A stretch of DNA of 64,000 nucleotides from Symbiodinium sp. CCMP2592 (Eukaryota; Sar; Dinophyceae; Suessiales; Symbiodiniaceae). The position numbers were made by a program, and so were the translations under genes. Positions within the stretch are counted from its first letter, which is position 1, and every line of letters begins with the position of its first letter. Of the stretch, positions 1 to 64,000 are shown in pieces. The notes beneath the pieces were generated by a model. The model did no database searches. It was not told the origin of the DNA and saw only the letters and a program-made list of their open reading frames with translations. The stretch is taken from assembly GCA_905221615.1 (NCBI GenBank), contig CAJNDT010005832.1, forward strand, positions 248,001 to 312,000. The letters are read 5' to 3'.

Positions 1-422
1 GGGCTCTGGCACGTAATTTCCACACCATCAAGCACAAGCTTGTCGTGGATAGGAGGCGGAAGTTGCTGGGGCTCCTCCATGTTAGGCAGACCAACATGTG
101 CCTCAGGATCAATCGGCACAACTTCCTCAGCCTCTGCCCCTGCCGGATCTTGATCAAGCAGGATATCACCAACCCCGCCTAGTTCATCGCCAAGCGGTGC
201 GGCAGCTTCAACCTCGACCTGCATGTGGTCGCGACCCATAAGGTCGTCGCTGCACTCAATGCCCACGGCACTCAGTTCCTCAAGTCGGGGATGCATGAAC
301 ACTATCAACTCCGCTTCACCACCTGCAAGTGGCTCTTCGATGTCCTCAAGTGCAAGCCAATCCTCACACGTTTCAATGACCATCCACGGCAAAGCCTCAG
401 ACCTGCGCATGATCGTGGACCT
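1..422 (-). CDS. Partial acidic ORF of unknown function, cut by YRE-1
   Basis: Reading the minus strand, one frame stays open from 422 to the window edge (about 140 codons), with a first ATG at 410-408. The product is acidic and rich in Glu, Asp, Ala and Pro. I recognise no family. The frame is closed on its upstream side exactly where the terminal repeat of YRE-1 ends, because the last bases of that repeat supply an in-frame TAA (425-423). I infer that the ORF was longer and was interrupted by YRE-1; its N-terminal part is not identifiable in this window. Acidic low-complexity stretches of this type also occur as linkers in the retroelement polyproteins here, so it may belong to another element rather than to a host gene. 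Confidence 0.5.
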
Positions 423-1503
423 TTATTGCCGAGGTGTGAAACAATCAAATCACCTGCAGATTCAAGTAAGAGTGTGCGCGGAGGTGCGTAGTGATAAGGA
501 TGCAAGGTTGGTCTCGATGCCCAGTCCGAAAACCTACGCACAACACGTAGTGGCACACGTGAAAAGCAGATATGTTCCAATCATATCAAAATTTCCAATC
601 AGGAATATATATCTTCAAGGCACAATATACGTATCTCGAAAATCAGCTTCGCAATGCGCTCACCTTCATTTTCATCCAATGGCGGTCACGGCGTCCTCAT
701 CAAGAGTTCTACGACGATTCTACGATTGCGAGGATACAAACGCCCAGCATTTGCATCAGGGCACCCGGTGCCCGCTCAAGGGGAATGTGTGCATCAAAGG
801 GCCCCAGGCTCCTCAACACTTTATCTCCCGAGCGGGTGGGTGGGTGAAAAATTCACGCCCCAACTTTGCCAGCAGGGCACTTGAGCACAAAGCTGCCCGG
901 TTTGCATTCATGGATCAACACCACAAGTGATTGATGTCATGCAAAAGAATGGCAAAAGCTTTTTGGGCGAGAAGACAAACACAAGTTTGTTTAAATCATT
1001 CAATTTGCACAAAACAAATTTCCAACGGTTTGATTTGATTGGCGGATGCACCCAGCGCATCCTTTTCACACTAGGCAATAAAGATTTATCGCTCCGCGAT
1101 GTGTTTCTTATTGCCGAGGTGTGAAACAATCAAATCACCTGCAGACTCAAGTAAGAGTGTGCGCGGAGGTGCGTAGTGATAAGGATGCAAGGTTGGTCTC
1201 GATGCCCAGTCCGAAAACCTACGCACAACACGTAGTGGCACACGTGAAAAGCAGATATGTTCCAATCATATCAAAATTTCCAATCAGGAATATATATCTT
1301 CAAGGCACAATATACGTATCTCGAAAATCAGCTTCGCAATGCGCTCGCCTTCATTTTCATCCAATGGCGGTCACGGCGTCCTCATCAAGAGTTGTACGAG
1401 TGCGAGGATACAAACGCCCAGCATTTGCATCAGGGCACCCGGTGCCCGCTCAAGGGGAATGTGTGCATCAAAGGGCCCCAGGCTCCTCAACACTTTATCT
1501 CCC
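423..1503 (-). repeat. YRE-1 split direct repeats B1-A2-B2
   Basis: A direct repeat is present at 423-829 (B2) and 1108-1503 (B1), separated by 830-1107 (A2). The copies differ by scattered substitutions and by one short indel near 706-722. On the coding (minus) strand B ends in GGCAATAA. A2 then contains the complementary TTATTGCC close to its start, so B-end and A-start can form a hairpin (about 1076-1115). The far end of A2 on that strand is a T-run followed by CACCCACCC. Both features recur in YRE-2 and YRE-3. The second GGCAATAA junction, at 423, borders the interrupted ORF. Confidence 0.8.
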
Positions 1504-2773
1504 CACTACAACTCGAGTGTTGAGGGGTGTACTCAGCACCGTAGAAGCCAAAGTTCAAGCGCGAAGCATCATCAGCAAGATTTGCTTTGAGCGGCACTCG
1601 GGCCCACCAGTGCGCTGCTTCAAGCGACACGTCGATGTGCGCGCCAACACACAGCATTGCAAATGTTGCCAGCACCGGGGATGAGCCTGAGCCCAACGCT
1701 GCTTTCGCCGAATCGTTGTCTATAAACCAGCACCTGTCGGCCTTTAAGAAACTCAGCCCACACAATCTTGGCGACGAGAACCGGCAGGACTTCCACCTGG
1801 CCAACCAGCTGACGTTTGCCATAAGCTCCCCAAGAGTCTACGGACGCCGTTGGGATTCGCTCTCCGAAGAAACGGTGCACTCCCCTGACTGGGTCAATCA
1901 AGACTCCACCGTGAGCTGTCAAGCCATCTGCCTCTTCATGAGCACCATCCGTGAAGACTATGACCGGTCGGTCACTCGCATCAGTTTTGATCTCTCGCGG
2001 ACGCATGTCCTCAAGCAACCCGATAGTGTGCTGTAGCAGAACGCAATCATCTGAGCTAAGCTTCAGCACCCCGCCGCCTTTCAAGTGTTTCGAAAGGCAC
2101 TTGACGGCCATCAAGGCAACGCGCCCGAAGGCATGGGTCGAGGCGTACAGGAGCCGTCCTTTCAAGCTTGCCAACACTGCAGGTTGCACGAAACCTTCGG
2201 CACAGACTGAGTTCACCAACGTCCTCAAGGATTCAAGGCGTCCTTCCTTGTTCGCTATTTCCAGGATGCCGGAAGGGGCTCGCACAAGTGAAAAGCTGGC
2301 TCCCAGCATGGCAAAAACCTTGGCAAAGGGCAGGGACTTTTTGGGGTCCTCGGCAATCTTCCACCCTAGGAGGCGCAAGACAAGCTCGGCAGTGGTTTTG
2401 GCAGAATCGGCTAACGCTTCAGTTTCCAATTGGCAGAAATCGTCATAAAAACTAGTCACTATAAGCTTTACGATTCTCAAGAGGATCAGGCGTAAGGCAC
2501 GAGCAACCCGATTGAAGCTGGTGACTGAGTGGACCGCTCCGAATGGAAGCGTAGAGAAGCGGAAGTACTTGTGTTTCTTACAAGAGGGGCCCCACACAGC
2601 CAGTACGGAGGCCCACGCATCCAGCGGCGAGGAGGCCAGCTGTTTGTAGTTTGCTTTCAAGTCGAGCGCTCTGCCGACGATCTGTCGATTCCCGGGACTC
2701 TTTCTCCGGATCACTGCGTCCATGAAGCACTTTGCAGTCTGAGCGACAACATCGATGTCCTGAAGAAGTATCT
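1487..2773 (-). pseudogene. YRE-1 reverse transcriptase-RNase H, truncated and frameshifted
   Basis: The frame from 2773 down to about 1740 encodes the RT palm: a DLKANYKQLA block, the PFGAV block and the catalytic FYDDF motif near 2435-2455. It then enters RNase H with FTDGAHEEAD. A frameshift near 1730-1740 moves the rest of RNase H to the frame that ends at 1487, where FIDNDSA and the last acidic site, in NLADDASR, are visible. The closest relative here is the polyprotein of YRE-3 (FFDDF, DLKSAYKQLA). The N-terminal half is missing because YRE-2 entered at codon level near 2773. The stop codon lies just inside repeat B1. Confidence 0.85.
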
Positions 2774-3522
2774 TTATTTCCTGTTCCACAAACACATGGA
2801 AATATCATGAATATTCCTCTTCACGTCACTCCAATATATTTCAGAGAATATATTAAATAAGAACGCAGTCACTCGCTCAGCAGCCTTCGTTTTGCTATGA
2901 TGATATTGCGCGATGCCGTGGGGTCGAAACGATAAAAGTTTGATATCTCCATCGGCCCCAAGGTCAAGCATCCAATGCAAGACACATGTGTCGATGAGAT
3001 AAGTCGAGAGCTTGCGCACCCGATCATACCCCGGGCGGGCGGGTGGGTAAAAAAAAATTTTCCTGCCCACTTGAGCAAGAAACCTTGCATTCGGATCGTC
3101 ATTCAAATGCACATGTTCCTCAATGCTCATGCGTGAAAGTAAAAGAGAGTAAAACGTGAAAAACGGAAATCTCATGAAAATCTCCATGTTCAACCTTGTC
3201 GTAACCCGACAACGGTTGTTGTGAAAAAGGAAATAAAGTGATAATCACAAGTGATGAAGTCACTTATTTCCTGTTCCACAAACACATGGAAATATCATGA
3301 ATATTCCTCTTCACGTCACTCCAATATATTTCAGAGAATATATTAAATAAGAACGCAGTCACTCGCTCAGCAGCCTTCGTTTTGCTATGATGATATTGCG
3401 CGATGCCGTGGGGTCGAAACGATAAAAGTTTGATATCTCCATCGGCCCCAAGGTCAAGCATCCAATGCAAGACACATGTGTCGATGAGATAAGTCGAGAG
3501 CTTGCGCACCCGATCATACCCC
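2774..3522 (-). repeat. YRE-2 split direct repeats B1-A2-B2
   Basis: Positions 2774-3032 (B2) and 3264-3522 (B1) are 259 bp copies in which I see no differences, separated by 231 bp (3033-3263, A2). On the coding strand B ends in GGAAATAA, and A2 begins with a region that includes its complement TTATTTCC, giving an imperfect hairpin over about 3228-3271. A2 ends with a T-run followed by ACCCACCCGCCCGCCC. The identical copies suggest a fairly recent insertion. Confidence 0.85.
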
Positions 3523-3551
3523 CAGCACCGTGCGCACATGCAGCCGTTCCC

Positions 3552-6500
3552 TCAAACAAGCATCTTCTCACCACTAGTATGCATCCGCTGAGCGCCTTGA
3601 TTCAAGAGCCTTTTGCAGCAGTCGCGGCTTGGCTCATCCGCTGGATTCGAGTGGGTCGGGACTCGCCCGAACCACGGCCTTGCCCGCCACCTGTGCTCGG
3701 CGTCCAAGAAACGTTGGACCAGCTTCCTTCCATGATCCGTGCCCGAACGGCCCGCATTGAGTGCTGACTGAGCGGCCTCGTTATCAAGGTAAAAAACGGA
3801 AAAGGAATCCTCCAATAAGGGTCCCCAAATCTCAAATGCAACCAATGCGGCATACAGTTCCACCTCATATATCGGATGATCAGAAGTTTCCTCAAGAGCC
3901 CGCAGATCGTCCTCGTTCACCTGTGCAGAGAAGAAGGACAATGGCGTGCCAGCGCTGTCATAGAGGACGCCACCAATGCCGGCTCGCTTCTCAGCCGTGG
4001 GCTCATACGAGCCATCTGTAAAAACATACATCTCGCGCCCTGTCGTCTGCCTCAGCTCTAATGGCCTGGAGTCCACCACGTAGCGGAGCAAGGTTTGAAT
4101 CGCCTCGGTCAGGTCGTCAGTGAGCCGTGTGCATGAGTCCATGCATTGAGCCCTCAAGGATATCTGTCTCATCGCCTCGCACGGTGCACGACCGAAAAGA
4201 TACGAAGTAAACCAATGCATCCTTCCCCTCAAAACTTCCGCATCCTTGGGTCGGAGTACAGCATCACGTAAGATTCCCTCGAGCGTCTCCACCAGCTCAG
4301 CAGTACGTGCTTCCGTATGCCGAATGATGACCACCCCCTCATTGAATCTCGTCAAGTCATACTGCAATCCCAGGGCGGCAAAAGTGTAATCAAAGTCAGT
4401 GGCCTTCTTCCCCTCCTTTGCGTATTGGATCCCCAGTGCGTCAAACACTTCTCCAGCCAATCCTCCAACCTGGTCTTCATGACCTTCAAGGGCCATCAAA
4501 GGAAAATCGTCAAAGTAGGCACACCATCCCAGGCCAAGGTCCTGGATGCCCGTATGCCAAATCGCCGCCGAAACTCGCAGGAAACCTGCCACACTTCCGG
4601 TGGCACCGAAAGGAAGAACGTTGGTTCCATAAATCCTGACTATGCCAGAGTCTGTGTCATAGACCCCGATCCTCAGATGACGCCTGTCTTGAGGGTGGAT
4701 TGGATAAAATTTGTACGCAGAGACCAGATCTATGGTTTTCCCTTTGATCCTTTTGCCGGCAGCTTCAGGACGGTTGAGCAACTCGATGAAAACTCCAGCA
4801 AGCACGTCTACTCCATGCAAGGTGAACTTCTCTGGTAGCCCACAAGCCAAGTTGAGGCCACACTCCTTGCCGTTGTCGATTACACGAACTTTGTCCATCT
4901 GCTGCAAGCCGAAACGATGAGCCAAGACTATGTCATCGAGATTTGCATTTTCATCCCGAAAGATCCATCCCTTTTTCTCCTCCTCCACCGTTTCAGCCCA
5001 CGCCTTGCGTGCCGTGATGTCAACAACAGTCTTCTGTAGCCTTTTCAAGGTCAACGGTGTTTGGTACTGGGATTGACTTTGCAGGTGCTCCAGCGATGTA
5101 TGTGGGGGACGGACTTTCTTGTCGAAGATTCCCGTGTCCCGCATCCAGCCAGTCAGTCTAAGTCCATCGCGCAGGTCGGACCAGAGTTGTTGGTCCGGGA
5201 AGCCATTGTCACCAAGAATACTTTTCCAGGCCAAAAGATTCTTATCCCCTAACGCGGTCACAATGTAGTCCGGTTTGTTCTTCAACATGTTCTGATTCAA
5301 GGGCTTAGTTGTAGCCGCAATCCGACTCCAACGATCCTTGGTTTTTGAGGCAAGCCGCTCCCTCTGTTCGAAATCCATGAGAATGGCATCTGCAACTTTG
5401 GAAGAAGGTCCTTCCCGGCTCGCGTTCAGAGCATTCCTAGGATGTCCAGCCTTCACGGCATCCGCCACAAAGTCGCAGGGTTCTTTAGGTATTCCAACAG
5501 AAACAATCTCCGCATGCTCGGAGCACGGATCGTCTGCCCCAATGAAACCCATTATCGCGACTGTTTCGTCATGCTTGAGGTGGTCCTCCTCAGTACAATC
5601 AGCGATCTTCACCCGTTGGGGGTATTTGGAATGCAACGATGACAAGTCGATGCCTGTGCATTTGGAAGGCACGCAAACCCGCACCATACCCCAGGACACA
5701 AGTTTGCGTTGAATAATGCGCGCTCCCTTTGGGTAGCAAGCCAGCAGTGTGGAGGTAAGATCATCGGATCGAACAGGGATGGCCCAGTCATCACTTCCAG
5801 AATAGCAGGCAACCAAGGGCCGTGCAAAACGAGGCTGTCGCTGCAAGTATACCTGCGAAAAAGGGCGTGGGTCGGGCGCAGCAAGCGCTAGTCCACCAGC
5901 ACGTTCGGCAATGATGTGGGCCATTCGTTCACAAAGCAGCACCGGATATGCAGCTTCATCGGCAGTCGGGAAAGAGGTAGCATGTGGTTGTAAACGAGGT
6001 TTCCATGAAGCGTGCTGGTGGTCGCGTGAGCACCGAAGAGCGAGAGGCTGAAACCAATCATCAGAGCACCACAACAAGGTGGTTTTGTCACGTGTGCCAC
6101 CATGCATGCAGGCATCGTAGACCACGGTGTGATGTGGTGATCGGAACAGATCGTCCAGACCATCACACAACCAAGCCAAAGAGTTGCGCGGGTTTTCCAC
6201 GGTGACGAAGATGTTCAATTGTCGAGCCAGGTCAGCAATTTGCCCGACAGCACGGTAGAGCATATTGGCCTGCTGGACCCGTTCAAGATCCGCGCCGGTC
6301 AAAGTGGAGAGTCCTTCGGGTTCGGAAGTACTGCGCAAAGGCTGCGGCACCCGAACACCAGCAGCCGTCAATTCCGGAATGGGTCTGGAGCGCGCCGCAG
6401 ACGCGGTGCCACACGGCGGCGCACAATGAATCCAGACAATATTGGCCGCCTCAAGACGGATAATAACCAGAAGAATGCAAAGGTCGTCAGCATCGGTGAG

Positions 6501-6917
6501 GTCAAGACGTTGTATGGGGAAGCGTCCACGTGCGGTGGATTTATCGATTGCAAGCGTTCGGAAGCCCAGCTTTTGACAGGCAGTGCTAAGCCGAGCCGTG
6601 CCGGCAAAGATCTCGATGACCAGTGGCGTGGCCTGTTGAGGAAAGGCCTCCTGCAGTCCAGTATGCCTGGAAGTTGATGCACTTGTCGATGGTCCGGCGT
6701 CAGGCAAACCTAGCGGTGTTAGGGAAGGGCAGGCGGCGGGTTTAGGGCCAGTTAGGGGTCGGTAGGCAACCTTGGGCCGCTTGGGCGGTGGCACAGGGAG
6801 CACATCGTCTGAGGCCGATCCGGACTCAACCTGAGGCAGGAGGAAACAAGCATCAAGGAGTCGAGCACGATGTGCCTCGAACAGGAGCCCCAGTGTCACG
6901 AATGCAGAAGCCAACAA
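3552..6917 (-). CDS. YRE-2 polyprotein: methyltransferase-like, RT, RNase H
   Basis: This is an open frame of 1,121 codons. Residues about 95-260 resemble a C5-cytosine methyltransferase fold: a motif I-like EIFAGTARLS, a motif IV-like APPCGT and a motif VI-like VENP. An RT follows, with FDDF near residue 800 (about 4,500-4,527). RNase H follows with FTDGS near residue 962, the Glu in YEVELYA, the Asp in YLDNEAA and a final Asp in NPADEPSR. Retrotransposon-borne cytosine methyltransferases are documented in Symbiodinium, but whether this divergent domain is active is unknown. The frame starts near 6917 only because of a frameshift; upstream in the adjacent frame is the oxygenase-like domain. 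It ends 29 bp before repeat B1. Confidence 0.85.
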   Translation of the reverse strand: MLASAFVTLGLLFEAHRARLLDACFLLPQVESGSASDDVLPVPPPKRPKVAYRPLTGPKPAACPSLTPLGLPDAGPSTSASTSRHTGLQEAFPQQATPLVIEIFAGTARLSTACQKLGFRTLAIDKSTARGRFPIQRLDLTDADDLCILLVIIRLEAANIVWIHCAPPCGTASAARSRPIPELTAAGVRVPQPLRSTSEPEGLSTLTGADLERVQQANMLYRAVGQIADLARQLNIFVTVENPRNSLAWLCDGLDDLFRSPHHTVVYDACMHGGTRDKTTLLWCSDDWFQPLALRCSRDHQHASWKPRLQPHATSFPTADEAAYPVLLCERMAHIIAERAGGLALAAPDPRPFSQVYLQRQPRFARPLVACYSGSDDWAIPVRSDDLTSTLLACYPKGARIIQRKLVSWGMVRVCVPSKCTGIDLSSLHSKYPQRVKIADCTEEDHLKHDETVAIMGFIGADDPCSEHAEIVSVGIPKEPCDFVADAVKAGHPRNALNASREGPSSKVADAILMDFEQRERLASKTKDRWSRIAATTKPLNQNMLKNKPDYIVTALGDKNLLAWKSILGDNGFPDQQLWSDLRDGLRLTGWMRDTGIFDKKVRPPHTSLEHLQSQSQYQTPLTLKRLQKTVVDITARKAWAETVEEEKKGWIFRDENANLDDIVLAHRFGLQQMDKVRVIDNGKECGLNLACGLPEKFTLHGVDVLAGVFIELLNRPEAAGKRIKGKTIDLVSAYKFYPIHPQDRRHLRIGVYDTDSGIVRIYGTNVLPFGATGSVAGFLRVSAAIWHTGIQDLGLGWCAYFDDFPLMALEGHEDQVGGLAGEVFDALGIQYAKEGKKATDFDYTFAALGLQYDLTRFNEGVVIIRHTEARTAELVETLEGILRDAVLRPKDAEVLRGRMHWFTSYLFGRAPCEAMRQISLRAQCMDSCTRLTDDLTEAIQTLLRYVVDSRPLELRQTTGREMYVFTDGSYEPTAEKRAGIGGVLYDSAGTPLSFFSAQVNEDDLRALEETSDHPIYEVELYAALVAFEIWGPLLEDSFSVFYLDNEAAQSALNAGRSGTDHGRKLVQRFLDAEHRWRARPWFGRVPTHSNPADEPSRDCCKRLLNQGAQRMHTSGEKMLV

Positions 6918-7552
6918 TCAACAAACGGGTAGCAAGTTGCGTGCAACCGCTCTGAAGGAAGCAACTGTGGGCCATCGGCAACAGGCAGCAAGTAGCCCAG
7001 ACGTGGCACGCCGGGGTCGGGGCACGGGCACCCGCCTTTACCCTCAACCCAAATCTGGCCATTGTGGAAAACAGAGGCAGGCAAGATCAGGTTGGGGTGG
7101 GCATGATCGTTGTTGGCGTCGTTGTGCAGAGGCGCCTTCAAATTCAAGAAAAGTCCAACAGACGAGAAGCAGCGAGAGCAAAAAGACGCCGACAAGACGG
7201 CGGCGAGAAGCATAGTGCTGAAAGGAAAGGCGTGAAAATTAGAACGCAATCCGGCTTTGGCCTGATGGACATATGCGCCGGATGTGAAAGATTTGGGAGC
7301 TGTCGGGTCCACAGATTCTTCTGACGGGGCGCCGGCAGTGTCCGCAGGGAGCAAAGCGATCAAGCTTCGAAAATCGTCATGACTAGCAAAACCGGCCTGA
7401 AGGCATTGCAATGCTATCGCCTGCGCGGGTGCCAACACATCGGCAACCTCAGAAGTGGCGGCGGGGGAAAAATGAAATCCCACTGAGTGTGGGCCATAGC
7501 CAGAAATGGCAGCCGCCTCAACAGGAGGAGCTGAAGTGTCGAGAGCTGTTTG
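6896..7552 (-). pseudogene. YRE-2 polyprotein N-terminus with 2OG-Fe(II) oxygenase-like domain
   Basis: Directly after the Gag stop codon the same frame reopens and runs to 6896. It contains TSGAYVHQAKAGLR, then LHNDANN (the H-x-D metal site), then PNLILPASVFHNGQIWVE, then LHATCYPF (candidate second His). The pol of YRE-4 has the same series with an intact H-x-D, H, R set. This is the core of the 2-oxoglutarate/Fe(II) dioxygenase superfamily, which includes AlkB-type and prolyl hydroxylase-like enzymes. The frame stops at 6896 and the protein continues in the next frame (from 6917), so there is one frameshift near 6,900-6,917. The spacing before the H-x-D site also looks disturbed, suggesting a second one. 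Confidence 0.6.
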
Positions 7553-7555
7553 TCA
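7550..7555 (-). promoter_or_regulatory. In-frame UGA CAA between Gag and pol (candidate readthrough)
   Basis: The Gag frame ends in TGA (7555-7553). The next codons, starting CAA ACA, stay open in the same frame into the oxygenase-like domain. A single UGA followed by C at the same place is also present in YRE-3 and YRE-4. In eukaryotes UGA followed by C is the leakiest stop context. Confidence 0.55.
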
Positions 7556-8943
7556 CTCGGATTTACCCTTGCCGGATCCTTTCCACGTACGAGCACGACA
7601 ATTACGGAAGGAGTGGCCCACTCGGCGACAGTAAGCACAAACATGGACACCCCGAGGGCAGCGCGGTGGGTCTCCTTCAGTCTTGGCCTTGCAGCCGGCA
7701 CAATTATGGTCCCAACAAATGGGCTTGCCGTCCTCAGTTTTCTGATGGGCATCCTTGAGTTCAGCTGGCATGGTGCGTGTCTTTGTAGCCTGTGCAGCAG
7801 TAGCCTGAGCGCCTGTGCCCCGTCCAGCAGGCGTTGTATGCTTGGCGGCAGTAGCCGCCTCCTTTGCACGTCGACGGCGCTTGGCTGCTCGGGACATACC
7901 TTCACCTGGCTTAGCAGGGGAGCCTTGCTCAATGTCCTGAACCTTAACATCCGGTGCACGGCCCCAAGTAGCCATCAAGTACATGGTGATCCGAGGGTCA
8001 GTCCTCAAAGCATCCAAAGCCTTACCCAGAGGGTACTCGCCAGCAGCACTGGGCTTAAGTGATGGCACCTCGGACGCCATGATCAACCAGGCCTCACGAT
8101 CGGCCTGCACAATGCGATTCATATCAGGCTTGTGGAACCCCGGAGGACACTCCTTAGTCAGTGCGTGAAGCAAGCAGTGAACCCAACGCTCGTGCTGGGC
8201 CCACGTCAACACCTTGCTTGGCCTGGTCCAAGGCCAGACCGCGGCGCTGAAGGCACCACTGCAACTTGATCGGCGAATCATAAGAAGCAATGTCCTTAGG
8301 CTGTTCACTTCCGACCTTCAACGAGTTGTCTTCAAGTCGAAAGACTTTGTTTGCTTTGGTCCTTCGTTGAAAGCTGAATTTCTGATTCGCGGCTGGTGCA
8401 TTTGCCCGGCGATATCCAAGTAATGCCCACATCATGCATGTGACAGCAGAGGTCCACCAAAGCATGGGAAGGGACCAAATCACGCTCTATATGCACTCCA
8501 CTAAGCCGACGGCGCTGATCCTCGGCCCTGGCCTGTTTTTCAGCGAGTGGAAGCTTTCGAGGTTGTTCGGCGGAGTCCCCTTGCACAGCTTGACGCAACT
8601 GAGCTATGACATATGTGGCTGACTCGAACATCAATCGCTTCAAGATTGAAACATCCCCCAAACGGGGAGCAGCCCCCAATATCTTTACTGCAAATGCGTC
8701 CATTTCCGCCTGTGCCTGTGAGGGTCGATCCTGAGGCGTGCCACAGGAGTATGCAAGCGAGGCAAAGGAAGTGATCCCTTGGTCAGACAGTGCAGTGTGA
8801 ATCGCACCACCGCCGACGTCCTGACATCGCTGTCGAAATGAAGCCTCACTGTCAACCAGCGACATGCCGCTCCCTAAAGACGGCTCGAGCACCAGGTCAG
8901 CCGAGAATTCAGGGCTGTGTTCCGCAAGAACAGGCAGCATCAC
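7553..8943 (-). pseudogene. YRE-2 Gag-like protein, frameshifted
   Basis: Three frames together align with the intact Gag of YRE-3. The N-terminal part (8943 to about 8340) has SFASLAYSCGTPQDRP and KRLMFESATY. A short middle part (about 8,370-8,220) has QRRGLALDQA. The C-terminal part (about 8,215-7,553) has a basic Ala-rich linker and a Cys/His cluster (CWDHNCAGC, then CPRGVHVCAYC and GHSFRNC) ending in a GKGK tail. At least two frameshifts are needed. The Cys/His cluster is likely a zinc-binding nucleic-acid module like the retroviral knuckle but with different spacing. Its position between recombinase and pol matches YRE-3 and YRE-4. Confidence 0.75.
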
Positions 8944-9009
8944 CTAGCATGACCGGCACACCAGATGACCCCCAACACACAAGCATCTTGCTCAGCCCAG
9001 CGGGGCGAA

Positions 9010-10965
9010 CTAGTGACCGTCCGCCACTGCCTTCTTGCAGTTGCGGCACACTGATGAGTCAAACCTGATTCGCTGTGGAAGACTGTACAAGTCGCTAACC
9101 ATCCGCCCACACATCAGTACGCGGCGGTTGTTGTCAGCAATCATGTGTAGTAAGCGAGTTCTCTGATGCTGCAAAAATGTTGTGCCTTCCGCAGGCTCCG
9201 GCGGCGGCATAATCCGAGCCGGTTCGTCATCACTTCCGGAGCTGTCACCTGAGTCACTTGATCCACTCGAACTAGAAGAGTCAGAATCCTCGCCGGTGAG
9301 TTTGTCGTCTTCTGCATCCAAAGAGGATACACCGCCGTCACCCACCTCAGCTTCGGGTGGCTCATCGACAGAATCCTGCCCCATAAGGTTCTCGTCAGCT
9401 TCGCCCGGAAAGAAGACGCCTGGCTGACTCGGTACTTCCTTATCAAGAGCGTCGATCAAGCCAAACGTGTCGTCGTCACCCGTCACCCTCTCCCATGACA
9501 CAGCGGAGGGAGGGTGACGATCTTCCGTCTGGGCAACAAAGCCCAATCGAAGCTCTTCCAAGCCACTCCCACGCAAATAACCCGCGCGACCAGCATCTGG
9601 ATCAAAGACACCCTCTCGGATCTCTGAGATCAAGGCCATGAGCAGGCGGAGGGGGCGTGCCAACTCGTCATCGCCATAAGTGTCGGCCATCCCGGCAGAG
9701 TTTGCGTGTCCTCCCAGAACCAACTGGTCCAAGTGCTCAACGCCACGCTTTGTCGCCATGGTAAGGAAGGTCCTCTTCAGCGTGTGGCCAGATGTTCTGA
9801 GTGATCCACGGTCGACGAAGATCTTCTGAAGCCATAAAGACATCTCCTCATGTGCTCACGGATGCACCGGTAGGTTCTCCTGCAGGGCCTGGTGTGGGCA
9901 GGGGTGGAACGAACTCTGTAAGTCCCACCTCCACTCGAGCCTCGTGCCACAAATCGAGCCAGTTCGGCCCAGCAATACCCCGTCCAGGAGCGATCATACG
10001 AAGCGGTGCACCCGCAAAGAATTTAGAGTTGACCGTTTTGTAGTCCTCACAGGTGAATTCCAGGAAGAGCCTCTCACCATCATCCCCGCACTCCAGCCCA
10101 CACGAGATAGAGTGCTGAAAATCGGACCCTCGTGATCGCATGTACGCGCAGCACAAAGCTGCTCCCGCGAAAACACGATCCCAAGCGGGGACACTCTTGT
10201 CCCCCAACATGGAATGGAGCAGCCTCAAATTCTTCAAGGTCAAAGGGTCTGCCCTTCGGCGCGCCTTCCGCCGTGCACCCCTCGATGCTGCACCAAGACA
10301 CCGCCTGCTGGATATCACGTCCTCAATCTCCTCAATTGAGAAGACATGTCGAACGAAGATCAACGCTTCACGAAGCGCACGCATCTGTGCCGGCTTCGCT
10401 CCGCCAGCTCTGGCTGCAACCATGTGCTTGTAAACATTGCCCTCTTCATATGGAAAAATCTCGTCGGACCATCCCTCACTTTTGTGAAAACGAAGCAGAG
10501 AGTTACAGTAACACGCTTAAGCAGCGTACTCGGAGCTTTGGGATGCAACCAATCCCGAAGAACTTCCGTACGTTCTTCTGCGGTAGCACACTCAAGCAAA
10601 CTCTTGCAGATCAAGAGGTCCGGGCGAAGGTCGGCCCACCTCAAGATAACAAAGGTCCATCGAGCCATGGCCCGGTCGTGGTCCTTGTCACGCTGATCTT
10701 GCCAAGATATGCCGTGGCTTTTCCGTACCACCGCAAAACACACTCCAGGAACGAGGCCACTTTCTCTAAGACGCCTCTTCTTTTCTGAAGGTGGGAGAAT
10801 TGCTTCGGGATCATCCGGCACAGGCAGATCGGGCAACATAAAAGTGTCTTCCCAGCCCACCACATCGCCAGGCTCGAAGATGCTCCTGAACACACCGTGC
10901 TCCCAGAGCAATTTCGCGGGCTGTCTAGCATCGCTAGCACAAGCATCCACAGCCGTGCTCAGCAA
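9010..10965 (-). pseudogene. YRE-2 tyrosine recombinase, frameshifted
   Basis: Three successive frames (10,965-10,360; 10,423-9,848; 9,843-9,010) give one recombinase. The middle part carries the first catalytic Arg region (YMRSRGSDF). The last part carries SGHTLKRTF (box II with Lys where most tyrosine recombinases have Arg), LGGHAN and the nucleophile region ADTYGDDELARPL. The C-terminus is acidic and ends with a Cys cluster (MCGRM, then VCRNCKK). The last two segments abut within 5 bp, consistent with a one-base slip, and the first two overlap. The enzyme would integrate a circular cDNA in place of an integrase. It is most similar to the recombinases of YRE-3 and YRE-5. Confidence 0.8.
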
Positions 10966-11485
10966 AGCTTCAAAGTCTATCCTTGGAGCGGCTGCATATC
11001 TCTCACCTCCGACCCTGCTGGCACCACCTCACACTCTTTTTGTTTGGCCAAAACCCCTTTCGAGAGCCCGGGAGAGGTTAACCCCGATCCGAACCCTCTC
11101 CTACCGCCTGAGTGGCTCTACCAAGTCGACGTAGAGTGCCGGGCAGGAGGGTAGCTGCAGGTGATAAGGCTGCCAGTGCCAGGACATGCAACCAGGGAAG
11201 AGACACCGATCCCTCTGGGTGACTCTCTCTGCATGAGGGTGCCATCGACCACGGCCAGCTGTATGCGACCACGGACGAGAGAGTCGATCTGCATCAGGAC
11301 AGCACCTCCCCTGGCATGAGTGTTGATATACTCTGGTGCATAGCGTGTCGTGTGAGAGCACCCCGTCACAGAATCCCTTGCCTCCTTCAGAGAGCCTCCC
11401 GAGAGCTAGAAGTATGAGATGTTTTGACTCCCTCCAACGTGCTCCCTTGTCAGTTTTGCCGTAGTGTCGGAGCTCAGAGCGGGGA
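10966..11485. other. No gene seen: junction between YRE-2 and the repeat cluster
   Basis: No convincing coding frame with retroelement motifs, no A1 repeat of YRE-2 and no missing part of YRE-1 is visible. The short frames on both strands overlap one another and show no family signature. This is where the 5' end of YRE-2 should lie. Confidence 0.6.
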
Positions 11486-11907
11486 CGTGTCACTCCCTAG
11501 GATGTACTTGCACTCCTTTGCACATCAGGGATGAGCATCTCTCCCGAAGGCTGTTGCCTCTTCCGCCCATGGGCGATGCCCTGCACGGTTCCACGACGAT
11601 GGCCCACGCTCGCCGCCTCCCAACGAAAGCAGAAAGAATGGCTCAAGAATCAAGGTGGCTCCAGTGCCACACTTCGTAGCCGCAGAGAGTTACGTGTTTT
11701 AACTAACGACCGGCTTGAAGACAGCAAGGAAGTGGGCTCTCACTCCTTCACGGGACGTGACTGCCACTCCCAAGCGCCACGAGCCGCATCTGTCCTTCTG
11801 CCGTGTAGGGTTTAGGGCTCTAAGGTTGCAAACTCTATTTCGTCACCTTCTGGACACCACCGCGACGATAAAAGCTGCTGCTTTCCGCAGGGGGAGCACA
11901 CCCACAC

Positions 11908-14900
11908 ATATGCCGCAGGCAGCGCCCGAGCCCTTAAGCAGTGCACAGAAGCAGTGTGGGCTTCGAAGTTCTCGTCTGTACCGGCTCTTCCTGTCAGTTT
12001 CGCAGGGCAGGGTCGTGCAAAACGTCCTTCCTTGCCCACTACGTGTCCGAGCAGGTGAGAGGGGCGCGGCCTCCAGGCCCTCAGGCACCACCAGCAACTG
12101 TCCAGGAAGGGGACGAAAAGGGTCTGCAACCTTAAAGAGCTCTAAACCACGGCAGAAGGACAGATGCGGCTCACGGCGCTTGGGAGTGGCAGTCACGTCC
12201 CAGAAGCGCACCTGCGAAGGAGTATAGCCCACTTCCTTGCTGTCTTCAGGCCGGTCCTGGTGGAGGGCGAGCCCGATCCACTACGGCCACGCGAAAAGCA
12301 AGGGGTGGGAGCCACACCCAAGTCAGGGGCGCTATGGCTCAGAGAGAAGGCTAAAACTGGGATTGTGGGGGCCTTGAACCTCGTCGAAAAGCAAGTTGAG
12401 AGCCCCAAGCCCGTTAGTTAAAACACGCAACTCTCTACGGCCACGAAGTGTGGCACTAGAGCGAGCTTGAGCCGAGACTTGAGCCATTCCTTTCCTTTTC
12501 CTTTCTTCTAGAGGCGGCGAGGAGTCCGCGGCCCGTAGGCCCTCGACATGCACTTAATTACCATGGGTTTTCCAGGCGGAAAAAGCAAGCTCAGTCCTAC
12601 GGGAGAGTAACCTCGTCCCAGATGTGCTAAGGAGTGCGAACAGCCTAAGGGAGCGTAACGCGTCCCTGCTCTGCACTACGGAGCCTACGGGAGGGAGCGT
12701 CCCGTCCCGCAGAGCTGCACGTCAGAGGAGTGAGACACGTCCTCACCGGAAGTGCTATACGTCCTAAGGAGAGAGGCCGTCCCCTGCAGAGCAGAAAAGG
12801 AGGCTCCCGTGTTCTCGCTCTTACGGAGCAGGGAAAAGTACCTGAGCCGAAACTCGTGCTGAGCTGAAAAGAACCGGATGAAAGGCAACCAACAGAAGCT
12901 CTCGAGCACAGCTGGAGTGTCGAGACCCGCCGGAGCGAATCTCTTAACCACCGCTGCGCACCGGTGTCCCCACGCCACACGCCTGGAGGAAGGGCAGTGC
13001 CGCAACAGGCCAGCCCTGACGTCAAGGAGGCGGCCTACAGACGCCCGCGGAGTAACTCTGACAGGCGTAAACCACCACGGGAAAACAGATACAACACGAG
13101 AGCAACGCCGGGGACACCGTACCCGGGGGGCCTCCTTCACGTGCCAGACGAACAGGGCTGCATTGGGCCAGGAGGGTTTGCGGAGCCCAAAGAGGTCAAC
13201 CAGGCGGACATCTCTGATAGCGAGCACAGTGCAGTACAAGCACCAGGGAGCGCTGTGCAAAAGCTAACTGCCAAAGAAAACGCCAACCTCAGAAAGGAGG
13301 CCAGGGAGTGGGAGGCAACACGTCTCTAATAGCCCAGTCCCTTTATGGCGTCACCGCCCCTGTATCCAGGCTATTAGGGACGTGTTGCCTCCCACTCCCT
13401 GGCCTTCTTCTGGGAGGTTGGCGTTTTCTTCGGCAGCCTGGTTGGCCTCTTTAGGCTCCGCAGGCCCCCTGGCCCAATGCAGCCCAATTCGTCTGCAGGC
13501 ACGTGGGCCCCGCGCCACCTGTTAGGAAGATGAGGGGCAGCGTCGTCCCTGCGCCTTGTTGAGGGAAAGCGTTGGCCCTGCGCTTTGCTGAAGGGCGTGG
13601 GCGGTTAGGGTTGTTTTCGGGTTAGGACCTGTTGCTCCGATGGGGGCTCTACCGGACGCCCTGGCTTTTTTGTCGAGGGAGACCTCCCCTCCGAGGTACG
13701 GTGTGTCGCTCTCGTGTTGTGTCTGTTTTGCCGTGGTGGTTTACGCCTGTCACATAAATATACATTATCATTCATGTTGTTTTAAATGTCTGCAAAATTG
13801 CTTGTGTTTTTCTATAAGGTTTTGGGATAGGCTGAGTACGATTCAGTCTTTCGTTACATGGGCTGTTTAGATACTGTTGCTTAATCTGCAGGCTTCAGTG
13901 CGGTATTGGATGTTTTGTGATGGATCTTCTGGGGTTGCAGGTTCAGGCTTGGTTCGTACCTGTGGGGTTTACTTCTGGGTGATGGTTTGGGGTTTCCGCG
14001 GGTACCGGCCTCCTGAACGTCAGGGCTAGCCTGTTGCGGCACTGCCCTTCCTCGAGGCGTGTGGCGTGGACACCGGTGCGTAGTGGTGGTTAAGAGATTC
14101 GCTCCGGCGGGTCTCGACACTCCAGCTGTGCTCGGAGAGCTTCTGGTTGGTTGTTCTTCTCAGCTCAGCACAAGTTTCGGCTCAGGTACTTTTCCCTGCT
14201 CCGTAAGAGCGAGAACACGGAAGCCTCCCGTTCTGCTCTGCAGGGGACGGCCTCTCTCCTTGGGACGTGTAGCACTCCCGGTGAGGACGTGTCTCACTCC
14301 TCTGATGTGCAGCTCTGCGGGACGGGACGCTCCCTCCCGTAGGCACCGTAGTGCAGAGCAGGGACGCGTTACGCTCCCTTAGAACTGTTCGCACTCCTTA
14401 GCACATCTGGGACAAGGTTACTCTCCCATAGAACTTAGCTTGCTTTTTCCGCCTGCGGGCCATGCCCGCTCCTACCGGGGCGGAAGACCATGGAAAACCC
14501 ATGGTAATTCAGTGCACGTCGAGGGCCTACGGGCCGCGGACTTCTCGCCGCCTCTAGAAGAAAGGAAAAGGAAAGGAATGGCTCAAGTCTCGGCTCAAGC
14601 TAGCTCCAGTGCCACACTTCGTGGCCGTAGAGAGTTGCGTGTTTTAACTAACGGGCTTGGGGCTCTCAACTTGCTTTTCGACAAGGTTCAAGGCCCCCAC
14701 AATCCCAGTTTTAAGCCTTCTCTCTGAGCCATAGCGCCCCTGACTTGGGTGTGGCTCCCACCCCTTTCTTTTCGCGTAGTGGATCGGGCTCGCCCTCCAC
14801 CAGGACCGGCCTGAAGACAGCAAGGAAGTGGGCTATACTCCTTCACAGGTGCGCTTCTGGGACGTGACTGCCACTCCCAAGCGCCGTGAGCCGCATCTGT

Positions 14901-15137
14901 CCTTCTGCCGTGCAGGGTTGAGGGCTCTATAAGGTTGCAGACCCTTTTCGTCACCTTCCTGGACAGTAGCTGTTGGTGCCTACGGGCCTGGAGGCCGCGC
15001 CCCTCCCTTTCAGTGGGCAAGGAAGGGCGCTCTGCACGACCCTGCCCTGCGAAATTGATAGGAGGAGCCGGTACAGACGAGTGCTTCGAAGCCCACTGCC
15101 TGTGCACTGCTCAGGGCTCGGGCGCTGCCTGAGGCAG
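11908..15137. repeat. Long imperfect inverted repeat, arms about 1.4 kb
   Basis: The left arm (about 11,908-13,345) is the reverse complement of the right arm (about 13,361-15,137). The apex is near 13,310-13,395, where GGCAACACGTC on one side faces GACGTGTTGCC on the other across a roughly 40 bp loop. Matching landmarks include the GCGTCCCGTCCC block near 12,690 against GGGACGGGACGC near 14,320, and the ends at about 11,915 and 15,125 (AGCGCCCGAGCCCT against AGGGCTCGGGCGCT). The right arm carries an extra AT-rich insert. Transcription would give long double-stranded RNA. Confidence 0.85.
13753..13994. other. AT-rich insertion inside the right arm of the inverted repeat
   Basis: The sequence after ACGCCTGTCA (ending 13,752) is absent from the other copies, which go straight on to the GAGTTACTCCGCGGG-type sequence (left arm near 13,045-13,060; third copy near 15,893-15,907). 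About 240 bp of AT-rich DNA replaces a few bases. I see no coding sequence, terminal repeat or clear target duplication in it. Confidence 0.6.
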
Positions 15138-16386
15138 TCGCTGCCCTCTGCCCGCCCTTTTAGGGTCCCACACCGGTTTTCTTTGGTTCTGTTTCAATTC
15201 CTTCTCCTCGGCCGCCCTGGCAATGAGGATTGAGTTACGGCAAGGAGGACCCCCTCTTCAGGCACTTTCGAGGTCTATCTGCCTATCCCTTAGGCGATGG
15301 CCTTTAGGAGAGTTCTTTGTTACATCGCCTAGGTCTGTGAGGGTGGCTCCCCCCTGCAGTCCCTTTATGACGTCACCGCCCTGTGTCTTGCCTACGACAC
15401 ACTGCGGCGATGAAGCTACTGCTGCTTTCCTGGCTAATAGGGACGTGTTGCCTCCCATTCCCTGGCCTCCTTCTGGAGGTTGGCGTTTTTCGTCGGCAGT
15501 TAGCTTTTGTACAGCGCTCCCTGGTGCTTTGCACGGCACTGTGCTCGGTATCAGGGATGTCCGCCTGGTTGGCCTCTTTAGGCTCCGCAGGCCCCCTGGC
15601 CCAATGCAGCCCTAACTCGTCTGCAGGCACGTGGGCCCCGCGCCACCTGTTAGGAAGATGAGGGGCAGCGTCGTCCCTGCGCCTTGTTGAGGGGAAGCGT
15701 TGGCCCTGCGCTTTGTTGAAGGGCGTGGGCGGTTAGGGTTGCTTTCGGGTTAGGACCTGTTACTCCGATGGGGCTCTGCCGGACGCCACGACACGTGGCT
15801 TTTTTGTCGAGATAGGCCTCCCCTCCGGGGTACGGTGTGCCCGGCTTCGCTCTCGTGTTGTGTCTGTTTTCCCGTGGTGGTTTACGCCTGTCAGGGTTAC
15901 TCCGCGGGCGCCTGTACCGGCCGCCTCCTTTACGTCAGGGCTGGCCTGTTGCGGCACTGCCCTTCCTCGAGGCGTGTGGCGTGGGGACACCGGTGCGTAG
16001 CGGTGGTTAAGAGATTCGCTCCGGCGGGTCTCGACCACTTCATCCTCCAGCTTTGCTCGGAGAGCTTCTGGTTGGTTGTCCTTCACCCGGTTCTTCTCAG
16101 CTCAGCACGAGTTCGGCTCAGGTACTTCCCTGCTCCGTAAGAGCGTGAACACGGGAGCCTCCTGTTCTGCTCTGCAGGGGACGGCCTCTCTCCTTGGGAC
16201 GTGTAGCACTCCCGGTGAGGACGTGTCTCACTCCTCTGATGTGCAGCTCTGCGGGACGGGACGCTCCCTCCCGTAGTGCAGAGCACGGACGCTTTTCGCT
16301 CCCTTAGGACTGTTCGCACTCCTTAGCACATCTGGGACGAGGTTACTCTCCCGTAGGACTTAGCTCCCTTTTTCCGCCTGCGGGCG

Positions 16387-17214
16387 ATGCCCGCTCCTAC
16401 CGGGGCGGAAGACCATGGAAAACCCATGGTAATTAAGTGCATGTCGAGGGCCTACGGGCCGCGGGCTCCACCGCTCCTGAAGAAAGGAAAAGGAAGAGGT
16501 TTTGGAAAAGGAAAAGGATTTGGAAAGAAAGGTGGAAAGAGCATAAGGCAGGCCGAAGGAAAAGGCTACGAGAGTGACAAAGGAAAAGGCAAAGGTGGAC
16601 AGAATGGACCTGTATGTTTCAATTGTGGTAAGACCGGACATTACTCTTCGGAGTGTTGGTCGGCACCAAAGGGAAAAGGAAAAGGAGGAAAAGGAAAAGT
16701 TCGGAATGTCCAAGAGACAGGTGAGGAAGAATGGTATGAAGAGCAACCAAGTTCTTCTACACAGGCACAAGCAAGACCACCACAAGGAGCCAAAGGAAAT
16801 GAGCAAGTGCGTAGGTTGGTGACAACACCTATGCCAGTGATTGAAGAAGTGTTCGAAGAAGATGATGACTACATTGATCTTGTAGGAATGTTCGAAGAGA
16901 TGGTGATGGATTATGCTGCACGAGCAGTAAAAGTCAACACAGTTGTGCTATGGTCAAGCATGGCTGACGAAAGTGATGAAGAAGATTATGAGAGAGACGA
17001 ACTTCACAAGTGGTATGAAGACCTACAAGTGGACAAGAAGAATGCCAAGAGTGCAAGAGACCGAGAAAGACTTTTCGGAAGTGTTCAAGATGAAGAGCCA
17101 GAAGTGCATCGAGTAAGACCTGTTAGCTCAAGCTACTCAGAACTCGTTGAAGTCGTTTTAGATAGTGGCGCGGATTGTCATGTACTCTTCTATGCTGCTA
17201 CAGCGAAGACTTAG
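16387..17214 (+). pseudogene. COP-1 Gag C-terminus and start of protease
   Basis: The recognisable part begins near 16,475 with a basic GKGKGF-type stretch, followed by a CX2CX4HX4C zinc knuckle (CFNCGKTGHYSSEC, about 16,618-16,660) that would bind the RNA genome. A second Lys-Gly stretch and an acidic linker follow. The frame ends just after the aspartic protease active site (VVLDSGADCHVL, about 17,150-17,190). The protease then continues in the frame starting around 17,175-17,200, so one indel separates the two. The capsid-like N-terminal half of Gag is absent. Confidence 0.8.
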
Positions 17215-18833
17215 GAACAGTTGAGTTCCCAGCTTTGAGAATGGTTATTCAAGATGCCCAAGGCAACAGGATAAGAACCACTGAGACAAGAGCGAACATC
17301 ACATTCGAATTTCAAAGGACAGATGGAAGAGTGATAAAGGTGAGAGATTCAGCTGTGTTCAGAGATGTAACACAACCACTATTTGCAGTAGGCAAGTTGT
17401 GGAAAGTCGGATGGGGACTTGATCCTCTAGACCAGTTCAATGCTTACTTGAAGAAAGGATCAGCAAGAGTACCAGTGAGGTTTGCAAGAAACTCAACAGT
17501 GACGGACCTCAAGATTTACAGAGCTCAAGTGAAGGTTGAAAGTGATGAACCACAAGTGAGGAAGCTCACATTGATCAAGCAGATGGAAGATGATTTCGAG
17601 AAGATGAAGTATCATGAAGGATGGTTTTTCATGTCAGATGGGAAGCCAGCAAGGATCGATTATGACAAGTACACAACATATGATCCCACAAATGATGACG
17701 TGAAAGCGTTCAAATTCAGAACTACTTTGGTATCGAGGTACGATGGTGATAACATCGTATGGAGCGAACTGGAGTTTGTGGAGTGCGCTGAAAAGTGGGA
17801 AGACCGAGAAGAGATTACGATAGATGCAGTTGAAGAGAACTCGGTGATCATCACGATCTTGGAGAGAAAGTCTCTAGGACTTGAAGAGTACGGTGAATAT
17901 GAAAGAACAGTCCCGAAGAAGAAAAAGAAGGAACAAGAAAAAGAAGTGGAAGCAGCAGACGTGGAGATGACGGTTCACAAAGAAGGAAGTGATACAAAGA
18001 AGACAGTGGAACAAGTTGAGAAGGAAGCCGCAGAAGCTATGGAGAATTTGTTTCCTAGCGACCCACCTGCAGAAGAAGACATGAAAGAGTGGAAGAAAAT
18101 TGAAGAGCAACTGCCAAGTCTAGGAGAGAAGATGGAAGAAGCGATGATTGTGGCAGGAGTCGAACTCAACCTAGAGAGTACACTCAAGGAAATGAGAACA
18201 GCATGTGAATTCCTGAAGATAGGAAAGACTGGAAGTAAGGCTCAAATATGGCAACGGTTGAAACAAGCCATATCAGCAAACAAGATGAAGGAGTTGGTTG
18301 AAATCTCCAAAGGACTGGAACTAGAGTTCACAAGAGAACCAAAAGGAGAAAAGAGACCAGAGATGCCAACTGACGAAGAGAGAAAGAAGCACGAATTGAT
18401 GCACCTACCAAAAGCTGATTGGTGTGAAAGTTGTCAAGCAACAAGGTCAAGAGAAGACAGTTTCGATGTGTCAGAGAAGAAGAATGAAGCATCGCTAGTT
18501 TCAATGGATTTCAAGTTCACTGGGACCCGAGATGAAGAGAACACAAAAGACAACAAAGATGCATTGACAATCGGACTGGTGATGGTTGATGAAGCAACAA
18601 AGTTCGTACATGTCATTCCAGTAGCGACAAAAGAAGTGACAGCATACGTTGTTGAAGAAGTCTGCAGAGTGCTTATGCTGTTAATTTTAAATTCCAAAGT
18701 CATTTTGAGGACTGACACGGAACCAGCAATGATTTCGCTGAGGAAGAAGGTGCAAGGAATAAGGAAGATGAAGAATCTTGATACAGAGATACAAGATGTA
18801 GCACCAGATGAACACCAAGGCTTTGCAAGTTGA
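17175..18833 (+). pseudogene. COP-1 protease remainder, SAP-like motif and integrase N-terminal half
   Basis: The frame resumes in the protease (FPALRMVIQDAQGNR), then passes through a long charged linker with a Lys/Glu-rich coiled-coil-like segment. Near 18,184-18,261 is a SAP-like helix-turn-helix (MRTACEFLKIGKTGSK), a DNA-binding motif found at the same place in COP-2 and COP-3. The integrase follows: the HX3-CX2C zinc-binding remnant (HLPKADWCESC), the first catalytic Asp (SMDFKFTG) and the second (RTDTEPAM). The frame ends just before the third catalytic residue, because of a frameshift at about 18,820. Confidence 0.8.
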
Positions 18834-19190
18834 AAGATGGGTTCAAACGGTTCGGAACTTATCCAAGACATTGGTGTATGGAGTTGAATCGCAAGCGAAA
18901 GTGAAGATTACTTCAGAAAGTACGCTGTATCCATGGGCAGCAAGACATGCAGCATTCCTACTGAATAGGTTTGTTGTGAAGAAAGGATCAACACCTTTTG
19001 AAGTGCTATTCGACAGAGAGTACAAAGGAACATTAGCACCAGGGGGAAGCGTAGTATTGGCAAAGCCAGTACCAAAAGTCAAGGAAAGGGGTGAAGCATG
19101 GAGAAAAGGAATCTTCGTTGGAAGAGACTCGGTGAACAACCTGAATCTGATAAGCGCAAGACAAGGAACCATCAAGAGCAGAACGATAAG
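18808..19190 (+). pseudogene. COP-1 integrase C-terminal half, interrupted by YRE-3
   Basis: This frame supplies the third catalytic residue (Glu in VERWVQTVRN, near 18,826-18,850) and the Copia integrase C-terminal region (TLYPWAARHAAFLLNRF, then GIFVGRD). It is cut at 19,190 within IKSRTI. The next codon is completed by base 49,238 after YRE-3, and the reading frame continues unchanged from there. The apparent coding after 19,190 belongs to repeat A1 of YRE-3. Confidence 0.85.
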
Positions 19191-19355
19191 CATCCATCAT
19201 GCGTGCGTGAATGGGTTTTATTTTCCGCCGAAAGTGTAGACAAAGTTTGTCGAAAAAGGAAAACAGTGTTTTCACTTGTGTGTGAGTGACACTAGACAAA
19301 TTTTGCCGTGCAGCTTTCGGCTTGGAGTTGGATCTGTGATCCAAAAAGTTTTTAT
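19191..19355 (+). repeat. YRE-3 terminal repeat A1
   Basis: It is identical over 165 bp to 48,624-48,788 (A2). It contains TTTTATTTTCC, complementary to the GGAAAATAA end of the B repeat, plus a GACAAA-G-TTTGTC palindrome (19,239-19,251) and a TTGGATC-TGT-GATCCAA hairpin (19,328-19,344). After GTTTTTAT the two copies diverge: A2 continues with CCCACCCACC, A1 with AGAGTAGC. Confidence 0.9.
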
Positions 19356-19737
19356 AGAGTAGCTTGTAGTGCTCCGCAGCAGTGGGGGTCGTCAGCGACG
19401 ACCTTCCACTCCCTTTTATATAACTGTCAGTGCCAGTTATGGTTGACCAAGCAGCCCGCACTTATGCGGCTGAGTCGCCAGAGGCGCCGTACCCTAGAAG
19501 GGACGGTCGAGAAAATCAGTTGGCAGCGCCACAATGCCTGCAACGCGTGCGACAGTGTCGCTCCTGCCTCCGCTTTTTGCAGTGCAATCCAATCTTTGTG
19601 CTAGAGCAGGCCATGCGTGAAGAAATGGCACAACAGGAGATAAGTTATCTCCTTTGGGCCATTAGCTGTGCCATGCGGGTAGACCCCGCGGTCGTCAGCA
19701 GTCCAAAGTTTGGCCCCCCTTCTACCCTTTTGCGCAG
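19356..19737 (+). other. YRE-3 leader, non-coding
   Basis: No coding family is recognised between A1 and the first ORF. Perfect hairpins occur at 19,387-19,403 (7 bp arms, AGC loop), 19,549-19,561 (5 bp arms, AGT loop) and 19,635-19,653 (8 bp arms, AGT loop). Confidence 0.6.
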
Positions 19738-20781
19738 ATGCAAGGGGAACAACCGGACACCTCAGGCAGTGCCTACCCGATGCACCGGTACACTATGTCG
19801 CAGCGCGACGTGCCTATGCGGCCAGCGGCCACGCCTGGCTGGCCGTATACCGGCCTTTTTGACTGGCCCCCCAGTGGGGAGGAAGACAATGTCCCCAAGC
19901 TCCAGTGGAGACTCAATTGGGTGGACGCCCTAGAGGGCCACGTGGCTACTAAGGTGGAAGCCAGCGGCTTCCATTGGCACCCAGAGGGTAAGGGCAAAGG
20001 CAAGGGTGGTTGGGTCAAGATTCTCCCTTCGGAGAAGAAAAAGAAAAAGACTCACAAAGCTGCCAGCGGCAGTACTGACCCCACCGCCTCGTCCAGCACT
20101 GCTCTGCCGACAGCGTCGGCATCAGCCTCGGACCCTCCCTTGCCGCCGCCAGCGGCCGCTCCTGCTAAGCCTGTTTCGGCCACAACAGGCAGCCCGCCCG
20201 CAGCCGAAGCTGCCGACGTCGCCCCGCCAGCGGCGGAGCCAGCCATTGAAGTTATCGACACTGACAGTGATCAGAACTCGGGAGACTCCGAGGTATCCTT
20301 GGCTAGCAGCCAGGCCGCAACGGCAGTGCCGTTCGCGCCGAACGCGAACACTGTGGTCGTGTCCAGACCGCAGCGTCGCAATCGCCAGCGAGGCTGGCAG
20401 TTTCAGCCTGGGGAGGACCCCCAAAATAACGATTGGCGTAACCTCGGGTCAGCGACCGACAACAGGTACCCCGGCCTGCGTGCGCTAGTAGCGCACGCCA
20501 GAAGGGTCTCGCCGCACCTGCACGTCACAGACGTGCACGAATGGCCCTACTGGGCAGCCCCCAACTCAGAGAGATGGGAGAGATACCCGGAGAGGCGCGG
20601 CGACCTCATGTGTTGCATGCCTTGCGCGCAGCAGGGCTGCATCTCCCAGGGCATGGCGATTTGTGGGCGGCACTGCTCAGTGGGCAGGAGCCCCCACAAT
20701 CATCACGAATGCGACAACTGCTATCGCAGCAGCCGGGGTCAGCGACCCCGAAACCGCGGCGTCAGGGGCGGCCGCCGTTAG
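19738..20781 (+). CDS. YRE-3 accessory ORF 1, Cys/His-rich C-terminus, unknown function
   Basis: A 347-codon ORF from an ATG. Residues about 75-110 are Lys/Gly-rich (GKGKGKGGW then EKKKKK). A Pro/Ala/Ser-rich disordered middle follows, with an acidic IEVIDTDSD patch near residue 170. The C-terminus has a Cys/His cluster (DLMCCMPCAQQGC, ICGRHC, HHECDNC) that should bind zinc, then an Arg-rich tail. I do not recognise the family. YRE-5 also places short Cys-rich and Pro/Ser-rich ORFs ahead of its recombinase, so an accessory ORF here may be a feature of this element type. A nucleic-acid-binding role is only a guess from the zinc cluster and basic tail. Confidence 0.6.
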   Translation: MQGEQPDTSGSAYPMHRYTMSQRDVPMRPAATPGWPYTGLFDWPPSGEEDNVPKLQWRLNWVDALEGHVATKVEASGFHWHPEGKGKGKGGWVKILPSEKKKKKTHKAASGSTDPTASSSTALPTASASASDPPLPPPAAAPAKPVSATTGSPPAAEAADVAPPAAEPAIEVIDTDSDQNSGDSEVSLASSQAATAVPFAPNANTVVVSRPQRRNRQRGWQFQPGEDPQNNDWRNLGSATDNRYPGLRALVAHARRVSPHLHVTDVHEWPYWAAPNSERWERYPERRGDLMCCMPCAQQGCISQGMAICGRHCSVGRSPHNHHECDNCYRSSRGQRPRNRGVRGGRR

Positions 20782-21146
20782 GCATGAGTGCAGCGCGTAG
20801 CTGCTGGCCTCTCAGCGAGTCGCCCCCCGTCGGTGCAGCGCACCTCTTTTTGGTTCACCGCCGACAGCTCGGCAGCCTCTGCAGGGCGGGCGTCTCCGAG
20901 GTACTTGGAACCTCGCCCACAGCGGCGGGCCGACGGCATGCTTTGAATGGCGGCAAAAGATCGCCGCTAGTCTTTTTCAGTCGTGTGTCACGCGAGCCTG
21001 GTAGGTCTCCTCAGCTGAGTCAGCTTCTTAAACCGTGTCGGTTTTCAAGCAGTGCTTTCATACCGCAGCCTTTTCAGCTTAGTAAGTCGCCCCCCCGTGC
21101 CCAAAACAACCCCGCTTTCAGCGGAAGCCTCTGTCTGCCATCAGCG
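20782..21146 (+). other. YRE-3 spacer between accessory ORFs
   Basis: A frame stays open through this stretch into the next ORF, but it has no family signature and the first good ATG in that frame is at 21,147. A pyrimidine-rich stretch with CAG trinucleotides lies between about 20,970 and 21,060. Confidence 0.4.
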
Positions 21147-22439
21147 ATGGCGAACCCGACAAATGAGCAGATGCTGCAGGCGCTCAGCGCAGTGCCGGAG
21201 GCCCAGCGGGCCGCCCTCTACGAAGCCGCCGTCTCCCTATCAGAGATAGGGGACGTGGTGGTGAATGCGGCAGAGGCAGCGGAACTCGCTGGTTGGACGA
21301 AGCCCGCCAGTGGCGGCACAGAAGCCAATGCAGTCGCGCTTCAGCGACTTCTGCTCGGCTACGAGCCCCCAGTGGTGCCGGCAAACACCGAGCCACCAGT
21401 GGCGGCACGTGGTGTTTCCTCCGACGGCCACCGCAGCGCGGTGGCCAGTTTGCCTCTTACGACGGCTGCAGCGCAGGCCCCGCAACAACGCTCCCCGACC
21501 AGTCCCGCTGAGGAAGCGGGTTCTGGCATCAAAGAAGAACCTCTTCCAGCGGAAGCTCCCTCGGCAGCGCCGGAGGATATGGACGTGGAGGAGCCGGCGG
21601 CGGGATGAAACCGAAGATGACCGAGGCTCCCGCTCGGAGGAGTCGGAGTCGGAGAGCGACTCCCCGCCACCGCCAGCGCAACCGCACCCTCCCCTTGAGG
21701 GCAAGGTGGCGCGCAAGTCCTCCAGCCCGGCAGTGCCGGCAGTCGCCAGTGGCACGTCGTGGGGAGAGCTCTCGCCCGCGTCCCTGCCAGCAGGCCCCGC
21801 GCAACTGGCGTCGCTGGGACCCGGGCCAGCGGCCCGGCAACAGACGACCACCCTGATCGAGACGATCAGGAAGAGCGCCCGCCAGCGGCGGAGCGTCCGC
21901 CAGCGGCGGAGCTGCAGCGAGTCTTCGCATGTTCAGTCTGCGACAACATGCAGATGAACATCTGGAGCGACCCGTCGTCGGAATTCGTGTGCAGTGCATG
22001 CGGCGAGCTCCACCCCTTCAAGGCAGCAGTGCATGCCTATGATCAGCCCAGCGCCAGTGGCGCTGTGGGGCAGTTTACCCACGATCGTCGCAGCAAGGCC
22101 TGGCAGTGTCCAGAATGCGGCGTGATGCATTGCACACGCTGCGCAAAGAACTACTCTTGCCCAGGCACTGTCCCGCGGACAGACGGCAAGCTCGAGTACA
22201 CGGGCGAGCGCCGCCCTACTAGGGGGCCGCCCGAGTCCCTTCGGTTGACCTTGCAGCGCGAGGCAGCCGAAGCCCGTGAGCGCGAGCACCGCGAACGGGA
22301 GGCCCGCCGCAGAGACGGCAAGGGCAAGGGCAAAGGCAAGGACCAGAGGTCCCGCCGTGACGACGAGGACCGGGACCAGTGGTCCCGTGGTCGCTGGTCT
22401 TGGGACCACGACCGGCGCTGGAACTACCGCGACTGGTAG
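21147..22439 (+). pseudogene. YRE-3 accessory ORF 2, zinc-ribbon protein with frame breaks
   Basis: ATG 21,147 opens an N-terminal helical part (NEQMLQALSAVPEAQ) that stops at 21,608 after a run of acidic residues. The acidic/Ser-rich continuation (ETEDDRGSRSEESESESDS) is in the +1 frame to about 21,870. The C-terminal part returns to the first frame up to 22,439 and holds several CxxC pairs (CSVCDN, CSACGE, CPECG, CTRCAKN) and an Arg/Glu/Lys tail with GKGKGKGK. Either two compensating indels or a spliced segment explains this. A tandem 18 bp repeat near 21,885-21,920 lies at the second frame change. It is likely a zinc-binding protein of unknown role. Confidence 0.5.
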
Positions 22440-22987
22440 AGACGCCAGCGGCGTGCACCAGTGCCCCCCGAACTGTTCGGACACAGTTTTGAAGGGCCAG
22501 TGGCCCTTTCGTCTGCGCCCGTTTCACACAGGTGCAGAGCACGGAGCCTCCGCTGCCCACCGGCCTGTCTGCGGATCGCAGAAGGCAGGTGCAGCGCACC
22601 TCGACAAGCGGGCTCAGCCCAGTCACTCGCACCGCGAGGTCGGAAAAAAGAACACCGCAGGTTGCGTGTGCACACAGACCTTGTAGGGCTGCAGTTTCTT
22701 TTGCCTAGTAGGTTTCAGGTAGCTCTATAGGTGCAGTGCCACCAGCGGGGCCTCGAGTTCTCCAGTGCGTGATTGCCGCAGCCTTTTAAGCCTCACTTCC
22801 TTCCCAGCTCTCTCTTCCTCCTCTCCTCCCTCAGGACTGCCCGGGGAGGGTGCGGGTCGCAGCGCGTCGCTTCAGTTGAGCTTTCCAGAGTGAGTGCGCT
22901 TGTGTTCGTGTGCTGGTAGCCCTTTCCTGCAAGCCGCCTGGACAACAGCCGTTGGCTTGAGCAGTGCTCCTCTTCCTTGTGTCAAGG
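22440..22987 (+). other. YRE-3 spacer before the recombinase
   Basis: Non-coding as far as I can tell. It holds a 7 bp-arm AGT hairpin at 22,492-22,508 and the long pyrimidine tract listed separately. Confidence 0.5.
22790..22834 (+). promoter_or_regulatory. Long pyrimidine tract ending in CAG, candidate trans-splice acceptor
   Basis: About 45 bases are nearly all C and T and end in CCCTCAG, about 155 bp ahead of the recombinase ATG at 22,988. Dinoflagellate mRNAs receive a spliced leader in trans, so a pyrimidine tract plus AG upstream of an internal ORF would separate a polycistronic transcript. This is inferred from sequence only. Confidence 0.4.
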
Positions 22988-24852
22988 ATGCTGCCCAGGG
23001 GCAGCGCCCCGGAGGGCGACTTCAACGACCAGGTTAGTAACCTCTGGTCGTCAATACCACGCCGAGCTGGTGCTCGTCAGCCGTGGGAATCAGCTTCATG
23101 GTTTGCGCGAAATGCAAGCTGGCCCTGGGAGCTGTCAGTGACTCGCCCCGCTTCTGTGGGCCCCGTGCCAGTGCTGCACGAGTCCAGCCTGATGCTCAAG
23201 CGGAAAGCTTCCGCTAGCACCCAGCCGCTAGTAGCGGAAGACACGGCCTTCGCACTTAAGGTCTGCTCCCGTCGTACAGCGTACGAAGGCGACCGCCGCG
23301 ACAGCGCGGTTTTCAAACTTACGGCCTTGGTAAAAGCATGGCCAGAGGCCTTCGAGATCGTCTCACAGTGTGCCGACGAGGTTGGTTGCGTCGACCTGGA
23401 CGAGCTCGACTTCAGCATCGAGGCAGCGCTCAGCTACAAGGCCACCAACACAGTGGTACGCCGCCTCAACTCTCTCAGCAATTTTGTCCAGTGGGCAAAC
23501 TCGCAAGACCCAGTGGTGGTGCCCTTCCCAGTGTCCGAGCGCGCCACTTGGCGCTACATCCAGTGGATGATGCGAAATGGGAAAGGGGCTAGCAGCCCCT
23601 CGAGTTTGATTCAGAGTCTGAACTGGTGCTCGGGAGTCTTCGGTCTGTCCTTCGAGTCGGAGGTGACCAGCTCCCGTATCGTGGGCCTTTGTAAGATTGT
23701 AAGAGCACGGAAGCCAGCGCGCCTCCGCCCCCTGCCCTTAAGGCCTCAGAGGTGGCCACCCTAGAGCGCATCGCGCTGTCTGGCTCTGTGTACGACAGTG
23801 TCGTGTCTGGGGGCTTGTTGTTCATGCTCTTTGCATGCGCCCGCGCCAGTGACGCGGCCCGAGTTGCCTCTTTTTCGGTCGAGCTCCCAGAGGACCCCTG
23901 CGCCACAGTGTGGATGCAGGCGAGTGTGCACAAAGCGAAAACCGCCGTAGGGGCTAGAAGCCGCCTTCTGCTCCCGCTGGTAGCCCCGGTGGTTTTCTTC
24001 GAAGAGTCGTGGGTGAGTCAGTGGCTCGCCAATCGAGAAAAGCTGGGTCTCAGCTCCAGCGGAGAAATCCCGCTAGGGTCAGTGATCCCTGCCTTCACAT
24101 CGGATGGTGATCTAGCAGATCGCCCGATGAATTCTCAAGAAATAACCTCCTGGCTGCGCAGCGCGCTGTCGAACGCTGGCTGTGAAGGCGCAGAGCGCCT
24201 CAGCAGTCACAGTCTCAAAGCGACGTGCCTCACCTGGGCCTCGCAAGCTGGCGTCAACCTGGACCTGCGCAGACTCCTCGCCCACCATGTCCACGACAGT
24301 GCTCGGAGCACTGAGACGTACAGCCGCAACGTGCTCATCCCCGCAGCGCGGGCTCTGGAGGAGGTTCTCATTGCCGTCAGAGATGGCGACTTCCTTCCCG
24401 ACCAGCCACTCGGGAAACAGTTCGCGCTGCCTAGCAGTCAGCTTAACCTGAGGCGAGAGAACCTTAGCAAGGTTTCTCACAGGAAAACCTCCTCTGGCTC
24501 AGCACCCCCAGTGGGGGTGGAAGCCCTGAAGGTTTCGCAACAACAAGAGCTCAGCGACACAGAAGACAGTGCCAGTGACACTGATAGAGAAGACGAGTTC
24601 GTCGCCGAGCCCGAGGTAGAGGAGCACCCTCGCCTCAGAAGGGAGGTGCAGTGCACTCTCCCAGACTGGGCCTTTTCGTGGTGTCATCTTGCCAGTGGCA
24701 AGCTGCACGCGAGCCGCGGCGAGAACGCCAAGAGGCTTCTCTGCGGTCGTTGCTTGAATGAAAAGTATACGAGTTGCGAAGTTCGCGAACTCGCACCAGG
24801 CCGACCGCACTGCAAGACTTGCTGGAGCAGCAAGTCTTTCGATGCAGAGTGA
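22988..24852 (+). pseudogene. YRE-3 tyrosine recombinase with one frameshift
   Basis: The N-terminal frame (ATG 22,988 to 23,764) carries the core-binding domain (SNFVQWANSQDPVVVPFPVS). The catalytic domain is in the next frame (about 23,730-24,852): FACARASDAARV with the first Arg, SSHSLKATCLTW (box II with Lys replacing Arg), LLAHH and the nucleophile TETYSRN. The C-terminus is acidic and ends in a Cys cluster (LLCGRC, then CKTCW). The two frames overlap at 23,752-23,764; the break lies between about 23,700 and 23,735. Either the element was no longer autonomous when trapped or a frameshift is tolerated. The end contains the longest hairpin seen here (24,814-24,838). Confidence 0.85.
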
Positions 24853-24925
24853 AAAAGAGAGCGAGTTCACGAGCCTGTCTGTCCTAGTAGGGTCCTGCAG
24901 TCTACACCGTGTTTGCGTCTCTCTC

Positions 24926-24951
24926 TCTTTTTCATCTTCGCTTGCCCTGCA
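24926..24951 (+). promoter_or_regulatory. Pyrimidine tract and CAG upstream of Gag
   Basis: CTCTCTCTTTTTCATC-type sequence ends in CCCTGCAG six bases before the Gag ATG (24,957). It is the same arrangement as upstream of the recombinase and a plausible trans-splice acceptor for a separate Gag-pol mRNA. Confidence 0.4.
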
Positions 24952-24956
24952 GGACG

Positions 24957-26213
24957 ATGGCGAACCTCGTCGACAGTGTCGCGGAATTCTCCAGCAGAGC
25001 TGGACAACTCCTAGGAGACGCCGAGTCGGCGAAGCTCCATGCGGCAGACATCCGCACTTTCGGCACGCTCGCGTACAGCGTCGCTGACCAACCCGACCGC
25101 ATCAGCGATGCGAAGTTTGAAGAACTCCTCAAGAAGGTCTTCGGGGCGGCAGAGCCGACCTTGGGCACCAAGGCCGCAGTGCGGCGCCTGGCCTTCGAAA
25201 GCCTCACCTTCAGCATCCAGGATCTGAAGATGAGGGTGGAGGGTGACAGCGTCACCCCCAAGAGCCTGCCCCTGCACGAGCGCGAGGAGCGCCGCGCCGC
25301 GCAAGTCGCGCGCCTCCGGGGCGTCGTCATCGAAGGTGACTACGACCCCGCGCACAGCCTCGTGGACAAGGCCGCGCTCATGCTGCAGGACGGCATCGTT
25401 CGTTACATCCCACCGTCGCAGTGCGTCAGCCGGGATGCCGAGATCGCCTCAGTGAGGCGTGACAAGGACTTCCTCTCCCTAGAGTCTGGGGAGATCACAG
25501 TAAAGAAAAAGGAGCACAGCGTGCACGTGGAGATCGGCAATGAGCTAAAGCTCACGCAGGCGCTCACGCGCAGAGGTCTCGCGCTCGACAGAGTCGGCGT
25601 GTTGGATTTCACGATTCACGAGAGACTCGTGAGACAGTTCTTCTCCGTCCTGAACCGGCCAGCGCCGCCGGGGATGGAGCGCGGCAACAGTTGGCACGTA
25701 GTACGGGCCGATAAAGAACTGTGGACGCTGCTCGCGCGAGAGTGTCGCAAGGGTTGCAAACCGGACAAGGATGGTAAGAGGCCACTAGATTCTCTAGTAG
25801 AGAACATGTGGTCCGATCCGATTGTCACGCTGCACCTGCTCCCCTCGCCAGTGGCAGACAGGGGTCGCAAGGGCAAGGGCCGCAGCTTTACGCGCAGCGA
25901 AGAAGACCGCAGTCGTAGCACGACCGGCAAAGGCAAGAAAGGCGGCAAGAAAGGCCGCGGAAAGGGCAAGGGCAAACGGCACGAGAGCGCAGACCGCTCC
26001 AGGCCGCCGAGCATGCCCAAAGAGCTTCGCCACTTGAACAGCGTTTCAAAGTCGGGCAAGCGCCTCTGCTACGGTTTCAACCTGCAGTGCGGGTGCGACC
26101 TTGAGACCTCCGGATCCCCCAAGCAGTGCGACAGGGGGTTGCATCAGTGCATGAGCTGCGGCAGCACCGACCACGGAGCCGCAGATTGCCCCAAGAACGC
26201 AGGGGCCGCCTGA
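24957..26213 (+). CDS. YRE-3 Gag
   Basis: A 418-codon ORF from ATG 24,957 (an upstream in-frame extension has no ATG). The helical N-terminal half (FGTLAYSVADQPDRIS, AVRRLAFESLTFSIQDL) and middle (LTRRGLALDRVGVLDF) are shared with YRE-2. A basic GKGKGK linker follows near residue 330. It ends with a Cys/His cluster: CYGFNLQCGC, then CDRGLHQCMSCGSTDHGAADC, containing a CX2CX4HX4C knuckle. The expected role is particle assembly and RNA packaging. It terminates at TGA 26,211-26,213, but the same frame is open beyond it to the COP-2 insertion, so a Gag-pol fusion by readthrough is likely. Confidence 0.9.
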   Translation: MANLVDSVAEFSSRAGQLLGDAESAKLHAADIRTFGTLAYSVADQPDRISDAKFEELLKKVFGAAEPTLGTKAAVRRLAFESLTFSIQDLKMRVEGDSVTPKSLPLHEREERRAAQVARLRGVVIEGDYDPAHSLVDKAALMLQDGIVRYIPPSQCVSRDAEIASVRRDKDFLSLESGEITVKKKEHSVHVEIGNELKLTQALTRRGLALDRVGVLDFTIHERLVRQFFSVLNRPAPPGMERGNSWHVVRADKELWTLLARECRKGCKPDKDGKRPLDSLVENMWSDPIVTLHLLPSPVADRGRKGKGRSFTRSEEDRSRSTTGKGKKGGKKGRGKGKGKRHESADRSRPPSMPKELRHLNSVSKSGKRLCYGFNLQCGCDLETSGSPKQCDRGLHQCMSCGSTDHGAADCPKNAGAA

Positions 26214-26217
26214 CTAG
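26211..26217 (+). promoter_or_regulatory. UGA CUAG stop-codon readthrough signal
   Basis: Gag ends in TGA CTAG G. UGA followed by CUAG is the best characterised natural readthrough context in eukaryotic mRNAs. The frame then stays open for 83 codons up to the COP-2 insertion and, once COP-2 and one CTGAA copy are ignored, continues to the pol stop at 48,373-48,375. Other YR elements here have UGA CAA and UGA CAG at the same point. Confidence 0.7.
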
Positions 26218-26462
26218 GCACCCCTGCCCTGAGCGCGGCAGAGCCGCAACAGCCCTCGGCCACTGAGCCCGCAGCTCCTTGCCCAGCAGCGCTGGGCCTC
26301 CCTGCCACCGCGCCACGCGCAGGGCAGAGCCCTGACCCTCCCACCTCGGCACCGTCGCTGCACCCGCCTGCAACAAGTAAGCCAGGATGTGCCACAGCTG
26401 CGCCGTCGCCTGACGCAGGGTTCGCGGCAAACGCCGACCCCCCAGCGCTCCTGTTGTCTGAA
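26214..26462 (+). CDS. YRE-3 pol N-terminal segment, cut by COP-2
   Basis: 83 codons in the Gag frame, rich in Pro, Ala and Thr, linking Gag to the methyltransferase-like domain. It ends at the target-site duplication CTGAA (26,458-26,462) and resumes at 45,430 after COP-2. It has no domain of its own and probably acts as a flexible linker. Confidence 0.75.
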
Positions 26463-26640
26463 TGTTAAACATTCTGCCAGGAACAGTAACACAGCTAGTG
26501 CAGTACAGTTAATGTACAGGAACAGCCGTCACGCACACGCGACGTGCAGGCTCGAGACCCCAGGACACACCGTGCCCAGGAACAAAAGTGTCCGACAGTC
26601 TTTGTGGGTAGGAACCCTTAGTGAAGCCCGTTCTTTAACA
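26463..26640 (+). repeat. COP-2 5' LTR
   Basis: 178 bp, TG...CA ends, inverted terminal bases TGTTAAA/TTTAACA. It contains four AGGAAC words (26,479, 26,518, 26,578 and 26,610). It is identical to the 3' LTR as far as I can read, which implies a very young insertion. Confidence 0.95.
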
Positions 26641-29055
26641 TGGTAGCGGAGCTGCCTCCAGGAACCTCCTTGGCAGCGATGATGCTACTCGTAGCCATAG
26701 GAACCATGATGCTCGGCGCCATGGCAGTTTGCCTCGTTGCCGGATGGAAGCAGATGCGCGCAAATGAGCAGATCACCAAGAAGACGGAGACAGTGCTCAA
26801 CATGCCCACGCTCAGGATCGCAGTCCGTTCAGGAACAAAGTACCACCGCAGAGGTTGTGGACACCTTCGCAACCACAACGTGACAGCAGGAAACGCGCGA
26901 GACTTTGACGCTTGCGCCGATTGCTACCCCGACCGAGTGTTGGTGGAAGAGAGAGAGAAAAGGAACATGAAGTGCTACGGTTTGGCAGCATGTATGGTGC
27001 TGCTGGTTGGTTTCGCACTGGGAAGCCTCGCAACTTTGTGCGGGATGATCTTGGTCCCAGGAGCAAGAAGTATGGCGGTGAGACCGTGGCAGGCCCTTGG
27101 CAACAACGTGGAGACCAAGGAAGAACTTGCCCTTGGAGACGTCTTATCCTCCAAGGATGCGAGCCGTGGGAGAAAGGAACTCACTTACGTGGAGAGCGAC
27201 GAGAGCGAGCTCATGGCAGTGTGGTCGAGCAGAAGGAAGCCCAATACGCACCGGAACCGCTACAGGAACTATGACGTGTACGGCGAGTACTACCAGCAAG
27301 GCTACAACGAGTGCAGCGTGAACCCCGACGGCACCAACGTGAACACGATCAGGAACACAAACGCGTACACGATTAAGGACTATGTGGAGATAGGAAAAGT
27401 CATGGTACCGTACGCTTTGTTGTGCGTGAACCAAGTGATGAACGAGCTCTACAGCGTCGTTAGCGTGACCGGCGAGTACTACACGGAAGAGAACAGGAAC
27501 GGCAATCAGAACACAGAGAACCAGGAGAGTGAGAGCCTTGAGTCAGGCTACGCCCCTAGGTACCTAGTAAAACAACAGCGAGAAGTACTGAGGAAATTTG
27601 TACAGGAACATGTTCGCAGTTTCGTAGAAAAGCTAGCAACTGTAGGAAAGAAGTTTCACGACGTCGTGCATGTGATAGTTCAGGAAGTCATTTCCAACAG
27701 AGTTGTATTTCAAGGAATTCGCATAGCAGTGTTCTTAGGAACCCCAATGGGACTGATTACTTGGATCACCCTGTCGTACTATTCTAGTGTGTTTTTCGCA
27801 AGAGCAAGCAACCGCTCAAAGCACCAAAGGAAGACAAGAGGAGAAAGGAGAGCACAAGCAGTGAGCAGGAAGCAGTGCAAGTCGCTACTTTTAGCAGCAC
27901 TAGTGTACAGCAACCTTGAAACAGCAAAAGGAATGGAGGATGCATTGAAGGCACTTGCCGAGATCAATGCACAGACCTTACAAGGAATACAAACACTAGC
28001 AGAGGAGATCAGGAACTCAGCAGCTTCAGGAAGTCAAAGAGAAGCAGGACTTACACAAGCATTCCAGGAAACCCTGACAGCAGTTCAGGAACAGCAGAAG
28101 ACAGCGCAAACAGCGTTGGCAGACGCCCACACGAATGCAGCAACGACACTTGAGGAGATAGGAGCATCTCTGGAGAAAGCAGTAAAGGAACAAAGAAAGC
28201 CTGGAGAAGTGGAGTTGCACAAGCTGATTAAAAGCCCCGAAGCATTTTCCCCAGGAACATGGCAAGAAGAGAAGAGTGGATGGACAGAGTTCAGGAACAG
28301 GATGCGGATCTGGCTTGGAGCAGTGGATTCCAACATGGTGAAGATCATGGACATCGCCGAAAGGAACTTAAAAGATGATAAGCAAGTGAAGATGGCTGAG
28401 ATGTCTGCAGAAGCAAAGGAAACAAGCAGACGCCTGTACAGTGTTCTTTGTTCATACACTAAAGGAAGGCCGTACCGAGTTGTAAAGCATGTAGCTGAGG
28501 AGAACGGTATGGAAGCTTACCGTATGCTACTCAAGGAATATCAACCAACGAATCGTGCAAGATCGTTGGAGTTGTTTCACAACATTCTCAACTACAAATT
28601 CGCTCACAACAAAGGAATTGCTGAGAATATCCTCGAATATGAGGAACACATCGAGAAGTACGAGAAGGCTACTGGAGAAAAGGTACAGGAGAATTTGAAA
28701 GTATCTACTCTTATTCAAGGTATGAAACCTGACGTGAAAAGGCACTTGTTGCTCAACATGGATGAGAAGACACAGTACAATACTCTTCGTCAGTACCTTG
28801 TGAACTATGAGTCAACCGAGCGTTGGACTAACTCTTTGGCAGCCCAGCAAGGAACACCTCACCGAACCACAACAGACTTGATCGACAAAGGTGATGACCA
28901 TGGTGGTCTTGCAGCAATGGATATCAACCAAGCATGGTACAAAGGAAAGAAAGGCTATGGCAAAGGTTATGTTCACCATAAAGGCAAAGGTAAAGGAAAA
29001 GGCAAGAAAGGTGGAAAGGACTTGCTTTACTGGGCTTGCCCAGTTGAACTGTTGA
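26640..29055 (+). CDS. COP-2 Gag 5' part with membrane-spanning N-terminal extension
   Basis: The frame opens at an ATG made by the last LTR base and the first two primer-site bases. Residues about 10-35 and 108-134 are strongly hydrophobic, and a third segment lies near 360-386, so this looks like a multi-pass membrane domain. Between the first two is a Cys/His group (YHRRGCGHLRNH, then CADCYPD) that may bind zinc. A helical Ala/Gln-rich stretch follows, then a Gag capsid-like region (TEFRNRMRIWLGAVDS, YRMLLKEYQPTN, LIQGMKP) typical of Copia Gag, and a GKGKGK tail. YRE-4 interrupts it near 29,050; the remainder, with the zinc knuckle, is at 36,980-37,663. Membrane domains ahead of Gag are not usual in Copia elements. 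Confidence 0.8.
26641..26652 (+). other. COP-2 primer-binding site
   Basis: TGGTAGCGGAGC starts immediately after the LTR. TGGTAGC is complementary to a GCUACCA tRNA 3' end, as in many initiator methionine tRNAs. COP-3 has the same 12 bases at 52,587-52,598. The first base pairs of this site overlap the start codon of the Gag frame. Confidence 0.75.
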
Positions 29056-29250
29056 AACCTTCGAATTTTGGGCGGCCGGGCGGGAAAAGATATTTTCAGT
29101 TTTGAGTTTTTCCTAGTTTCCGTTTTCAGCTCACTGTCTCTCAGTTTGTCTCAGATCCTTTCAGTTCTCAGTGAGAATCCGTCTTTCCGATATGTTTAGG
29201 CTCAGTTTTAGTTTTTGGTAGTGTGGGGCAAAGGCTCCATTCGGACGTAG

Positions 29251-31233
29251 ATGTCATGGCCGGAGCTGCAAGGGCAGGAGCTTGCACTCCTTAAAGGGGC
29301 ATTCGCGAACCCCAGGCAATTGCACGCAGCCTTTGATGGTCGCGAGGAGGCGGCTGAACTAATAGAGGTGTTCTTGCCAGGCATCAACAGAGATGGGAAA
29401 TATCAGAGAGCCGACGTTCTTGTGGCATGGGCACAGGAAAATGAATCAGCAATCAAGCGGCAGCGAAGGGAGTCATTGCATGGTATGTGGGAAGTGCTAC
29501 CACAGCAACGTGTGGTGCCGAAGCTGACGGACACATTTGATGAGCTGGCAAGGAGCAACCCACTTGTCCTGCTGCCGGCGCTGCAGCGGAAGAGGCGCTT
29601 GCTTAGAGAAAATACAGACGCTACACAGCGCGCAAAGGAGGAACAGCTGGCAAGGAAGAAGTATGCCTTACAATTGGCCGAGATACTTAAGGAAGCGAAG
29701 TTGCCACTGGTGCAACAGCTGGAGGGAGTGGACCGGCCTGAGGAAGTTTGGCCACGGATATTTGGAACCCGCAGGAGCAAAACGCTGCGAAACCGCTTGA
29801 AGGCTTGGCAACCCTTCAGGACGTGGCTGCAGTGCGTCCATGAGGTGCAATGGCCGACTAGCGTGCGGCAGCTGATTGATTATAGCAATGAGAGATTTCA
29901 AAGTGAGTGTGGCAAGACAGTGCTGAACAGTTTCCAGGCGTCGCTGGCTGTCTTGGAGCAGGTGGGAAAGGTCGCTGAGACACAGCGGCTGTCGAGCGAT
30001 ACAACTTGGCTGGCACACTTGAAGTCGTTGACTGCAGATTTGGTGGGTGAACAAGCGCCCGTACAGCAAGCACCAATGATGACGGTAGCAATGATCATTT
30101 CACTTGAGCTGCACATTGCGAGGGAGGATGAGCCTGAGTATATACGGGCAATGGCCTTCGTTGCACTGCTGGCTGTGTATGGTTCCATGAGAATGGACGA
30201 CTTGCAAGGGATGCTGCCGGCTACCATGCAGCTTACTGCACAGGGCTTCAGAGCTACGCTGGGACGCACCAAGACGACGGGCGCAGACCGTCGCAACAAG
30301 GAGGTCTCGGTCTTCATACACAGGCAGGCAGGATTGTCCGGGTTTGATTGGCTGGGTGAGGGCTTTGCGCTTTGGAAGAAGTATACTCAGCCGAGAGACT
30401 TCCTTGTCATGATTGCCAGAGACGATTGGAAAGGGCCAACTAAGCACTTTGCTAAGAGCGAGGTAGTTGCAGGCTATGTGCGTGAGGTCTTCAAGAGGCT
30501 AGCAACGCCGAAGTTTGAGGATAGGGCCTATCGCCTCAACTTGCAGAGGTACCTCTTGGTGGAAGGGGCCCAAGGCTTCTTCACGGGGCATAGCCCACGC
30601 AATTGGCTTACTTCAGCAGCCGCGGTGTTGGGATGGTCTAAGGATCGGAGGGATTTCTTGGGTCGTTGGATGATCGGTGGTTCGGGTTCTGCCGACTACA
30701 CGCGCACTGCAAAGGAGGTTGTGCATCGCATACAGATTGGAGTCTGCGAAGCAATTGTCACCGGCAAGGGTGGCGAGTATCAAGAGAGCGTAGCTCTCGA
30801 AGAGCTAAAAGCCTTTGTGGACGAACGTGGAGGTTCAGGTGCATTGGCAAGGCGGCGGCATGATCTACTTAGGACTGTGGAAGGCGTACGCTGCTTGGGC
30901 AGCAAGTGGCCTGCCATTGAACAGGACGATGCAGATGCCAGCGAAGAGGAGGAGGCACCGGAAGCGATGAACGTTGAGGGTAGTGCCACAAAGTACTTCA
31001 TTAGCATCAGTCGTAAGACGGGCCATCGCAGGCTGCACTTGAATGGGCCGTGCCATGTTAAGCCACATCATTGCAATAGGGTCGAGTTTGTCGAGCGTGT
31101 CGCATTGGATCAGATCGACAGCATTTGTCGTGATTGCAAGCATCGTATGAGGGAAGATCAAGGTGCCGAGGACGATCAGGACACAAGTAGCGAGAGCGGG
31201 TCCACAAGTGACTCGAGCAGCGAAGAGGGGTGA
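29251..31233 (+). CDS. YRE-4 tyrosine recombinase
   Basis: A 660-codon ORF from ATG 29,251. The helical N-terminal region (about 1-190) is followed by a core-binding domain (RTWLQCVHEVQWPTSVRQL). The catalytic domain spans about 280-500: YGSMRMDDLQG near the first Arg, GHSPRNW (canonical H-x-x-R box), FLGRWMIGGSGSADYTR with the Tyr nucleophile. The C-terminus is acidic with a Cys/His group (GHRRLHLNGPCHV, then ICRDCKHR), matching in position the Cys clusters of the other recombinases here. It would catalyse insertion of a circular cDNA. Unlike YRE-2, -3 and -5 it keeps Arg in box II, so it belongs to a different branch. Several TTTCAG sites lie upstream. Confidence 0.9.
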   Translation: MSWPELQGQELALLKGAFANPRQLHAAFDGREEAAELIEVFLPGINRDGKYQRADVLVAWAQENESAIKRQRRESLHGMWEVLPQQRVVPKLTDTFDELARSNPLVLLPALQRKRRLLRENTDATQRAKEEQLARKKYALQLAEILKEAKLPLVQQLEGVDRPEEVWPRIFGTRRSKTLRNRLKAWQPFRTWLQCVHEVQWPTSVRQLIDYSNERFQSECGKTVLNSFQASLAVLEQVGKVAETQRLSSDTTWLAHLKSLTADLVGEQAPVQQAPMMTVAMIISLELHIAREDEPEYIRAMAFVALLAVYGSMRMDDLQGMLPATMQLTAQGFRATLGRTKTTGADRRNKEVSVFIHRQAGLSGFDWLGEGFALWKKYTQPRDFLVMIARDDWKGPTKHFAKSEVVAGYVREVFKRLATPKFEDRAYRLNLQRYLLVEGAQGFFTGHSPRNWLTSAAAVLGWSKDRRDFLGRWMIGGSGSADYTRTAKEVVHRIQIGVCEAIVTGKGGEYQESVALEELKAFVDERGGSGALARRRHDLLRTVEGVRCLGSKWPAIEQDDADASEEEEAPEAMNVEGSATKYFISISRKTGHRRLHLNGPCHVKPHHCNRVEFVERVALDQIDSICRDCKHRMREDQGAEDDQDTSSESGSTSDSSSEEG

Positions 31234-31532
31234 GAGTACGTTCGAAGCTTGGCGACAAATTGTGTGTTGCGGTAGGAGTGTGCTGTGTTCGAGGTGCGGC
31301 ATGTACATGGCTGTTTGCATGGGTAGGTGCTCGCTTGAGGGAGTTTGGCTAAGGCAGCTTCGCAGGACCGTCGGCATGTACGTGATTGTGAGTGATCCAC
31401 GATTTTCAGTGTCAGTCGCGAGTGCATGCAATTCTACAATTACGGAGTTAGGAGCTGTGTGATTTTCAGTTGCCATGGGCTACCGCTGAGAGTGCGGTTT
31501 CAGTTGCACAGCACGGTGCTGTTTCAGATAGC

Positions 31533-32804
31533 ATGGCGTTGCCTAGTGAGGCGGATCAGAGAGCAGAAGTGGCAAAGATGGATTCCGACTTGCAGTATGT
31601 GCTTCAGGAAGCCAGTGCGTCACTGGCCACGCAATATCAGGTTGCGCGGCTCCATCAGAGTCGAAGGCGATTCCAGGCGATCGCCGATAACCGCGAAGGT
31701 GCCCGGACAGCTGCGCGTGATTTCGGGATTAATCCTGATACACCGGCGGGCCGTGTTGAGGTGGCAGCTATAGTGGCTGCGTGGGAACTTGCCAAGGAGT
31801 ATGCCAGTAAAGAAATCGAGCTACGTGCAGAGGCGAAAGTTCTAGGCCATAAGAGAATCTTGCAAGTGCAGGAACGCCAAGCTATGCTGAAGGCAGTGAC
31901 GGATGCATACGGGAAGATGAATGAAAGCGAGACGCCAAGTGCAGAGTACTTGGCAACAAAGGCCGAGGAGTGCGAGAGCAATGAGCCTCTCGCAAGTTCG
32001 CTTGATCGCATCTCTTCAAAGAAGGATTCGCAGGTGGAGAGCCTCCAGACTAGCATTGATCCCACCGGGCATGTTCGGGTGACAAAGACGATGCAGAAGT
32101 TGGAAATGCCACATCACTCAGAGGGCTATAGACGCTTGATGAAGGTCGAGGCACATGCATGGCTCTGCATGAGTGCACGGTTTAAGGCAAAGGCTTGGTT
32201 GCAAGGGCTTCAGCTTGATGATTTCACTAAGTTTGTTGAGTACATCTTGGGGGATCGTGTTGGCAACTTGAAGTTGCCCACTGCTTCAGGGCAAGAGACG
32301 CAGTTCAACAGGCCTCCATGGAACATCGTCTTGAGTTATGAATATAAGTTGAGGGTTGAAGCTTTCAAGATGATCCTGGAGGGAACCGCCACCATGGCAG
32401 AGGCACTTCGGGCAGTGCGTGAGGATCCATCGCTGAAAGAGGCTTACTTTACAACACCTCTGGCATTGCACACAGCTGGTACGCCTACCAAGTTTCGGAA
32501 GGGCAACAGCAAAGGAAAGGATAAGCAGCAAGGGCAAGAGATTCCACCGCCGCCGGCGCCGCATCAGAACGGTCGTGGAGCAGGGAAAGGCAAAGGCAAG
32601 AAAGGCAAGGGCCAAGTTGTCTTGTCAAATGGGAAACAGCTTGCACTTGTGTCAGCGACTCCTGACGGCCGTCAGTTGTGTTATGCATACAACCACCAGG
32701 GCTGTACTGATCCGAAGTGCGCACGTGTGCATGCGTGTCGTGTTGCAGGGTGTTTCGGTGAGCACCCGGCCTCGCAGCACGAAGCCGCGACAGCGGGTAA
32801 GTGA
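31533..32804 (+). CDS. YRE-4 Gag
   Basis: About 424 codons from ATG 31,533 (the frame is open further upstream without ATG). Mostly helical and charged; a central block (HAWLCMSARFKAKAWLQGL) and KFVEYILGDRVGNLKLPT resemble no family I can name. A GKGKGKKGKG tail follows, then a Cys/His cluster (CYAYNHQGC, CARVHACRVAGC, HPASQH). Position between recombinase and pol, Lys/Gly tail and terminal zinc cluster identify it as Gag by analogy with YRE-3. TTTTCAG 65 bp upstream is a possible trans-splice acceptor. It ends at TGA 32,802-32,804 with the same frame open beyond. Confidence 0.75.
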   Translation: MALPSEADQRAEVAKMDSDLQYVLQEASASLATQYQVARLHQSRRRFQAIADNREGARTAARDFGINPDTPAGRVEVAAIVAAWELAKEYASKEIELRAEAKVLGHKRILQVQERQAMLKAVTDAYGKMNESETPSAEYLATKAEECESNEPLASSLDRISSKKDSQVESLQTSIDPTGHVRVTKTMQKLEMPHHSEGYRRLMKVEAHAWLCMSARFKAKAWLQGLQLDDFTKFVEYILGDRVGNLKLPTASGQETQFNRPPWNIVLSYEYKLRVEAFKMILEGTATMAEALRAVREDPSLKEAYFTTPLALHTAGTPTKFRKGNSKGKDKQQGQEIPPPPAPHQNGRGAGKGKGKKGKGQVVLSNGKQLALVSATPDGRQLCYAYNHQGCTDPKCARVHACRVAGCFGEHPASQHEAATAGK

Positions 32805-32807
32805 CAG
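32802..32807 (+). promoter_or_regulatory. In-frame UGA CAG between Gag and pol (candidate readthrough)
   Basis: TGA followed by CAG AGT; no other stop occurs in this frame until 36,782. This is the same architecture as YRE-2 and YRE-3. Pol has no ATG of its own near the junction, which favours readthrough over reinitiation. Confidence 0.6.
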
Positions 32808-35800
32808 AGTTGCGCTCAGCAGGGGGCGCATGGGCACCATCTGCCGTTGCTGTCAGGCCAACCTGTGGCATCAAGGGTGGTTCATGTCTTTGCAGATCCT
32901 GCTGAGCGCTTTGATTGGGCACCGCATCTCAGCAATAGCATGTCGCAGCCAGAATTCGTCGCTTTTGGATTTGATGCAAACAACCTGTTTTGTGGTGATG
33001 CTTGGGATCAGTTGTTTGAGCTTGTGAAACAACCGAAAACCGTGATCTTGATTTCGCCTCCTTATGATACTTTTAGTCGGGCGAGGCATAAGCAACCTGG
33101 GCCCCCGCCACTCCGCAGTGACAAGTGGCCCAGAGGTTTTCCATGGCTTAAGGATTCGTCTATGCAGAAGGTGACTTCTGCCAATCATTTTATCGACCAG
33201 TGTTTGAAAGCAACAGTTTTCGCGGCCGAGGCTGGCAATTTCTTCATGTGGGAAGCGCCGGAACACTTCGGCCGCACCGCCGATGGCATTGTGCCGAGCT
33301 CCATTTGGGTTTGGCCTGAATTACTTGACTGCATTCCGCGTTTTGCGGCCACTACCTTTGTGCATTACTTATGCGAGTTCGGGGCGGACTGGGCCAAACC
33401 AACACGTTACTTGAGCAATTTGCCTTTCTTCCGTCACTCCCCAAGGCCCTTGACAGGGTTGCCGGTGCTGGATGCGGATCACCGCTACGTTGGGCCGCTG
33501 CCCGCGTCGTGCCCACATGGGGGTCACGCGATTAGCACCGGCAAATCACCGACTACGCAACAGTGGAACTTGCCGCGGGCCCGCGGCTGGCCCCCTCAGT
33601 TGTGTCAATTCATAGTAGCAGCCATCGACTTCTCGCTGCAAGCAGATGGGGAATGCAAATCCTCTAAGTCGAAGGTTCCTGACAAGGCAATTAAGGTCCC
33701 CGATGTGCTGGGTGGGCACGCTAAGGTTCCTCCCGTGCCCGTCGTTTCAGGTTCTGACCCATCCTCGCCTTCAGGTTGCAGTGCCGCAGCTGCCCCTTCT
33801 GCCGCAGCTGCTCCTTCTTCCCAGTCAGGTTGTAGGTCCCCTAAGGCCACGGCGGTTCACCCTTCCCGTTCGGGTTTTAGTTCCTCTTCGCTTCCTTTGA
33901 AGTCCGCCTGCGATCCCGAGAGTGCCGCATCACAACTGCTGGCGGCTCCCGGTCCGCTAGAACGTCGCCGTGTGTTAGAGTTATTTGACATGCTTCCCCG
34001 CGAGGAGCCGCCCAGGGAATCGACTTCACCTGCACCGGGCAGGGCTTTCGCTACGGGCGCTTACTGTAAGGGTGGCTTAGTCGGTTTGAGGCATCATTCA
34101 ACTGCGATGCCTATGTCGACGCGGGTTCTAACGAAGTACTTGCAGCAGGTTGCACCTGGCTTTCAAGCATCCGCTATCGCGATCTTCGATGATGTCAGGA
34201 CGGGTGTCCACCGTGATGCTCGGAATGCACACTATCCGAACATGGTAGTGCCGTTATCCGACTTTGAAGGTGGCCAGATCTGGCTGGAACAGCAAGGAGG
34301 CGACGTTTGGGAGACAACGCCAGAAGGGCAGAGACCGGGTGTCCTCTTGGAGGTTTGTAAGGGTCCTGTAAGCTTCGATGCCTGGCGGTCGTACCACGCT
34401 ACGCGGGCGTGGAAGGGCCGTCGGGTGGTGATGGTAGCATACATGACCGACAAGCTTGGCAATGTTGAGGCTTCCGACTTAGTTCACCTTAAGGCATTGG
34501 GCTTTGAGTTACCACTTGACTTGGACGCATCGAATGGGGAGACTTCCGAAGCTCTGGGTACCACTGAGGGCCCAAGCACACAAGACACAGCACCACCCGT
34601 GCCGTTCAGACCAGAGGCGTGCGGGAACCGAGGCAACCCCATTCGCGTTGAGTGGGAAGGTCAGGAGGCTGACATGACAGATGGGTTCGGGTTGTGTTCT
34701 CCCTCGCGATGGAGGCCGATGGATCGGGGGCATCGCCTTGGCCCAGCGGCTACTGCACATGCACAATCCATGTACCGGATGCTTACGAGCTTCATCGCCG
34801 AGCATGTACCTGATCCCCGGCGCTTCTGCTTCAGCCTACTTTCAGGAAAGATCGAATCCTCTCCATTCGCTGGGGAGAAGTTGGAAGCCCTGCGTAAACA
34901 GTGGGCCAAGGTGCTGGGTGCAGAAGACAGTCCCGACGTGCTGGAGATCCCGGATGCGCAGCCCTTCTTGCTCAGGACCTTGTCACTTTCGGCCGAAAGA
35001 CTCGAGGATCCAGACTGGGAGATTTTAACGGAGGGAGTTGACTGTTTCTGTACCGGGGTTCCCTTAGGTCTTAATTGCGACATACCACACTTGCCGCAGG
35101 TGTATGAAAGGAAGTGCCAGTGGCGTAAACTTGATGAGTCAGAGTTGGATTTTGACCGGGAAAATTATAAGAGTGCCGAGTTGAGCTCCGCCGGGCTCCT
35201 CGAAAAGTTTCGTGCAGAGGAAAAACTTGGACGGATGAAACCGACAACGCTCGGAGCCTTGCGCGAGGAGTACAGTGATGACATGATCCGCGTGGCCTCA
35301 ATGGGGGCAATCCTCAAACCCGATGGCAGTGTGCGGCCATTACATGATGGAACGCGCGGTGTCAATGTCAACAACCAGATACGCTTGGTGAATCAGTTAG
35401 CGGTTCCAGGTCCGGCAGAAATGTCATTTTCAGTTCGGCAATCAGGTGCTATGCAAGAGACTCCCTTGGCCGCAACCGCGGACGTGAGTGCTGCACACAG
35501 GTTGGTCTTGCATCGGAAGAGTGACTGGGCCTTGATGTCATGCAGGGCAGAGCAAGGGTCTGACACGATTTGGATCAATAAGGTAGGAACGTTTGGGCTT
35601 AGCCCAGCTTCCTTTTGGTGGAGCAGGTTGTATGGAATCATAGGCAGAGTGGTCACCCGTTGCCTACTGCAGCACGCCTTTTACCACTTCGCTTATGTGG
35701 ATGATGTGCATCCCACTTTCTACGGGAAGCGGATGTACATCAACTTCTTGGTTTGGCTGATCCTTCAAGAAATGATAGGGGTGCCCTTCGCTTACCATAA

Positions 35801-36782
35801 GTTTAAGGGGAAAACGCTTGTCGCTTTCATAGGATACGAGCTTGACTATGGCGCCAGACTGGTGGGACTTAGCGAAGCCCGAGGTGCCTGGGTGTGCAAC
35901 TGGGTCGATGAGGCACGGAAGGCGCGCTTCGTCGTCTCTGTCAGGAAGTTTGCAGAGTTTCTCGGGAGACTTGGGTTCGTGTCTAGGGTTGTGTACTGGA
36001 TCAAACCACATTTGGCCCCCTTGTATGCTTGGTCAGCTGCGGCTTCGAAGAGCCATGTTGCAAAAATGCCGGACACGGTTATTCTGACTTTGCTCTACTT
36101 GGAGGCAACGCTTAAAGACATCAACTTCAAGGTCACACCGGGCCGACAACAGGAAGAGAAAGGGCATCTCTTTCACACGGACGCGAAATGCGATGATGGT
36201 TATGTTGTCCTAGGAGGTTGGGACTCTAGCCAGGACCTTTCGGTCGCGTCTTGGTTCTCCATAGTGGTGAAGCCTGCGGATGCTCCGTACCTTTTCGACG
36301 CAGCGGGAAAATCACAATGGGCGTCAGCATCAGCCGAACTTTTAGCAACATTAGCTGCTTTGTGGTTCTTCGGACACCTTAAAGAGAGTAGTTCGCAGAG
36401 GCGACTCCCCGTCGCCATTGCCGGGGCCACTGACAATCAGAGTAACGAGAAGCTTCTTAAGAAACAGTCCACTACCAAGTGGCCGCTCATGCTCATCAAC
36501 ATGCAGCTCTCACATCTCCTAAGAAAGGCTTGTCTGAGGCTCAGCTTGACTTGGAAACCACGTGACGAAAATAAGTTGGCAGATGCTCTGACAAATCAGG
36601 ATTTCAGCTCTTTCAGTTCCGAACACCGTTTGGATGTCAGTTTCAGCGAGCTACCGCTTGAGCTCTTGAATCAGTTGTGGTTGTCGAAGTCCGACTTCGA
36701 TGCGTCTCGTAAGGCGCTGCAGTCTGCAAGTAATTTTCTGCCTCATGTCCCGAAGAGGAAGCGCGAAGGCACACCCTGGTGA
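32805..36782 (+). CDS. YRE-4 polyprotein: degenerate methyltransferase-like, 2OG-Fe(II) oxygenase-like, RT, RNase H
   Basis: Over 1,320 codons without interruption (residue numbers counted from 32,847). Near 65-90 is SPPYDTFSRARHKQPGPPPL, homologous to APPCGTFSRARE of YRE-3 but with Tyr for the Cys, and the SAM-binding loop ahead of it is not recognisable, so methyl transfer is doubtful. Residues about 400-540 form a 2OG-Fe(II) oxygenase-like domain: VHRDARN (H-x-D, near 454), PLSDFEGGQIWLE, then SYHATRAWKGRR (second His and Arg, near 516). RT follows with FAYVDD near 950. RNase H follows with LFHTDAK, the Glu in ASAELLATL, ATDNQS and NKLADALTNQ. An oxygenase joined to RT might demethylate nucleic acid; that is inference only. 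Confidence 0.85.
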   Translation, partial: QSCAQQGAHGHHLPLLSGQPVASRVVHVFADPAERFDWAPHLSNSMSQPEFVAFGFDANNLFCGDAWDQLFELVKQPKTVILISPPYDTFSRARHKQPGPPPLRSDKWPRGFPWLKDSSMQKVTSANHFIDQCLKATVFAAEAGNFFMWEAPEHFGRTADGIVPSSIWVWPELLDCIPRFAATTFVHYLCEFGADWAKPTRYLSNLPFFRHSPRPLTGLPVLDADHRYVGPLPASCPHGGHAISTGKSPTTQQWNLPRARGWPPQLCQFIVAAIDFSLQADGECKSSKSKVPDKAIKVPDVLGGHAKVPPVPVVSGSDPSSPSGCSAAAAPSAAAAPSSQSGCRSPKATAVHPSRSGFSSSSLPLKSACDPESAASQLLAAPGPLERRRVLELFDMLPREEPPRESTSPAPGRAFATGAYCKGGLVGLRHHSTAMPMSTRVLTKYLQQVAPGFQASAIAIFDDVRTGVHRDARNAHYPNMVVPLSDFEGGQIWLEQQGGDVWETTPEGQRPGVLLEVCKGPVSFDAWRSYHATRAWKGRRVVMVAYMTDKLGNVEASDLVHLKALGFELPLDLDASNGETSEALGTTEGPSTQDTAPPVPFRPEACGNRGNPIRVEWEGQEADMTDGFGLCSPSRWRPMDRGHRLGPAATAHAQSMYRMLTSFIAEHVPDPRRFCFSLLSGKIESSPFAGEKLEALRKQWAKVLGAEDSPDVLEIPDAQPFLLRTLSLSAERLEDPDWEILTEGVDCFCTGVPLGLNCDIPHLPQVYERKCQWRKLDESELDFDRENYKSAELSSAGLLEKFRAEEKLGRMKPTTLGALREEYSDDMIRVASMGAILKPDGSVRPLHDGTRGVNVNNQIRLVNQLAVPGPAEMSFSVRQSGAMQETPLAATADVSAAHRLVLHRKSDWALMSCRAEQGSDTIWINKVGTFGLSPASFWWSRLYGIIGRVVTRCLLQHAFYHFAYVDDVHPTFYGKRMYINFLVWLILQEMIGVPFAYHKFKGKTLVAFIGYELDYGARLVGLSEARGAWVCNWVDEARKARFVVSVRKFAEFLGRLGFVSRVVYWIKPHLAPLYAWSAAASKSHVAKMPDTVILTLLYLEATLKDINFKVTPGRQQEEKGHLFHTDAKCDDGYVVLGGWDSSQDLSVASWFSIVVKPADAPYLFDAAGKSQWASASAELLATLAALWFFGHLKESSSQRRLPVAIAGATDNQSNEKLLKKQSTTKWPLMLINMQLSHLLRKACLRLSLTWKPRDENKLADALTNQDFSSFSSEHRLDVSFSELPLELLNQLWLSKSDFDASRKALQSASNFLPHVPKRKREGTPW

Positions 36783-36980
36783 CTCAGGGAGAGGGGGCGA
36801 GGCTACGCACACCAGATGTGCCTGCCTTCCCTCCGACGAGGGGACGTTCACCACCATCCGAGAAAAAGAGTCTTCGTCCGAGTGCTTGAAGGATTGAATT
36901 TATATTTCCTTTATACTTATGACTCTGACGTGCATATATTCATCCAAGTTTGAAGGAACGATTTTAGTAGAAGGTTTAGC
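36783..36980 (+). other. YRE-4 3' untranslated region and junction
   Basis: About 200 bp with no coding and no copy of any sequence near 29,050-29,250. It ends in stops in the COP-2 frame (36,965, 36,968, 36,977), after which COP-2 Gag resumes. Confidence 0.5.
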
Positions 36981-37663
36981 GTTCGGCTCAAACCTCAAAA
37001 CAAGAAGGGGAAAACAGTGGAAAAGGTTACGGCTTTGACAGCAAAGGCAAAGGTAAAGGTAAAGGTTTCGGAGGTTTTGGCAAAGGCAGAGGTCGAGGCA
37101 ACTGGAAAGGCCGAGGTAGAGGTTTCAGAGGTTACAAAGGAAAAGGCAAAGGTCGAGGAAGAGGTTTCTTCAGACACAAAGGAAAAGGTAAAGGCAAAGC
37201 CCAAGCAGCTACAGGAGTGTGTCACTACTGTCATAAGTATGGACATTTCGAAGCACAGTGCAGACAGAAGATGCGTGACATGGGTTACCAGGCCAGGAAC
37301 GTTGACCTTGAAAACCAGAGCGAGCAAGCAAGCACTACAGGTACTTCAACTCAGGCCCCTTCGTCAGCCAACAAGACCTCAACAAGCCAAAGCCAAGCAA
37401 GCCAAGGAACCCAAAGACCAGTGATTAGGATGGTCTCCATGTACCACATGGGAGACGAGCCCACAAGCTTTCCGGAGGAATTCGAGCTGAGTGAGAACTC
37501 TGAAGAGATAGAGATTGAGTACTTCGGAAGAGTTTTGCGGGTTGTTGGTGAAGAAGTTCAGGAAGAGAGGAGTGAGACAGAAGAGTTTTGGATTGGTGAT
37601 GAAGATGATGAGTTTCAGGACTGTGATGAGGTGAGTGATGATGATGGTTGCAATGGCATCTAG
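36980..37663 (+). CDS. COP-2 Gag 3' part with zinc knuckle
   Basis: After YRE-4 the Gag frame continues with a Gly/Arg/Lys-rich segment and a CX2CX4HX4C knuckle (CHYCHKYGHFEAQC, about 37,217-37,262) that would bind genomic RNA. An acidic tail follows, ending at TAG 37,661-37,663. Pol lies in the -1 frame and is open only from 37,645, so the two overlap by about 19 nt. I see no canonical slippery heptamer there, so how pol is expressed is unclear. Confidence 0.85.
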   Translation, partial: RSAQTSKQEGENSGKGYGFDSKGKGKGKGFGGFGKGRGRGNWKGRGRGFRGYKGKGKGRGRGFFRHKGKGKGKAQAATGVCHYCHKYGHFEAQCRQKMRDMGYQARNVDLENQSEQASTTGTSTQAPSSANKTSTSQSQASQGTQRPVIRMVSMYHMGDEPTSFPEEFELSENSEEIEIEYFGRVLRVVGEEVQEERSETEEFWIGDEDDEFQDCDEVSDDDGCNGI

Positions 37664-40600
37664 AAGGAACTCCGATAGGAACTCAGGATCGTGGATACTA
37701 CTTTGAGTGTCCCAATGGATGTCATGAAACACCGTGGCACCCAAACATGCAGGAATGTGAGAACGGATGTCACCATCCTCCTAGAAGGAACAGAGTAGAG
37801 AGAACAGCACCCTCAAGGACCATCACCAGGTTTGCGCGTGCAGCAAGGAACGCGAGAAGTCGAGAGATCGAGGTCGTGCTGGATTCAGGAGCCGACATTT
37901 CGTTGGCACCGATGTGGATGAAGAAATATGGGAGAAAGGCACCCAACACTACCAAGGTAGTTTTGCGAGATGCACAAGGATCTCGGATTAAGGTTTCAGA
38001 CCAAAGGATCATTGAGGTTGAGTTTCGAGATGTTCAAGGAAACATTGTGAAGGTTGAAGAAGTGTTCTTGATTTCATCGGTTGTGCACCCTCTTTTGGCA
38101 GTAGGTAAACTGTTGAAGAAAGGCTGGGAGTTCAGAGATGGAACAGCAACAGGCACTTTCCTAACAGAAGGAACAACCAAGATCGCAGTGAACTACAACA
38201 ACAACTCACTTACAACAAAAGCCTTTGTGAGAGCAGTCAACTGGGAAGCAGAAGCAAAACCTATCCCTATGTACTTGTGCGAGAACTTGAAGGAACTCAT
38301 TGAAGAACAGCGTGTTGGTTGGACCAACTGGCGAGACCCTTACCAAGTCCACTTCAGCCTAGGAACCTCAGAACACGTTGATACTTACTTGATGTTTCCA
38401 CCAGGAAAGTTCGCATATCGAGCAGTGCTTATTGAGGATGATGATCAGTGGTATTTGTTGCATCACAGCATCATGTTTGAGGAACTTGAGGAACCGTTTG
38501 GAACAATCTTCGATGGCAGTAAGGAGTACCGCACGCTTACGCTAGTATCGCTCAAGGAATTTCCGCTGAACCTCATAGGCACCCCCAAGGAAGATGAGGA
38601 TCGAAAGATGTTTGAAGAGTACACTGAGGATGCATGGTCAATCAGCATGGATGGCACTACACTCACGAGGTACCATAACTCGTTGAGGAAGACTTTGTTC
38701 AATCCTCGAGATACCAATGACATTCCAGTAGACATTGGAAACCTCAAGCCAGACAGGTACACGTATGGAGAAGAACCGATCAATAAGGATTTCTTTGAGG
38801 ATGACAAGTTCTGGACTTTGGATGAGCCTCACAGAGACCCAGAACCACTAGGAGGTTTATCCTGGACAGGACGGAGTGTATTCGAACTCATTGAACCAGT
38901 GAACCCCAAGGCCAGAAGACCAAAACAGAAGGTTCACCAACTGGACACGATCCCAGAACAGGAAGAAGAACAGGAAGAGACCTCAGAGGCCCAAGCACCA
39001 GCACACAGGCATGAACTTGCAGGAGAATTGTCTTTTACATTCAACGGTCATGAGTACAACCAGCAGAACAGCCTCAAGGCCCTGAGAGAGTTGTGCAAGG
39101 AACTAGGAGTCTCAAAAGCTGGCTCTAAGCAAGAGATTCTCAGAAGGCTCAGTAGATCCATTATGGAAGCAGAAAGGCATATGGAACTTGTTTCAGGCCA
39201 GAAGAAGTACAAAGAGTTTCTAGAAGCTGAACCTCTGAAGGTACCCAAACAGCCAAAGCCGGAGGAAGTTGCAGTGCATAATCTCACACACTTACCTTAT
39301 GCATCGTGGTGTCCGACGTGTGTAGCATGCAAAGGAAAAGAGTCTCCACACCTTCGTGAGAACCCAGAGAAGGAAAGATCTTCAAGACCAACTTTCTGTA
39401 TGGACTTCTGTTTTACAGGAACAAGTCATGATGAGGCACCAGCGGCAGTAAGTCTTGTGTGTGTTGATTCTTGGAGTAGGAACATGGTCTGTATCCCGAC
39501 AGCATCTAAAGGAAAAGATCTTGTAGAGCACCTTTGCGAAGGAGTGACCTACTTGAGTACTCAGCTTGGATATGGAACCATCAACTTGAAGGCAGACAAC
39601 GAAGGAACAATGATGAAGCTGAAGCAGGTCATCCAGAAGCAGCGAGCAGCTTTAGGTCTAGGAACAGTCTTGCAGGATGCAGTCAGTGGCCAGAAGGAAA
39701 CCAACGGCATGGCAGAGAGAGCAATCCAGACCATTAGGAGACAAGGAACAACCCTGATTAGGCACCTTGAACACAGAACAGGAACATATATTGCTCATAC
39801 TCATCCAATCTTCAGTTGGGCTTTCAGGCACTCGGCATGGACCTTGAACAGGTACCATCGCCATTCCTCCACAGGAATGACTCCGTATGAATTTATGGCA
39901 GGAAGGCCTTATGAGGGCCAACTCGCCGAATTTGGCGAATCACTTTTGGTTTTGACCAATCGTTCAGGAACACGTGGCAATAGGAAAGGTGACCCTATTT
40001 GGTTGAGAGGAGTGTTTTTAGGAAAAACAGACAACAACCTCTTCATTACATGGCACATGGACGGCATCAAGACAAGCCGTAGCGCAAAACGTTGCTTGGA
40101 ACACTTCGACGTGAAAGGAATAAGTAGCGTAGGAATTCACACTTGGGAAGTGAAGCACACTACACTGGCAACAAGAAACATTCCCAGGAAGAACATTCCA
40201 GGACCAATTGCAGAGGCGCCACCTGTCATGGATGGAGCAACTCAGGAACAGTCGGTCGAGGACTCGGCACCTTCCGCACCTTCAGGACCGATCGCAGGAC
40301 CGATTGTCATCCAAGGCGGGGACTCTGCAGGGAAGTCAGGACCTACTAGGACAACCTACCTAGAGAGCAAAGCGAAGCAGGCACAGAGCAAGAGAAAAGC
40401 AGAAGAAGAACTTGAGCAGGAATACGACCAAAACAAACACGACGAAGCAGCTTCAGACCCAACGTCTTCTAGTAGCAGCAGTAAGGAAATGGACGCAGCC
40501 TCAGAAGAAGAACTCATCCCAGACAGCGCAATGGCAAGTGAGCTTCTTTCAGCTAGAGGACCAGCACCTCTTAGGAAAATGGAATTTGACGATGTAGGAA

Positions 40601-42765
40601 CAGGTTCCAAGATCCCGAAGATTGATTCTCCGAAGAAGAAGTACCCTCCGTTCAACGTAGGAAGAGTATTTGAGCACAATGATGAAGAACTACCTGAAGC
40701 AGAACCAGGTACAGAGGACATTTTCTGGGAAGATTCATATTCGGACATTGGCGATTCCGATGAGGAACAAGACATCTTCAAGAGCGAAGATTCTGGACCT
40801 CCAGAAGTTGCAGAAGCCCAGTTGCAGGAACTGGATCGTGAGGCGATGCTCACAGAAATCAACAGACTCACCGAGATGAAGGCACTGGCAAGGAAACCCT
40901 TGCAAGAACTCGAGAGAGAAGAGGAGAGAGAGACAGAAGAAGAAGAGAGCAACCAAGGAACAAAGTGGTTGACGACGAAATTCGTCTTCGATTGGCGATT
41001 CAGGAACGGCCGATGGATGCGGAGAGCTAGGTTAGTAGCGAGAGAGTTCAAAGGAGCAGAAGTAAGGAACGACACGTTTAGCCCAGCTACGAGCGCATCG
41101 TTGGTGAGACTTATCCCTATCTTGGGATTACAACAGGAACATTCCCTGTACTCCATTGATGTCAAGGACGCATTCTTGCAGGTCCCACAAAGGATTCGAT
41201 GTGCATGTCAATTCCCGAAGGAATATGTGGATCTGTTTGGCGACCAGGACCCCAGTTGTAGGAACGAAGGTTTGTTACTGCTGAGAGTACTTCCAGGACA
41301 GCGAGATGCAGCACTACTATGGAGCGATCATTTTGCAGGAACCCTCAAAGAGCAGAACTTTGATAGGAGCAAAGCTTGCCCTACTTTGTTTCGTGACGAC
41401 AGGAACAGCATACTTGTTGTGCATGTAGATGACATTCAGGCAGCAGGGAAAACAAGGCACCTAGAGCCCAAGCTAGGAAAGCTAGGAGAAACCTACGAGC
41501 TAAAGGTTGAAGGCCCCTTCTTGACAGAGCAGGAACTTGAGGTAGGAGAGTCACACCAGACAATCCGATTCCTTAAAAGGAAATTCAGCTACCACAATCA
41601 CGAGCTCCACATCACGAGTGACCCGAAGTATCTTGTGAAGCTTAAGGAAGAACTGAAGCTTACCAGCAAAGCCTCGAAGCCAACTCCGTGCACCCAAGAG
41701 TCGCAGGAACAGGACAACACTCAGACCTTGAACCAGGAACAAGCAGCATCGTTCAGGAAAAGCGTTGGCATACTCTTGTATGTCAGTCAGGATCGCCCTG
41801 ACGTGCAGTTTGCCGTGAGAGGTTTGGCCTCCAAGATGTCGGAACCAACACATGGTTCTTGGAAACACTTAGTCCACCTAGTGCAGTACATGTCGAGAAC
41901 TGAAGGATACCATTTAGTGTACAGGAAAACGCCTAGAGGACTCAGTAATCTCCATGAATCCATCAGGAATGGTAACTACGACTTTACAGGAACAAGGCCC
42001 AAGGAACACCACCTTTTGGAAGTCTTCAGCGATTCAGATTGGGCAGGAAAGAAGGACACAAGGCGCTCAACATCTTCAGGAATTGTTTGCCTAGACGGTC
42101 AGTGCATTTACTCCTTTTCTAGGAACCAGAAGTCGGTTAGCTTGAGCAGTGGTGAAGCAGAGTACTACGCAGGAGCGTCAGCAGCGTCAGATTCTATATT
42201 GTTGAAGGAAGCAGTAGAATTCTTGACCAGGAAACAATGCAAGGTACACTTGTACATGGATTCTTCTGCAGCTAGAGGAATTATTACAAGGCAAGGTGTA
42301 GGAAGAGTCAAGCATTTGCAGATCAGGACCCTTTTTCTTCAAGACCTCCACAAAGAAGGAACAATTAGTGTTCACCCAGTAGGAACCAAGGAGAACACAG
42401 CCGACATAGGTACCAAGCCCCTTTCAGCGAAACGTATCAGACTGTTGTTGCACTGGCTAGGTTTTCAAACCAGCGAGAACGAACCAGTAGGCAGAGAAGA
42501 GCTCAAGGAACACAAGGCCCAAACACAAGCTAAAGCAGTTGTAAGAATGATCAAGAGCCCAGGAACTTTGTCTTTTGCAGCTTTGTTGTTTGCGGGAATT
42601 TCAGGTATTTCAGACAGTCTTCAGATTCAGAGTTTCAAGGAACATGTTTTGAGAGTTGTGTTCAGGAAGAAGAGTTTCAGCCAGACTTTCAGGAACATGT
42701 TTTCTGTTGTGCAAGTGCATGTGAGCAGGACGGCATGTGCAGTGACACGAGTGCATGTGAGCTAG
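37648..42765 (+). CDS. COP-2 pol: protease, SAP-like, integrase, RT, RNase H, C-terminal tail
   Basis: 1,705 codons, uninterrupted. Aspartic protease VVLDSGADISLAP near residue 76-88. SAP-like motif ALRELCKELGVSKAGSK at 39,071-39,148. Integrase with HX3-CX2C remnant (HLPYASWCPTC) and catalytic D, D, E in CMDFCF, KADNEG and NGMAERAIQ. RT with SIDVKDAFLQV and the HVDD active site near 41,425. RNase H with SDSDWAG, the Glu in SGEAEYYA, YMDSSAA and ENTADIGTK. After RNase H comes a hydrophobic stretch (LSFAALLFAGISG) and a tail that overlaps the next ORF by 31 bp. All catalytic residues of a working Copia polyprotein appear present. Confidence 0.95.
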   Translation: MQWHLEGTPIGTQDRGYYFECPNGCHETPWHPNMQECENGCHHPPRRNRVERTAPSRTITRFARAARNARSREIEVVLDSGADISLAPMWMKKYGRKAPNTTKVVLRDAQGSRIKVSDQRIIEVEFRDVQGNIVKVEEVFLISSVVHPLLAVGKLLKKGWEFRDGTATGTFLTEGTTKIAVNYNNNSLTTKAFVRAVNWEAEAKPIPMYLCENLKELIEEQRVGWTNWRDPYQVHFSLGTSEHVDTYLMFPPGKFAYRAVLIEDDDQWYLLHHSIMFEELEEPFGTIFDGSKEYRTLTLVSLKEFPLNLIGTPKEDEDRKMFEEYTEDAWSISMDGTTLTRYHNSLRKTLFNPRDTNDIPVDIGNLKPDRYTYGEEPINKDFFEDDKFWTLDEPHRDPEPLGGLSWTGRSVFELIEPVNPKARRPKQKVHQLDTIPEQEEEQEETSEAQAPAHRHELAGELSFTFNGHEYNQQNSLKALRELCKELGVSKAGSKQEILRRLSRSIMEAERHMELVSGQKKYKEFLEAEPLKVPKQPKPEEVAVHNLTHLPYASWCPTCVACKGKESPHLRENPEKERSSRPTFCMDFCFTGTSHDEAPAAVSLVCVDSWSRNMVCIPTASKGKDLVEHLCEGVTYLSTQLGYGTINLKADNEGTMMKLKQVIQKQRAALGLGTVLQDAVSGQKETNGMAERAIQTIRRQGTTLIRHLEHRTGTYIAHTHPIFSWAFRHSAWTLNRYHRHSSTGMTPYEFMAGRPYEGQLAEFGESLLVLTNRSGTRGNRKGDPIWLRGVFLGKTDNNLFITWHMDGIKTSRSAKRCLEHFDVKGISSVGIHTWEVKHTTLATRNIPRKNIPGPIAEAPPVMDGATQEQSVEDSAPSAPSGPIAGPIVIQGGDSAGKSGPTRTTYLESKAKQAQSKRKAEEELEQEYDQNKHDEAASDPTSSSSSSKEMDAASEEELIPDSAMASELLSARGPAPLRKMEFDDVGTGSKIPKIDSPKKKYPPFNVGRVFEHNDEELPEAEPGTEDIFWEDSYSDIGDSDEEQDIFKSEDSGPPEVAEAQLQELDREAMLTEINRLTEMKALARKPLQELEREEERETEEEESNQGTKWLTTKFVFDWRFRNGRWMRRARLVAREFKGAEVRNDTFSPATSASLVRLIPILGLQQEHSLYSIDVKDAFLQVPQRIRCACQFPKEYVDLFGDQDPSCRNEGLLLLRVLPGQRDAALLWSDHFAGTLKEQNFDRSKACPTLFRDDRNSILVVHVDDIQAAGKTRHLEPKLGKLGETYELKVEGPFLTEQELEVGESHQTIRFLKRKFSYHNHELHITSDPKYLVKLKEELKLTSKASKPTPCTQESQEQDNTQTLNQEQAASFRKSVGILLYVSQDRPDVQFAVRGLASKMSEPTHGSWKHLVHLVQYMSRTEGYHLVYRKTPRGLSNLHESIRNGNYDFTGTRPKEHHLLEVFSDSDWAGKKDTRRSTSSGIVCLDGQCIYSFSRNQKSVSLSSGEAEYYAGASAASDSILLKEAVEFLTRKQCKVHLYMDSSAARGIITRQGVGRVKHLQIRTLFLQDLHKEGTISVHPVGTKENTADIGTKPLSAKRIRLLLHWLGFQTSENEPVGREELKEHKAQTQAKAVVRMIKSPGTLSFAALLFAGISGISDSLQIQSFKEHVLRVVFRKKSFSQTFRNMFSVVQVHVSRTACAVTRVHVS

Positions 42766-43595
42766 GAACGTCTGCAGGAACAGCGCATGGAACAACATGT
42801 CGTGAGATGCTTTCGCAGCTCAAGGAACTCTGCGGAACACTCGCGGAACGCTCAGGTATCCAGGAACTAGTTCGCCCGGTAGCAGAAGGTCAAGGAACCT
42901 TAGAACGACAGAGTCAAGGAACCTTAGCAGCCATGGAAGCAAGCGCGAGTTCGAGCAAGAACACAGCGGAAGTTTTCAAGGAACTGGAAACTTTGAAGGA
43001 AGCGGCGACAGCCTTAAGGAACGCTTCTGAAGAAAGGAACGTGATCGCGGAGTCGATCAGGAAGAACACAGAGGAAGCGGCGCGTTTGCGCAAAAGCCAG
43101 GAACACGTGGCTGGTTGTGTGGAGTCCTTGACAGGACAAATCTACGACGTCAAGCACCAGGTTCAGGAAATGGCCGAACAGAACGACAGAGACCGGCAAC
43201 AAGTCAAGGAACACATGGCCTTCGTCCTAGGTACATGTGACGCCGTAAAGGAACAGCTGAACCAGATGATGCAGGACTTCTACGAGCAGCAGCAAGAGGA
43301 ACAAGAAGAAGAGGAAGAAGACGAAGAAGAACAAAGGAAAAGAGAAGCCAAGGACCGAGAACTAGAAGGTGAACTACGTCGTGAAGGACACGGACAAGGA
43401 ACAGCACCGTCGAGAGCTACGTCACCTACGTCCCAGGAAAGGAAAGAATATTCGGACCGAGGCTACTTCGAGGGCATCCAGGAACGAGAGCAGGAAGCCG
43501 GCAACGAGAACGAGGCCTACGTCAACAGCTACGTTGGAGGAGAAGATCCCGGGGAGTACCCCGATGAAGGCAGCAGCAGAGGAAGAAGAAAGTGA
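42735..43595 (+). CDS. COP-2 3' ORF X, coiled-coil protein
   Basis: 286 codons from ATG 42,735, overlapping the pol end by 31 bp in another frame. Residues about 60-190 are helical with a heptad-like pattern (FKELETLKEAATALRN, IRKNTEEAARLRK, QVQEMAEQN), then a Glu-rich run and a charged tail. I recognise no family. It sits in the env-like position between pol and the 3' LTR, where some Copia lineages (sireviruses) carry an extra ORF, but it has no signal peptide or membrane segment. A structural or tethering role would fit the coiled coil. Confidence 0.7.
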   Translation: MCSDTSACELGTSAGTAHGTTCREMLSQLKELCGTLAERSGIQELVRPVAEGQGTLERQSQGTLAAMEASASSSKNTAEVFKELETLKEAATALRNASEERNVIAESIRKNTEEAARLRKSQEHVAGCVESLTGQIYDVKHQVQEMAEQNDRDRQQVKEHMAFVLGTCDAVKEQLNQMMQDFYEQQQEEQEEEEEDEEEQRKREAKDRELEGELRREGHGQGTAPSRATSPTSQERKEYSDRGYFEGIQEREQEAGNENEAYVNSYVGGEDPGEYPDEGSSRGRRK

Positions 43596-44952
43596 GGAAG
43601 CAAAGGAAGAGAGAAGAAAGAAGAAGATCGCGGAGATCAACGCCAAAAGCAAGCAAAGGCTCAAGGAAAAGGAAGAGGAGAAGAAGCTCTTTCCGTACCC
43701 CTACGACTACGCCAGCGAGTGGAAGGAATACTCCGAGAACGGCGAGATCTACAGGCAACACAGAGTTACAGGAGAAAAGCAGTGGGTCGACAAGGACTAC
43801 ACGTACAAGCACGAGAAAGGAACAAAAGGAAAGAAGGAAGGAAAAGGAAAAGGAAAGCCAAAGGCAAGAGCAGAAAGCACAGGATTTCGACCTCGAGATG
43901 AAGATGATCGCAAATACTGGGAAGAACAGGACAGGATCTCAAAGGAACAGAGAGAAGCAAAAGCAAAAGCAGAAGAGGAGAAGAAGGCAAAAGAGGAGCA
44001 GATTGCCAAAGCAAGGTTGATTCTGGAAGCGGCAGCAGAAGAGCAGGAGAAGAGAGACAAGGAAGCAGCAAGGCAGGAAGCAGCCGCAGCCGCCGAGAGA
44101 AGGCGAGAGGTAGAAGCAGCAGCCAAAGCCAAGGCAGAGAGAGAAGCAAAGGAAAAGGAGGAGACCGAAGCAGCAGCAGCAAAGGAGGCAGAGGAGAAAG
44201 CAGCAACCGCAGCAGCCAAAGAGGAGAAGGAAAGAAAGGAGCAGGAAAAGAAAAGAAAGGAGAAGGAAGCCAGGAAGAAGAGAGAGGAAGATCAAAAGGC
44301 AGCGTCAGCGTACATTGCCAAGAAGGAAGCAGAAAAGAAGGCAGCAGCAACAACAGCAACAGGATCAGGTGAAGCAGACAGGATCCAGAAGCTTGAAGAA
44401 ATGATGAAGGAGATGATGAAGGAACGCAAAGAGGATAAAGAAAGGATTGCAAGCCTTACACAGGAGCTTGAGAGCAGAGGATCAGCAGCCGGGTCGCAGG
44501 CACCCACAGAACCAGACACAACACCAGCAAAGGAAGAGGAGAAGCCAGAAGCAAAAGGAACAGGAAAAGCAACAGGAAAGGAGCCACCGAACGTCACACA
44601 GCACAAGCAGAAGGAAGAAGACAAGGACGACCCAGAACTGTCCGCCAAAGGACCAGTGAACGAAGCATCGTTCATGAAAGGAAAAGGAAAAGGAGAGTTT
44701 GAAGGAAACTGGTTTGCAGTCTACAGTTTCCAGAACAGGAAATACCAGTGGAAGTGGAACGAAGCCAAGGCACAGTGGTACTGGTATTCAGGATCAAAGG
44801 AAACAGGTTGGAAAGCAGCGTCAAAGGACAAGCAAGGAAAGGAAAAGTGCAAAGCGCAAGCAAAGATGAAAGAAGAGTGGCTAAAGGAACAGCTTCAAGA
44901 CCAGAAGGAAGCTAAAGACAGCGAAGAGGAAGGCGAAGTAACCTTCCAGTGA
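43564..44952 (+). CDS. COP-2 3' ORF Y, WW-like and Ala/Lys/Glu-rich protein
   Basis: About 462 codons from ATG 43,564, overlapping ORF X by 32 bp in a different frame (the frame is open further upstream). Residues near 50-75 look like a WW domain: SEWKEYSENGEIYRQHR, then GEKQW, with 20 residues between the two Trp, as in WW folds. A very long Ala/Glu/Lys helix follows (about 120-270), then a short coiled coil (IQKLEEMMKEMMKER) and a C-terminal Trp-rich segment (YQWKWNEAKAQWYWY). I do not recognise the protein as a whole. The two short overlaps (pol/X and X/Y) suggest coupled translation or reinitiation. Confidence 0.65.
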   Translation: MKAAAEEEESEEAKEERRKKKIAEINAKSKQRLKEKEEEKKLFPYPYDYASEWKEYSENGEIYRQHRVTGEKQWVDKDYTYKHEKGTKGKKEGKGKGKPKARAESTGFRPRDEDDRKYWEEQDRISKEQREAKAKAEEEKKAKEEQIAKARLILEAAAEEQEKRDKEAARQEAAAAAERRREVEAAAKAKAEREAKEKEETEAAAAKEAEEKAATAAAKEEKERKEQEKKRKEKEARKKREEDQKAASAYIAKKEAEKKAAATTATGSGEADRIQKLEEMMKEMMKERKEDKERIASLTQELESRGSAAGSQAPTEPDTTPAKEEEKPEAKGTGKATGKEPPNVTQHKQKEEDKDDPELSAKGPVNEASFMKGKGKGEFEGNWFAVYSFQNRKYQWKWNEAKAQWYWYSGSKETGWKAASKDKQGKEKCKAQAKMKEEWLKEQLQDQKEAKDSEEEGEVTFQ

Positions 44953-45246
44953 AGCAAAGGAACCACGAGCAGTACTGAGGCCAGAGAGCCGAGGAAAGAA
45001 GCAGCAGGACACAGGAACCGTGGCACAGCCCTTTTTGTTTCTGTGGTGATCTAGGTAAAGTGCAGGAACGTCTTTTGTACAGTCGAGCAACCTTGGAGAG
45101 GATTGCGAGTGAACGTGCGCATACGTTTGCGATGAGGAACAGTGTTTGTTTTGCAAGTGAAAAGGAACTGCAGTGTGTTTACTGTTTGTCAAGGAAAAGT
45201 CGGAGTCACCTCAGTCGAGGAACTTTCGCTAACTCCGAAGGCGGGG
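44953..45246 (+). other. COP-2 3' untranslated region with polypurine tract
   Basis: Non-coding; several AGGAAC words. It ends in GAAGGCGGGG (45,237-45,246), a purine tract directly before the 3' LTR that would prime plus-strand DNA synthesis. Confidence 0.75.
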
Positions 45247-45424
45247 TGTTAAACATTCTGCCAGGAACAGTAACACAGCTAGTGCAGTACAGTTAATGTA
45301 CAGGAACAGCCGTCACGCACACGCGACGTGCAGGCTCGAGACCCCAGGACACACCGTGCCCAGGAACAAAAGTGTCCGACAGTCTTTGTGGGTAGGAACC
45401 CTTAGTGAAGCCCGTTCTTTAACA
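45247..45424 (+). repeat. COP-2 3' LTR
   Basis: 178 bp, TGTTAAA...TTTAACA, identical to the 5' LTR as read. It is followed by the target duplication CTGAA (45,425-45,429), and the YRE-3 pol frame resumes there. Confidence 0.95.
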
Positions 45425-45429
45425 CTGAA

Positions 45430-48375
45430 CAGCACAGCGTGCCTGCAGACAACGCTCTGGGCGTTCCTCTCCATGAGCCTGCTCCGCAAGCGACCCCTCG
45501 GCCGCCACTGTTTGTGGAAGTTTTCTGCGGCCTCGGTCGCCTTAGTAAGGCAGCCATCGAGAAAGGCTTCTCGAACGTCGCCGTGGATCACAAGACGAAG
45601 GCCAGAGGCCTCAAGGTCCTGCAGCTCGACCTTTGTACGCAGCTGGGTCGCAACCTGCTGAGAGCAGTGCTCTCGCACCAAGACCTGAGATGGGTCCACT
45701 GGGCCCCGCCGTGCGGCACCTTTAGCAGAGCTAGAGAGATTCCCAGGCCGGGAGCGCCGGGCCCTTTGCGCAGCGAATCGCGCCCAGCAGGCCTTAAAGG
45801 CCTCCGAGGAGCAGACGCAGCACGAGTTCGCAGCGCGAACAGCCTAGTCGCTTTCATGGCACAGTGTTGCCACTCCCTGTCGCAGCGCGGCGTTTGCTGG
45901 TCCATAGAAAATCCAGCTCGTAGCCTCCTCTGGAGGATGGCCTTGCAGTCAGCCCACAGAGTGGAGTTTGACGCGTGCATGTTCGGAAGCATGCGCCGCA
46001 AGCGTACTGCAATCGTCTCAAATTTGGATTGGTTCTCTGGTCTAAGCAGGGACTGCGACGGAGGCCACAAACACCTGCCCTGGGGCAGAGCCTCAGTGGA
46101 TGGTTCCACAGTGTGGTCTACCTCCCTAGAAAGCGCCTACACCACTCAGCTGAGCTCGGTCTGGGTCTCCCTCGCGGCAGAGGCAGCGCCTCTCAGTCGC
46201 AAGCGTCTGCGTCGCCTGCGCTACGAGCCAGACTTCAGTGACAAAGTCACTCTCCAAGGCCCCGCAGCGCGGTGCTTTCGAGGCTGGAAGACCCCCCAGA
46301 AGCTACCACAGTCGTGGACTTGCTTCCCAAAAGGCTCTAGGCTCATCCAGTGGATCGAAGCCTCCCAGAAGGCCATCATCGCCATCCCGCTGCAGCCTCT
46401 ACACTGGGTGCGCAGAGCGCATCTCATCGATCACCCAGCCAGGGACATTGAGGCAGTGCCTCTATCCCTCAAGCGCGCCATCGCTGCCGAAGTGCACGAA
46501 GACACTGTCCTGCTGGCCAAGCGCCGCACGTTGGCATCGATGCATATATCGAGAACTTGCACAGAGTGCCAAGCCCTCGAGACCGGGGTACGTTCGTCGA
46601 TTGACGCTCAGGTGAACAGCGTCACCAAGCCCAAGCAGACAGTAGCTTTAGCAAAGCTTCTGAGTGAAATCGACTTCCCGGACAGGACATTGGCACAGCA
46701 GGTGCGGGAAGGTTTTCCCCTGCTTGGCTGGATACAACCCAGTGGGTTGTGGCCAGTGCAGATTCTGCCTCCTTCTCTAGATGAGAAGTCAATACTGGAA
46801 AACGCCCATAGCATAGGTATGCGCGGCGTTCGCAGCGCTCTGCGCCCCTCGCAGGACGGGGTCTCAGACAGGGTCTGGCGGGTCTGGGAAAGCACAATCG
46901 AGGAAGGCCAGCAGGGCTGGCTCTCTTTGGAGGACTTCTCGCCAGAAAAACTGCACGAGACGATAGTATCGTCTCGCTTCGGCGTTGTGCAAAAGGGCAA
47001 AGTGCGCCCCATTGATAATTTTAAGAGCAGCTTTATCAACAGCTGCTGCGGGACCACAGAGAAGGTCCAAGTCGATAGCATCGACGAGCTCCTTGCCGTG
47101 TGCCTCGAGTGGCTGCGCCAGGGTGTGCCCGCAGAGCGGGCCCACCGCATCGTAGGCAGGACCTGGGACCTCAAGAGTGCCTACAAGCAGCTTGCAGTGC
47201 AGGCCGCACACAAGAAATTCGCGTGCATCGTCATGGTGGACCCACAGAGTGGGAAGGTTAAAATAGCCCACCTACACAGCATGCCTTTCGGCGCAGTGGC
47301 CGCCGTGCACGCTTTCCTCCGCTGCAGCGAAGCGCTGAAAGCCATCGGCCGCGAAAAGCTTGCTTTGGTCATGACGAGCTTCTTCGACGACTTCACCGTT
47401 CTTACGCGCAGCGCGCATTCGAAGCTCGTCACGTTGGCAGTGTCCAACCTTTTTAACAAGCTGGGCTGGCAAGTGGCCACAGAGCCCAAGAAGAACGCCG
47501 ACTTCAGCGAAGTCTTCGACGTGCTAGGCGTGCGAGTCGACTTGTCTAAGCAGCACCTTGGAGAAATCTCCGTGAGCAACAAGCCGACCCGTGCAGCAGA
47601 GCTGGGGATGGTCCTCAGCGAGGCCCTCGCCCGGGGCACCATGTCCCCCTTGGAAGCGCAGAGCCTGCGCGGCAGGCTCATCTTCGCTGAGCAGCAAGCC
47701 TGGGGTCGCAACACTCGCATGGCAGTGATCTGCGTCGGCGACGTCCTTGGGGATGGACCAGAGCAAGTCCCCCTCACCGAGCAGCAATGCCAAGCCATGG
47801 CGTTCCTGCTGCAACGAGTAGTGCACGGACCGCCCAGGACAGTGTCCATCCATGCGCGCAGGAAGGTGCACCTATATATCGACGGGGCCTGCGAGTGGGA
47901 GACCCCGCGACTGGTGCCCAAGTGTGGCCTCGGAGCAGTGCTCATTGGAGAAGGCATCGCCTTCACCTGGGGGCTGCAGATCAGCAGCCAGGTTGCAGCC
48001 CAGTGGGTTGCCAGGGCACAGAAGCAGCAGTTGGTCTACGAGTGCGAGCTGTTGCCCTATTTGCTTAGCCTTCAACTGTGGGCCAAGCATATAGCAGGCA
48101 GTGACCTGTTCGTCTGGATAGATAACGACGCAGCGCGTACTTCCTTACACAAGGCCTTCACACGCAAGGTAGAAGGCGCAGCGATAGTCTCGCAAGCGGT
48201 GGACTTTGAAGAGTCTCTGCAGTGCAGGGCTGCTTTCTTCCGAGTCCCGACAGACAGCAACATCGCTGATGGCCCCAGCAGAGACTGGTGGGAAGAGACT
48301 GAGAGGCTAGGCGCAGCGCGCCAATACCTGCCGCCCAACGCAGTGCCGTTGGCTTTGTCACTCGGCGCGGACTAG
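45430..48375 (+). CDS. YRE-3 polyprotein: methyltransferase-like, RT, RNase H
   Basis: Continues in frame from 26,462. A C5-methyltransferase-like domain spans about residues 20-170 from 45,439: EVFCGLGRLSKAA (motif I-like), WAPPCGTFSRARE (PPC, motif IV-like) near 88, and SIENPARSLLW (ENP, motif VI-like) near 156. RT follows with DLKSAYKQLA, MPFGAVAAVHAF and SFFDDF near 644. RNase H follows with LYIDGACE, the Glu in YECELLPY, VWIDNDAA and NIADGPSRDW. All four RNase H acidic residues are present. There is no oxygenase-like domain, unlike YRE-2 and YRE-4. Retrotransposon methyltransferases in Symbiodinium have been shown to methylate CG sites; whether this divergent copy does is unknown. The stop is 33 bp before repeat B1. 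Confidence 0.9.
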   Translation, partial: QHSVPADNALGVPLHEPAPQATPRPPLFVEVFCGLGRLSKAAIEKGFSNVAVDHKTKARGLKVLQLDLCTQLGRNLLRAVLSHQDLRWVHWAPPCGTFSRAREIPRPGAPGPLRSESRPAGLKGLRGADAARVRSANSLVAFMAQCCHSLSQRGVCWSIENPARSLLWRMALQSAHRVEFDACMFGSMRRKRTAIVSNLDWFSGLSRDCDGGHKHLPWGRASVDGSTVWSTSLESAYTTQLSSVWVSLAAEAAPLSRKRLRRLRYEPDFSDKVTLQGPAARCFRGWKTPQKLPQSWTCFPKGSRLIQWIEASQKAIIAIPLQPLHWVRRAHLIDHPARDIEAVPLSLKRAIAAEVHEDTVLLAKRRTLASMHISRTCTECQALETGVRSSIDAQVNSVTKPKQTVALAKLLSEIDFPDRTLAQQVREGFPLLGWIQPSGLWPVQILPPSLDEKSILENAHSIGMRGVRSALRPSQDGVSDRVWRVWESTIEEGQQGWLSLEDFSPEKLHETIVSSRFGVVQKGKVRPIDNFKSSFINSCCGTTEKVQVDSIDELLAVCLEWLRQGVPAERAHRIVGRTWDLKSAYKQLAVQAAHKKFACIVMVDPQSGKVKIAHLHSMPFGAVAAVHAFLRCSEALKAIGREKLALVMTSFFDDFTVLTRSAHSKLVTLAVSNLFNKLGWQVATEPKKNADFSEVFDVLGVRVDLSKQHLGEISVSNKPTRAAELGMVLSEALARGTMSPLEAQSLRGRLIFAEQQAWGRNTRMAVICVGDVLGDGPEQVPLTEQQCQAMAFLLQRVVHGPPRTVSIHARRKVHLYIDGACEWETPRLVPKCGLGAVLIGEGIAFTWGLQISSQVAAQWVARAQKQQLVYECELLPYLLSLQLWAKHIAGSDLFVWIDNDAARTSLHKAFTRKVEGAAIVSQAVDFEESLQCRAAFFRVPTDSNIADGPSRDWWEETERLGAARQYLPPNAVPLALSLGAD

Positions 48376-48408
48376 ATGGGGGGTGAGTAAGGCTTCGAGT
48401 GCCTTCAA

Positions 48409-49237
48409 GGGGGGTGAACCAGTCGTTCGCCTTACCATCGACCAGCGGTCGAGTTTTGAATCAAGATGCCAGTGGCATCGTTTCGTCAGTGCCCGAAGAT
48501 CGGGCCCGAACTGACCCCCCATGTCCGCTAGGAGAAAAAAGAGAGTGTTTTGCACAGGGTTCCTCTGCAGCGCAGTTAGGGTTTCCCAAACGCGCGCTAA
48601 CGGAAGTTTCGTTGGAAAATAAGCATCCATCATGCGTGCGTGAATGGGTTTTATTTTCCGCCGAAAGTGTAGACAAAGTTTGTCGAAAAAGGAAAACAGT
48701 GTTTTCACTTGTGTGTGAGTGACACTAGACAAATTTTGCCGTGCAGCTTTCGGCTTGGAGTTGGATCTGTGATCCAAAAAGTTTTTATCCCACCCACCAC
48801 ACCCTGTATAGTATGCGGGGTCTGGGACACCGCGTCGGCAGCAGAACTGCCAGGAGCAGCGTCCTATGTTCTCTCCCGCAGAGAGGCGTCAGCACAGAGT
48901 GCACTCTTGTACATAGGCCGTAGGCCGTCAGACTACAGAGTAGCAACTGGTAGCTGCAGTGACCCAGTAGGTCAGAGAATGTTTCACCTTACCTTCCCGT
49001 GGTACGGGTTTTTCCCTGGTAGGGGGGGTGAACCAGTCGTTCGCCTTACCATCGAGCAGCGGTCGAGTTTTGAATCAAGATGCCAGTGGCATCTTTTCGT
49101 CAGTGCCCGAAGATCGGGCCCGAACCGACCCCCCATGTCCGCTAGGAGAAAAAAGAGAGTGTTTTGCACAGGGTTCCTCTGCAGCGCAGTTAGGGTTTCC
49201 CAAACGCGCGCTAACGGAAGTTTCGTTGGAAAATAAG
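48409..49237 (+). repeat. YRE-3 split direct repeats B1-A2-B2
   Basis: B1 is 48,409-48,623 and B2 is 49,023-49,237 (215 bp, three differences). Between them, A2 repeats A1 over 48,624-48,788 and then carries 234 bp (48,789-49,022) beginning CCCACCCACC that is not in A1. B ends GGAAAATAAG; A2 has the complementary TTTTATTTTCC 30 bp later, giving a hairpin across the junction. One of the three B differences changes a GATGCC-AGT-GGCATC hairpin from 6 bp arms (B1) to 8 bp arms (B2, 49,077-49,095). Confidence 0.9.
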
Positions 49238-49673
49238 ACAGTGTACGCCACTGTATGATGTTGAAGTGCTAGCAGAAGCAACAGGAACACCGTGGCTACA
49301 CACAAGACTGTCACAAGACATGTTGGTAGGAAGGAAATCAACGAAGAGATTGCCACCGCACAGTGGAATCGAGATGGCAATTGGCGACAAGCCAGAGATT
49401 GCCCCAAGAAAGGAAAGAAGCCAAGAGCAAGAAGATGAACTGAAGGATTATAGCCCAAGTCAAGAAGCGGCGTCAGATCCGCCAAGCGAGACTGAACAAG
49501 ACATGGACGAAGATCCAGGTGAAGGACATGTTGGATCATCAAGCAGCAGTTCAAGCAGTCGAGGAAAAGGAGTCACAAGAAGAAGAAGTGAAAGAAGCGA
49601 TGAATCTGATGAGCTGATTACAGGAGAGAATCCACCGCCAGCATCGCCAAAGAGGAACAGCCAGAAGCGGTGA
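49238..49673 (+). pseudogene. COP-1 integrase end and acidic linker, resumed after YRE-3
   Basis: The frame continues from 19,190 (RQCTPLYDVEVLAEATG), then a Ser/Glu-rich linker (SSSSSSSSRGKG) to a stop at 49,673. The RT follows in the frame that opens a little upstream of 49,670, so one indel lies near 49,650-49,670. The protein on both sides of YRE-3 reads naturally across the join, proving that the COP-1 halves were one gene. Confidence 0.85.
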
Positions 49674-52507
49674 GACAGAAAGTGGATGAAGGAACGACGG
49701 AAGTTGAAGAGAGACCAGAGAAGTTTATTGCCGTCGGAGATGCATCAAGTTCGGTGAGAAGAGTGATCGACATGAGAAGCGTGAAGAAGATAGAACCATT
49801 CCTAAGAAAGGAACTTCCGCAGTATCACGATGATGAAGAAGTCGAGTTGGAAGAATTTGAAGAAATGGAAGCTGAGTTTGATGAGGAAGAAGAATGGCAA
49901 GAATCAGATGGCGAAGAAGAGATACCAGAGGATATGCCAAAATGGTCAAATGACTTCGAAAGCGGACCACCAAAGTTAGCTGATGAAGAAATGGAGAAAG
50001 TTGAAGGTGTGTCCAAGAAGCACGAGTTGGAGAGACTGGAAAAGATGAAAGTGCTGAACAAGTTGCCAGAAGGAACAGACATTTCAAAGTACAAGTTTCT
50101 GTCGACAAACATAGTGTATGACTGGAGACACAGAGACAAAGAATGGAGAAGAAGAGGACGATTGGTAGCAAGAGAGTTCAAGTGGTTAGGTGATACAGAT
50201 ATTGCAAGTTTGTTTTCGCCAACCGGTGTAGCAAGCACAGTGAAGCTACTGTCAGCTCTGTTCGCGTCTTCAGAAGGATATACACTTGGAAGTATCGATG
50301 TTGGAGATGCTTACCTGAGGGTGGAGCAAGAAGAACCAACAGTGGTTGAAGTCGATGGAGAGTACTACGAACTGGGATTCACGTTGCCCGGTCAGCGAAT
50401 CGGGAGTGCAGCTTGGTTCGGAAAGTTGAAAAGTTACCTGGAAGATTACGGGTTAACAAGTGATAGTGGACTCGCGGCACTATTCTCAAGAACACCAGAC
50501 AAAGAAGGATTCGGAATAATCGTGCTGAGTCATGTAGATGACATGGAGTTGTACGCATCAAAAGAAGAGTTCAAGAAGTTGGTCGAATTCCTAAGAAGCA
50601 AAGGATTAAAGATCAAAGTGGAAGGACCACTGGATGAGAAGGAAGGATCAATGAGTTTCCTGAAGAGAAGTTTCAAGTCGATGAGTGATGGAAACGTAGA
50701 GATCACGATGAATTCAAAGTACATTGAAGGACTGGTAGAAGTGCTCAAGCTGGAAGGAGCATACCCAAAGAAACTACCGTGTCCAGCGGACAATGGAAGG
50801 TCATTTCAGTCAAAAGAAGGTGGAATGGAACCGCTGAATGCAGAAGATCACCACACGTTCAGAAAAGGAGTAGGGATATTACTGTATCTCGCGCCCGAGA
50901 GGCCAGATATCATGTATGTCTTGAAGAAGCTGTCAACGAAGCTCGCATCACCCGTTGAAGCAGACATGGAGCTGCTAAGGTATGTTGGAAAGTATCTCAA
51001 GGGATCGCCTGAACTTACGTTGGTACACCAGGAAAGCTACCCTGGAAAGAGTTTTCTGGAAGTGAAGAACAGAAGCAACGAAGGAAAGGTTGAAAGAGAC
51101 AACTACAAGATGCCAGCGCTCATAGAAGTGATAAGCGACAGTGATTGGGCAGCAGATCGAGAGTCAATGCAAAGTGTTTCATGTGGAGTGATAATGGTGA
51201 ATGGAAACCTGGTTCATTTCCAAAGCAAGAGACAAGAGAGCGTAGCATTGTCATCTTGCGAAGCTGAGACAATCGCAGCGACATCAATCTTAAGCGAAGG
51301 TGTATTCCTGAAAGGATTGCTGAAGAGAATCCTAGGAGTTGAGCCAAGACTGATGTTATACAGTGATTCGTCAAGCTCAAGACAGTTGATCTCAAGAAAA
51401 GGCTTAGGCAAGGCACGCCATTTACAAGTGGACCTCTTATGGATCCAAAGAATTCCGAAGCTCATTATAAAGGCGATAGCCGGAAAGGACAATCCCTCAG
51501 ACCTAGGGACCAAATCCCTGACAAAGGAAAAGATACGCAAGTATATGCTAAGCCTAGGATACACAGGTGAATTTTTGACACCAAGTGCTCAAGAAGTCCA
51601 AGAAGTTGAAGTGAGAAGAACAAGAACGAGAAGTGTTGCAAGATTTGATGAAAGGATGATTACAAGGATTATCCAGACGGTTACGACCGCAGTGTTGTTA
51701 TCGTTGACTGAAGCAAGAAGATTCGGTGAAGAAGGTGAACAAGGACTGGGAAGAGCAGGTGTAGTTTGCATACTGTTGTGCATGTTTACAGCAGCGATTA
51801 TGCATAAAGTTGCAAGCGCAGCCGTTTTGCTCAAGAGATTCAAGAAAGTCCTGAAGAAAGAAGAAAAAGAAGAAGAAAGGACAAGAGCAATGGCTGATGA
51901 TGATGCAGTTAAGTACATGATTACAGAGAGAAGCAGAAGCATCGAGGCAACCGAATACCTCAGACAAGTGCTCAGTAGAGAAAGGAACAACAGACCAAGT
52001 GCTGATGACCTCTGGAAAGAGGTGGAGGTACTCAACCAAAAGCGTGAAGATAAGGAGACTGACGAAGAGAAGGAAAAGAAGGAAGAGCAGCCGAAGAAAA
52101 AGGAAGAAAGTGAAGCCGCGTCGGATCCAGAGTCCGATGGAGAGTCGAAGGAAAGCGAGTCAGCAGAAGACGACGAGAATGAGAAAGGAAAAGAAGAAAA
52201 GAAAGGAGAAGAAAAAGAAGAAGATTTGGAAACGTTCAAGAAAACTGCTGAAGAATTGGCACAGGAAGCGGAGAAGCTGAAAAAGTCAAAGGAGACTAAC
52301 TTCGCAGCTTTGGAACAGAGGAAGGTTAACATACCTGAGAACATCAAAGAAGGGATAATAAAGCAAGGAGAACTCATGGATGAAAAGATACAGCAGCTTG
52401 AAGAGATGAAAGCAGCAGCCAAGGAAAGAAGAGAAGGAGTAAGAGCTGAAGCAGATCAAGTCGCAGACAAGGCAGAAGAAGTGCAAAGCTTAAATCTATC
52501 CTCTTGA
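49670..52507 (+). pseudogene. COP-1 reverse transcriptase, RNase H and C-terminal tail
   Basis: 945 codons. An acidic linker, then RT: NIVYDWRHRDKEWRRRGRLV, SIDVGDAYLRV and SHVDDMEL near 50,528-50,550. RNase H shows SDSDWAA, the Glu in SCEAETIAA, LYSDSSSSRQ and DNPSDLGTK. After RNase H comes a hydrophobic, probably membrane-spanning segment (GVVCILLCMFTAAIM, near 51,755-51,800), then a long charged tail of Lys/Glu coiled-coil character. A membrane segment plus tail after RNase H is also seen in COP-3. The frame itself is intact but cannot be expressed because of upstream frameshifts. Confidence 0.85.
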
Positions 52508-52586
52508 GTGCACATGCATGCGAATACCAGTACGACTGAAGGCTTTGGTTTCAAGTGAAAAAGTGAAGTTTGCTGCCGCTTTACAT
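52508..52586 (+). other. Short non-coding join, possible COP-3 5' LTR end
   Basis: 79 bp between the COP-1 stop and the COP-3 primer-binding site. It ends TTTACA, like an LTR end, but I found no second copy downstream of COP-3, so LTR identity is unproven. Confidence 0.4.
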
Positions 52587-52598
52587 GGTAGCGGAGCA
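52587..52598 (+). other. COP-3 primer-binding site
   Basis: TGGTAGCGGAGC directly after TTTACA; identical to the COP-2 site, so both likely use the same primer tRNA (3' end GCUACCA, typical of initiator Met). Confidence 0.65.
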
Positions 52599-52745
52599 CG
52601 TCGGTCCACGGGACTGAGTGCTCGGTGGCCAGGACCCTAGCCACCTGTGTTGTGGCCAGGACCCAAGCCACGTGTGTGTGTGTGTAGAGTAGTGCCCAAG
52701 TGTGTGACGGCCCGCTTGCCATAGTTTCGACTGTGCCTGGCGGCT

Positions 52746-53303
52746 GTGCGCTCCTCCTCAGTGTCTACTACAACCGCTGCGGTCACGGCGACCTTGGCGG
52801 GGTTGGAAAGCTTCAAGGGAGCCTTGAGCGAGTTTGCAGTTGAACAGGTGTTGGAGAACCACCGGGTGGAGCGTCCCGACACCATTAGTCAACGTGCCTG
52901 GAGCAGAAAGCAGACCAGGGAGATCGAACGAGCCCATACGCGTATTCAACTGTGTGAAACCTTGGATCAGTTGGTTAACTACGCAGCGACTCTCCTTTCT
53001 CCGGACAACCTAGAGGCATTCCTGTTTCTGAATTTGTCGGAGAGAGACCCTGAAGAGCCGTTGTTCCTCCCGAACCACCTGGTTGAGTCTACGGTACACC
53101 CAGAAGAAGACCACCCTCCGTTGCCAGCTAGCCTAGACGCCTTGGTGTTGGAGTACGAAACCCAGCAGCACGACAAGCATCTAGAAGAACTACTCAAGAA
53201 CGACTTCGGCATCATCCTTGGTGGTGGTACACGCGAAAGTAAGAAGAGAACCTTTGAGGGATCTCTTAAGGCTGCACCGGCTGCTGTCATTGACCTGGAT
53301 TAG
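52746..53303 (+). CDS. COP-3 leader ORF of unknown function
   Basis: A frame of about 185 codons between the primer-binding site and Gag, with no ATG near its start, so the first codon is uncertain. The product is mostly helical (VEQVLENHRVER, RIQLCETLDQLVNYAATLL) with an acidic C-terminal third (DALVLEYETQQHDKHLEELL). It ends 5 bp before the Gag ATG (53,309). I recognise no family. It may correspond functionally to the N-terminal extension of COP-2 Gag, but it has no membrane segment and no visible sequence likeness to it. Confidence 0.5.
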   Translation: MRSSSVSTTTAAVTATLAGLESFKGALSEFAVEQVLENHRVERPDTISQRAWSRKQTREIERAHTRIQLCETLDQLVNYAATLLSPDNLEAFLFLNLSERDPEEPLFLPNHLVESTVHPEEDHPPLPASLDALVLEYETQQHDKHLEELLKNDFGIILGGGTRESKKRTFEGSLKAAPAAVIDLD

Positions 53304-53308
53304 GCGTG

Positions 53309-56300
53309 ATGGCGACTTCAGGATCTGCGGACCCTGGACCTCAACTACCACAACCTCCCCAAGGGAGCAATCCGTTTCAGGGAGCACCGGTGAGCCCTAC
53401 GAGTCCTAGTCAGCAACTTTCGAGCGAGTTCTAGAGATGCTGACAGCGTCGGTTCTGCAGAGTGCCGAAAATTCTCAGCAGATGAAAGAGACTCTTGAAG
53501 CCTTGACCAGACGTACGTTGAATGAGAGTGGATCGACTCAGTCTGGTATGTGGTCTCGTGTGATCAGCAAGCCAGATGTCTTCAAGCCAAAGGACAGGGA
53601 GGAAGAGCTCTCCCAGTTTTCAGAGTGGTCGTGGCAATTCAAACAGTATGTGCGCATGATCTGCCCAGGGATGCATAAGTTGCTTGAGAGCGTGGAGTCT
53701 GATCTTGATGACAGTAACGTGCACTCGGAGATGTCTGCAGAAACAGTGGATTTGTCAAAGCAGCTGTACGCCTTGCTTGCTAGTTTGTTGAGAGAGCGTC
53801 CTGTGCAAATCTTGAAGGCCATCCCAGATGGCAATGGATGCGAAGTGTGGCGGACCTTGGTTCGCACCCTGGCGCCTAGCAACAAAGCTCGGTCGTTGGC
53901 GCTGCTTGGAGCAATTTCTCAGTTTCCAGCCATGACAAATTCCAACTACCATGAGCAGATTTTGAAGCTGGAAGAGTTGTGCCGTAAGTACAGCCAGTCG
54001 TCCGGCAAAGAAGTGGATGTGGAGTTGAAAGCAGCTATTCTTTTGAGATCGCTGCCGGCGACTTTGCGTACACATGTGAGCGTGAACTGCAGTGAGAGTG
54101 CTACGTATGAAGAGCTTCGAGAAGTAATCCTTCGTTATGAGCGAGCAACCCAGAAGTGGACCACCCAGTTGGTTTCAGGTACGACCCTACCTCCTGCTGG
54201 TGATGGTGCTGTGCCTATGGATGTTGACATGGTGAAAGGAAAGGTTGGTAAAGACAAAGGCAAAGGTGGGTGGAAGCACTACAACATCAACCCCAAAGGC
54301 AAGGACAACAAAGGCAAAGGAAAAGACTACTCCCAGTACAACCAGAAGGGCAAGCATGGGAAAGGCAAAGGTGGTTACAAAGGAAAGGACCATAAAGGGA
54401 AAGGCAAAGGCTATAACCACGACAACTCGAAGGGCAAGAGCAAAGGCAAGACCAACGTTCCCTACAACAATTGCAAGATTTGTGGTAAGCCAGGTCATTG
54501 GAGCAATGAGTGTTGGATGAAGAAAGTGAACCAAGTGAACAACAATCCTGGAACCCCAAATGTGCCTCAACCACCTGCGGCTCCTGGAGGATCAACGAGT
54601 ACCACTGCGACTACAGCCACGGTGAAGCGCGTCTTCAACTTGGCAGACGACATAGACGCAGTTCAGTTTCCGGTTGCAGGGGATTTGGTTGGTGGCTTTG
54701 AAGAATCGTGGGATGATGAAGAGTGGTCTGAGTGGTGGTGCTATCATGTCACCGCTTCGGAGTGCGAGTACTATGACATGAGCACGGAAGACAGCTCTGA
54801 AGAAAACTGGACGTACGATGACACAGCAGTTTCCGTGTTCGACATGACCATGTCTGATGCCCTTCCAGGTGATGAAGATTGGGTCCAATGCGATTGGGCC
54901 AAGACCTACGTGCAGATGGTACAACAGGGACCATCTGAAGGCTGGACCAGTGAAGGGATCAAGGTTGAAGTGGTTCTTGATTCAGGCGCTGATGTTAGTG
55001 TGATGCCAGAGCAGTGGTTGCAGATGGATGTGGGGCAGAATGCACCGGGTGAGCGCGTTCTCATGAGGGATGCACAAGGTCGTGAGATGCCGAATCTCGG
55101 CACTCGTAATGTGTCGTTAGATCTTGGCCAAGCAGTCCTTCATGAGCGCTTTCATGCATCATCAGTGGCTACCCCTTTGCTGAGCCTGGGTCGACTGTTG
55201 AGGAAAGGATGGAGTTTGAACCATCGCAACAATATGTTGTGCTTGTGCTTCGAGGATGTGGCAGTACCTGTGAGTTTTCGGAGAAATTCATTGGTGGTGG
55301 AAGCTACAGTGCACAATGTGGAAGCAAGTGACATGAGCCCAATCATTGAAGAAGTTGTCGAAGAACCCAGCTCTCCACTAGAAGTACGGCCATTGCTAGA
55401 AGGGCGACGCCACTATGCTGCGTTTGATTTCAACCCTGATGCTCTCTCCACATCTGAGGCTGGTGAGCTCGATCCACGTGGTCGACGGTGGCTATTTCTG
55501 CCAACGGGAGACCCGGTTTGCCTCTCTGTGGGTTTGAACTTTGTTGACCCTAGTGCTATGATGAACACTGCGCTTTGGAAGTTTCGGACTACAGTCGTGA
55601 AGATTGCCGAGCGTTGGGAGGTTTTGGAGTTACACCAGGATTTGACCTCAATGCCGACCATGAGTGGTGCTCTGTCAGCGCTGGATGATTCTCTTCCTGG
55701 AGTGATGTATGAGAGCCTGACCATGACGGTGATGCACCGAACAATCGTGGAGCCCGAGAAGTTTGGGTTTCATGTGAAGCCCGAGGCACCAAACCCGTTG
55801 CTGGATGAACCTCTGCCTCAGGTACCTCCGGAACCAATACGAGCTGATGAAGGGATGCCGGATGGTGCCAACGACTCCAATGCGGAGGATGAGCAGCCTG
55901 GCGCGCAACCTGTGTTGCCTGGGATTCAGCTGGAGAAGCCTATTCCAGATGAGATTGACGTTGAAGGCAAGAGGTTGACTGCGGAGTCCCCAGCGGCTGA
56001 GTTGAAGTTGGCGTGCCGTGCGTTGGGTATAGGTGCTACGGGGTCCAAGAATGTCCTGTACAAGCGGTTGGTGAAACACGTGTGGCGTAGGAAGATGGAA
56101 GATGACTTAGCTCTGTTTGAAGCTGCGAAACTACCAGAACGCAATCCTCGCTCGTCTCCAGTTCCTACAGAACCATCTCCTGAAGAAGTTGCCAAACATC
56201 GGCTAACCCACGTACCTTACCAACCATGGTGCCCGTTGTGCGTGGCGACAAGAGGAAGAAGGGATGCTCATCGAGGTGATGAGGCTCACCGCTCTACTGG

Positions 56301-56535
56301 CGGTTGGCCAGTCCTGTGCATGGACTGGCATGGACCTCATGTATGCCTCTCTGGAAGGTTCAGTGTGCGAGTTCATGAAGCAAGCCCCAACGAGCAAAGA
56401 GAAGAAGTTGACTGTGTTGGTGTGCGTAGATCGGGATACTGGGATGATTCATTCAGTGCCTCTTCCTGGAAAGGATACTACGGCTTTACAACATGCTGCC
56501 CAAGAAGTTCTTGGGTTTCTGTCCTACCTTGGTAG
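53309..56535 (+). pseudogene. COP-3 Gag, protease, SAP-like motif and integrase start
   Basis: ATG 53,309 opens a Pro/Gln-rich N-terminus that stops at TAG 53,432-53,434; the rest is one base out of phase from 53,437, so a single base was lost. It continues with Copia Gag (FSEWSWQFKQYVRMICPGM), a GKGKGK region, a CX2CX4HX4C knuckle (CKICGKPGHWSNEC, about 54,474-54,515), an acidic segment, aspartic protease VVLDSGADVSVMP (about 54,970-55,010), SAP-like ELKLACRALGIGATGSK (56,000-56,071) and the integrase zinc region HVPYQPWCPLC. The frame is lost at the first catalytic Asp by a 10 bp duplication and runs out at 56,535. Confidence 0.85.
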
Positions 56536-59500
56536 GACTGAAGTGGAGATCAGGGGCGACAATGAACCACCGATGGTAGCCCTGTGCGATAAGGTCGTGG
56601 AAGCTCGAAACAAAGCAGGTTTGTCAACCCGCAAGACTCCTTCTCAACCCTATGAACACCAGACCAATGGAGCAGCTGAGCAAGCAGTCTTGAGCATGCG
56701 GGACATTGGCAGCACTCTCCTACAGCAGGTTAAGCAGAATGGATTTGCCCCCAGTTTGAACCCCGAGTTGATCCCGGGGGCCTATGTGCACGCATCGACT
56801 TTGCATAACTGCTTTTCAGTGTCTGCGGGAACCACACCTTATGAGCGCGCCTTTCAGGTGAAGTACAATGGACGGCTGGCGATGTGGGGCGAGACGATGC
56901 TGTTTGCTATTTCCGAGCCCCATCGACGTAAAGGCCGGCCGAAGTTTGCGAAGGGCGTGTTCTTGGGTAAAACCATGTTGAATGACCTCAACATTTGTGG
57001 CACAGCGTTGGGAGTGTATTTGTCGTCAACAGTCAAGCGTCTTCGAGAAGCACAACAATGGGACAAAGTGTTACTCAAAGAAGTTCAAGGTAAGCCTTGG
57101 AGGTACGGTTTGTCATCTATGGGTATGAAGATAGTACCTGGATTACGTGAACGCAAGCCGCGTCCAGAGCCCATGGCCGAACTACCTGTGCCTCTGCATC
57201 CGTTACCTCCTCCTGGTGGATCAAGCCCAAGAGAGGAAGCTGCGTCTGACCCCACGTCAGAACCTGCGTCGCCTGACGCAGAGTCGGCTTCAGAGTCTAG
57301 CAGTGAACACCCAGGAGGGGATGCCAGAGGAGCCAAGCGAGATCGTGAGCCAGGAGGGGATGACGATGATTCGTCTCCTCAAAGCTTCCCTTCAGATCTG
57401 TTGAGTCCAGCTGCTGAGCCAGCTCCGATGGTTGTTGAAGAACGTGGGGAAAAGCGAGATGTCCCAGAGTCGTCTGGGAGTGACCAACCGGTCAAGAAAG
57501 TTCGAGCTGTGCGAGTTGGTGACGTGGACTACTTCGTCGCGGATGAGGAGATGGAGGACTGGTGGCAAGGCTTGGAGTTTGATGCCCAGTACTATGATGA
57601 TGATTGGATGGACTTCACACCAGAGACGGATCCAGAGGTGTTCTGGGAAGATCAAGGAGAAGAGGAAGGACCTCCTGTCCTTTCTGCAGACCAGCTGGAG
57701 AAAGTGGAAGCAACATCGAGGCTGGACGAGAAGTCCAGACTCATTGACATGGGTGTGTTGGAGAAGGTGGAGATTGACCCTCCGGCGGACAAGACCTTGC
57801 AGTGCCGGTATGTGTATGACTGGCGGTTTAGGAAGCAGCACTGGTTGCGTCGCGCGCGGCTAGTGTGCAAGCAGCTGAAAGCATGGAGTCCGTTCAGGCA
57901 GGATACCTATGCTCCTTCAACATGTCCCTCGATGCTGCGTCTTCTACCTCACATGTTCGTGAGCACTCCAGGCTGGGTCTTGAGATCGTTCGATGTGTCG
58001 GATGCTTTCTTGATGGTGAAGCAGCGTGAAGAGTTGTACATCAGGTTGGACAATGAAGTTTACCGTGTCTGGAAGTGTTTGCCGGGCCAACAACTTGCTC
58101 CTGTGTATTGGCATGATGAACTGAGTGGAGATCTTCAGACTTGTGGCCTTACCGGCAACGTTGCATGCCCAGTTGTGTATGGTGGCAAAGATCAAGCCGC
58201 TACGGTCCATGTCGATGATGGCCTACTTGGAGGGTTCGAGGATCAGGTTGACCAGACGGTTGGCGTGCTGAAAGAAAAGTATAAGCTTGAGTGCAGTCCT
58301 CCGCTGAAGGAAGTTGGTGATCAGTTGAGGTTTCTCAAACGTACGCTGGAGGTAGTGCCAGAAGGACTGCGGATAGTGATCGATCCAAAGTATGTGGAGA
58401 AAATCCTCCAAGTCCTTGGGATTTCCAAACCTCGCTCCCGCAAGGTACCTTCGACTACAGACTTGACGGCCCTCGATGAGACGGAGAAGCTTGATGCTAT
58501 GTGGACCGGGAGGTACAGAGCAGCTTTCGGATGCTTGTTGTATTTGGCTCCTGATCGACCTGATGCGCAGTACACGATTGGTGTGTTGGCTAGGGGAATG
58601 TCATCGCCTACAGCAAAGCAGTTGTCGCATGTGATGTACCTAGCAGAGTACTTGTACTACACCCGGGACTATAGCTTGGTTTTGCGGTGGAGCAGCCCAG
58701 GGCGATCATATTTGGACGAAAGCCCACGTGTCAGGCCGAGGCTTGATGATGGCGGAGAACCTGGGCCGCCTGGTGGAACCTTGGAAGCCAAGCCGAGGTT
58801 GCTGGAGGCCGTAAGTGATGCAGACTGGGCAGGAAGTGCTGATAGGAGGTCGGTTACGTCGGGACACATATTCTTGGATGGGAATCTGATGTTCTCGTAC
58901 AGTCGACGGCAATCTACGATAGCATTGTCTTCATGCGAGTCGGAACTGATGGCCTCTACCTCTGCAATCGCGGAAGCACTTTTCCTGAAGAACCTTTTGA
59001 CAAGTTTGACCAAGGACGCTGTGGACCTTGCTGCTCGGCTGGACAGCTCGAGTGCGCGCAGCCTCCTCACGAAGGCCGGTGTCTCTCGCATACGACACCT
59101 TGATGTAAGGCTGCTGTGGACGCAGAGTTTGGTCCGTGAGAAAGTTTTGTCAGTGCGTCCAGTGGGTACTCTTGTCAGCACCAGTGATCTCGGCACCAAA
59201 GTTTTGACCTCAAACAGGGTGAAGTATCTACTGTACCTGTTGGGCATGTACAACACCGACGGCTTGATAACTCCGGGAAAGTTTCCAAAACCAGCAGGGT
59301 CAGATAAATCGCAGGCAGCTGAAATCCTTAGGGTTCTTACTGCGGCCATAGCCTTGAGTCGAGCTACGGCATCTGATCCCGAGCCGAAGTGCAACGTTCC
59401 TGCTGAGCCCTACGGTGCGGTCGGCGGGATCCTCAAGGTGCTGACTGAACCGCTCTTCTATATGTTCATGCTTGCGGTCTCAGTCGTGGCGATCGTTGTG

Positions 59501-59803
59501 TTTATGGCACCAAAGCGACGATGGAACAGGATTCGATGTGTGGACCCTGATGCTGGTGGTGATGGAGAAGGTGAGAAGGCAGTGCGAGAGCCCTCTCAAG
59601 AGCCGAACTACTTCGATGACAGCTGGTTGTTTGCTGCATCTGATGACGACGAGGGCGGCGCTACGGAAGCCTATGTGCAAAGTTTTGTGTATGAGCCAGA
59701 ACCAAGAGGGCAGACCCCAGATCTACCTGGACCTTCTACGGGACCTCATGAGCATGTTCGGGAAGGTGAGCATTCTGCCCGTGACCTACGTGATGATCAA
59801 TGA
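56264..59803 (+). pseudogene. COP-3 integrase, RT, RNase H and membrane tail
   Basis: Real coding begins just after the duplication (about 56,330). Integrase residues: Asp in GMDLMY, Asp in RGDNEPP, Glu in NGAAEQAVLS. RT has RSFDVSDAFLMV and VHVDDGLLGG (HVDD at 58,209-58,220). RNase H has SDADWAG, the Glu in SCESELMA, LDSSSAR and TSDLGTK. Near 59,450-59,515 is a membrane segment (YMFMLAVSVVAIVVFMA) followed by KRRW and an acidic tail, a likely single-pass C-terminus facing opposite sides of a membrane. The domain is otherwise complete, so the element was disabled by small lesions rather than slow decay. Confidence 0.85.
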
Positions 59804-59848
59804 GTTCGACAACAACGAGCTCAAGGACATGATCCATGGGCTCAGGGA

Positions 59849-60136
59849 GTGAGCAGTCAAGGACCGGCGCCTATGCCGGTACAGACGGAACCAGCAATTC
59901 CAGCTGGTCGTGGAGGTGGACATCCACCAGTTCCGGGACCAATGACGTTTCGGATTGGAAGTGGTCGTGCAGTACATCGGGCCTCTTGTGGAATGGTGAA
60001 GAGGGCCCAAAGGTTGGAACCAGAGAAGCTGATCCAGCTCTCGTTTGAAGAAGTGTGGACAGTGCAGGCCGTGATGGATGTCATCTACATGTTCGAGATG
60101 AGTCGAGTCCTGAGTCGGTTCGACAATCTGACCTGA
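59849..60136 (+). CDS. COP-3 small 3' ORF
   Basis: About 95 codons, without an ATG at the start (a GTG overlaps the stop of a short upstream frame). The Pro-rich N-terminal half is followed by a helical C-terminal half (EKLIQLSFEEVWTVQAV, YMFEMSRVLSRFDN). I recognise no family; it lies in the same position as the extra 3' ORFs of COP-2 but has no visible likeness to them. Low confidence that it is expressed. Confidence 0.35.
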   Translation: MSSQGPAPMPVQTEPAIPAGRGGGHPPVPGPMTFRIGSGRAVHRASCGMVKRAQRLEPEKLIQLSFEEVWTVQAVMDVIYMFEMSRVLSRFDNLT

Positions 60137-60683
60137 GCGTTTTCGCATAGCTCAGTTTCTTCGCAGAGGATAAGACGCTTTTAGGTTCGTGTAGTGGACC
60201 GCGCATTTAAAATCCTCTAGCAGTTATGTGCAGAGCCTTTCGCAGTGTGTGTGCATAGTGTACAGTTTTCCGAGTATGAGTTCCGTACTTCTAGTGACAA
60301 GAAAGGGACCCCAAAGATGGTCAAAGTACGGACACAAGCTGTTGTTTGGAGCTCTGTAAAGTTGCCAGGACTAGAACAAAAATGGAGGCCGTCAGTGCGT
60401 GCGCTGATAGTCCCTTAATATCTTGAGCTTGAATTTTCTTGAAAAAAATCGGGCTTGGATTTTTGAAAGAAAGGGCTGCCGAAAATTTTCTGTCATTGTG
60501 AGCGCCAAGTAGTGCTATAGTGCATCTTCTCAACCCGCGCTCGCCATCTCAAGACATCTGAAGTCACGTGTTTATGCTGAGCATGACATTGCCATATGCA
60601 CTTGAAGCTTTGCGGAATGAGCCATTGATCTTCCATGAGTTAGGTGCAGAAAATTTTTCTCTTTCCCCGTGCCGCCTTCTGCC
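60137..60683. other. No gene seen: COP-3 3' end or YRE-5 leader
   Basis: AT-richer than its surroundings. I found no LTR copy of COP-3 and no repeat matching the A or B repeats of the other YR elements. The border between COP-3 and YRE-5 lies somewhere here. Confidence 0.5.
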
Positions 60684-60893
60684 ATGGGTTCTTTTCTGTG
60701 TCGGAGGCGCGAGCGTCCGCTCGACTCGGACGACGATTCCGACTTCACCAATTACGAGGTGGATGTGAGAGTTTGCCCCCATCAGTGTCAGGTCTGCGGG
60801 GCTTACATGTGCATTCGCAAACGGACGGGGCACCACTGTCATTATTGCTCCCGCTGCATCGTCGCATGGTGGTTGCAGCGCTATGACTACTGA
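60684..60893 (+). CDS. YRE-5 small Cys/His-rich ORF
   Basis: 69 codons from ATG 60,684. Acidic N-terminal part (SDDDSDF), then a dense zinc-binding pattern: CPHQCQVCGAYMC, HHCHYCSRC. Four CxxC/CxC-type pairs in about 30 residues suggest a small treble-clef or ribbon fold. The partner is unknown. The ORF 19,738-20,781 of YRE-3 has a similar Cys/His group at its C-terminus, so the two may be related. Confidence 0.5.
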   Translation: MGSFLCRRRERPLDSDDDSDFTNYEVDVRVCPHQCQVCGAYMCIRKRTGHHCHYCSRCIVAWWLQRYDY

Positions 60894-60935
60894 AAGCACC
60901 CCCAGTTCTGCAACGGATAAAGGGGGGGGGCATCC

Positions 60936-61781
60936 ATGAGTGAAGGGGCTCCAAGCCCGTGGCAGAGAAGAGTGTCTGCGCGTGCCGCTTCTCAACTGCG
61001 TGGTGTTCCTCCTGCAGCTAAGGCTTCAAGTAATACCCCGCTTGGTCCTAAGCAACCTGCCATAATCCACCCCGTCACCCTAACTAGGGGATTTGGTGCC
61101 GTAAACCCTCTGCCTGGTAAAAGGTTGGTTGAAAGCAAGCCCGACCAAAGTCTAAGTGGATGCAACTCCTTCTTGGGAGAAAGTGGAGCTTCGGGCAGTG
61201 TGTCTGCCGACGCAAACCCTTTGCCTAAGGAAGGGTCTGAGAATGCCACGACTTTGTTGGGTGGTAGCTTGCAGCCTCGGGCCAGCGGCTCTCGCGACAC
61301 CATGGTGGTTTCCTCCGCCTGCCCAGCCGAGGAAGTGGCCTCTCCTCTTGATGATCAGCCCAGTGCCAAATCAGGTAAAGGTAAGCTTCTTCCATCTGGG
61401 AGGGCCGCTCCGCCAACGCCGCCCCGATCAAGGCGAGGTAAAACCTTTGTGTCCGCATTTGTTGAATCTTCTCGCCAAGACCAGCAGCAGCCAAGCCACC
61501 CTTCTACTGCTTCCACAGAGAAGCCACCTGCATCGCATGTGTCAAGTTTGAAGGTAGGCAGTAATCTTCGTGCCCACCCAGCGGAGGGCCAAGCTGCCCT
61601 GGGATCCTCGTCTGAGGACAGCAGCTTTGCAGTGCTCACTCAAGATGCCGCCGAAGCCTTGTTGAATAAGCTGGACCAAAAACCGGAGTGCAACTCTGGC
61701 CACCCGCTATTCAGGTTTGGGACGCCAGGTCCCAACTGGACGTGCTCCAGCTGCCTAAAGCCACCCTTCAATCGTGATTGA
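60936..61781 (+). CDS. YRE-5 Pro/Ser-rich ORF with C-terminal Cys motif
   Basis: 281 codons from ATG 60,936, 42 bp after the preceding ORF. Mostly disordered: Ser, Pro, Ala and Lys with short basic stretches (PPRSRRGK). A helical segment (VLTQDAAEALLNKLDQ) precedes a compact C-terminus with four possible zinc ligands (ECNSGHPLF, then WTCSSC). I recognise no family. Frame length, ATG and a run of neighbouring ORFs on one strand support coding. Confidence 0.5.
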   Translation: MSEGAPSPWQRRVSARAASQLRGVPPAAKASSNTPLGPKQPAIIHPVTLTRGFGAVNPLPGKRLVESKPDQSLSGCNSFLGESGASGSVSADANPLPKEGSENATTLLGGSLQPRASGSRDTMVVSSACPAEEVASPLDDQPSAKSGKGKLLPSGRAAPPTPPRSRRGKTFVSAFVESSRQDQQQPSHPSTASTEKPPASHVSSLKVGSNLRAHPAEGQAALGSSSEDSSFAVLTQDAAEALLNKLDQKPECNSGHPLFRFGTPGPNWTCSSCLKPPFNRD

Positions 61782-62169
61782 CAGGGTATTATTTCCAGAT
61801 TTTGTTTTGAAGGAAAAACTGTAGTTTTTCCTTTGTTTCCCACTTTTCCGTTTCGACTTTTATCGGGCAAATCTTTTCACATGCAAGTTGCGGCAACATC
61901 TTTACAACATGTCTTGATGTGAACGAACTGCGCAGTTTTCCGGATCACAGTCGGAAAAATTTTGTGTGAGCCTCGAGATCCTTCTGCTGTGGTGCCGCAC
62001 ACCGTTGCCAGGGTTCCCCCGACGGAATAGTGGCTTGAGGGCTTGCTCTCGCTGCAAGGGGAGTGAGCACTGGTAGGTGTGGCAGGCCACCCGGTAGACA
62101 CGTCTAGGATCTTTCTAAAAGGCCCTGGGTGCTAATCTGGTGCTTCTAGCAAGTGGGGCGGGTCGCTAC
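61782..62169 (+). other. Spacer between YRE-5 ORFs
   Basis: No coding recognised. A T-rich stretch around 61,795-61,860 contains TTTTCCTTTGTTTCCC and could act as a pyrimidine tract for a downstream splice acceptor. Confidence 0.4.
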
Positions 62170-62424
62170 ATGGACTACGAGGACAGTGAGTCCTCCACGT
62201 CTTTGGCAAGTACCTCAGCGAGCTCTCACTTTAGCGATCTTAGTTTTGATTGCGTCTTTGCCTCGGGACCCGTGTGCAAAGTGCGAGTGACGATTACGCT
62301 GTGGAACTTCCTTGATCCTGCTGCTAGAACAGCTCTGCTGGCTTCGAGTGCTTCCACTCGCAGCGATTTCTTGCAGGAAATCCTCTTCGTTGCAATTAGG
62401 GCTGGTCTGCAGCCCCTGCCGTGA
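62170..62424 (+). CDS. YRE-5 small ORF, unknown
   Basis: 84 codons from ATG 62,170, ending 42 bp before the recombinase ATG. A Ser-rich acidic start (YEDSESSTSLASTSASS) is followed by a more regular region (VCKVRVTITLWNFLDPAAR, RSDFLQEILFVAIRAG) that looks folded. No family recognised. Confidence 0.4.
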   Translation: MDYEDSESSTSLASTSASSHFSDLSFDCVFASGPVCKVRVTITLWNFLDPAARTALLASSASTRSDFLQEILFVAIRAGLQPLP

Positions 62425-62466
62425 GAACGGCCTCGCTTCAGGGCCTTGGCTCGTGGGGTTTCTTCG

Positions 62467-64000
62467 ATGGCTGCTGAAGCTTCGGCCTCCGATCTATGTG
62501 ATCGTTTCGAGCAACACCTCCAGCACTTGACTCATGATGTTGTGGCCCCACTCAGCTATCCGTGGGACAGGAATAAGGCCTTGTCTGCCATTTTCTCAGG
62601 AAAACCAGGCAGAAGCGTCGACCTTCATAGCGTCAAGGTGCCAAGAGTCGTGCCGCCGCCAGCCACGCAGTACAGGCGGCCGGGTGATTCAGACGAGCCG
62701 CTGCCGGTGGCTCTGCAGTGTACCAAGGTTGTGCCCGTCTTTGAGGCTGTGCTTAAGAAGCCCAGGCTACAGGCAGGCGAGAAGGCCGGTGTCGATCGAG
62801 AAAATGTCCTACGTCGGTGGCTCTGTGTTCTGAGCCACTCACCTGGTGCCTCGAGGTTGGGGGTTCTCATTTGGGCGAAAGGCGAATCTGACCCCTTGGG
62901 GGTCGTGGCGCAGGCCTTGGCTGGGAAAGCAACATCGACTTTGCTTAAGCGAGCCCGATTTTCTGCACGATTCATTTGTTGGGCCGACAAGCATCATGTG
63001 AAGGCTTTCCCGGTGAGCCTCGAGTTTCTTGTGAGCTTCCTCAAACCACTTGCAGCCGAAGCCAGGAACAGTGCCATTCGTGAGGCTATGGAAACTGTGA
63101 ATTTCCTGGAACATGTTCTCGGAATTGAGGTCGAACAAGGAATCAGTGACAACCCTTGGGTCAAGGGTGCGCTGCGGGGAGCCAACATTCGCACCTGTGA
63201 CCCGAGACGATCGAGAGTCCTGAAGGTCGAGGAGGTGCTCCTCCTCGAAGGAGCGCTGATAGAGGGAGCCCTTGACAAGGTAGACAGGTACGCTACTGGA
63301 GTCTTCTTGTTCCAGCTTTACTCCAGGGCTCGGGTGTCCGATCTGAGGAACATTTCGAAGCTTGAGCTTGACCTTGATGGCGATACGGGTTTCATCGAGG
63401 TCAGAACTTATGAGCACAAGAATTGCCGGTTGAGCAGTGGACCGGGGGCCGTGCTCATTTTGGTTGCGCCGTACCATGGGCTCCACCAGAAGCCTTGGGG
63501 CGCCGCTTGGGCAGAGGCGGCGAAGGCCGTTGGCTTCGACTTCGAGAAGGGGCATCGCGGGCCGTTGCTCCCCCGCCTGGCCTGCGATTACTCTTGGAGC
63601 GGGGATGCCATCGATGCCAACGAGACCACTACATGGATCAGGGCGTTGCTTTCACGGCTGCAAGCGGCCGAAGAAGATCTTACATTCTCCTCGCACGGCT
63701 TGAAGGCAACGCCGCTTTCTTGGACCTCGAAGGCTGGATACAGTGAGAGGACGCAACTTGTCCTGGGACACCATAGCTTAGGTCCAAGTGGGAAAACGCA
63801 AGAAGCTTACGCTCGCGAAGTGCAGGCGCAGCCGCTACGAGATCTTGCAGAATGTCTTGGTGCCATCCGGCAGGGGGTTTTCCATCCGGATCGCACGAAG
63901 AGCGGGATGATTGCAGAAGGTGCGACCATCCGTGAGTCGCGATTCTCTTTGGCACCCTTGGGTCGTGCCGATCTTTCGCCATCTCACGAGAGCTTCGAGT
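62467..64000 (+). CDS. YRE-5 tyrosine recombinase, C-terminus beyond the window
   Basis: Open from ATG 62,467 to the right edge (511 codons) without a break. Core-binding domain around STLLKRARFSARFICWADK and LVSFLKPLAAEAR. Catalytic region: LYSRARVSDLRNI with the first Arg, SSHGLKATPLSW (box II, Lys instead of Arg), LVLGHHSLG and the Tyr in TQEAYAREV, then IRQGVFHPDRTKSG, also found in YRE-2 (IREGVFDPDAGRAG). All sites match YRE-2 and YRE-3. Unlike those two copies this one is undamaged, so it is the best guide to the family. It would integrate the element's circular cDNA. Confidence 0.9.
   Translation, partial: MAAEASASDLCDRFEQHLQHLTHDVVAPLSYPWDRNKALSAIFSGKPGRSVDLHSVKVPRVVPPPATQYRRPGDSDEPLPVALQCTKVVPVFEAVLKKPRLQAGEKAGVDRENVLRRWLCVLSHSPGASRLGVLIWAKGESDPLGVVAQALAGKATSTLLKRARFSARFICWADKHHVKAFPVSLEFLVSFLKPLAAEARNSAIREAMETVNFLEHVLGIEVEQGISDNPWVKGALRGANIRTCDPRRSRVLKVEEVLLLEGALIEGALDKVDRYATGVFLFQLYSRARVSDLRNISKLELDLDGDTGFIEVRTYEHKNCRLSSGPGAVLILVAPYHGLHQKPWGAAWAEAAKAVGFDFEKGHRGPLLPRLACDYSWSGDAIDANETTTWIRALLSRLQAAEEDLTFSSHGLKATPLSWTSKAGYSERTQLVLGHHSLGPSGKTQEAYAREVQAQPLRDLAECLGAIRQGVFHPDRTKSGMIAEGATIRESRFSLAPLGRADLSPSHESFE

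Follow-up and report, generated by a model that had tools for sequence, protein, structure and literature searches.

YRE-3, a DIRS-like retrotransposon with a putative tyrosine recombinase in the 1.1 Gb genome of the dinoflagellate Symbiodinium sp. CCMP2592, carries a dense array of short hairpins with an AGN triloop on its sense strand. The array ends at both boundaries of the element within the 64,000-nucleotide stretch of DNA analyzed here (the window), is conserved among copies of YRE-3, and is missing from every other pol-related element sampled in this genome. We infer that the hairpins act as RNA, with a putative protein reading the A and the G of the loop. Judged from sequence, they are probably dispersed protein-recognition hairpins on the YRE-3 RNA, most likely packaging or condensation sites for the element's own Gag or for its ORF1 or ORF0 product.

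In the window, YRE-3 consists of two blocks (11,090 bp in total) separated by a later insertion, and its split direct repeats are arranged in the order A-coding-B-A-B. The features are:

19186..26462, + strand: left part of YRE-3 with A1, ORF0, the ORF1 region, the recombinase, and the Gag-like ORF; 92 AGN hairpins (arms of at least 4 bp)
19186..19355, + strand: split direct repeat A1, identical to A2; 3 hairpins (arms of at least 4 bp)
19738..20781, + strand: ORF0, 347 aa in the window copy, Cys/His-rich with a basic C-terminus; 16 AGN hairpins
20478..20498, + strand: hairpin (site 20487), 9-bp arms, AGT loop; second pair C-G in 6, T-A in 11, and C-A in 2 among 19 copies
21239..22439, + strand: ORF1 region, zinc-ribbon-like cysteines and a basic tail; 15 AGN hairpins
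22964..24852, + strand: putative tyrosine recombinase, weak match to PF00589; 23 AGN hairpins
24814..24838, + strand: hairpin with the longest arms (11 bp), loop GAG, an exception to AGN
24909..26213, + strand: Gag-like protein, 434 aa, Cys/His knuckle at the C-terminal end; 14 AGN hairpins
24990..25004, + strand: hairpin (site 24996), 6-bp arms, AGA loop; fourth pair C-G in 16 copies, G-C in the remaining 3 of the 19
26463..45424, + strand: later insertion splitting YRE-3, with 178-bp identical terminal repeats and an overlap of about 5 bp at the junction
45425..49237, + strand: right part of YRE-3 with pol and the B1-A2-B2 repeats; 44 AGN hairpins (arms of at least 4 bp), 43 of them counted within pol and B-A-B
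45439..48375, + strand: pol (putative reverse transcriptase), 978 aa, weak match to PF00078; 31 AGN hairpins
46956..46976, + strand: hairpin, 9-bp arms, AGT loop; the right arm encodes VSSR, common to most pol relatives
48409..48623, + strand: repeat B1, 212/215 identity with B2
48619..48788, + strand: repeat A2, identical to A1
49023..49237, + strand: repeat B2, counterpart of B1

One of the three differences between B1 and B2 extends a hairpin and another disrupts a pair in a hairpin arm. The domain matches were weak: the recombinase matched Phage_integrase PF00589 with E = 1.9e-4 and 21.7 bits, under the curated cut-off of 27.1 (E = 4.8e-4 for the version in copy L029), and pol matched PF00078 with E = 9.3e-5 and 22.7 bits, under the cut-off of 29.6. 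A weak zf-CCHC match was obtained for the L029 version of the Gag-like protein (E = 0.89). The recombinase is spread over two overlapping frames in the window copy versus a single 629-aa frame in L029, and the ORF1 region is open over 470 aa in L029 but split among several frames in the window copy; the predicted structure of ORF1 was poor (pLDDT 46). ORF0 had no Pfam match (versions L012 and L029 scanned) and no match elsewhere in the window or in L030-L034. A Pfam scan of pol (E up to 0.01) returned no methyltransferase family, Dnmt3 included. By eye, the N-terminus of pol contains motifs that we take to be methyltransferase-like. YRE-3 shares the repeat arrangement and a dinoflagellate host with SymbioDIRS; its putative tyrosine recombinase and a Pol with a putative divergent reverse transcriptase would be further common features. 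The reverse transcriptases of Symbiodinium DIRS are described as aligning poorly to Pfam seeds (PMC5890265). It differs from SymbioDIRS in lacking a Pfam-recognized cytosine-methyltransferase domain in pol, and in ORF0, ORF1, and the hairpin array, which the relevant passages of that paper do not mention (PMC5890265).

An earlier sequence-only reading had listed 21 perfect triloop palindromes with arms of at least 6 bp in YRE-3. All 21 were present and perfect at their coordinates; 12 had arms of at least 7 bp, and 19 had AGT, AGC, or AGA loops, the exceptions being ACA (20519) and GAG (24814). The list was nevertheless incomplete and understated the observation: YRE-3 contains 68 such palindromes, 28 of them with arms of at least 7 bp, compared to 3.7 and 0.75 expected from order-2 Markov simulations and to 4.6 and 1.5 per equal length in the remaining 53 kb of the window. 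At the 968 AGN sites of YRE-3, hairpin counts were 135, 86, 50, and 22 for minimum arm lengths of 4, 5, 6, and 7 bp, respectively; the corresponding numbers at the 4768 AGN sites in the rest of the window were 24, 6, 2, and 2, from which about 4.9 hairpins would be expected in place of the 135. As sequence, the array thus displays the repeated stem-loops with a common loop motif that are looked for in packaging signals. The mirror motif (NCT loop) had arms of at least 5 bp at only 1 of 679 sites in YRE-3, and the feature is therefore strand-specific (sense only). Loops other than AGN were mildly enriched (27 of 9389 with at least 5 bp in YRE-3 versus 56 of 45189 elsewhere in the window).

The 135 AGN hairpins comprised 52 AGC, 50 AGT, 28 AGA, and 5 AGG loops, and 101 were closed by a C-G pair. 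The motif is accordingly a stem of any sequence, mostly C-G closed, around an AGC, AGU, or AGA loop. Forms with an unpaired base on the 3′ side after pair 1 or 2 were also present in the window copy (7 for k = 1 and 4 for k = 2, versus 0.8 and 0.3 in simulations); their loops were AGT (8) or AGA (3), never AGC. Synonymous-codon shuffles of pol (n = 300), a check proposed in the sequence-only reading, abolished nearly all AGN hairpins with arms of at least 6 bp (mean 0.28, maximum 2, versus 11 observed).

Hairpins with arms of at least 4 bp occurred at 9.5-21 per kb in 11 of the 12 compartments of YRE-3 counted, the sole compartment without hairpins being a 56-bp gap. They had been placed inside the Gag and pol frames, where they do occur, but they are not confined to these and are also found in the UTR, ORF0, ORF1, the recombinase, and the terminal B-A-B repeats. 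Mean density was about one hairpin per 80 nt regardless of reading frame, and the loop is not tied to one codon phase, since all three are used in pol (9, 2, 7). Spacing was not clearly more regular than random (CV 0.74 versus 0.82, P = 0.10 for arms of 4; 0.85 versus 0.88, P = 0.36 for arms of 5). As had been noticed, hairpins are inconspicuous in the other elements: the insertion at 26463-45424 was at background (8 of 1965 AG sites, arms of at least 4 bp).

In RNA viruses with genome-scale ordered RNA structure, the coding RNA is folded to excess over its full length. The same was seen along YRE-3, where folding energy fell below that of shuffled sequence (mean z of the sense strand -2.03 for 9 windows of 200 nt and -1.43 for 10 windows), compared to values near 0 (0.02 to 0.44) in four other elements. 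In contrast to such viruses, much of the excess in YRE-3 comes from short, uniform hairpins whose loop is fixed. The predicted fold of the sense strand was not consistently stronger than that of the antisense strand (z -2.0 and -1.4 versus -1.7 and -2.3).

To assess conservation, hairpins were defined on the window copy alone, variation was scored among 17 other copies of the same genome, and Fisher tests were applied. At stem positions 1-5, 6 of 105 four-fold sites varied (minor count of at least 2), compared to 289 of 1071 outside the stems (p = 1e-7). Among sites not covered by the five ORFs used, variation affected 6 of 255 in stems versus 354 of 2566 elsewhere (p = 2e-9). Loop A and G were variable at 0 of 153 sites (minor count of at least 3), compared to 107 of 1536 at other AG dinucleotides (p = 7e-5); loop N varied at 5 of 76 (minor count of at least 2). 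The constraint stops at position 5, since positions 6 and beyond were as variable as other DNA (16 of 147 versus 901 of 8576). In L029, which is 8-9% diverged from the window copy, the five inner pairs were intact in 63 of 72 comparable hairpins. The motif is thus kept against synonymous drift, with the caveat that singletons were also rarer in stems (5 of 105 versus 135 of 1071 at four-fold sites; 25 of 255 versus 381 of 2566 outside the ORFs used), so that part of the reduced variation could reflect mutability. The comparison of copies indicates purifying selection on the YRE-3 hairpins.

In imperfect inner stems of the window copy, G.U outnumbered A.C by 28 to 5 at positions 2-4 (flanks 97 versus 121), in a setting and at positions picked after the data were seen; the same setting gave 38 versus 22 at positions 1-5 (p = 0.013). 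Over four settings at positions 1-5 the counts were 22/18, 38/22, 15/9, and 25/12, and the excess is setting-dependent; among variants common to at least three copies, G.U was no commoner than A.C. Compensatory changes were few (14 pair positions, some in badly aligned rows), because the copies are just 1-12% apart. They include (i) the second pair of the hairpin at 20478-20498, with a C-A intermediate; (ii) site 25024, where a C-A intermediate is also present; and (iii) two pairs (21902 and 24996) that flip between G-C and C-G with no intermediate seen. At 19699, a deletion in the window copy starts at the loop/right-arm junction of a hairpin kept by the other copies shown.

Searches for relatives returned 21 for pol, 79 for Gag (L029 version as query), and one for ORF1; none of the pol relatives came from the collections of viral contigs or genome contigs. 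Hairpin potential was scored by back-translation (arms of 5). The five ORFs of the window copy reached z values of 1.6 to 5.2 and five control ORFs -0.3 to 1.0; the amino-acid order of the YRE-3 ORFs carries hairpin signal. Among the Gag relatives, this signal was scored for 17 of the 79, plus P0022. Four partial relatives (P0022 and P0101, both encoded in Symbiodinium sp. CCMP2456, together with P0028 and P0026) had z values of 1.4-4.7 and show a protein-level shadow of the array; 14 other Gag or fusion relatives were mostly near 0, the highest being P0033 with z = 2.5 for 4 bp and P0027 with z = 1.6 for 5 bp. The pol relatives P0001-P0021 were rejected as array carriers for want of a clear protein-level signal (the top values being z = 1.7 for P0010 with 4 bp and z = 1.1 for P0003 with 5 bp). 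A single DIRS clade seems to have acquired the array once it had separated from relatives that are about 50% identical in Gag and pol.

A literature search by titles and abstract openings found no comparable hairpin array. One close likeness is to the dispersed packaging signals described for single-stranded RNA viruses and HBV pregenomic RNA, likewise many varied stem-loops with a short common recognition motif (PMC6281560); YRE-3 differs in being a retrotransposon with about 135 candidate sites of one triloop type in 11 kb. A second likeness is to the iron-responsive element CAGUGX, for which a C-G pair is described as closing an AGU triloop, with its A and G flipping into the protein to make deep contacts (PMC4041422); these are the conserved loop bases in YRE-3. 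However, YRE-3 has no mid-stem bulge, AGC is as common as AGU, the sixth base is usually paired, and the hairpins lie within coding sequence. Membership was rejected, as Rfam gave no iron-responsive element match at E up to 10 (7277 + 3813 bases) and nothing near a gathering score, and a single-base bulge on the 5′ side after pair 5, followed by four further pairs, was found 0 times in YRE-3.

Three causes had been proposed in the sequence-only reading. Selection for RNA structure is supported by the conserved stems and loop A and G, by the surplus of G.U over A.C in some settings, and by the few compensatory pairs. Tiny palindromic insertions are hardly credible as the source of the hairpins: pol hairpins lay over alignment gaps in 2 of 31 cases for P0001 (1.6 expected), 4 of 28 for P0002 (2.5), and 2 of 25 for P0003 (1.3), and several fall on residues common to relatives (FSRAR, RLSKA, VSSR). 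Template switching during reverse transcription, perfecting quasi-palindromes that have no function, could account for single double-transversion flips such as those at 21902 and 24996, and the deletion at 19699 would fit as well; yet it predicts neither the fixed loop A and G beside a freer loop N nor the restriction to the sense strand, the other retroelements sampled here are also reverse transcribed and lack the array, and the C-A intermediates at two sites point to stepwise substitution. We regard it as very improbable.

Among readings that grant a function, action at the level of single-stranded cDNA or DNA, such as serving the recombinase or helping to form the DNA intermediate, would also give strand specificity in a reverse-transcribed element, but about 135 sites across the whole body are unexpected for a recombination site, and in the most favorable setting sense-strand G.T exceeds A.C in inner stems; it seems improbable. 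To much the same degree we doubt a general pervasive RNA structure acting against nucleases or double-stranded RNA sensors with no specific reader: the folding z values of YRE-3 and their contrast with the four other elements speak for it, and it leaves unpredicted the conserved AG loop, the near-absence of AGG, the C-G closing pair, and the end of constraint at 5 bp. Less easily set aside, if still unlikely, is a host protein that reads the selected hairpins for stability, export, translation, or escape from silencing. Purifying selection on stems and loop fits this equally well, the motif resembles the loop logic of the iron-responsive element (PMC4041422), and the 3′-bulged variants avoid AGC. 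Against it stand the lack of the array in other pol-related elements sampled from this genome, which meet the same host proteins, the lack of any Rfam family at the cut-off, iron-responsive element included, and the missing 5′-side bulge five pairs below the loop.

If the hairpins are packaging or condensation sites, the full-length sense RNA of YRE-3 would be studded with a recognition element consisting of a 4-7 bp stem and the triloop A-G-H (H = A, C, U). Candidate binders would be the Gag-like protein or the Cys/His-rich ORF1 and ORF0 products, and the RNA-binding protein of the element may pick out and compact full-length RNA into a particle prior to reverse transcription. Base substitution would be the chief origin of the hairpins, largely through synonymous changes and in part with amino-acid replacements as the price. 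Because Gag proteins of this family are common among relatives that show no hairpin signal, this specificity would have to be a new acquisition if Gag is the reader. More tentatively, the array may form an RNA address code, a C-AGH-G loop on sequence-free stems repeated about 130 times across genes and noncoding parts, read by a clade-specific ORF1 or ORF0 product or by a re-specified Gag that marks and packs no RNA but its own.

There is dispute over how the RNAs of retroelements and viruses are selected and condensed, because the dispersed packaging signals of viruses are degenerate and difficult to recognize. The YRE-3 motif is near-uniform, dense, synonymously conserved, and found in one clade, which makes the question testable with one hairpin and few candidate proteins. 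The array also suggests that selection at the RNA level has been reshaping several YRE-3 proteins at once.

All 21 perfect triloop hairpins listed by the sequence-only reading in YRE-3, a DIRS-like tyrosine-recombinase retrotransposon, are real, and the full set is larger. Triloops with arms of at least 6 bp numbered 68, against 3.7 expected in order-2 Markov sequence, and loops of 0, 2, 4, 6, 8, and 10 bases occurred near chance at this arm length. Odd loop sizes besides 3 were also in excess; of 91 five-base loops with arms of at least 5 bp, at least 35 read CAG-C/T/A-G, i.e. had the same AGN centres. Among 968 AGN sites in YRE-3, 375, 224, 161, 135, 86, 50, 22, 7, and 3 reached one to nine pairs, respectively. 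The fourth pair was present in 84% of the sites having three, and AGN hairpins therefore form a distinct population of about 130. The motif is C-AGH-G (H = A, C or U) with free stem sequence: in 135 hairpins the closing pair was C-G (101), T-A (15), A-T (11) or G-C (8), and the loop AGC (52), AGT (50), AGA (28) or AGG (5). In eleven hairpins of the window copy (e.g. those with loops near 20266, 22105, 24081, and 47439), one base is left unpaired on the 3′ side of pair one or two; their loops are AGT (8) and AGA (3), and AGC, though the commonest loop overall, is absent.

The window (248001-312000) belongs to a 1.1-Gb assembly. YRE-3 has the repeat order A-coding-B-A-B, as in DIRS-like elements, and is split by a later element:

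19186-19355 and 48619-48788: repeat A of YRE-3, 100% identity
48409-48623 and 49023-49237: repeat B of YRE-3, 212/215 identity
26463-45424: inserted element; its two 178-bp terminal repeats (26463-26640 and 45247-45424) are identical

Published SymbioDIRS elements of Symbiodinium have the same repeat layout (PMC5890265). The junction of YRE-3 with the inserted element overlaps by about 5 bp, and the insertion is probably recent, since its terminal repeats are identical. A Copia-like pol (named by eye) lies within it at 37648-42765, and 29251-36782 looks like another YRE-type element. Elsewhere, 11650-16500 holds nested direct and inverted repeats (82-94% identity), and 423-829 is directly repeated at 1108-1503 (96.6%). 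Of the 12 YRE-3 compartments, 11 carry 9.5-21 AGN hairpins per kb and the last, a 56-bp gap, carries none; the inserted DNA has 0.4 per kb, and the two flanking kilobases hold 1 and 0. Loops neither AGN nor NCT (the mirror motif) were in mild excess (27 of 9389 with at least 5 bp, where the rate elsewhere in the window predicts about 12). Hairpins with 7-base loops reached about 2-3 times the simulated number in 29251-36800 (19 vs. 8.2), 11650-16500 (14 vs. 6.3), and 60000-64000 (11 vs. 3.9), many loop sizes and regions having been compared.

Protein sequence and chance do not account for the hairpins. Exchange of codons among synonymous positions, a control proposed by the sequence-only reading, did not reproduce the counts of AGN hairpins with at least 6 bp (shuffled means 0.03-0.28 vs. 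3-11): ORF0 had 5 (0.17), recombinase frames a and b 3 (0.03) and 4 (0.04), Gag 6 (0.07), and pol 11 (0.28). Five other window ORFs handled identically had 0 or 1. The amino-acid order of YRE-3 proteins is also shaped: hairpins arose more often on random back-translation of these proteins than of block-shuffled versions (at 5 bp, z 1.6 to 5.2, and -0.3 to 1.0 for five controls).

The first genome search gave 47 matches, the window itself included, the others being 96-99% identical in protein. Twenty copies were fetched and 17 aligned with the window copy; three (L010, L018, and L024) were excluded as incomplete or carrying extra DNA. All DNA copies compared are from one genome and mutually close, with 104-126 AGN hairpins of at least 4 bp per aligned sequence. 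Hairpins were taken from the window copy only, and variation was counted only among the other 17 (variable: minor count of at least 2). Variable sites made up 6/304 of stem positions 1-2, 15/456 of positions 3-5, 16/147 of positions 6 and beyond, and 901/8576 elsewhere. Four-fold sites were variable at 6/105 in stems and 289/1071 outside; beyond the five ORFs used (with the ORF1 region counted here) the figures were 6/255 and 354/2566 (both Fisher-tested). In the loop, A varied at 1/77, G at 0/76, and N at 5/76. First and second codon positions showed no stem difference (3/171 vs. 56/2005 and 4/175 vs. 38/2002), and the reduction was much smaller in non-AGN triloop stems (38/554). The low variation is taken as a sign of selection, though not an unmixed one: singletons too are rarer in stems (four-fold sites, 5/105 vs. 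135/1071), and lower mutability may contribute; it would not explain the loop pattern. In L029, a diverged copy 8-9% from the window copy, 63 of 72 comparable hairpins retain all five inner pairs.

Codon-position variation in all five YRE-3 ORFs was typical of protein-coding selection; in ORF1, variation was 5.7% at first positions, 4.8% at second positions, and 24% at four-fold sites. L029 has part of ORF0 first, then ORF1 (470 aa), the recombinase (629 aa), the Gag-like frame (434 aa), and finally pol. Judged by eye, FVEVFCGLGRLS, APPCGTFSRAR, and ENPARS in the pol N-terminus (45439-46000) resemble motifs of cytosine methyltransferases; a Pfam scan of YRE-3 pol reported no cytosine-methyltransferase family. 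The window copy has a pol 27 bases shorter than that of many other copies, lacks about 38 bases at 19699-19700 relative to the copies shown (starting where the loop of a GGTCGTC-AGC-GACGACC hairpin meets its right arm), and has further indels, tens of bases each, near 21745 and 22716.

NCT loops showed no excess in YRE-3. In imperfect stems, where Watson-Crick pairing was required of at least four of the remaining five pairs in positions 1-6, G.U on the sense strand outnumbered A.C by 28 to 5 at stem positions 2-4 (97 to 121 at flanking positions 9-15), this setting and these positions having been picked after the data were seen. Over positions 1-5, four settings gave 22 to 18, 38 to 22, 15 to 9, and 25 to 12. 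Variants common to at least three copies had G.U and A.C equally often and lent no support to RNA. The G.U excess in imperfect stems points to RNA, though not firmly. Compensatory pairs were few, at 14 pair positions among copies, with alignment doubtful at 21548, 21732, and part of 19394 and two of the 14 in a stretch missing from the window copy. Clear cases are the pairs at 20487 (C-G 6, C-A 2, T-A 11), 25024 (C-G 17, C-A 1, T-A 1), and 24996 (C-G 16, G-C 3); at 21902 the third pair is compensated, with the closing pair lost alongside.

Tiny palindromic insertions, one origin offered by the sequence-only reading, were rejected: 2 of 31 pol hairpins overlapped a gap to the protein relative P0001 (null 1.6). 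Several pol hairpins sit on residues common to relatives. Five other loci of the same genome (L030-L034), found via related pol proteins, had 0 to 3 AGN hairpins of at least 4 bp on either strand. As for the density in other elements, which that reading had singled out for comparison, triloops of at least 5 bp were near chance in L030-L033 (12, 7, 5, and 15 vs. 7.8, 7.9, 8.6, and 9.2) and triloops at chance in the window YRE at 1620-11000 (9 vs. 9.8); the pol of the window YRE at 32847-36782 had 0 hairpins.

Protein-level hairpin potential was raised in four partial relatives (z at 4 and 5 bp): P0022, an ORF1 relative from Symbiodinium sp. CCMP2456 (3.1, 2.8), P0101 (2.7, 4.7), P0028 (3.2, 3.0), and P0026 (1.4, 2.2). 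Among 14 other Gag/fusion relatives, P0033 reached 2.5 and 1.3, P0027 1.6 (5 bp), and the rest at most 1.1; the sample covers 17 of 79 Gag relatives. Where they align, P0101, P0028, and P0026 share 72-84% identity with YRE-3 proteins, and they have inherited some of the hairpin signal. P0022 is 47% identical, with five of its six candidate sites beyond the BLAST-aligned stretch. A word-based search of 5.8 billion proteins (7996 candidates scored) found one ORF1 relative. ORF0 and ORF1 had no match in L030-L034 or elsewhere in the window; Gag and recombinase matched in L030, L032, L033, and the window. ORF1 and the array thus appear to go together, at least within this limited data set; a fast-evolving ORF1 could be missed.

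In iron-responsive elements, the triloop sits on a C-G closing pair, with its A and G turned outward into the bound protein (PMC4041422). This loop logic, as that source presents it, resembles the YRE-3 hairpin loop, but the family's other features are not shared by the YRE-3 hairpins. Several traits together would mark a protein-binding RNA hairpin reused along one RNA: the loop is uniform and has two fixed bases, one closing pair is preferred, the stem is free in sequence and limited to about five constrained pairs, the array keeps to one strand, and nearly all compartments carry it. The nearest described kind is the dispersed packaging signals of RNA viruses, as characterized in PMC6281560. 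Given these marks and this likeness, we favour a reading for which we infer binder, particle, and function alike: YRE-3 RNA would be packaged or condensed by Gag or by ORF1/ORF0 via the hairpins.
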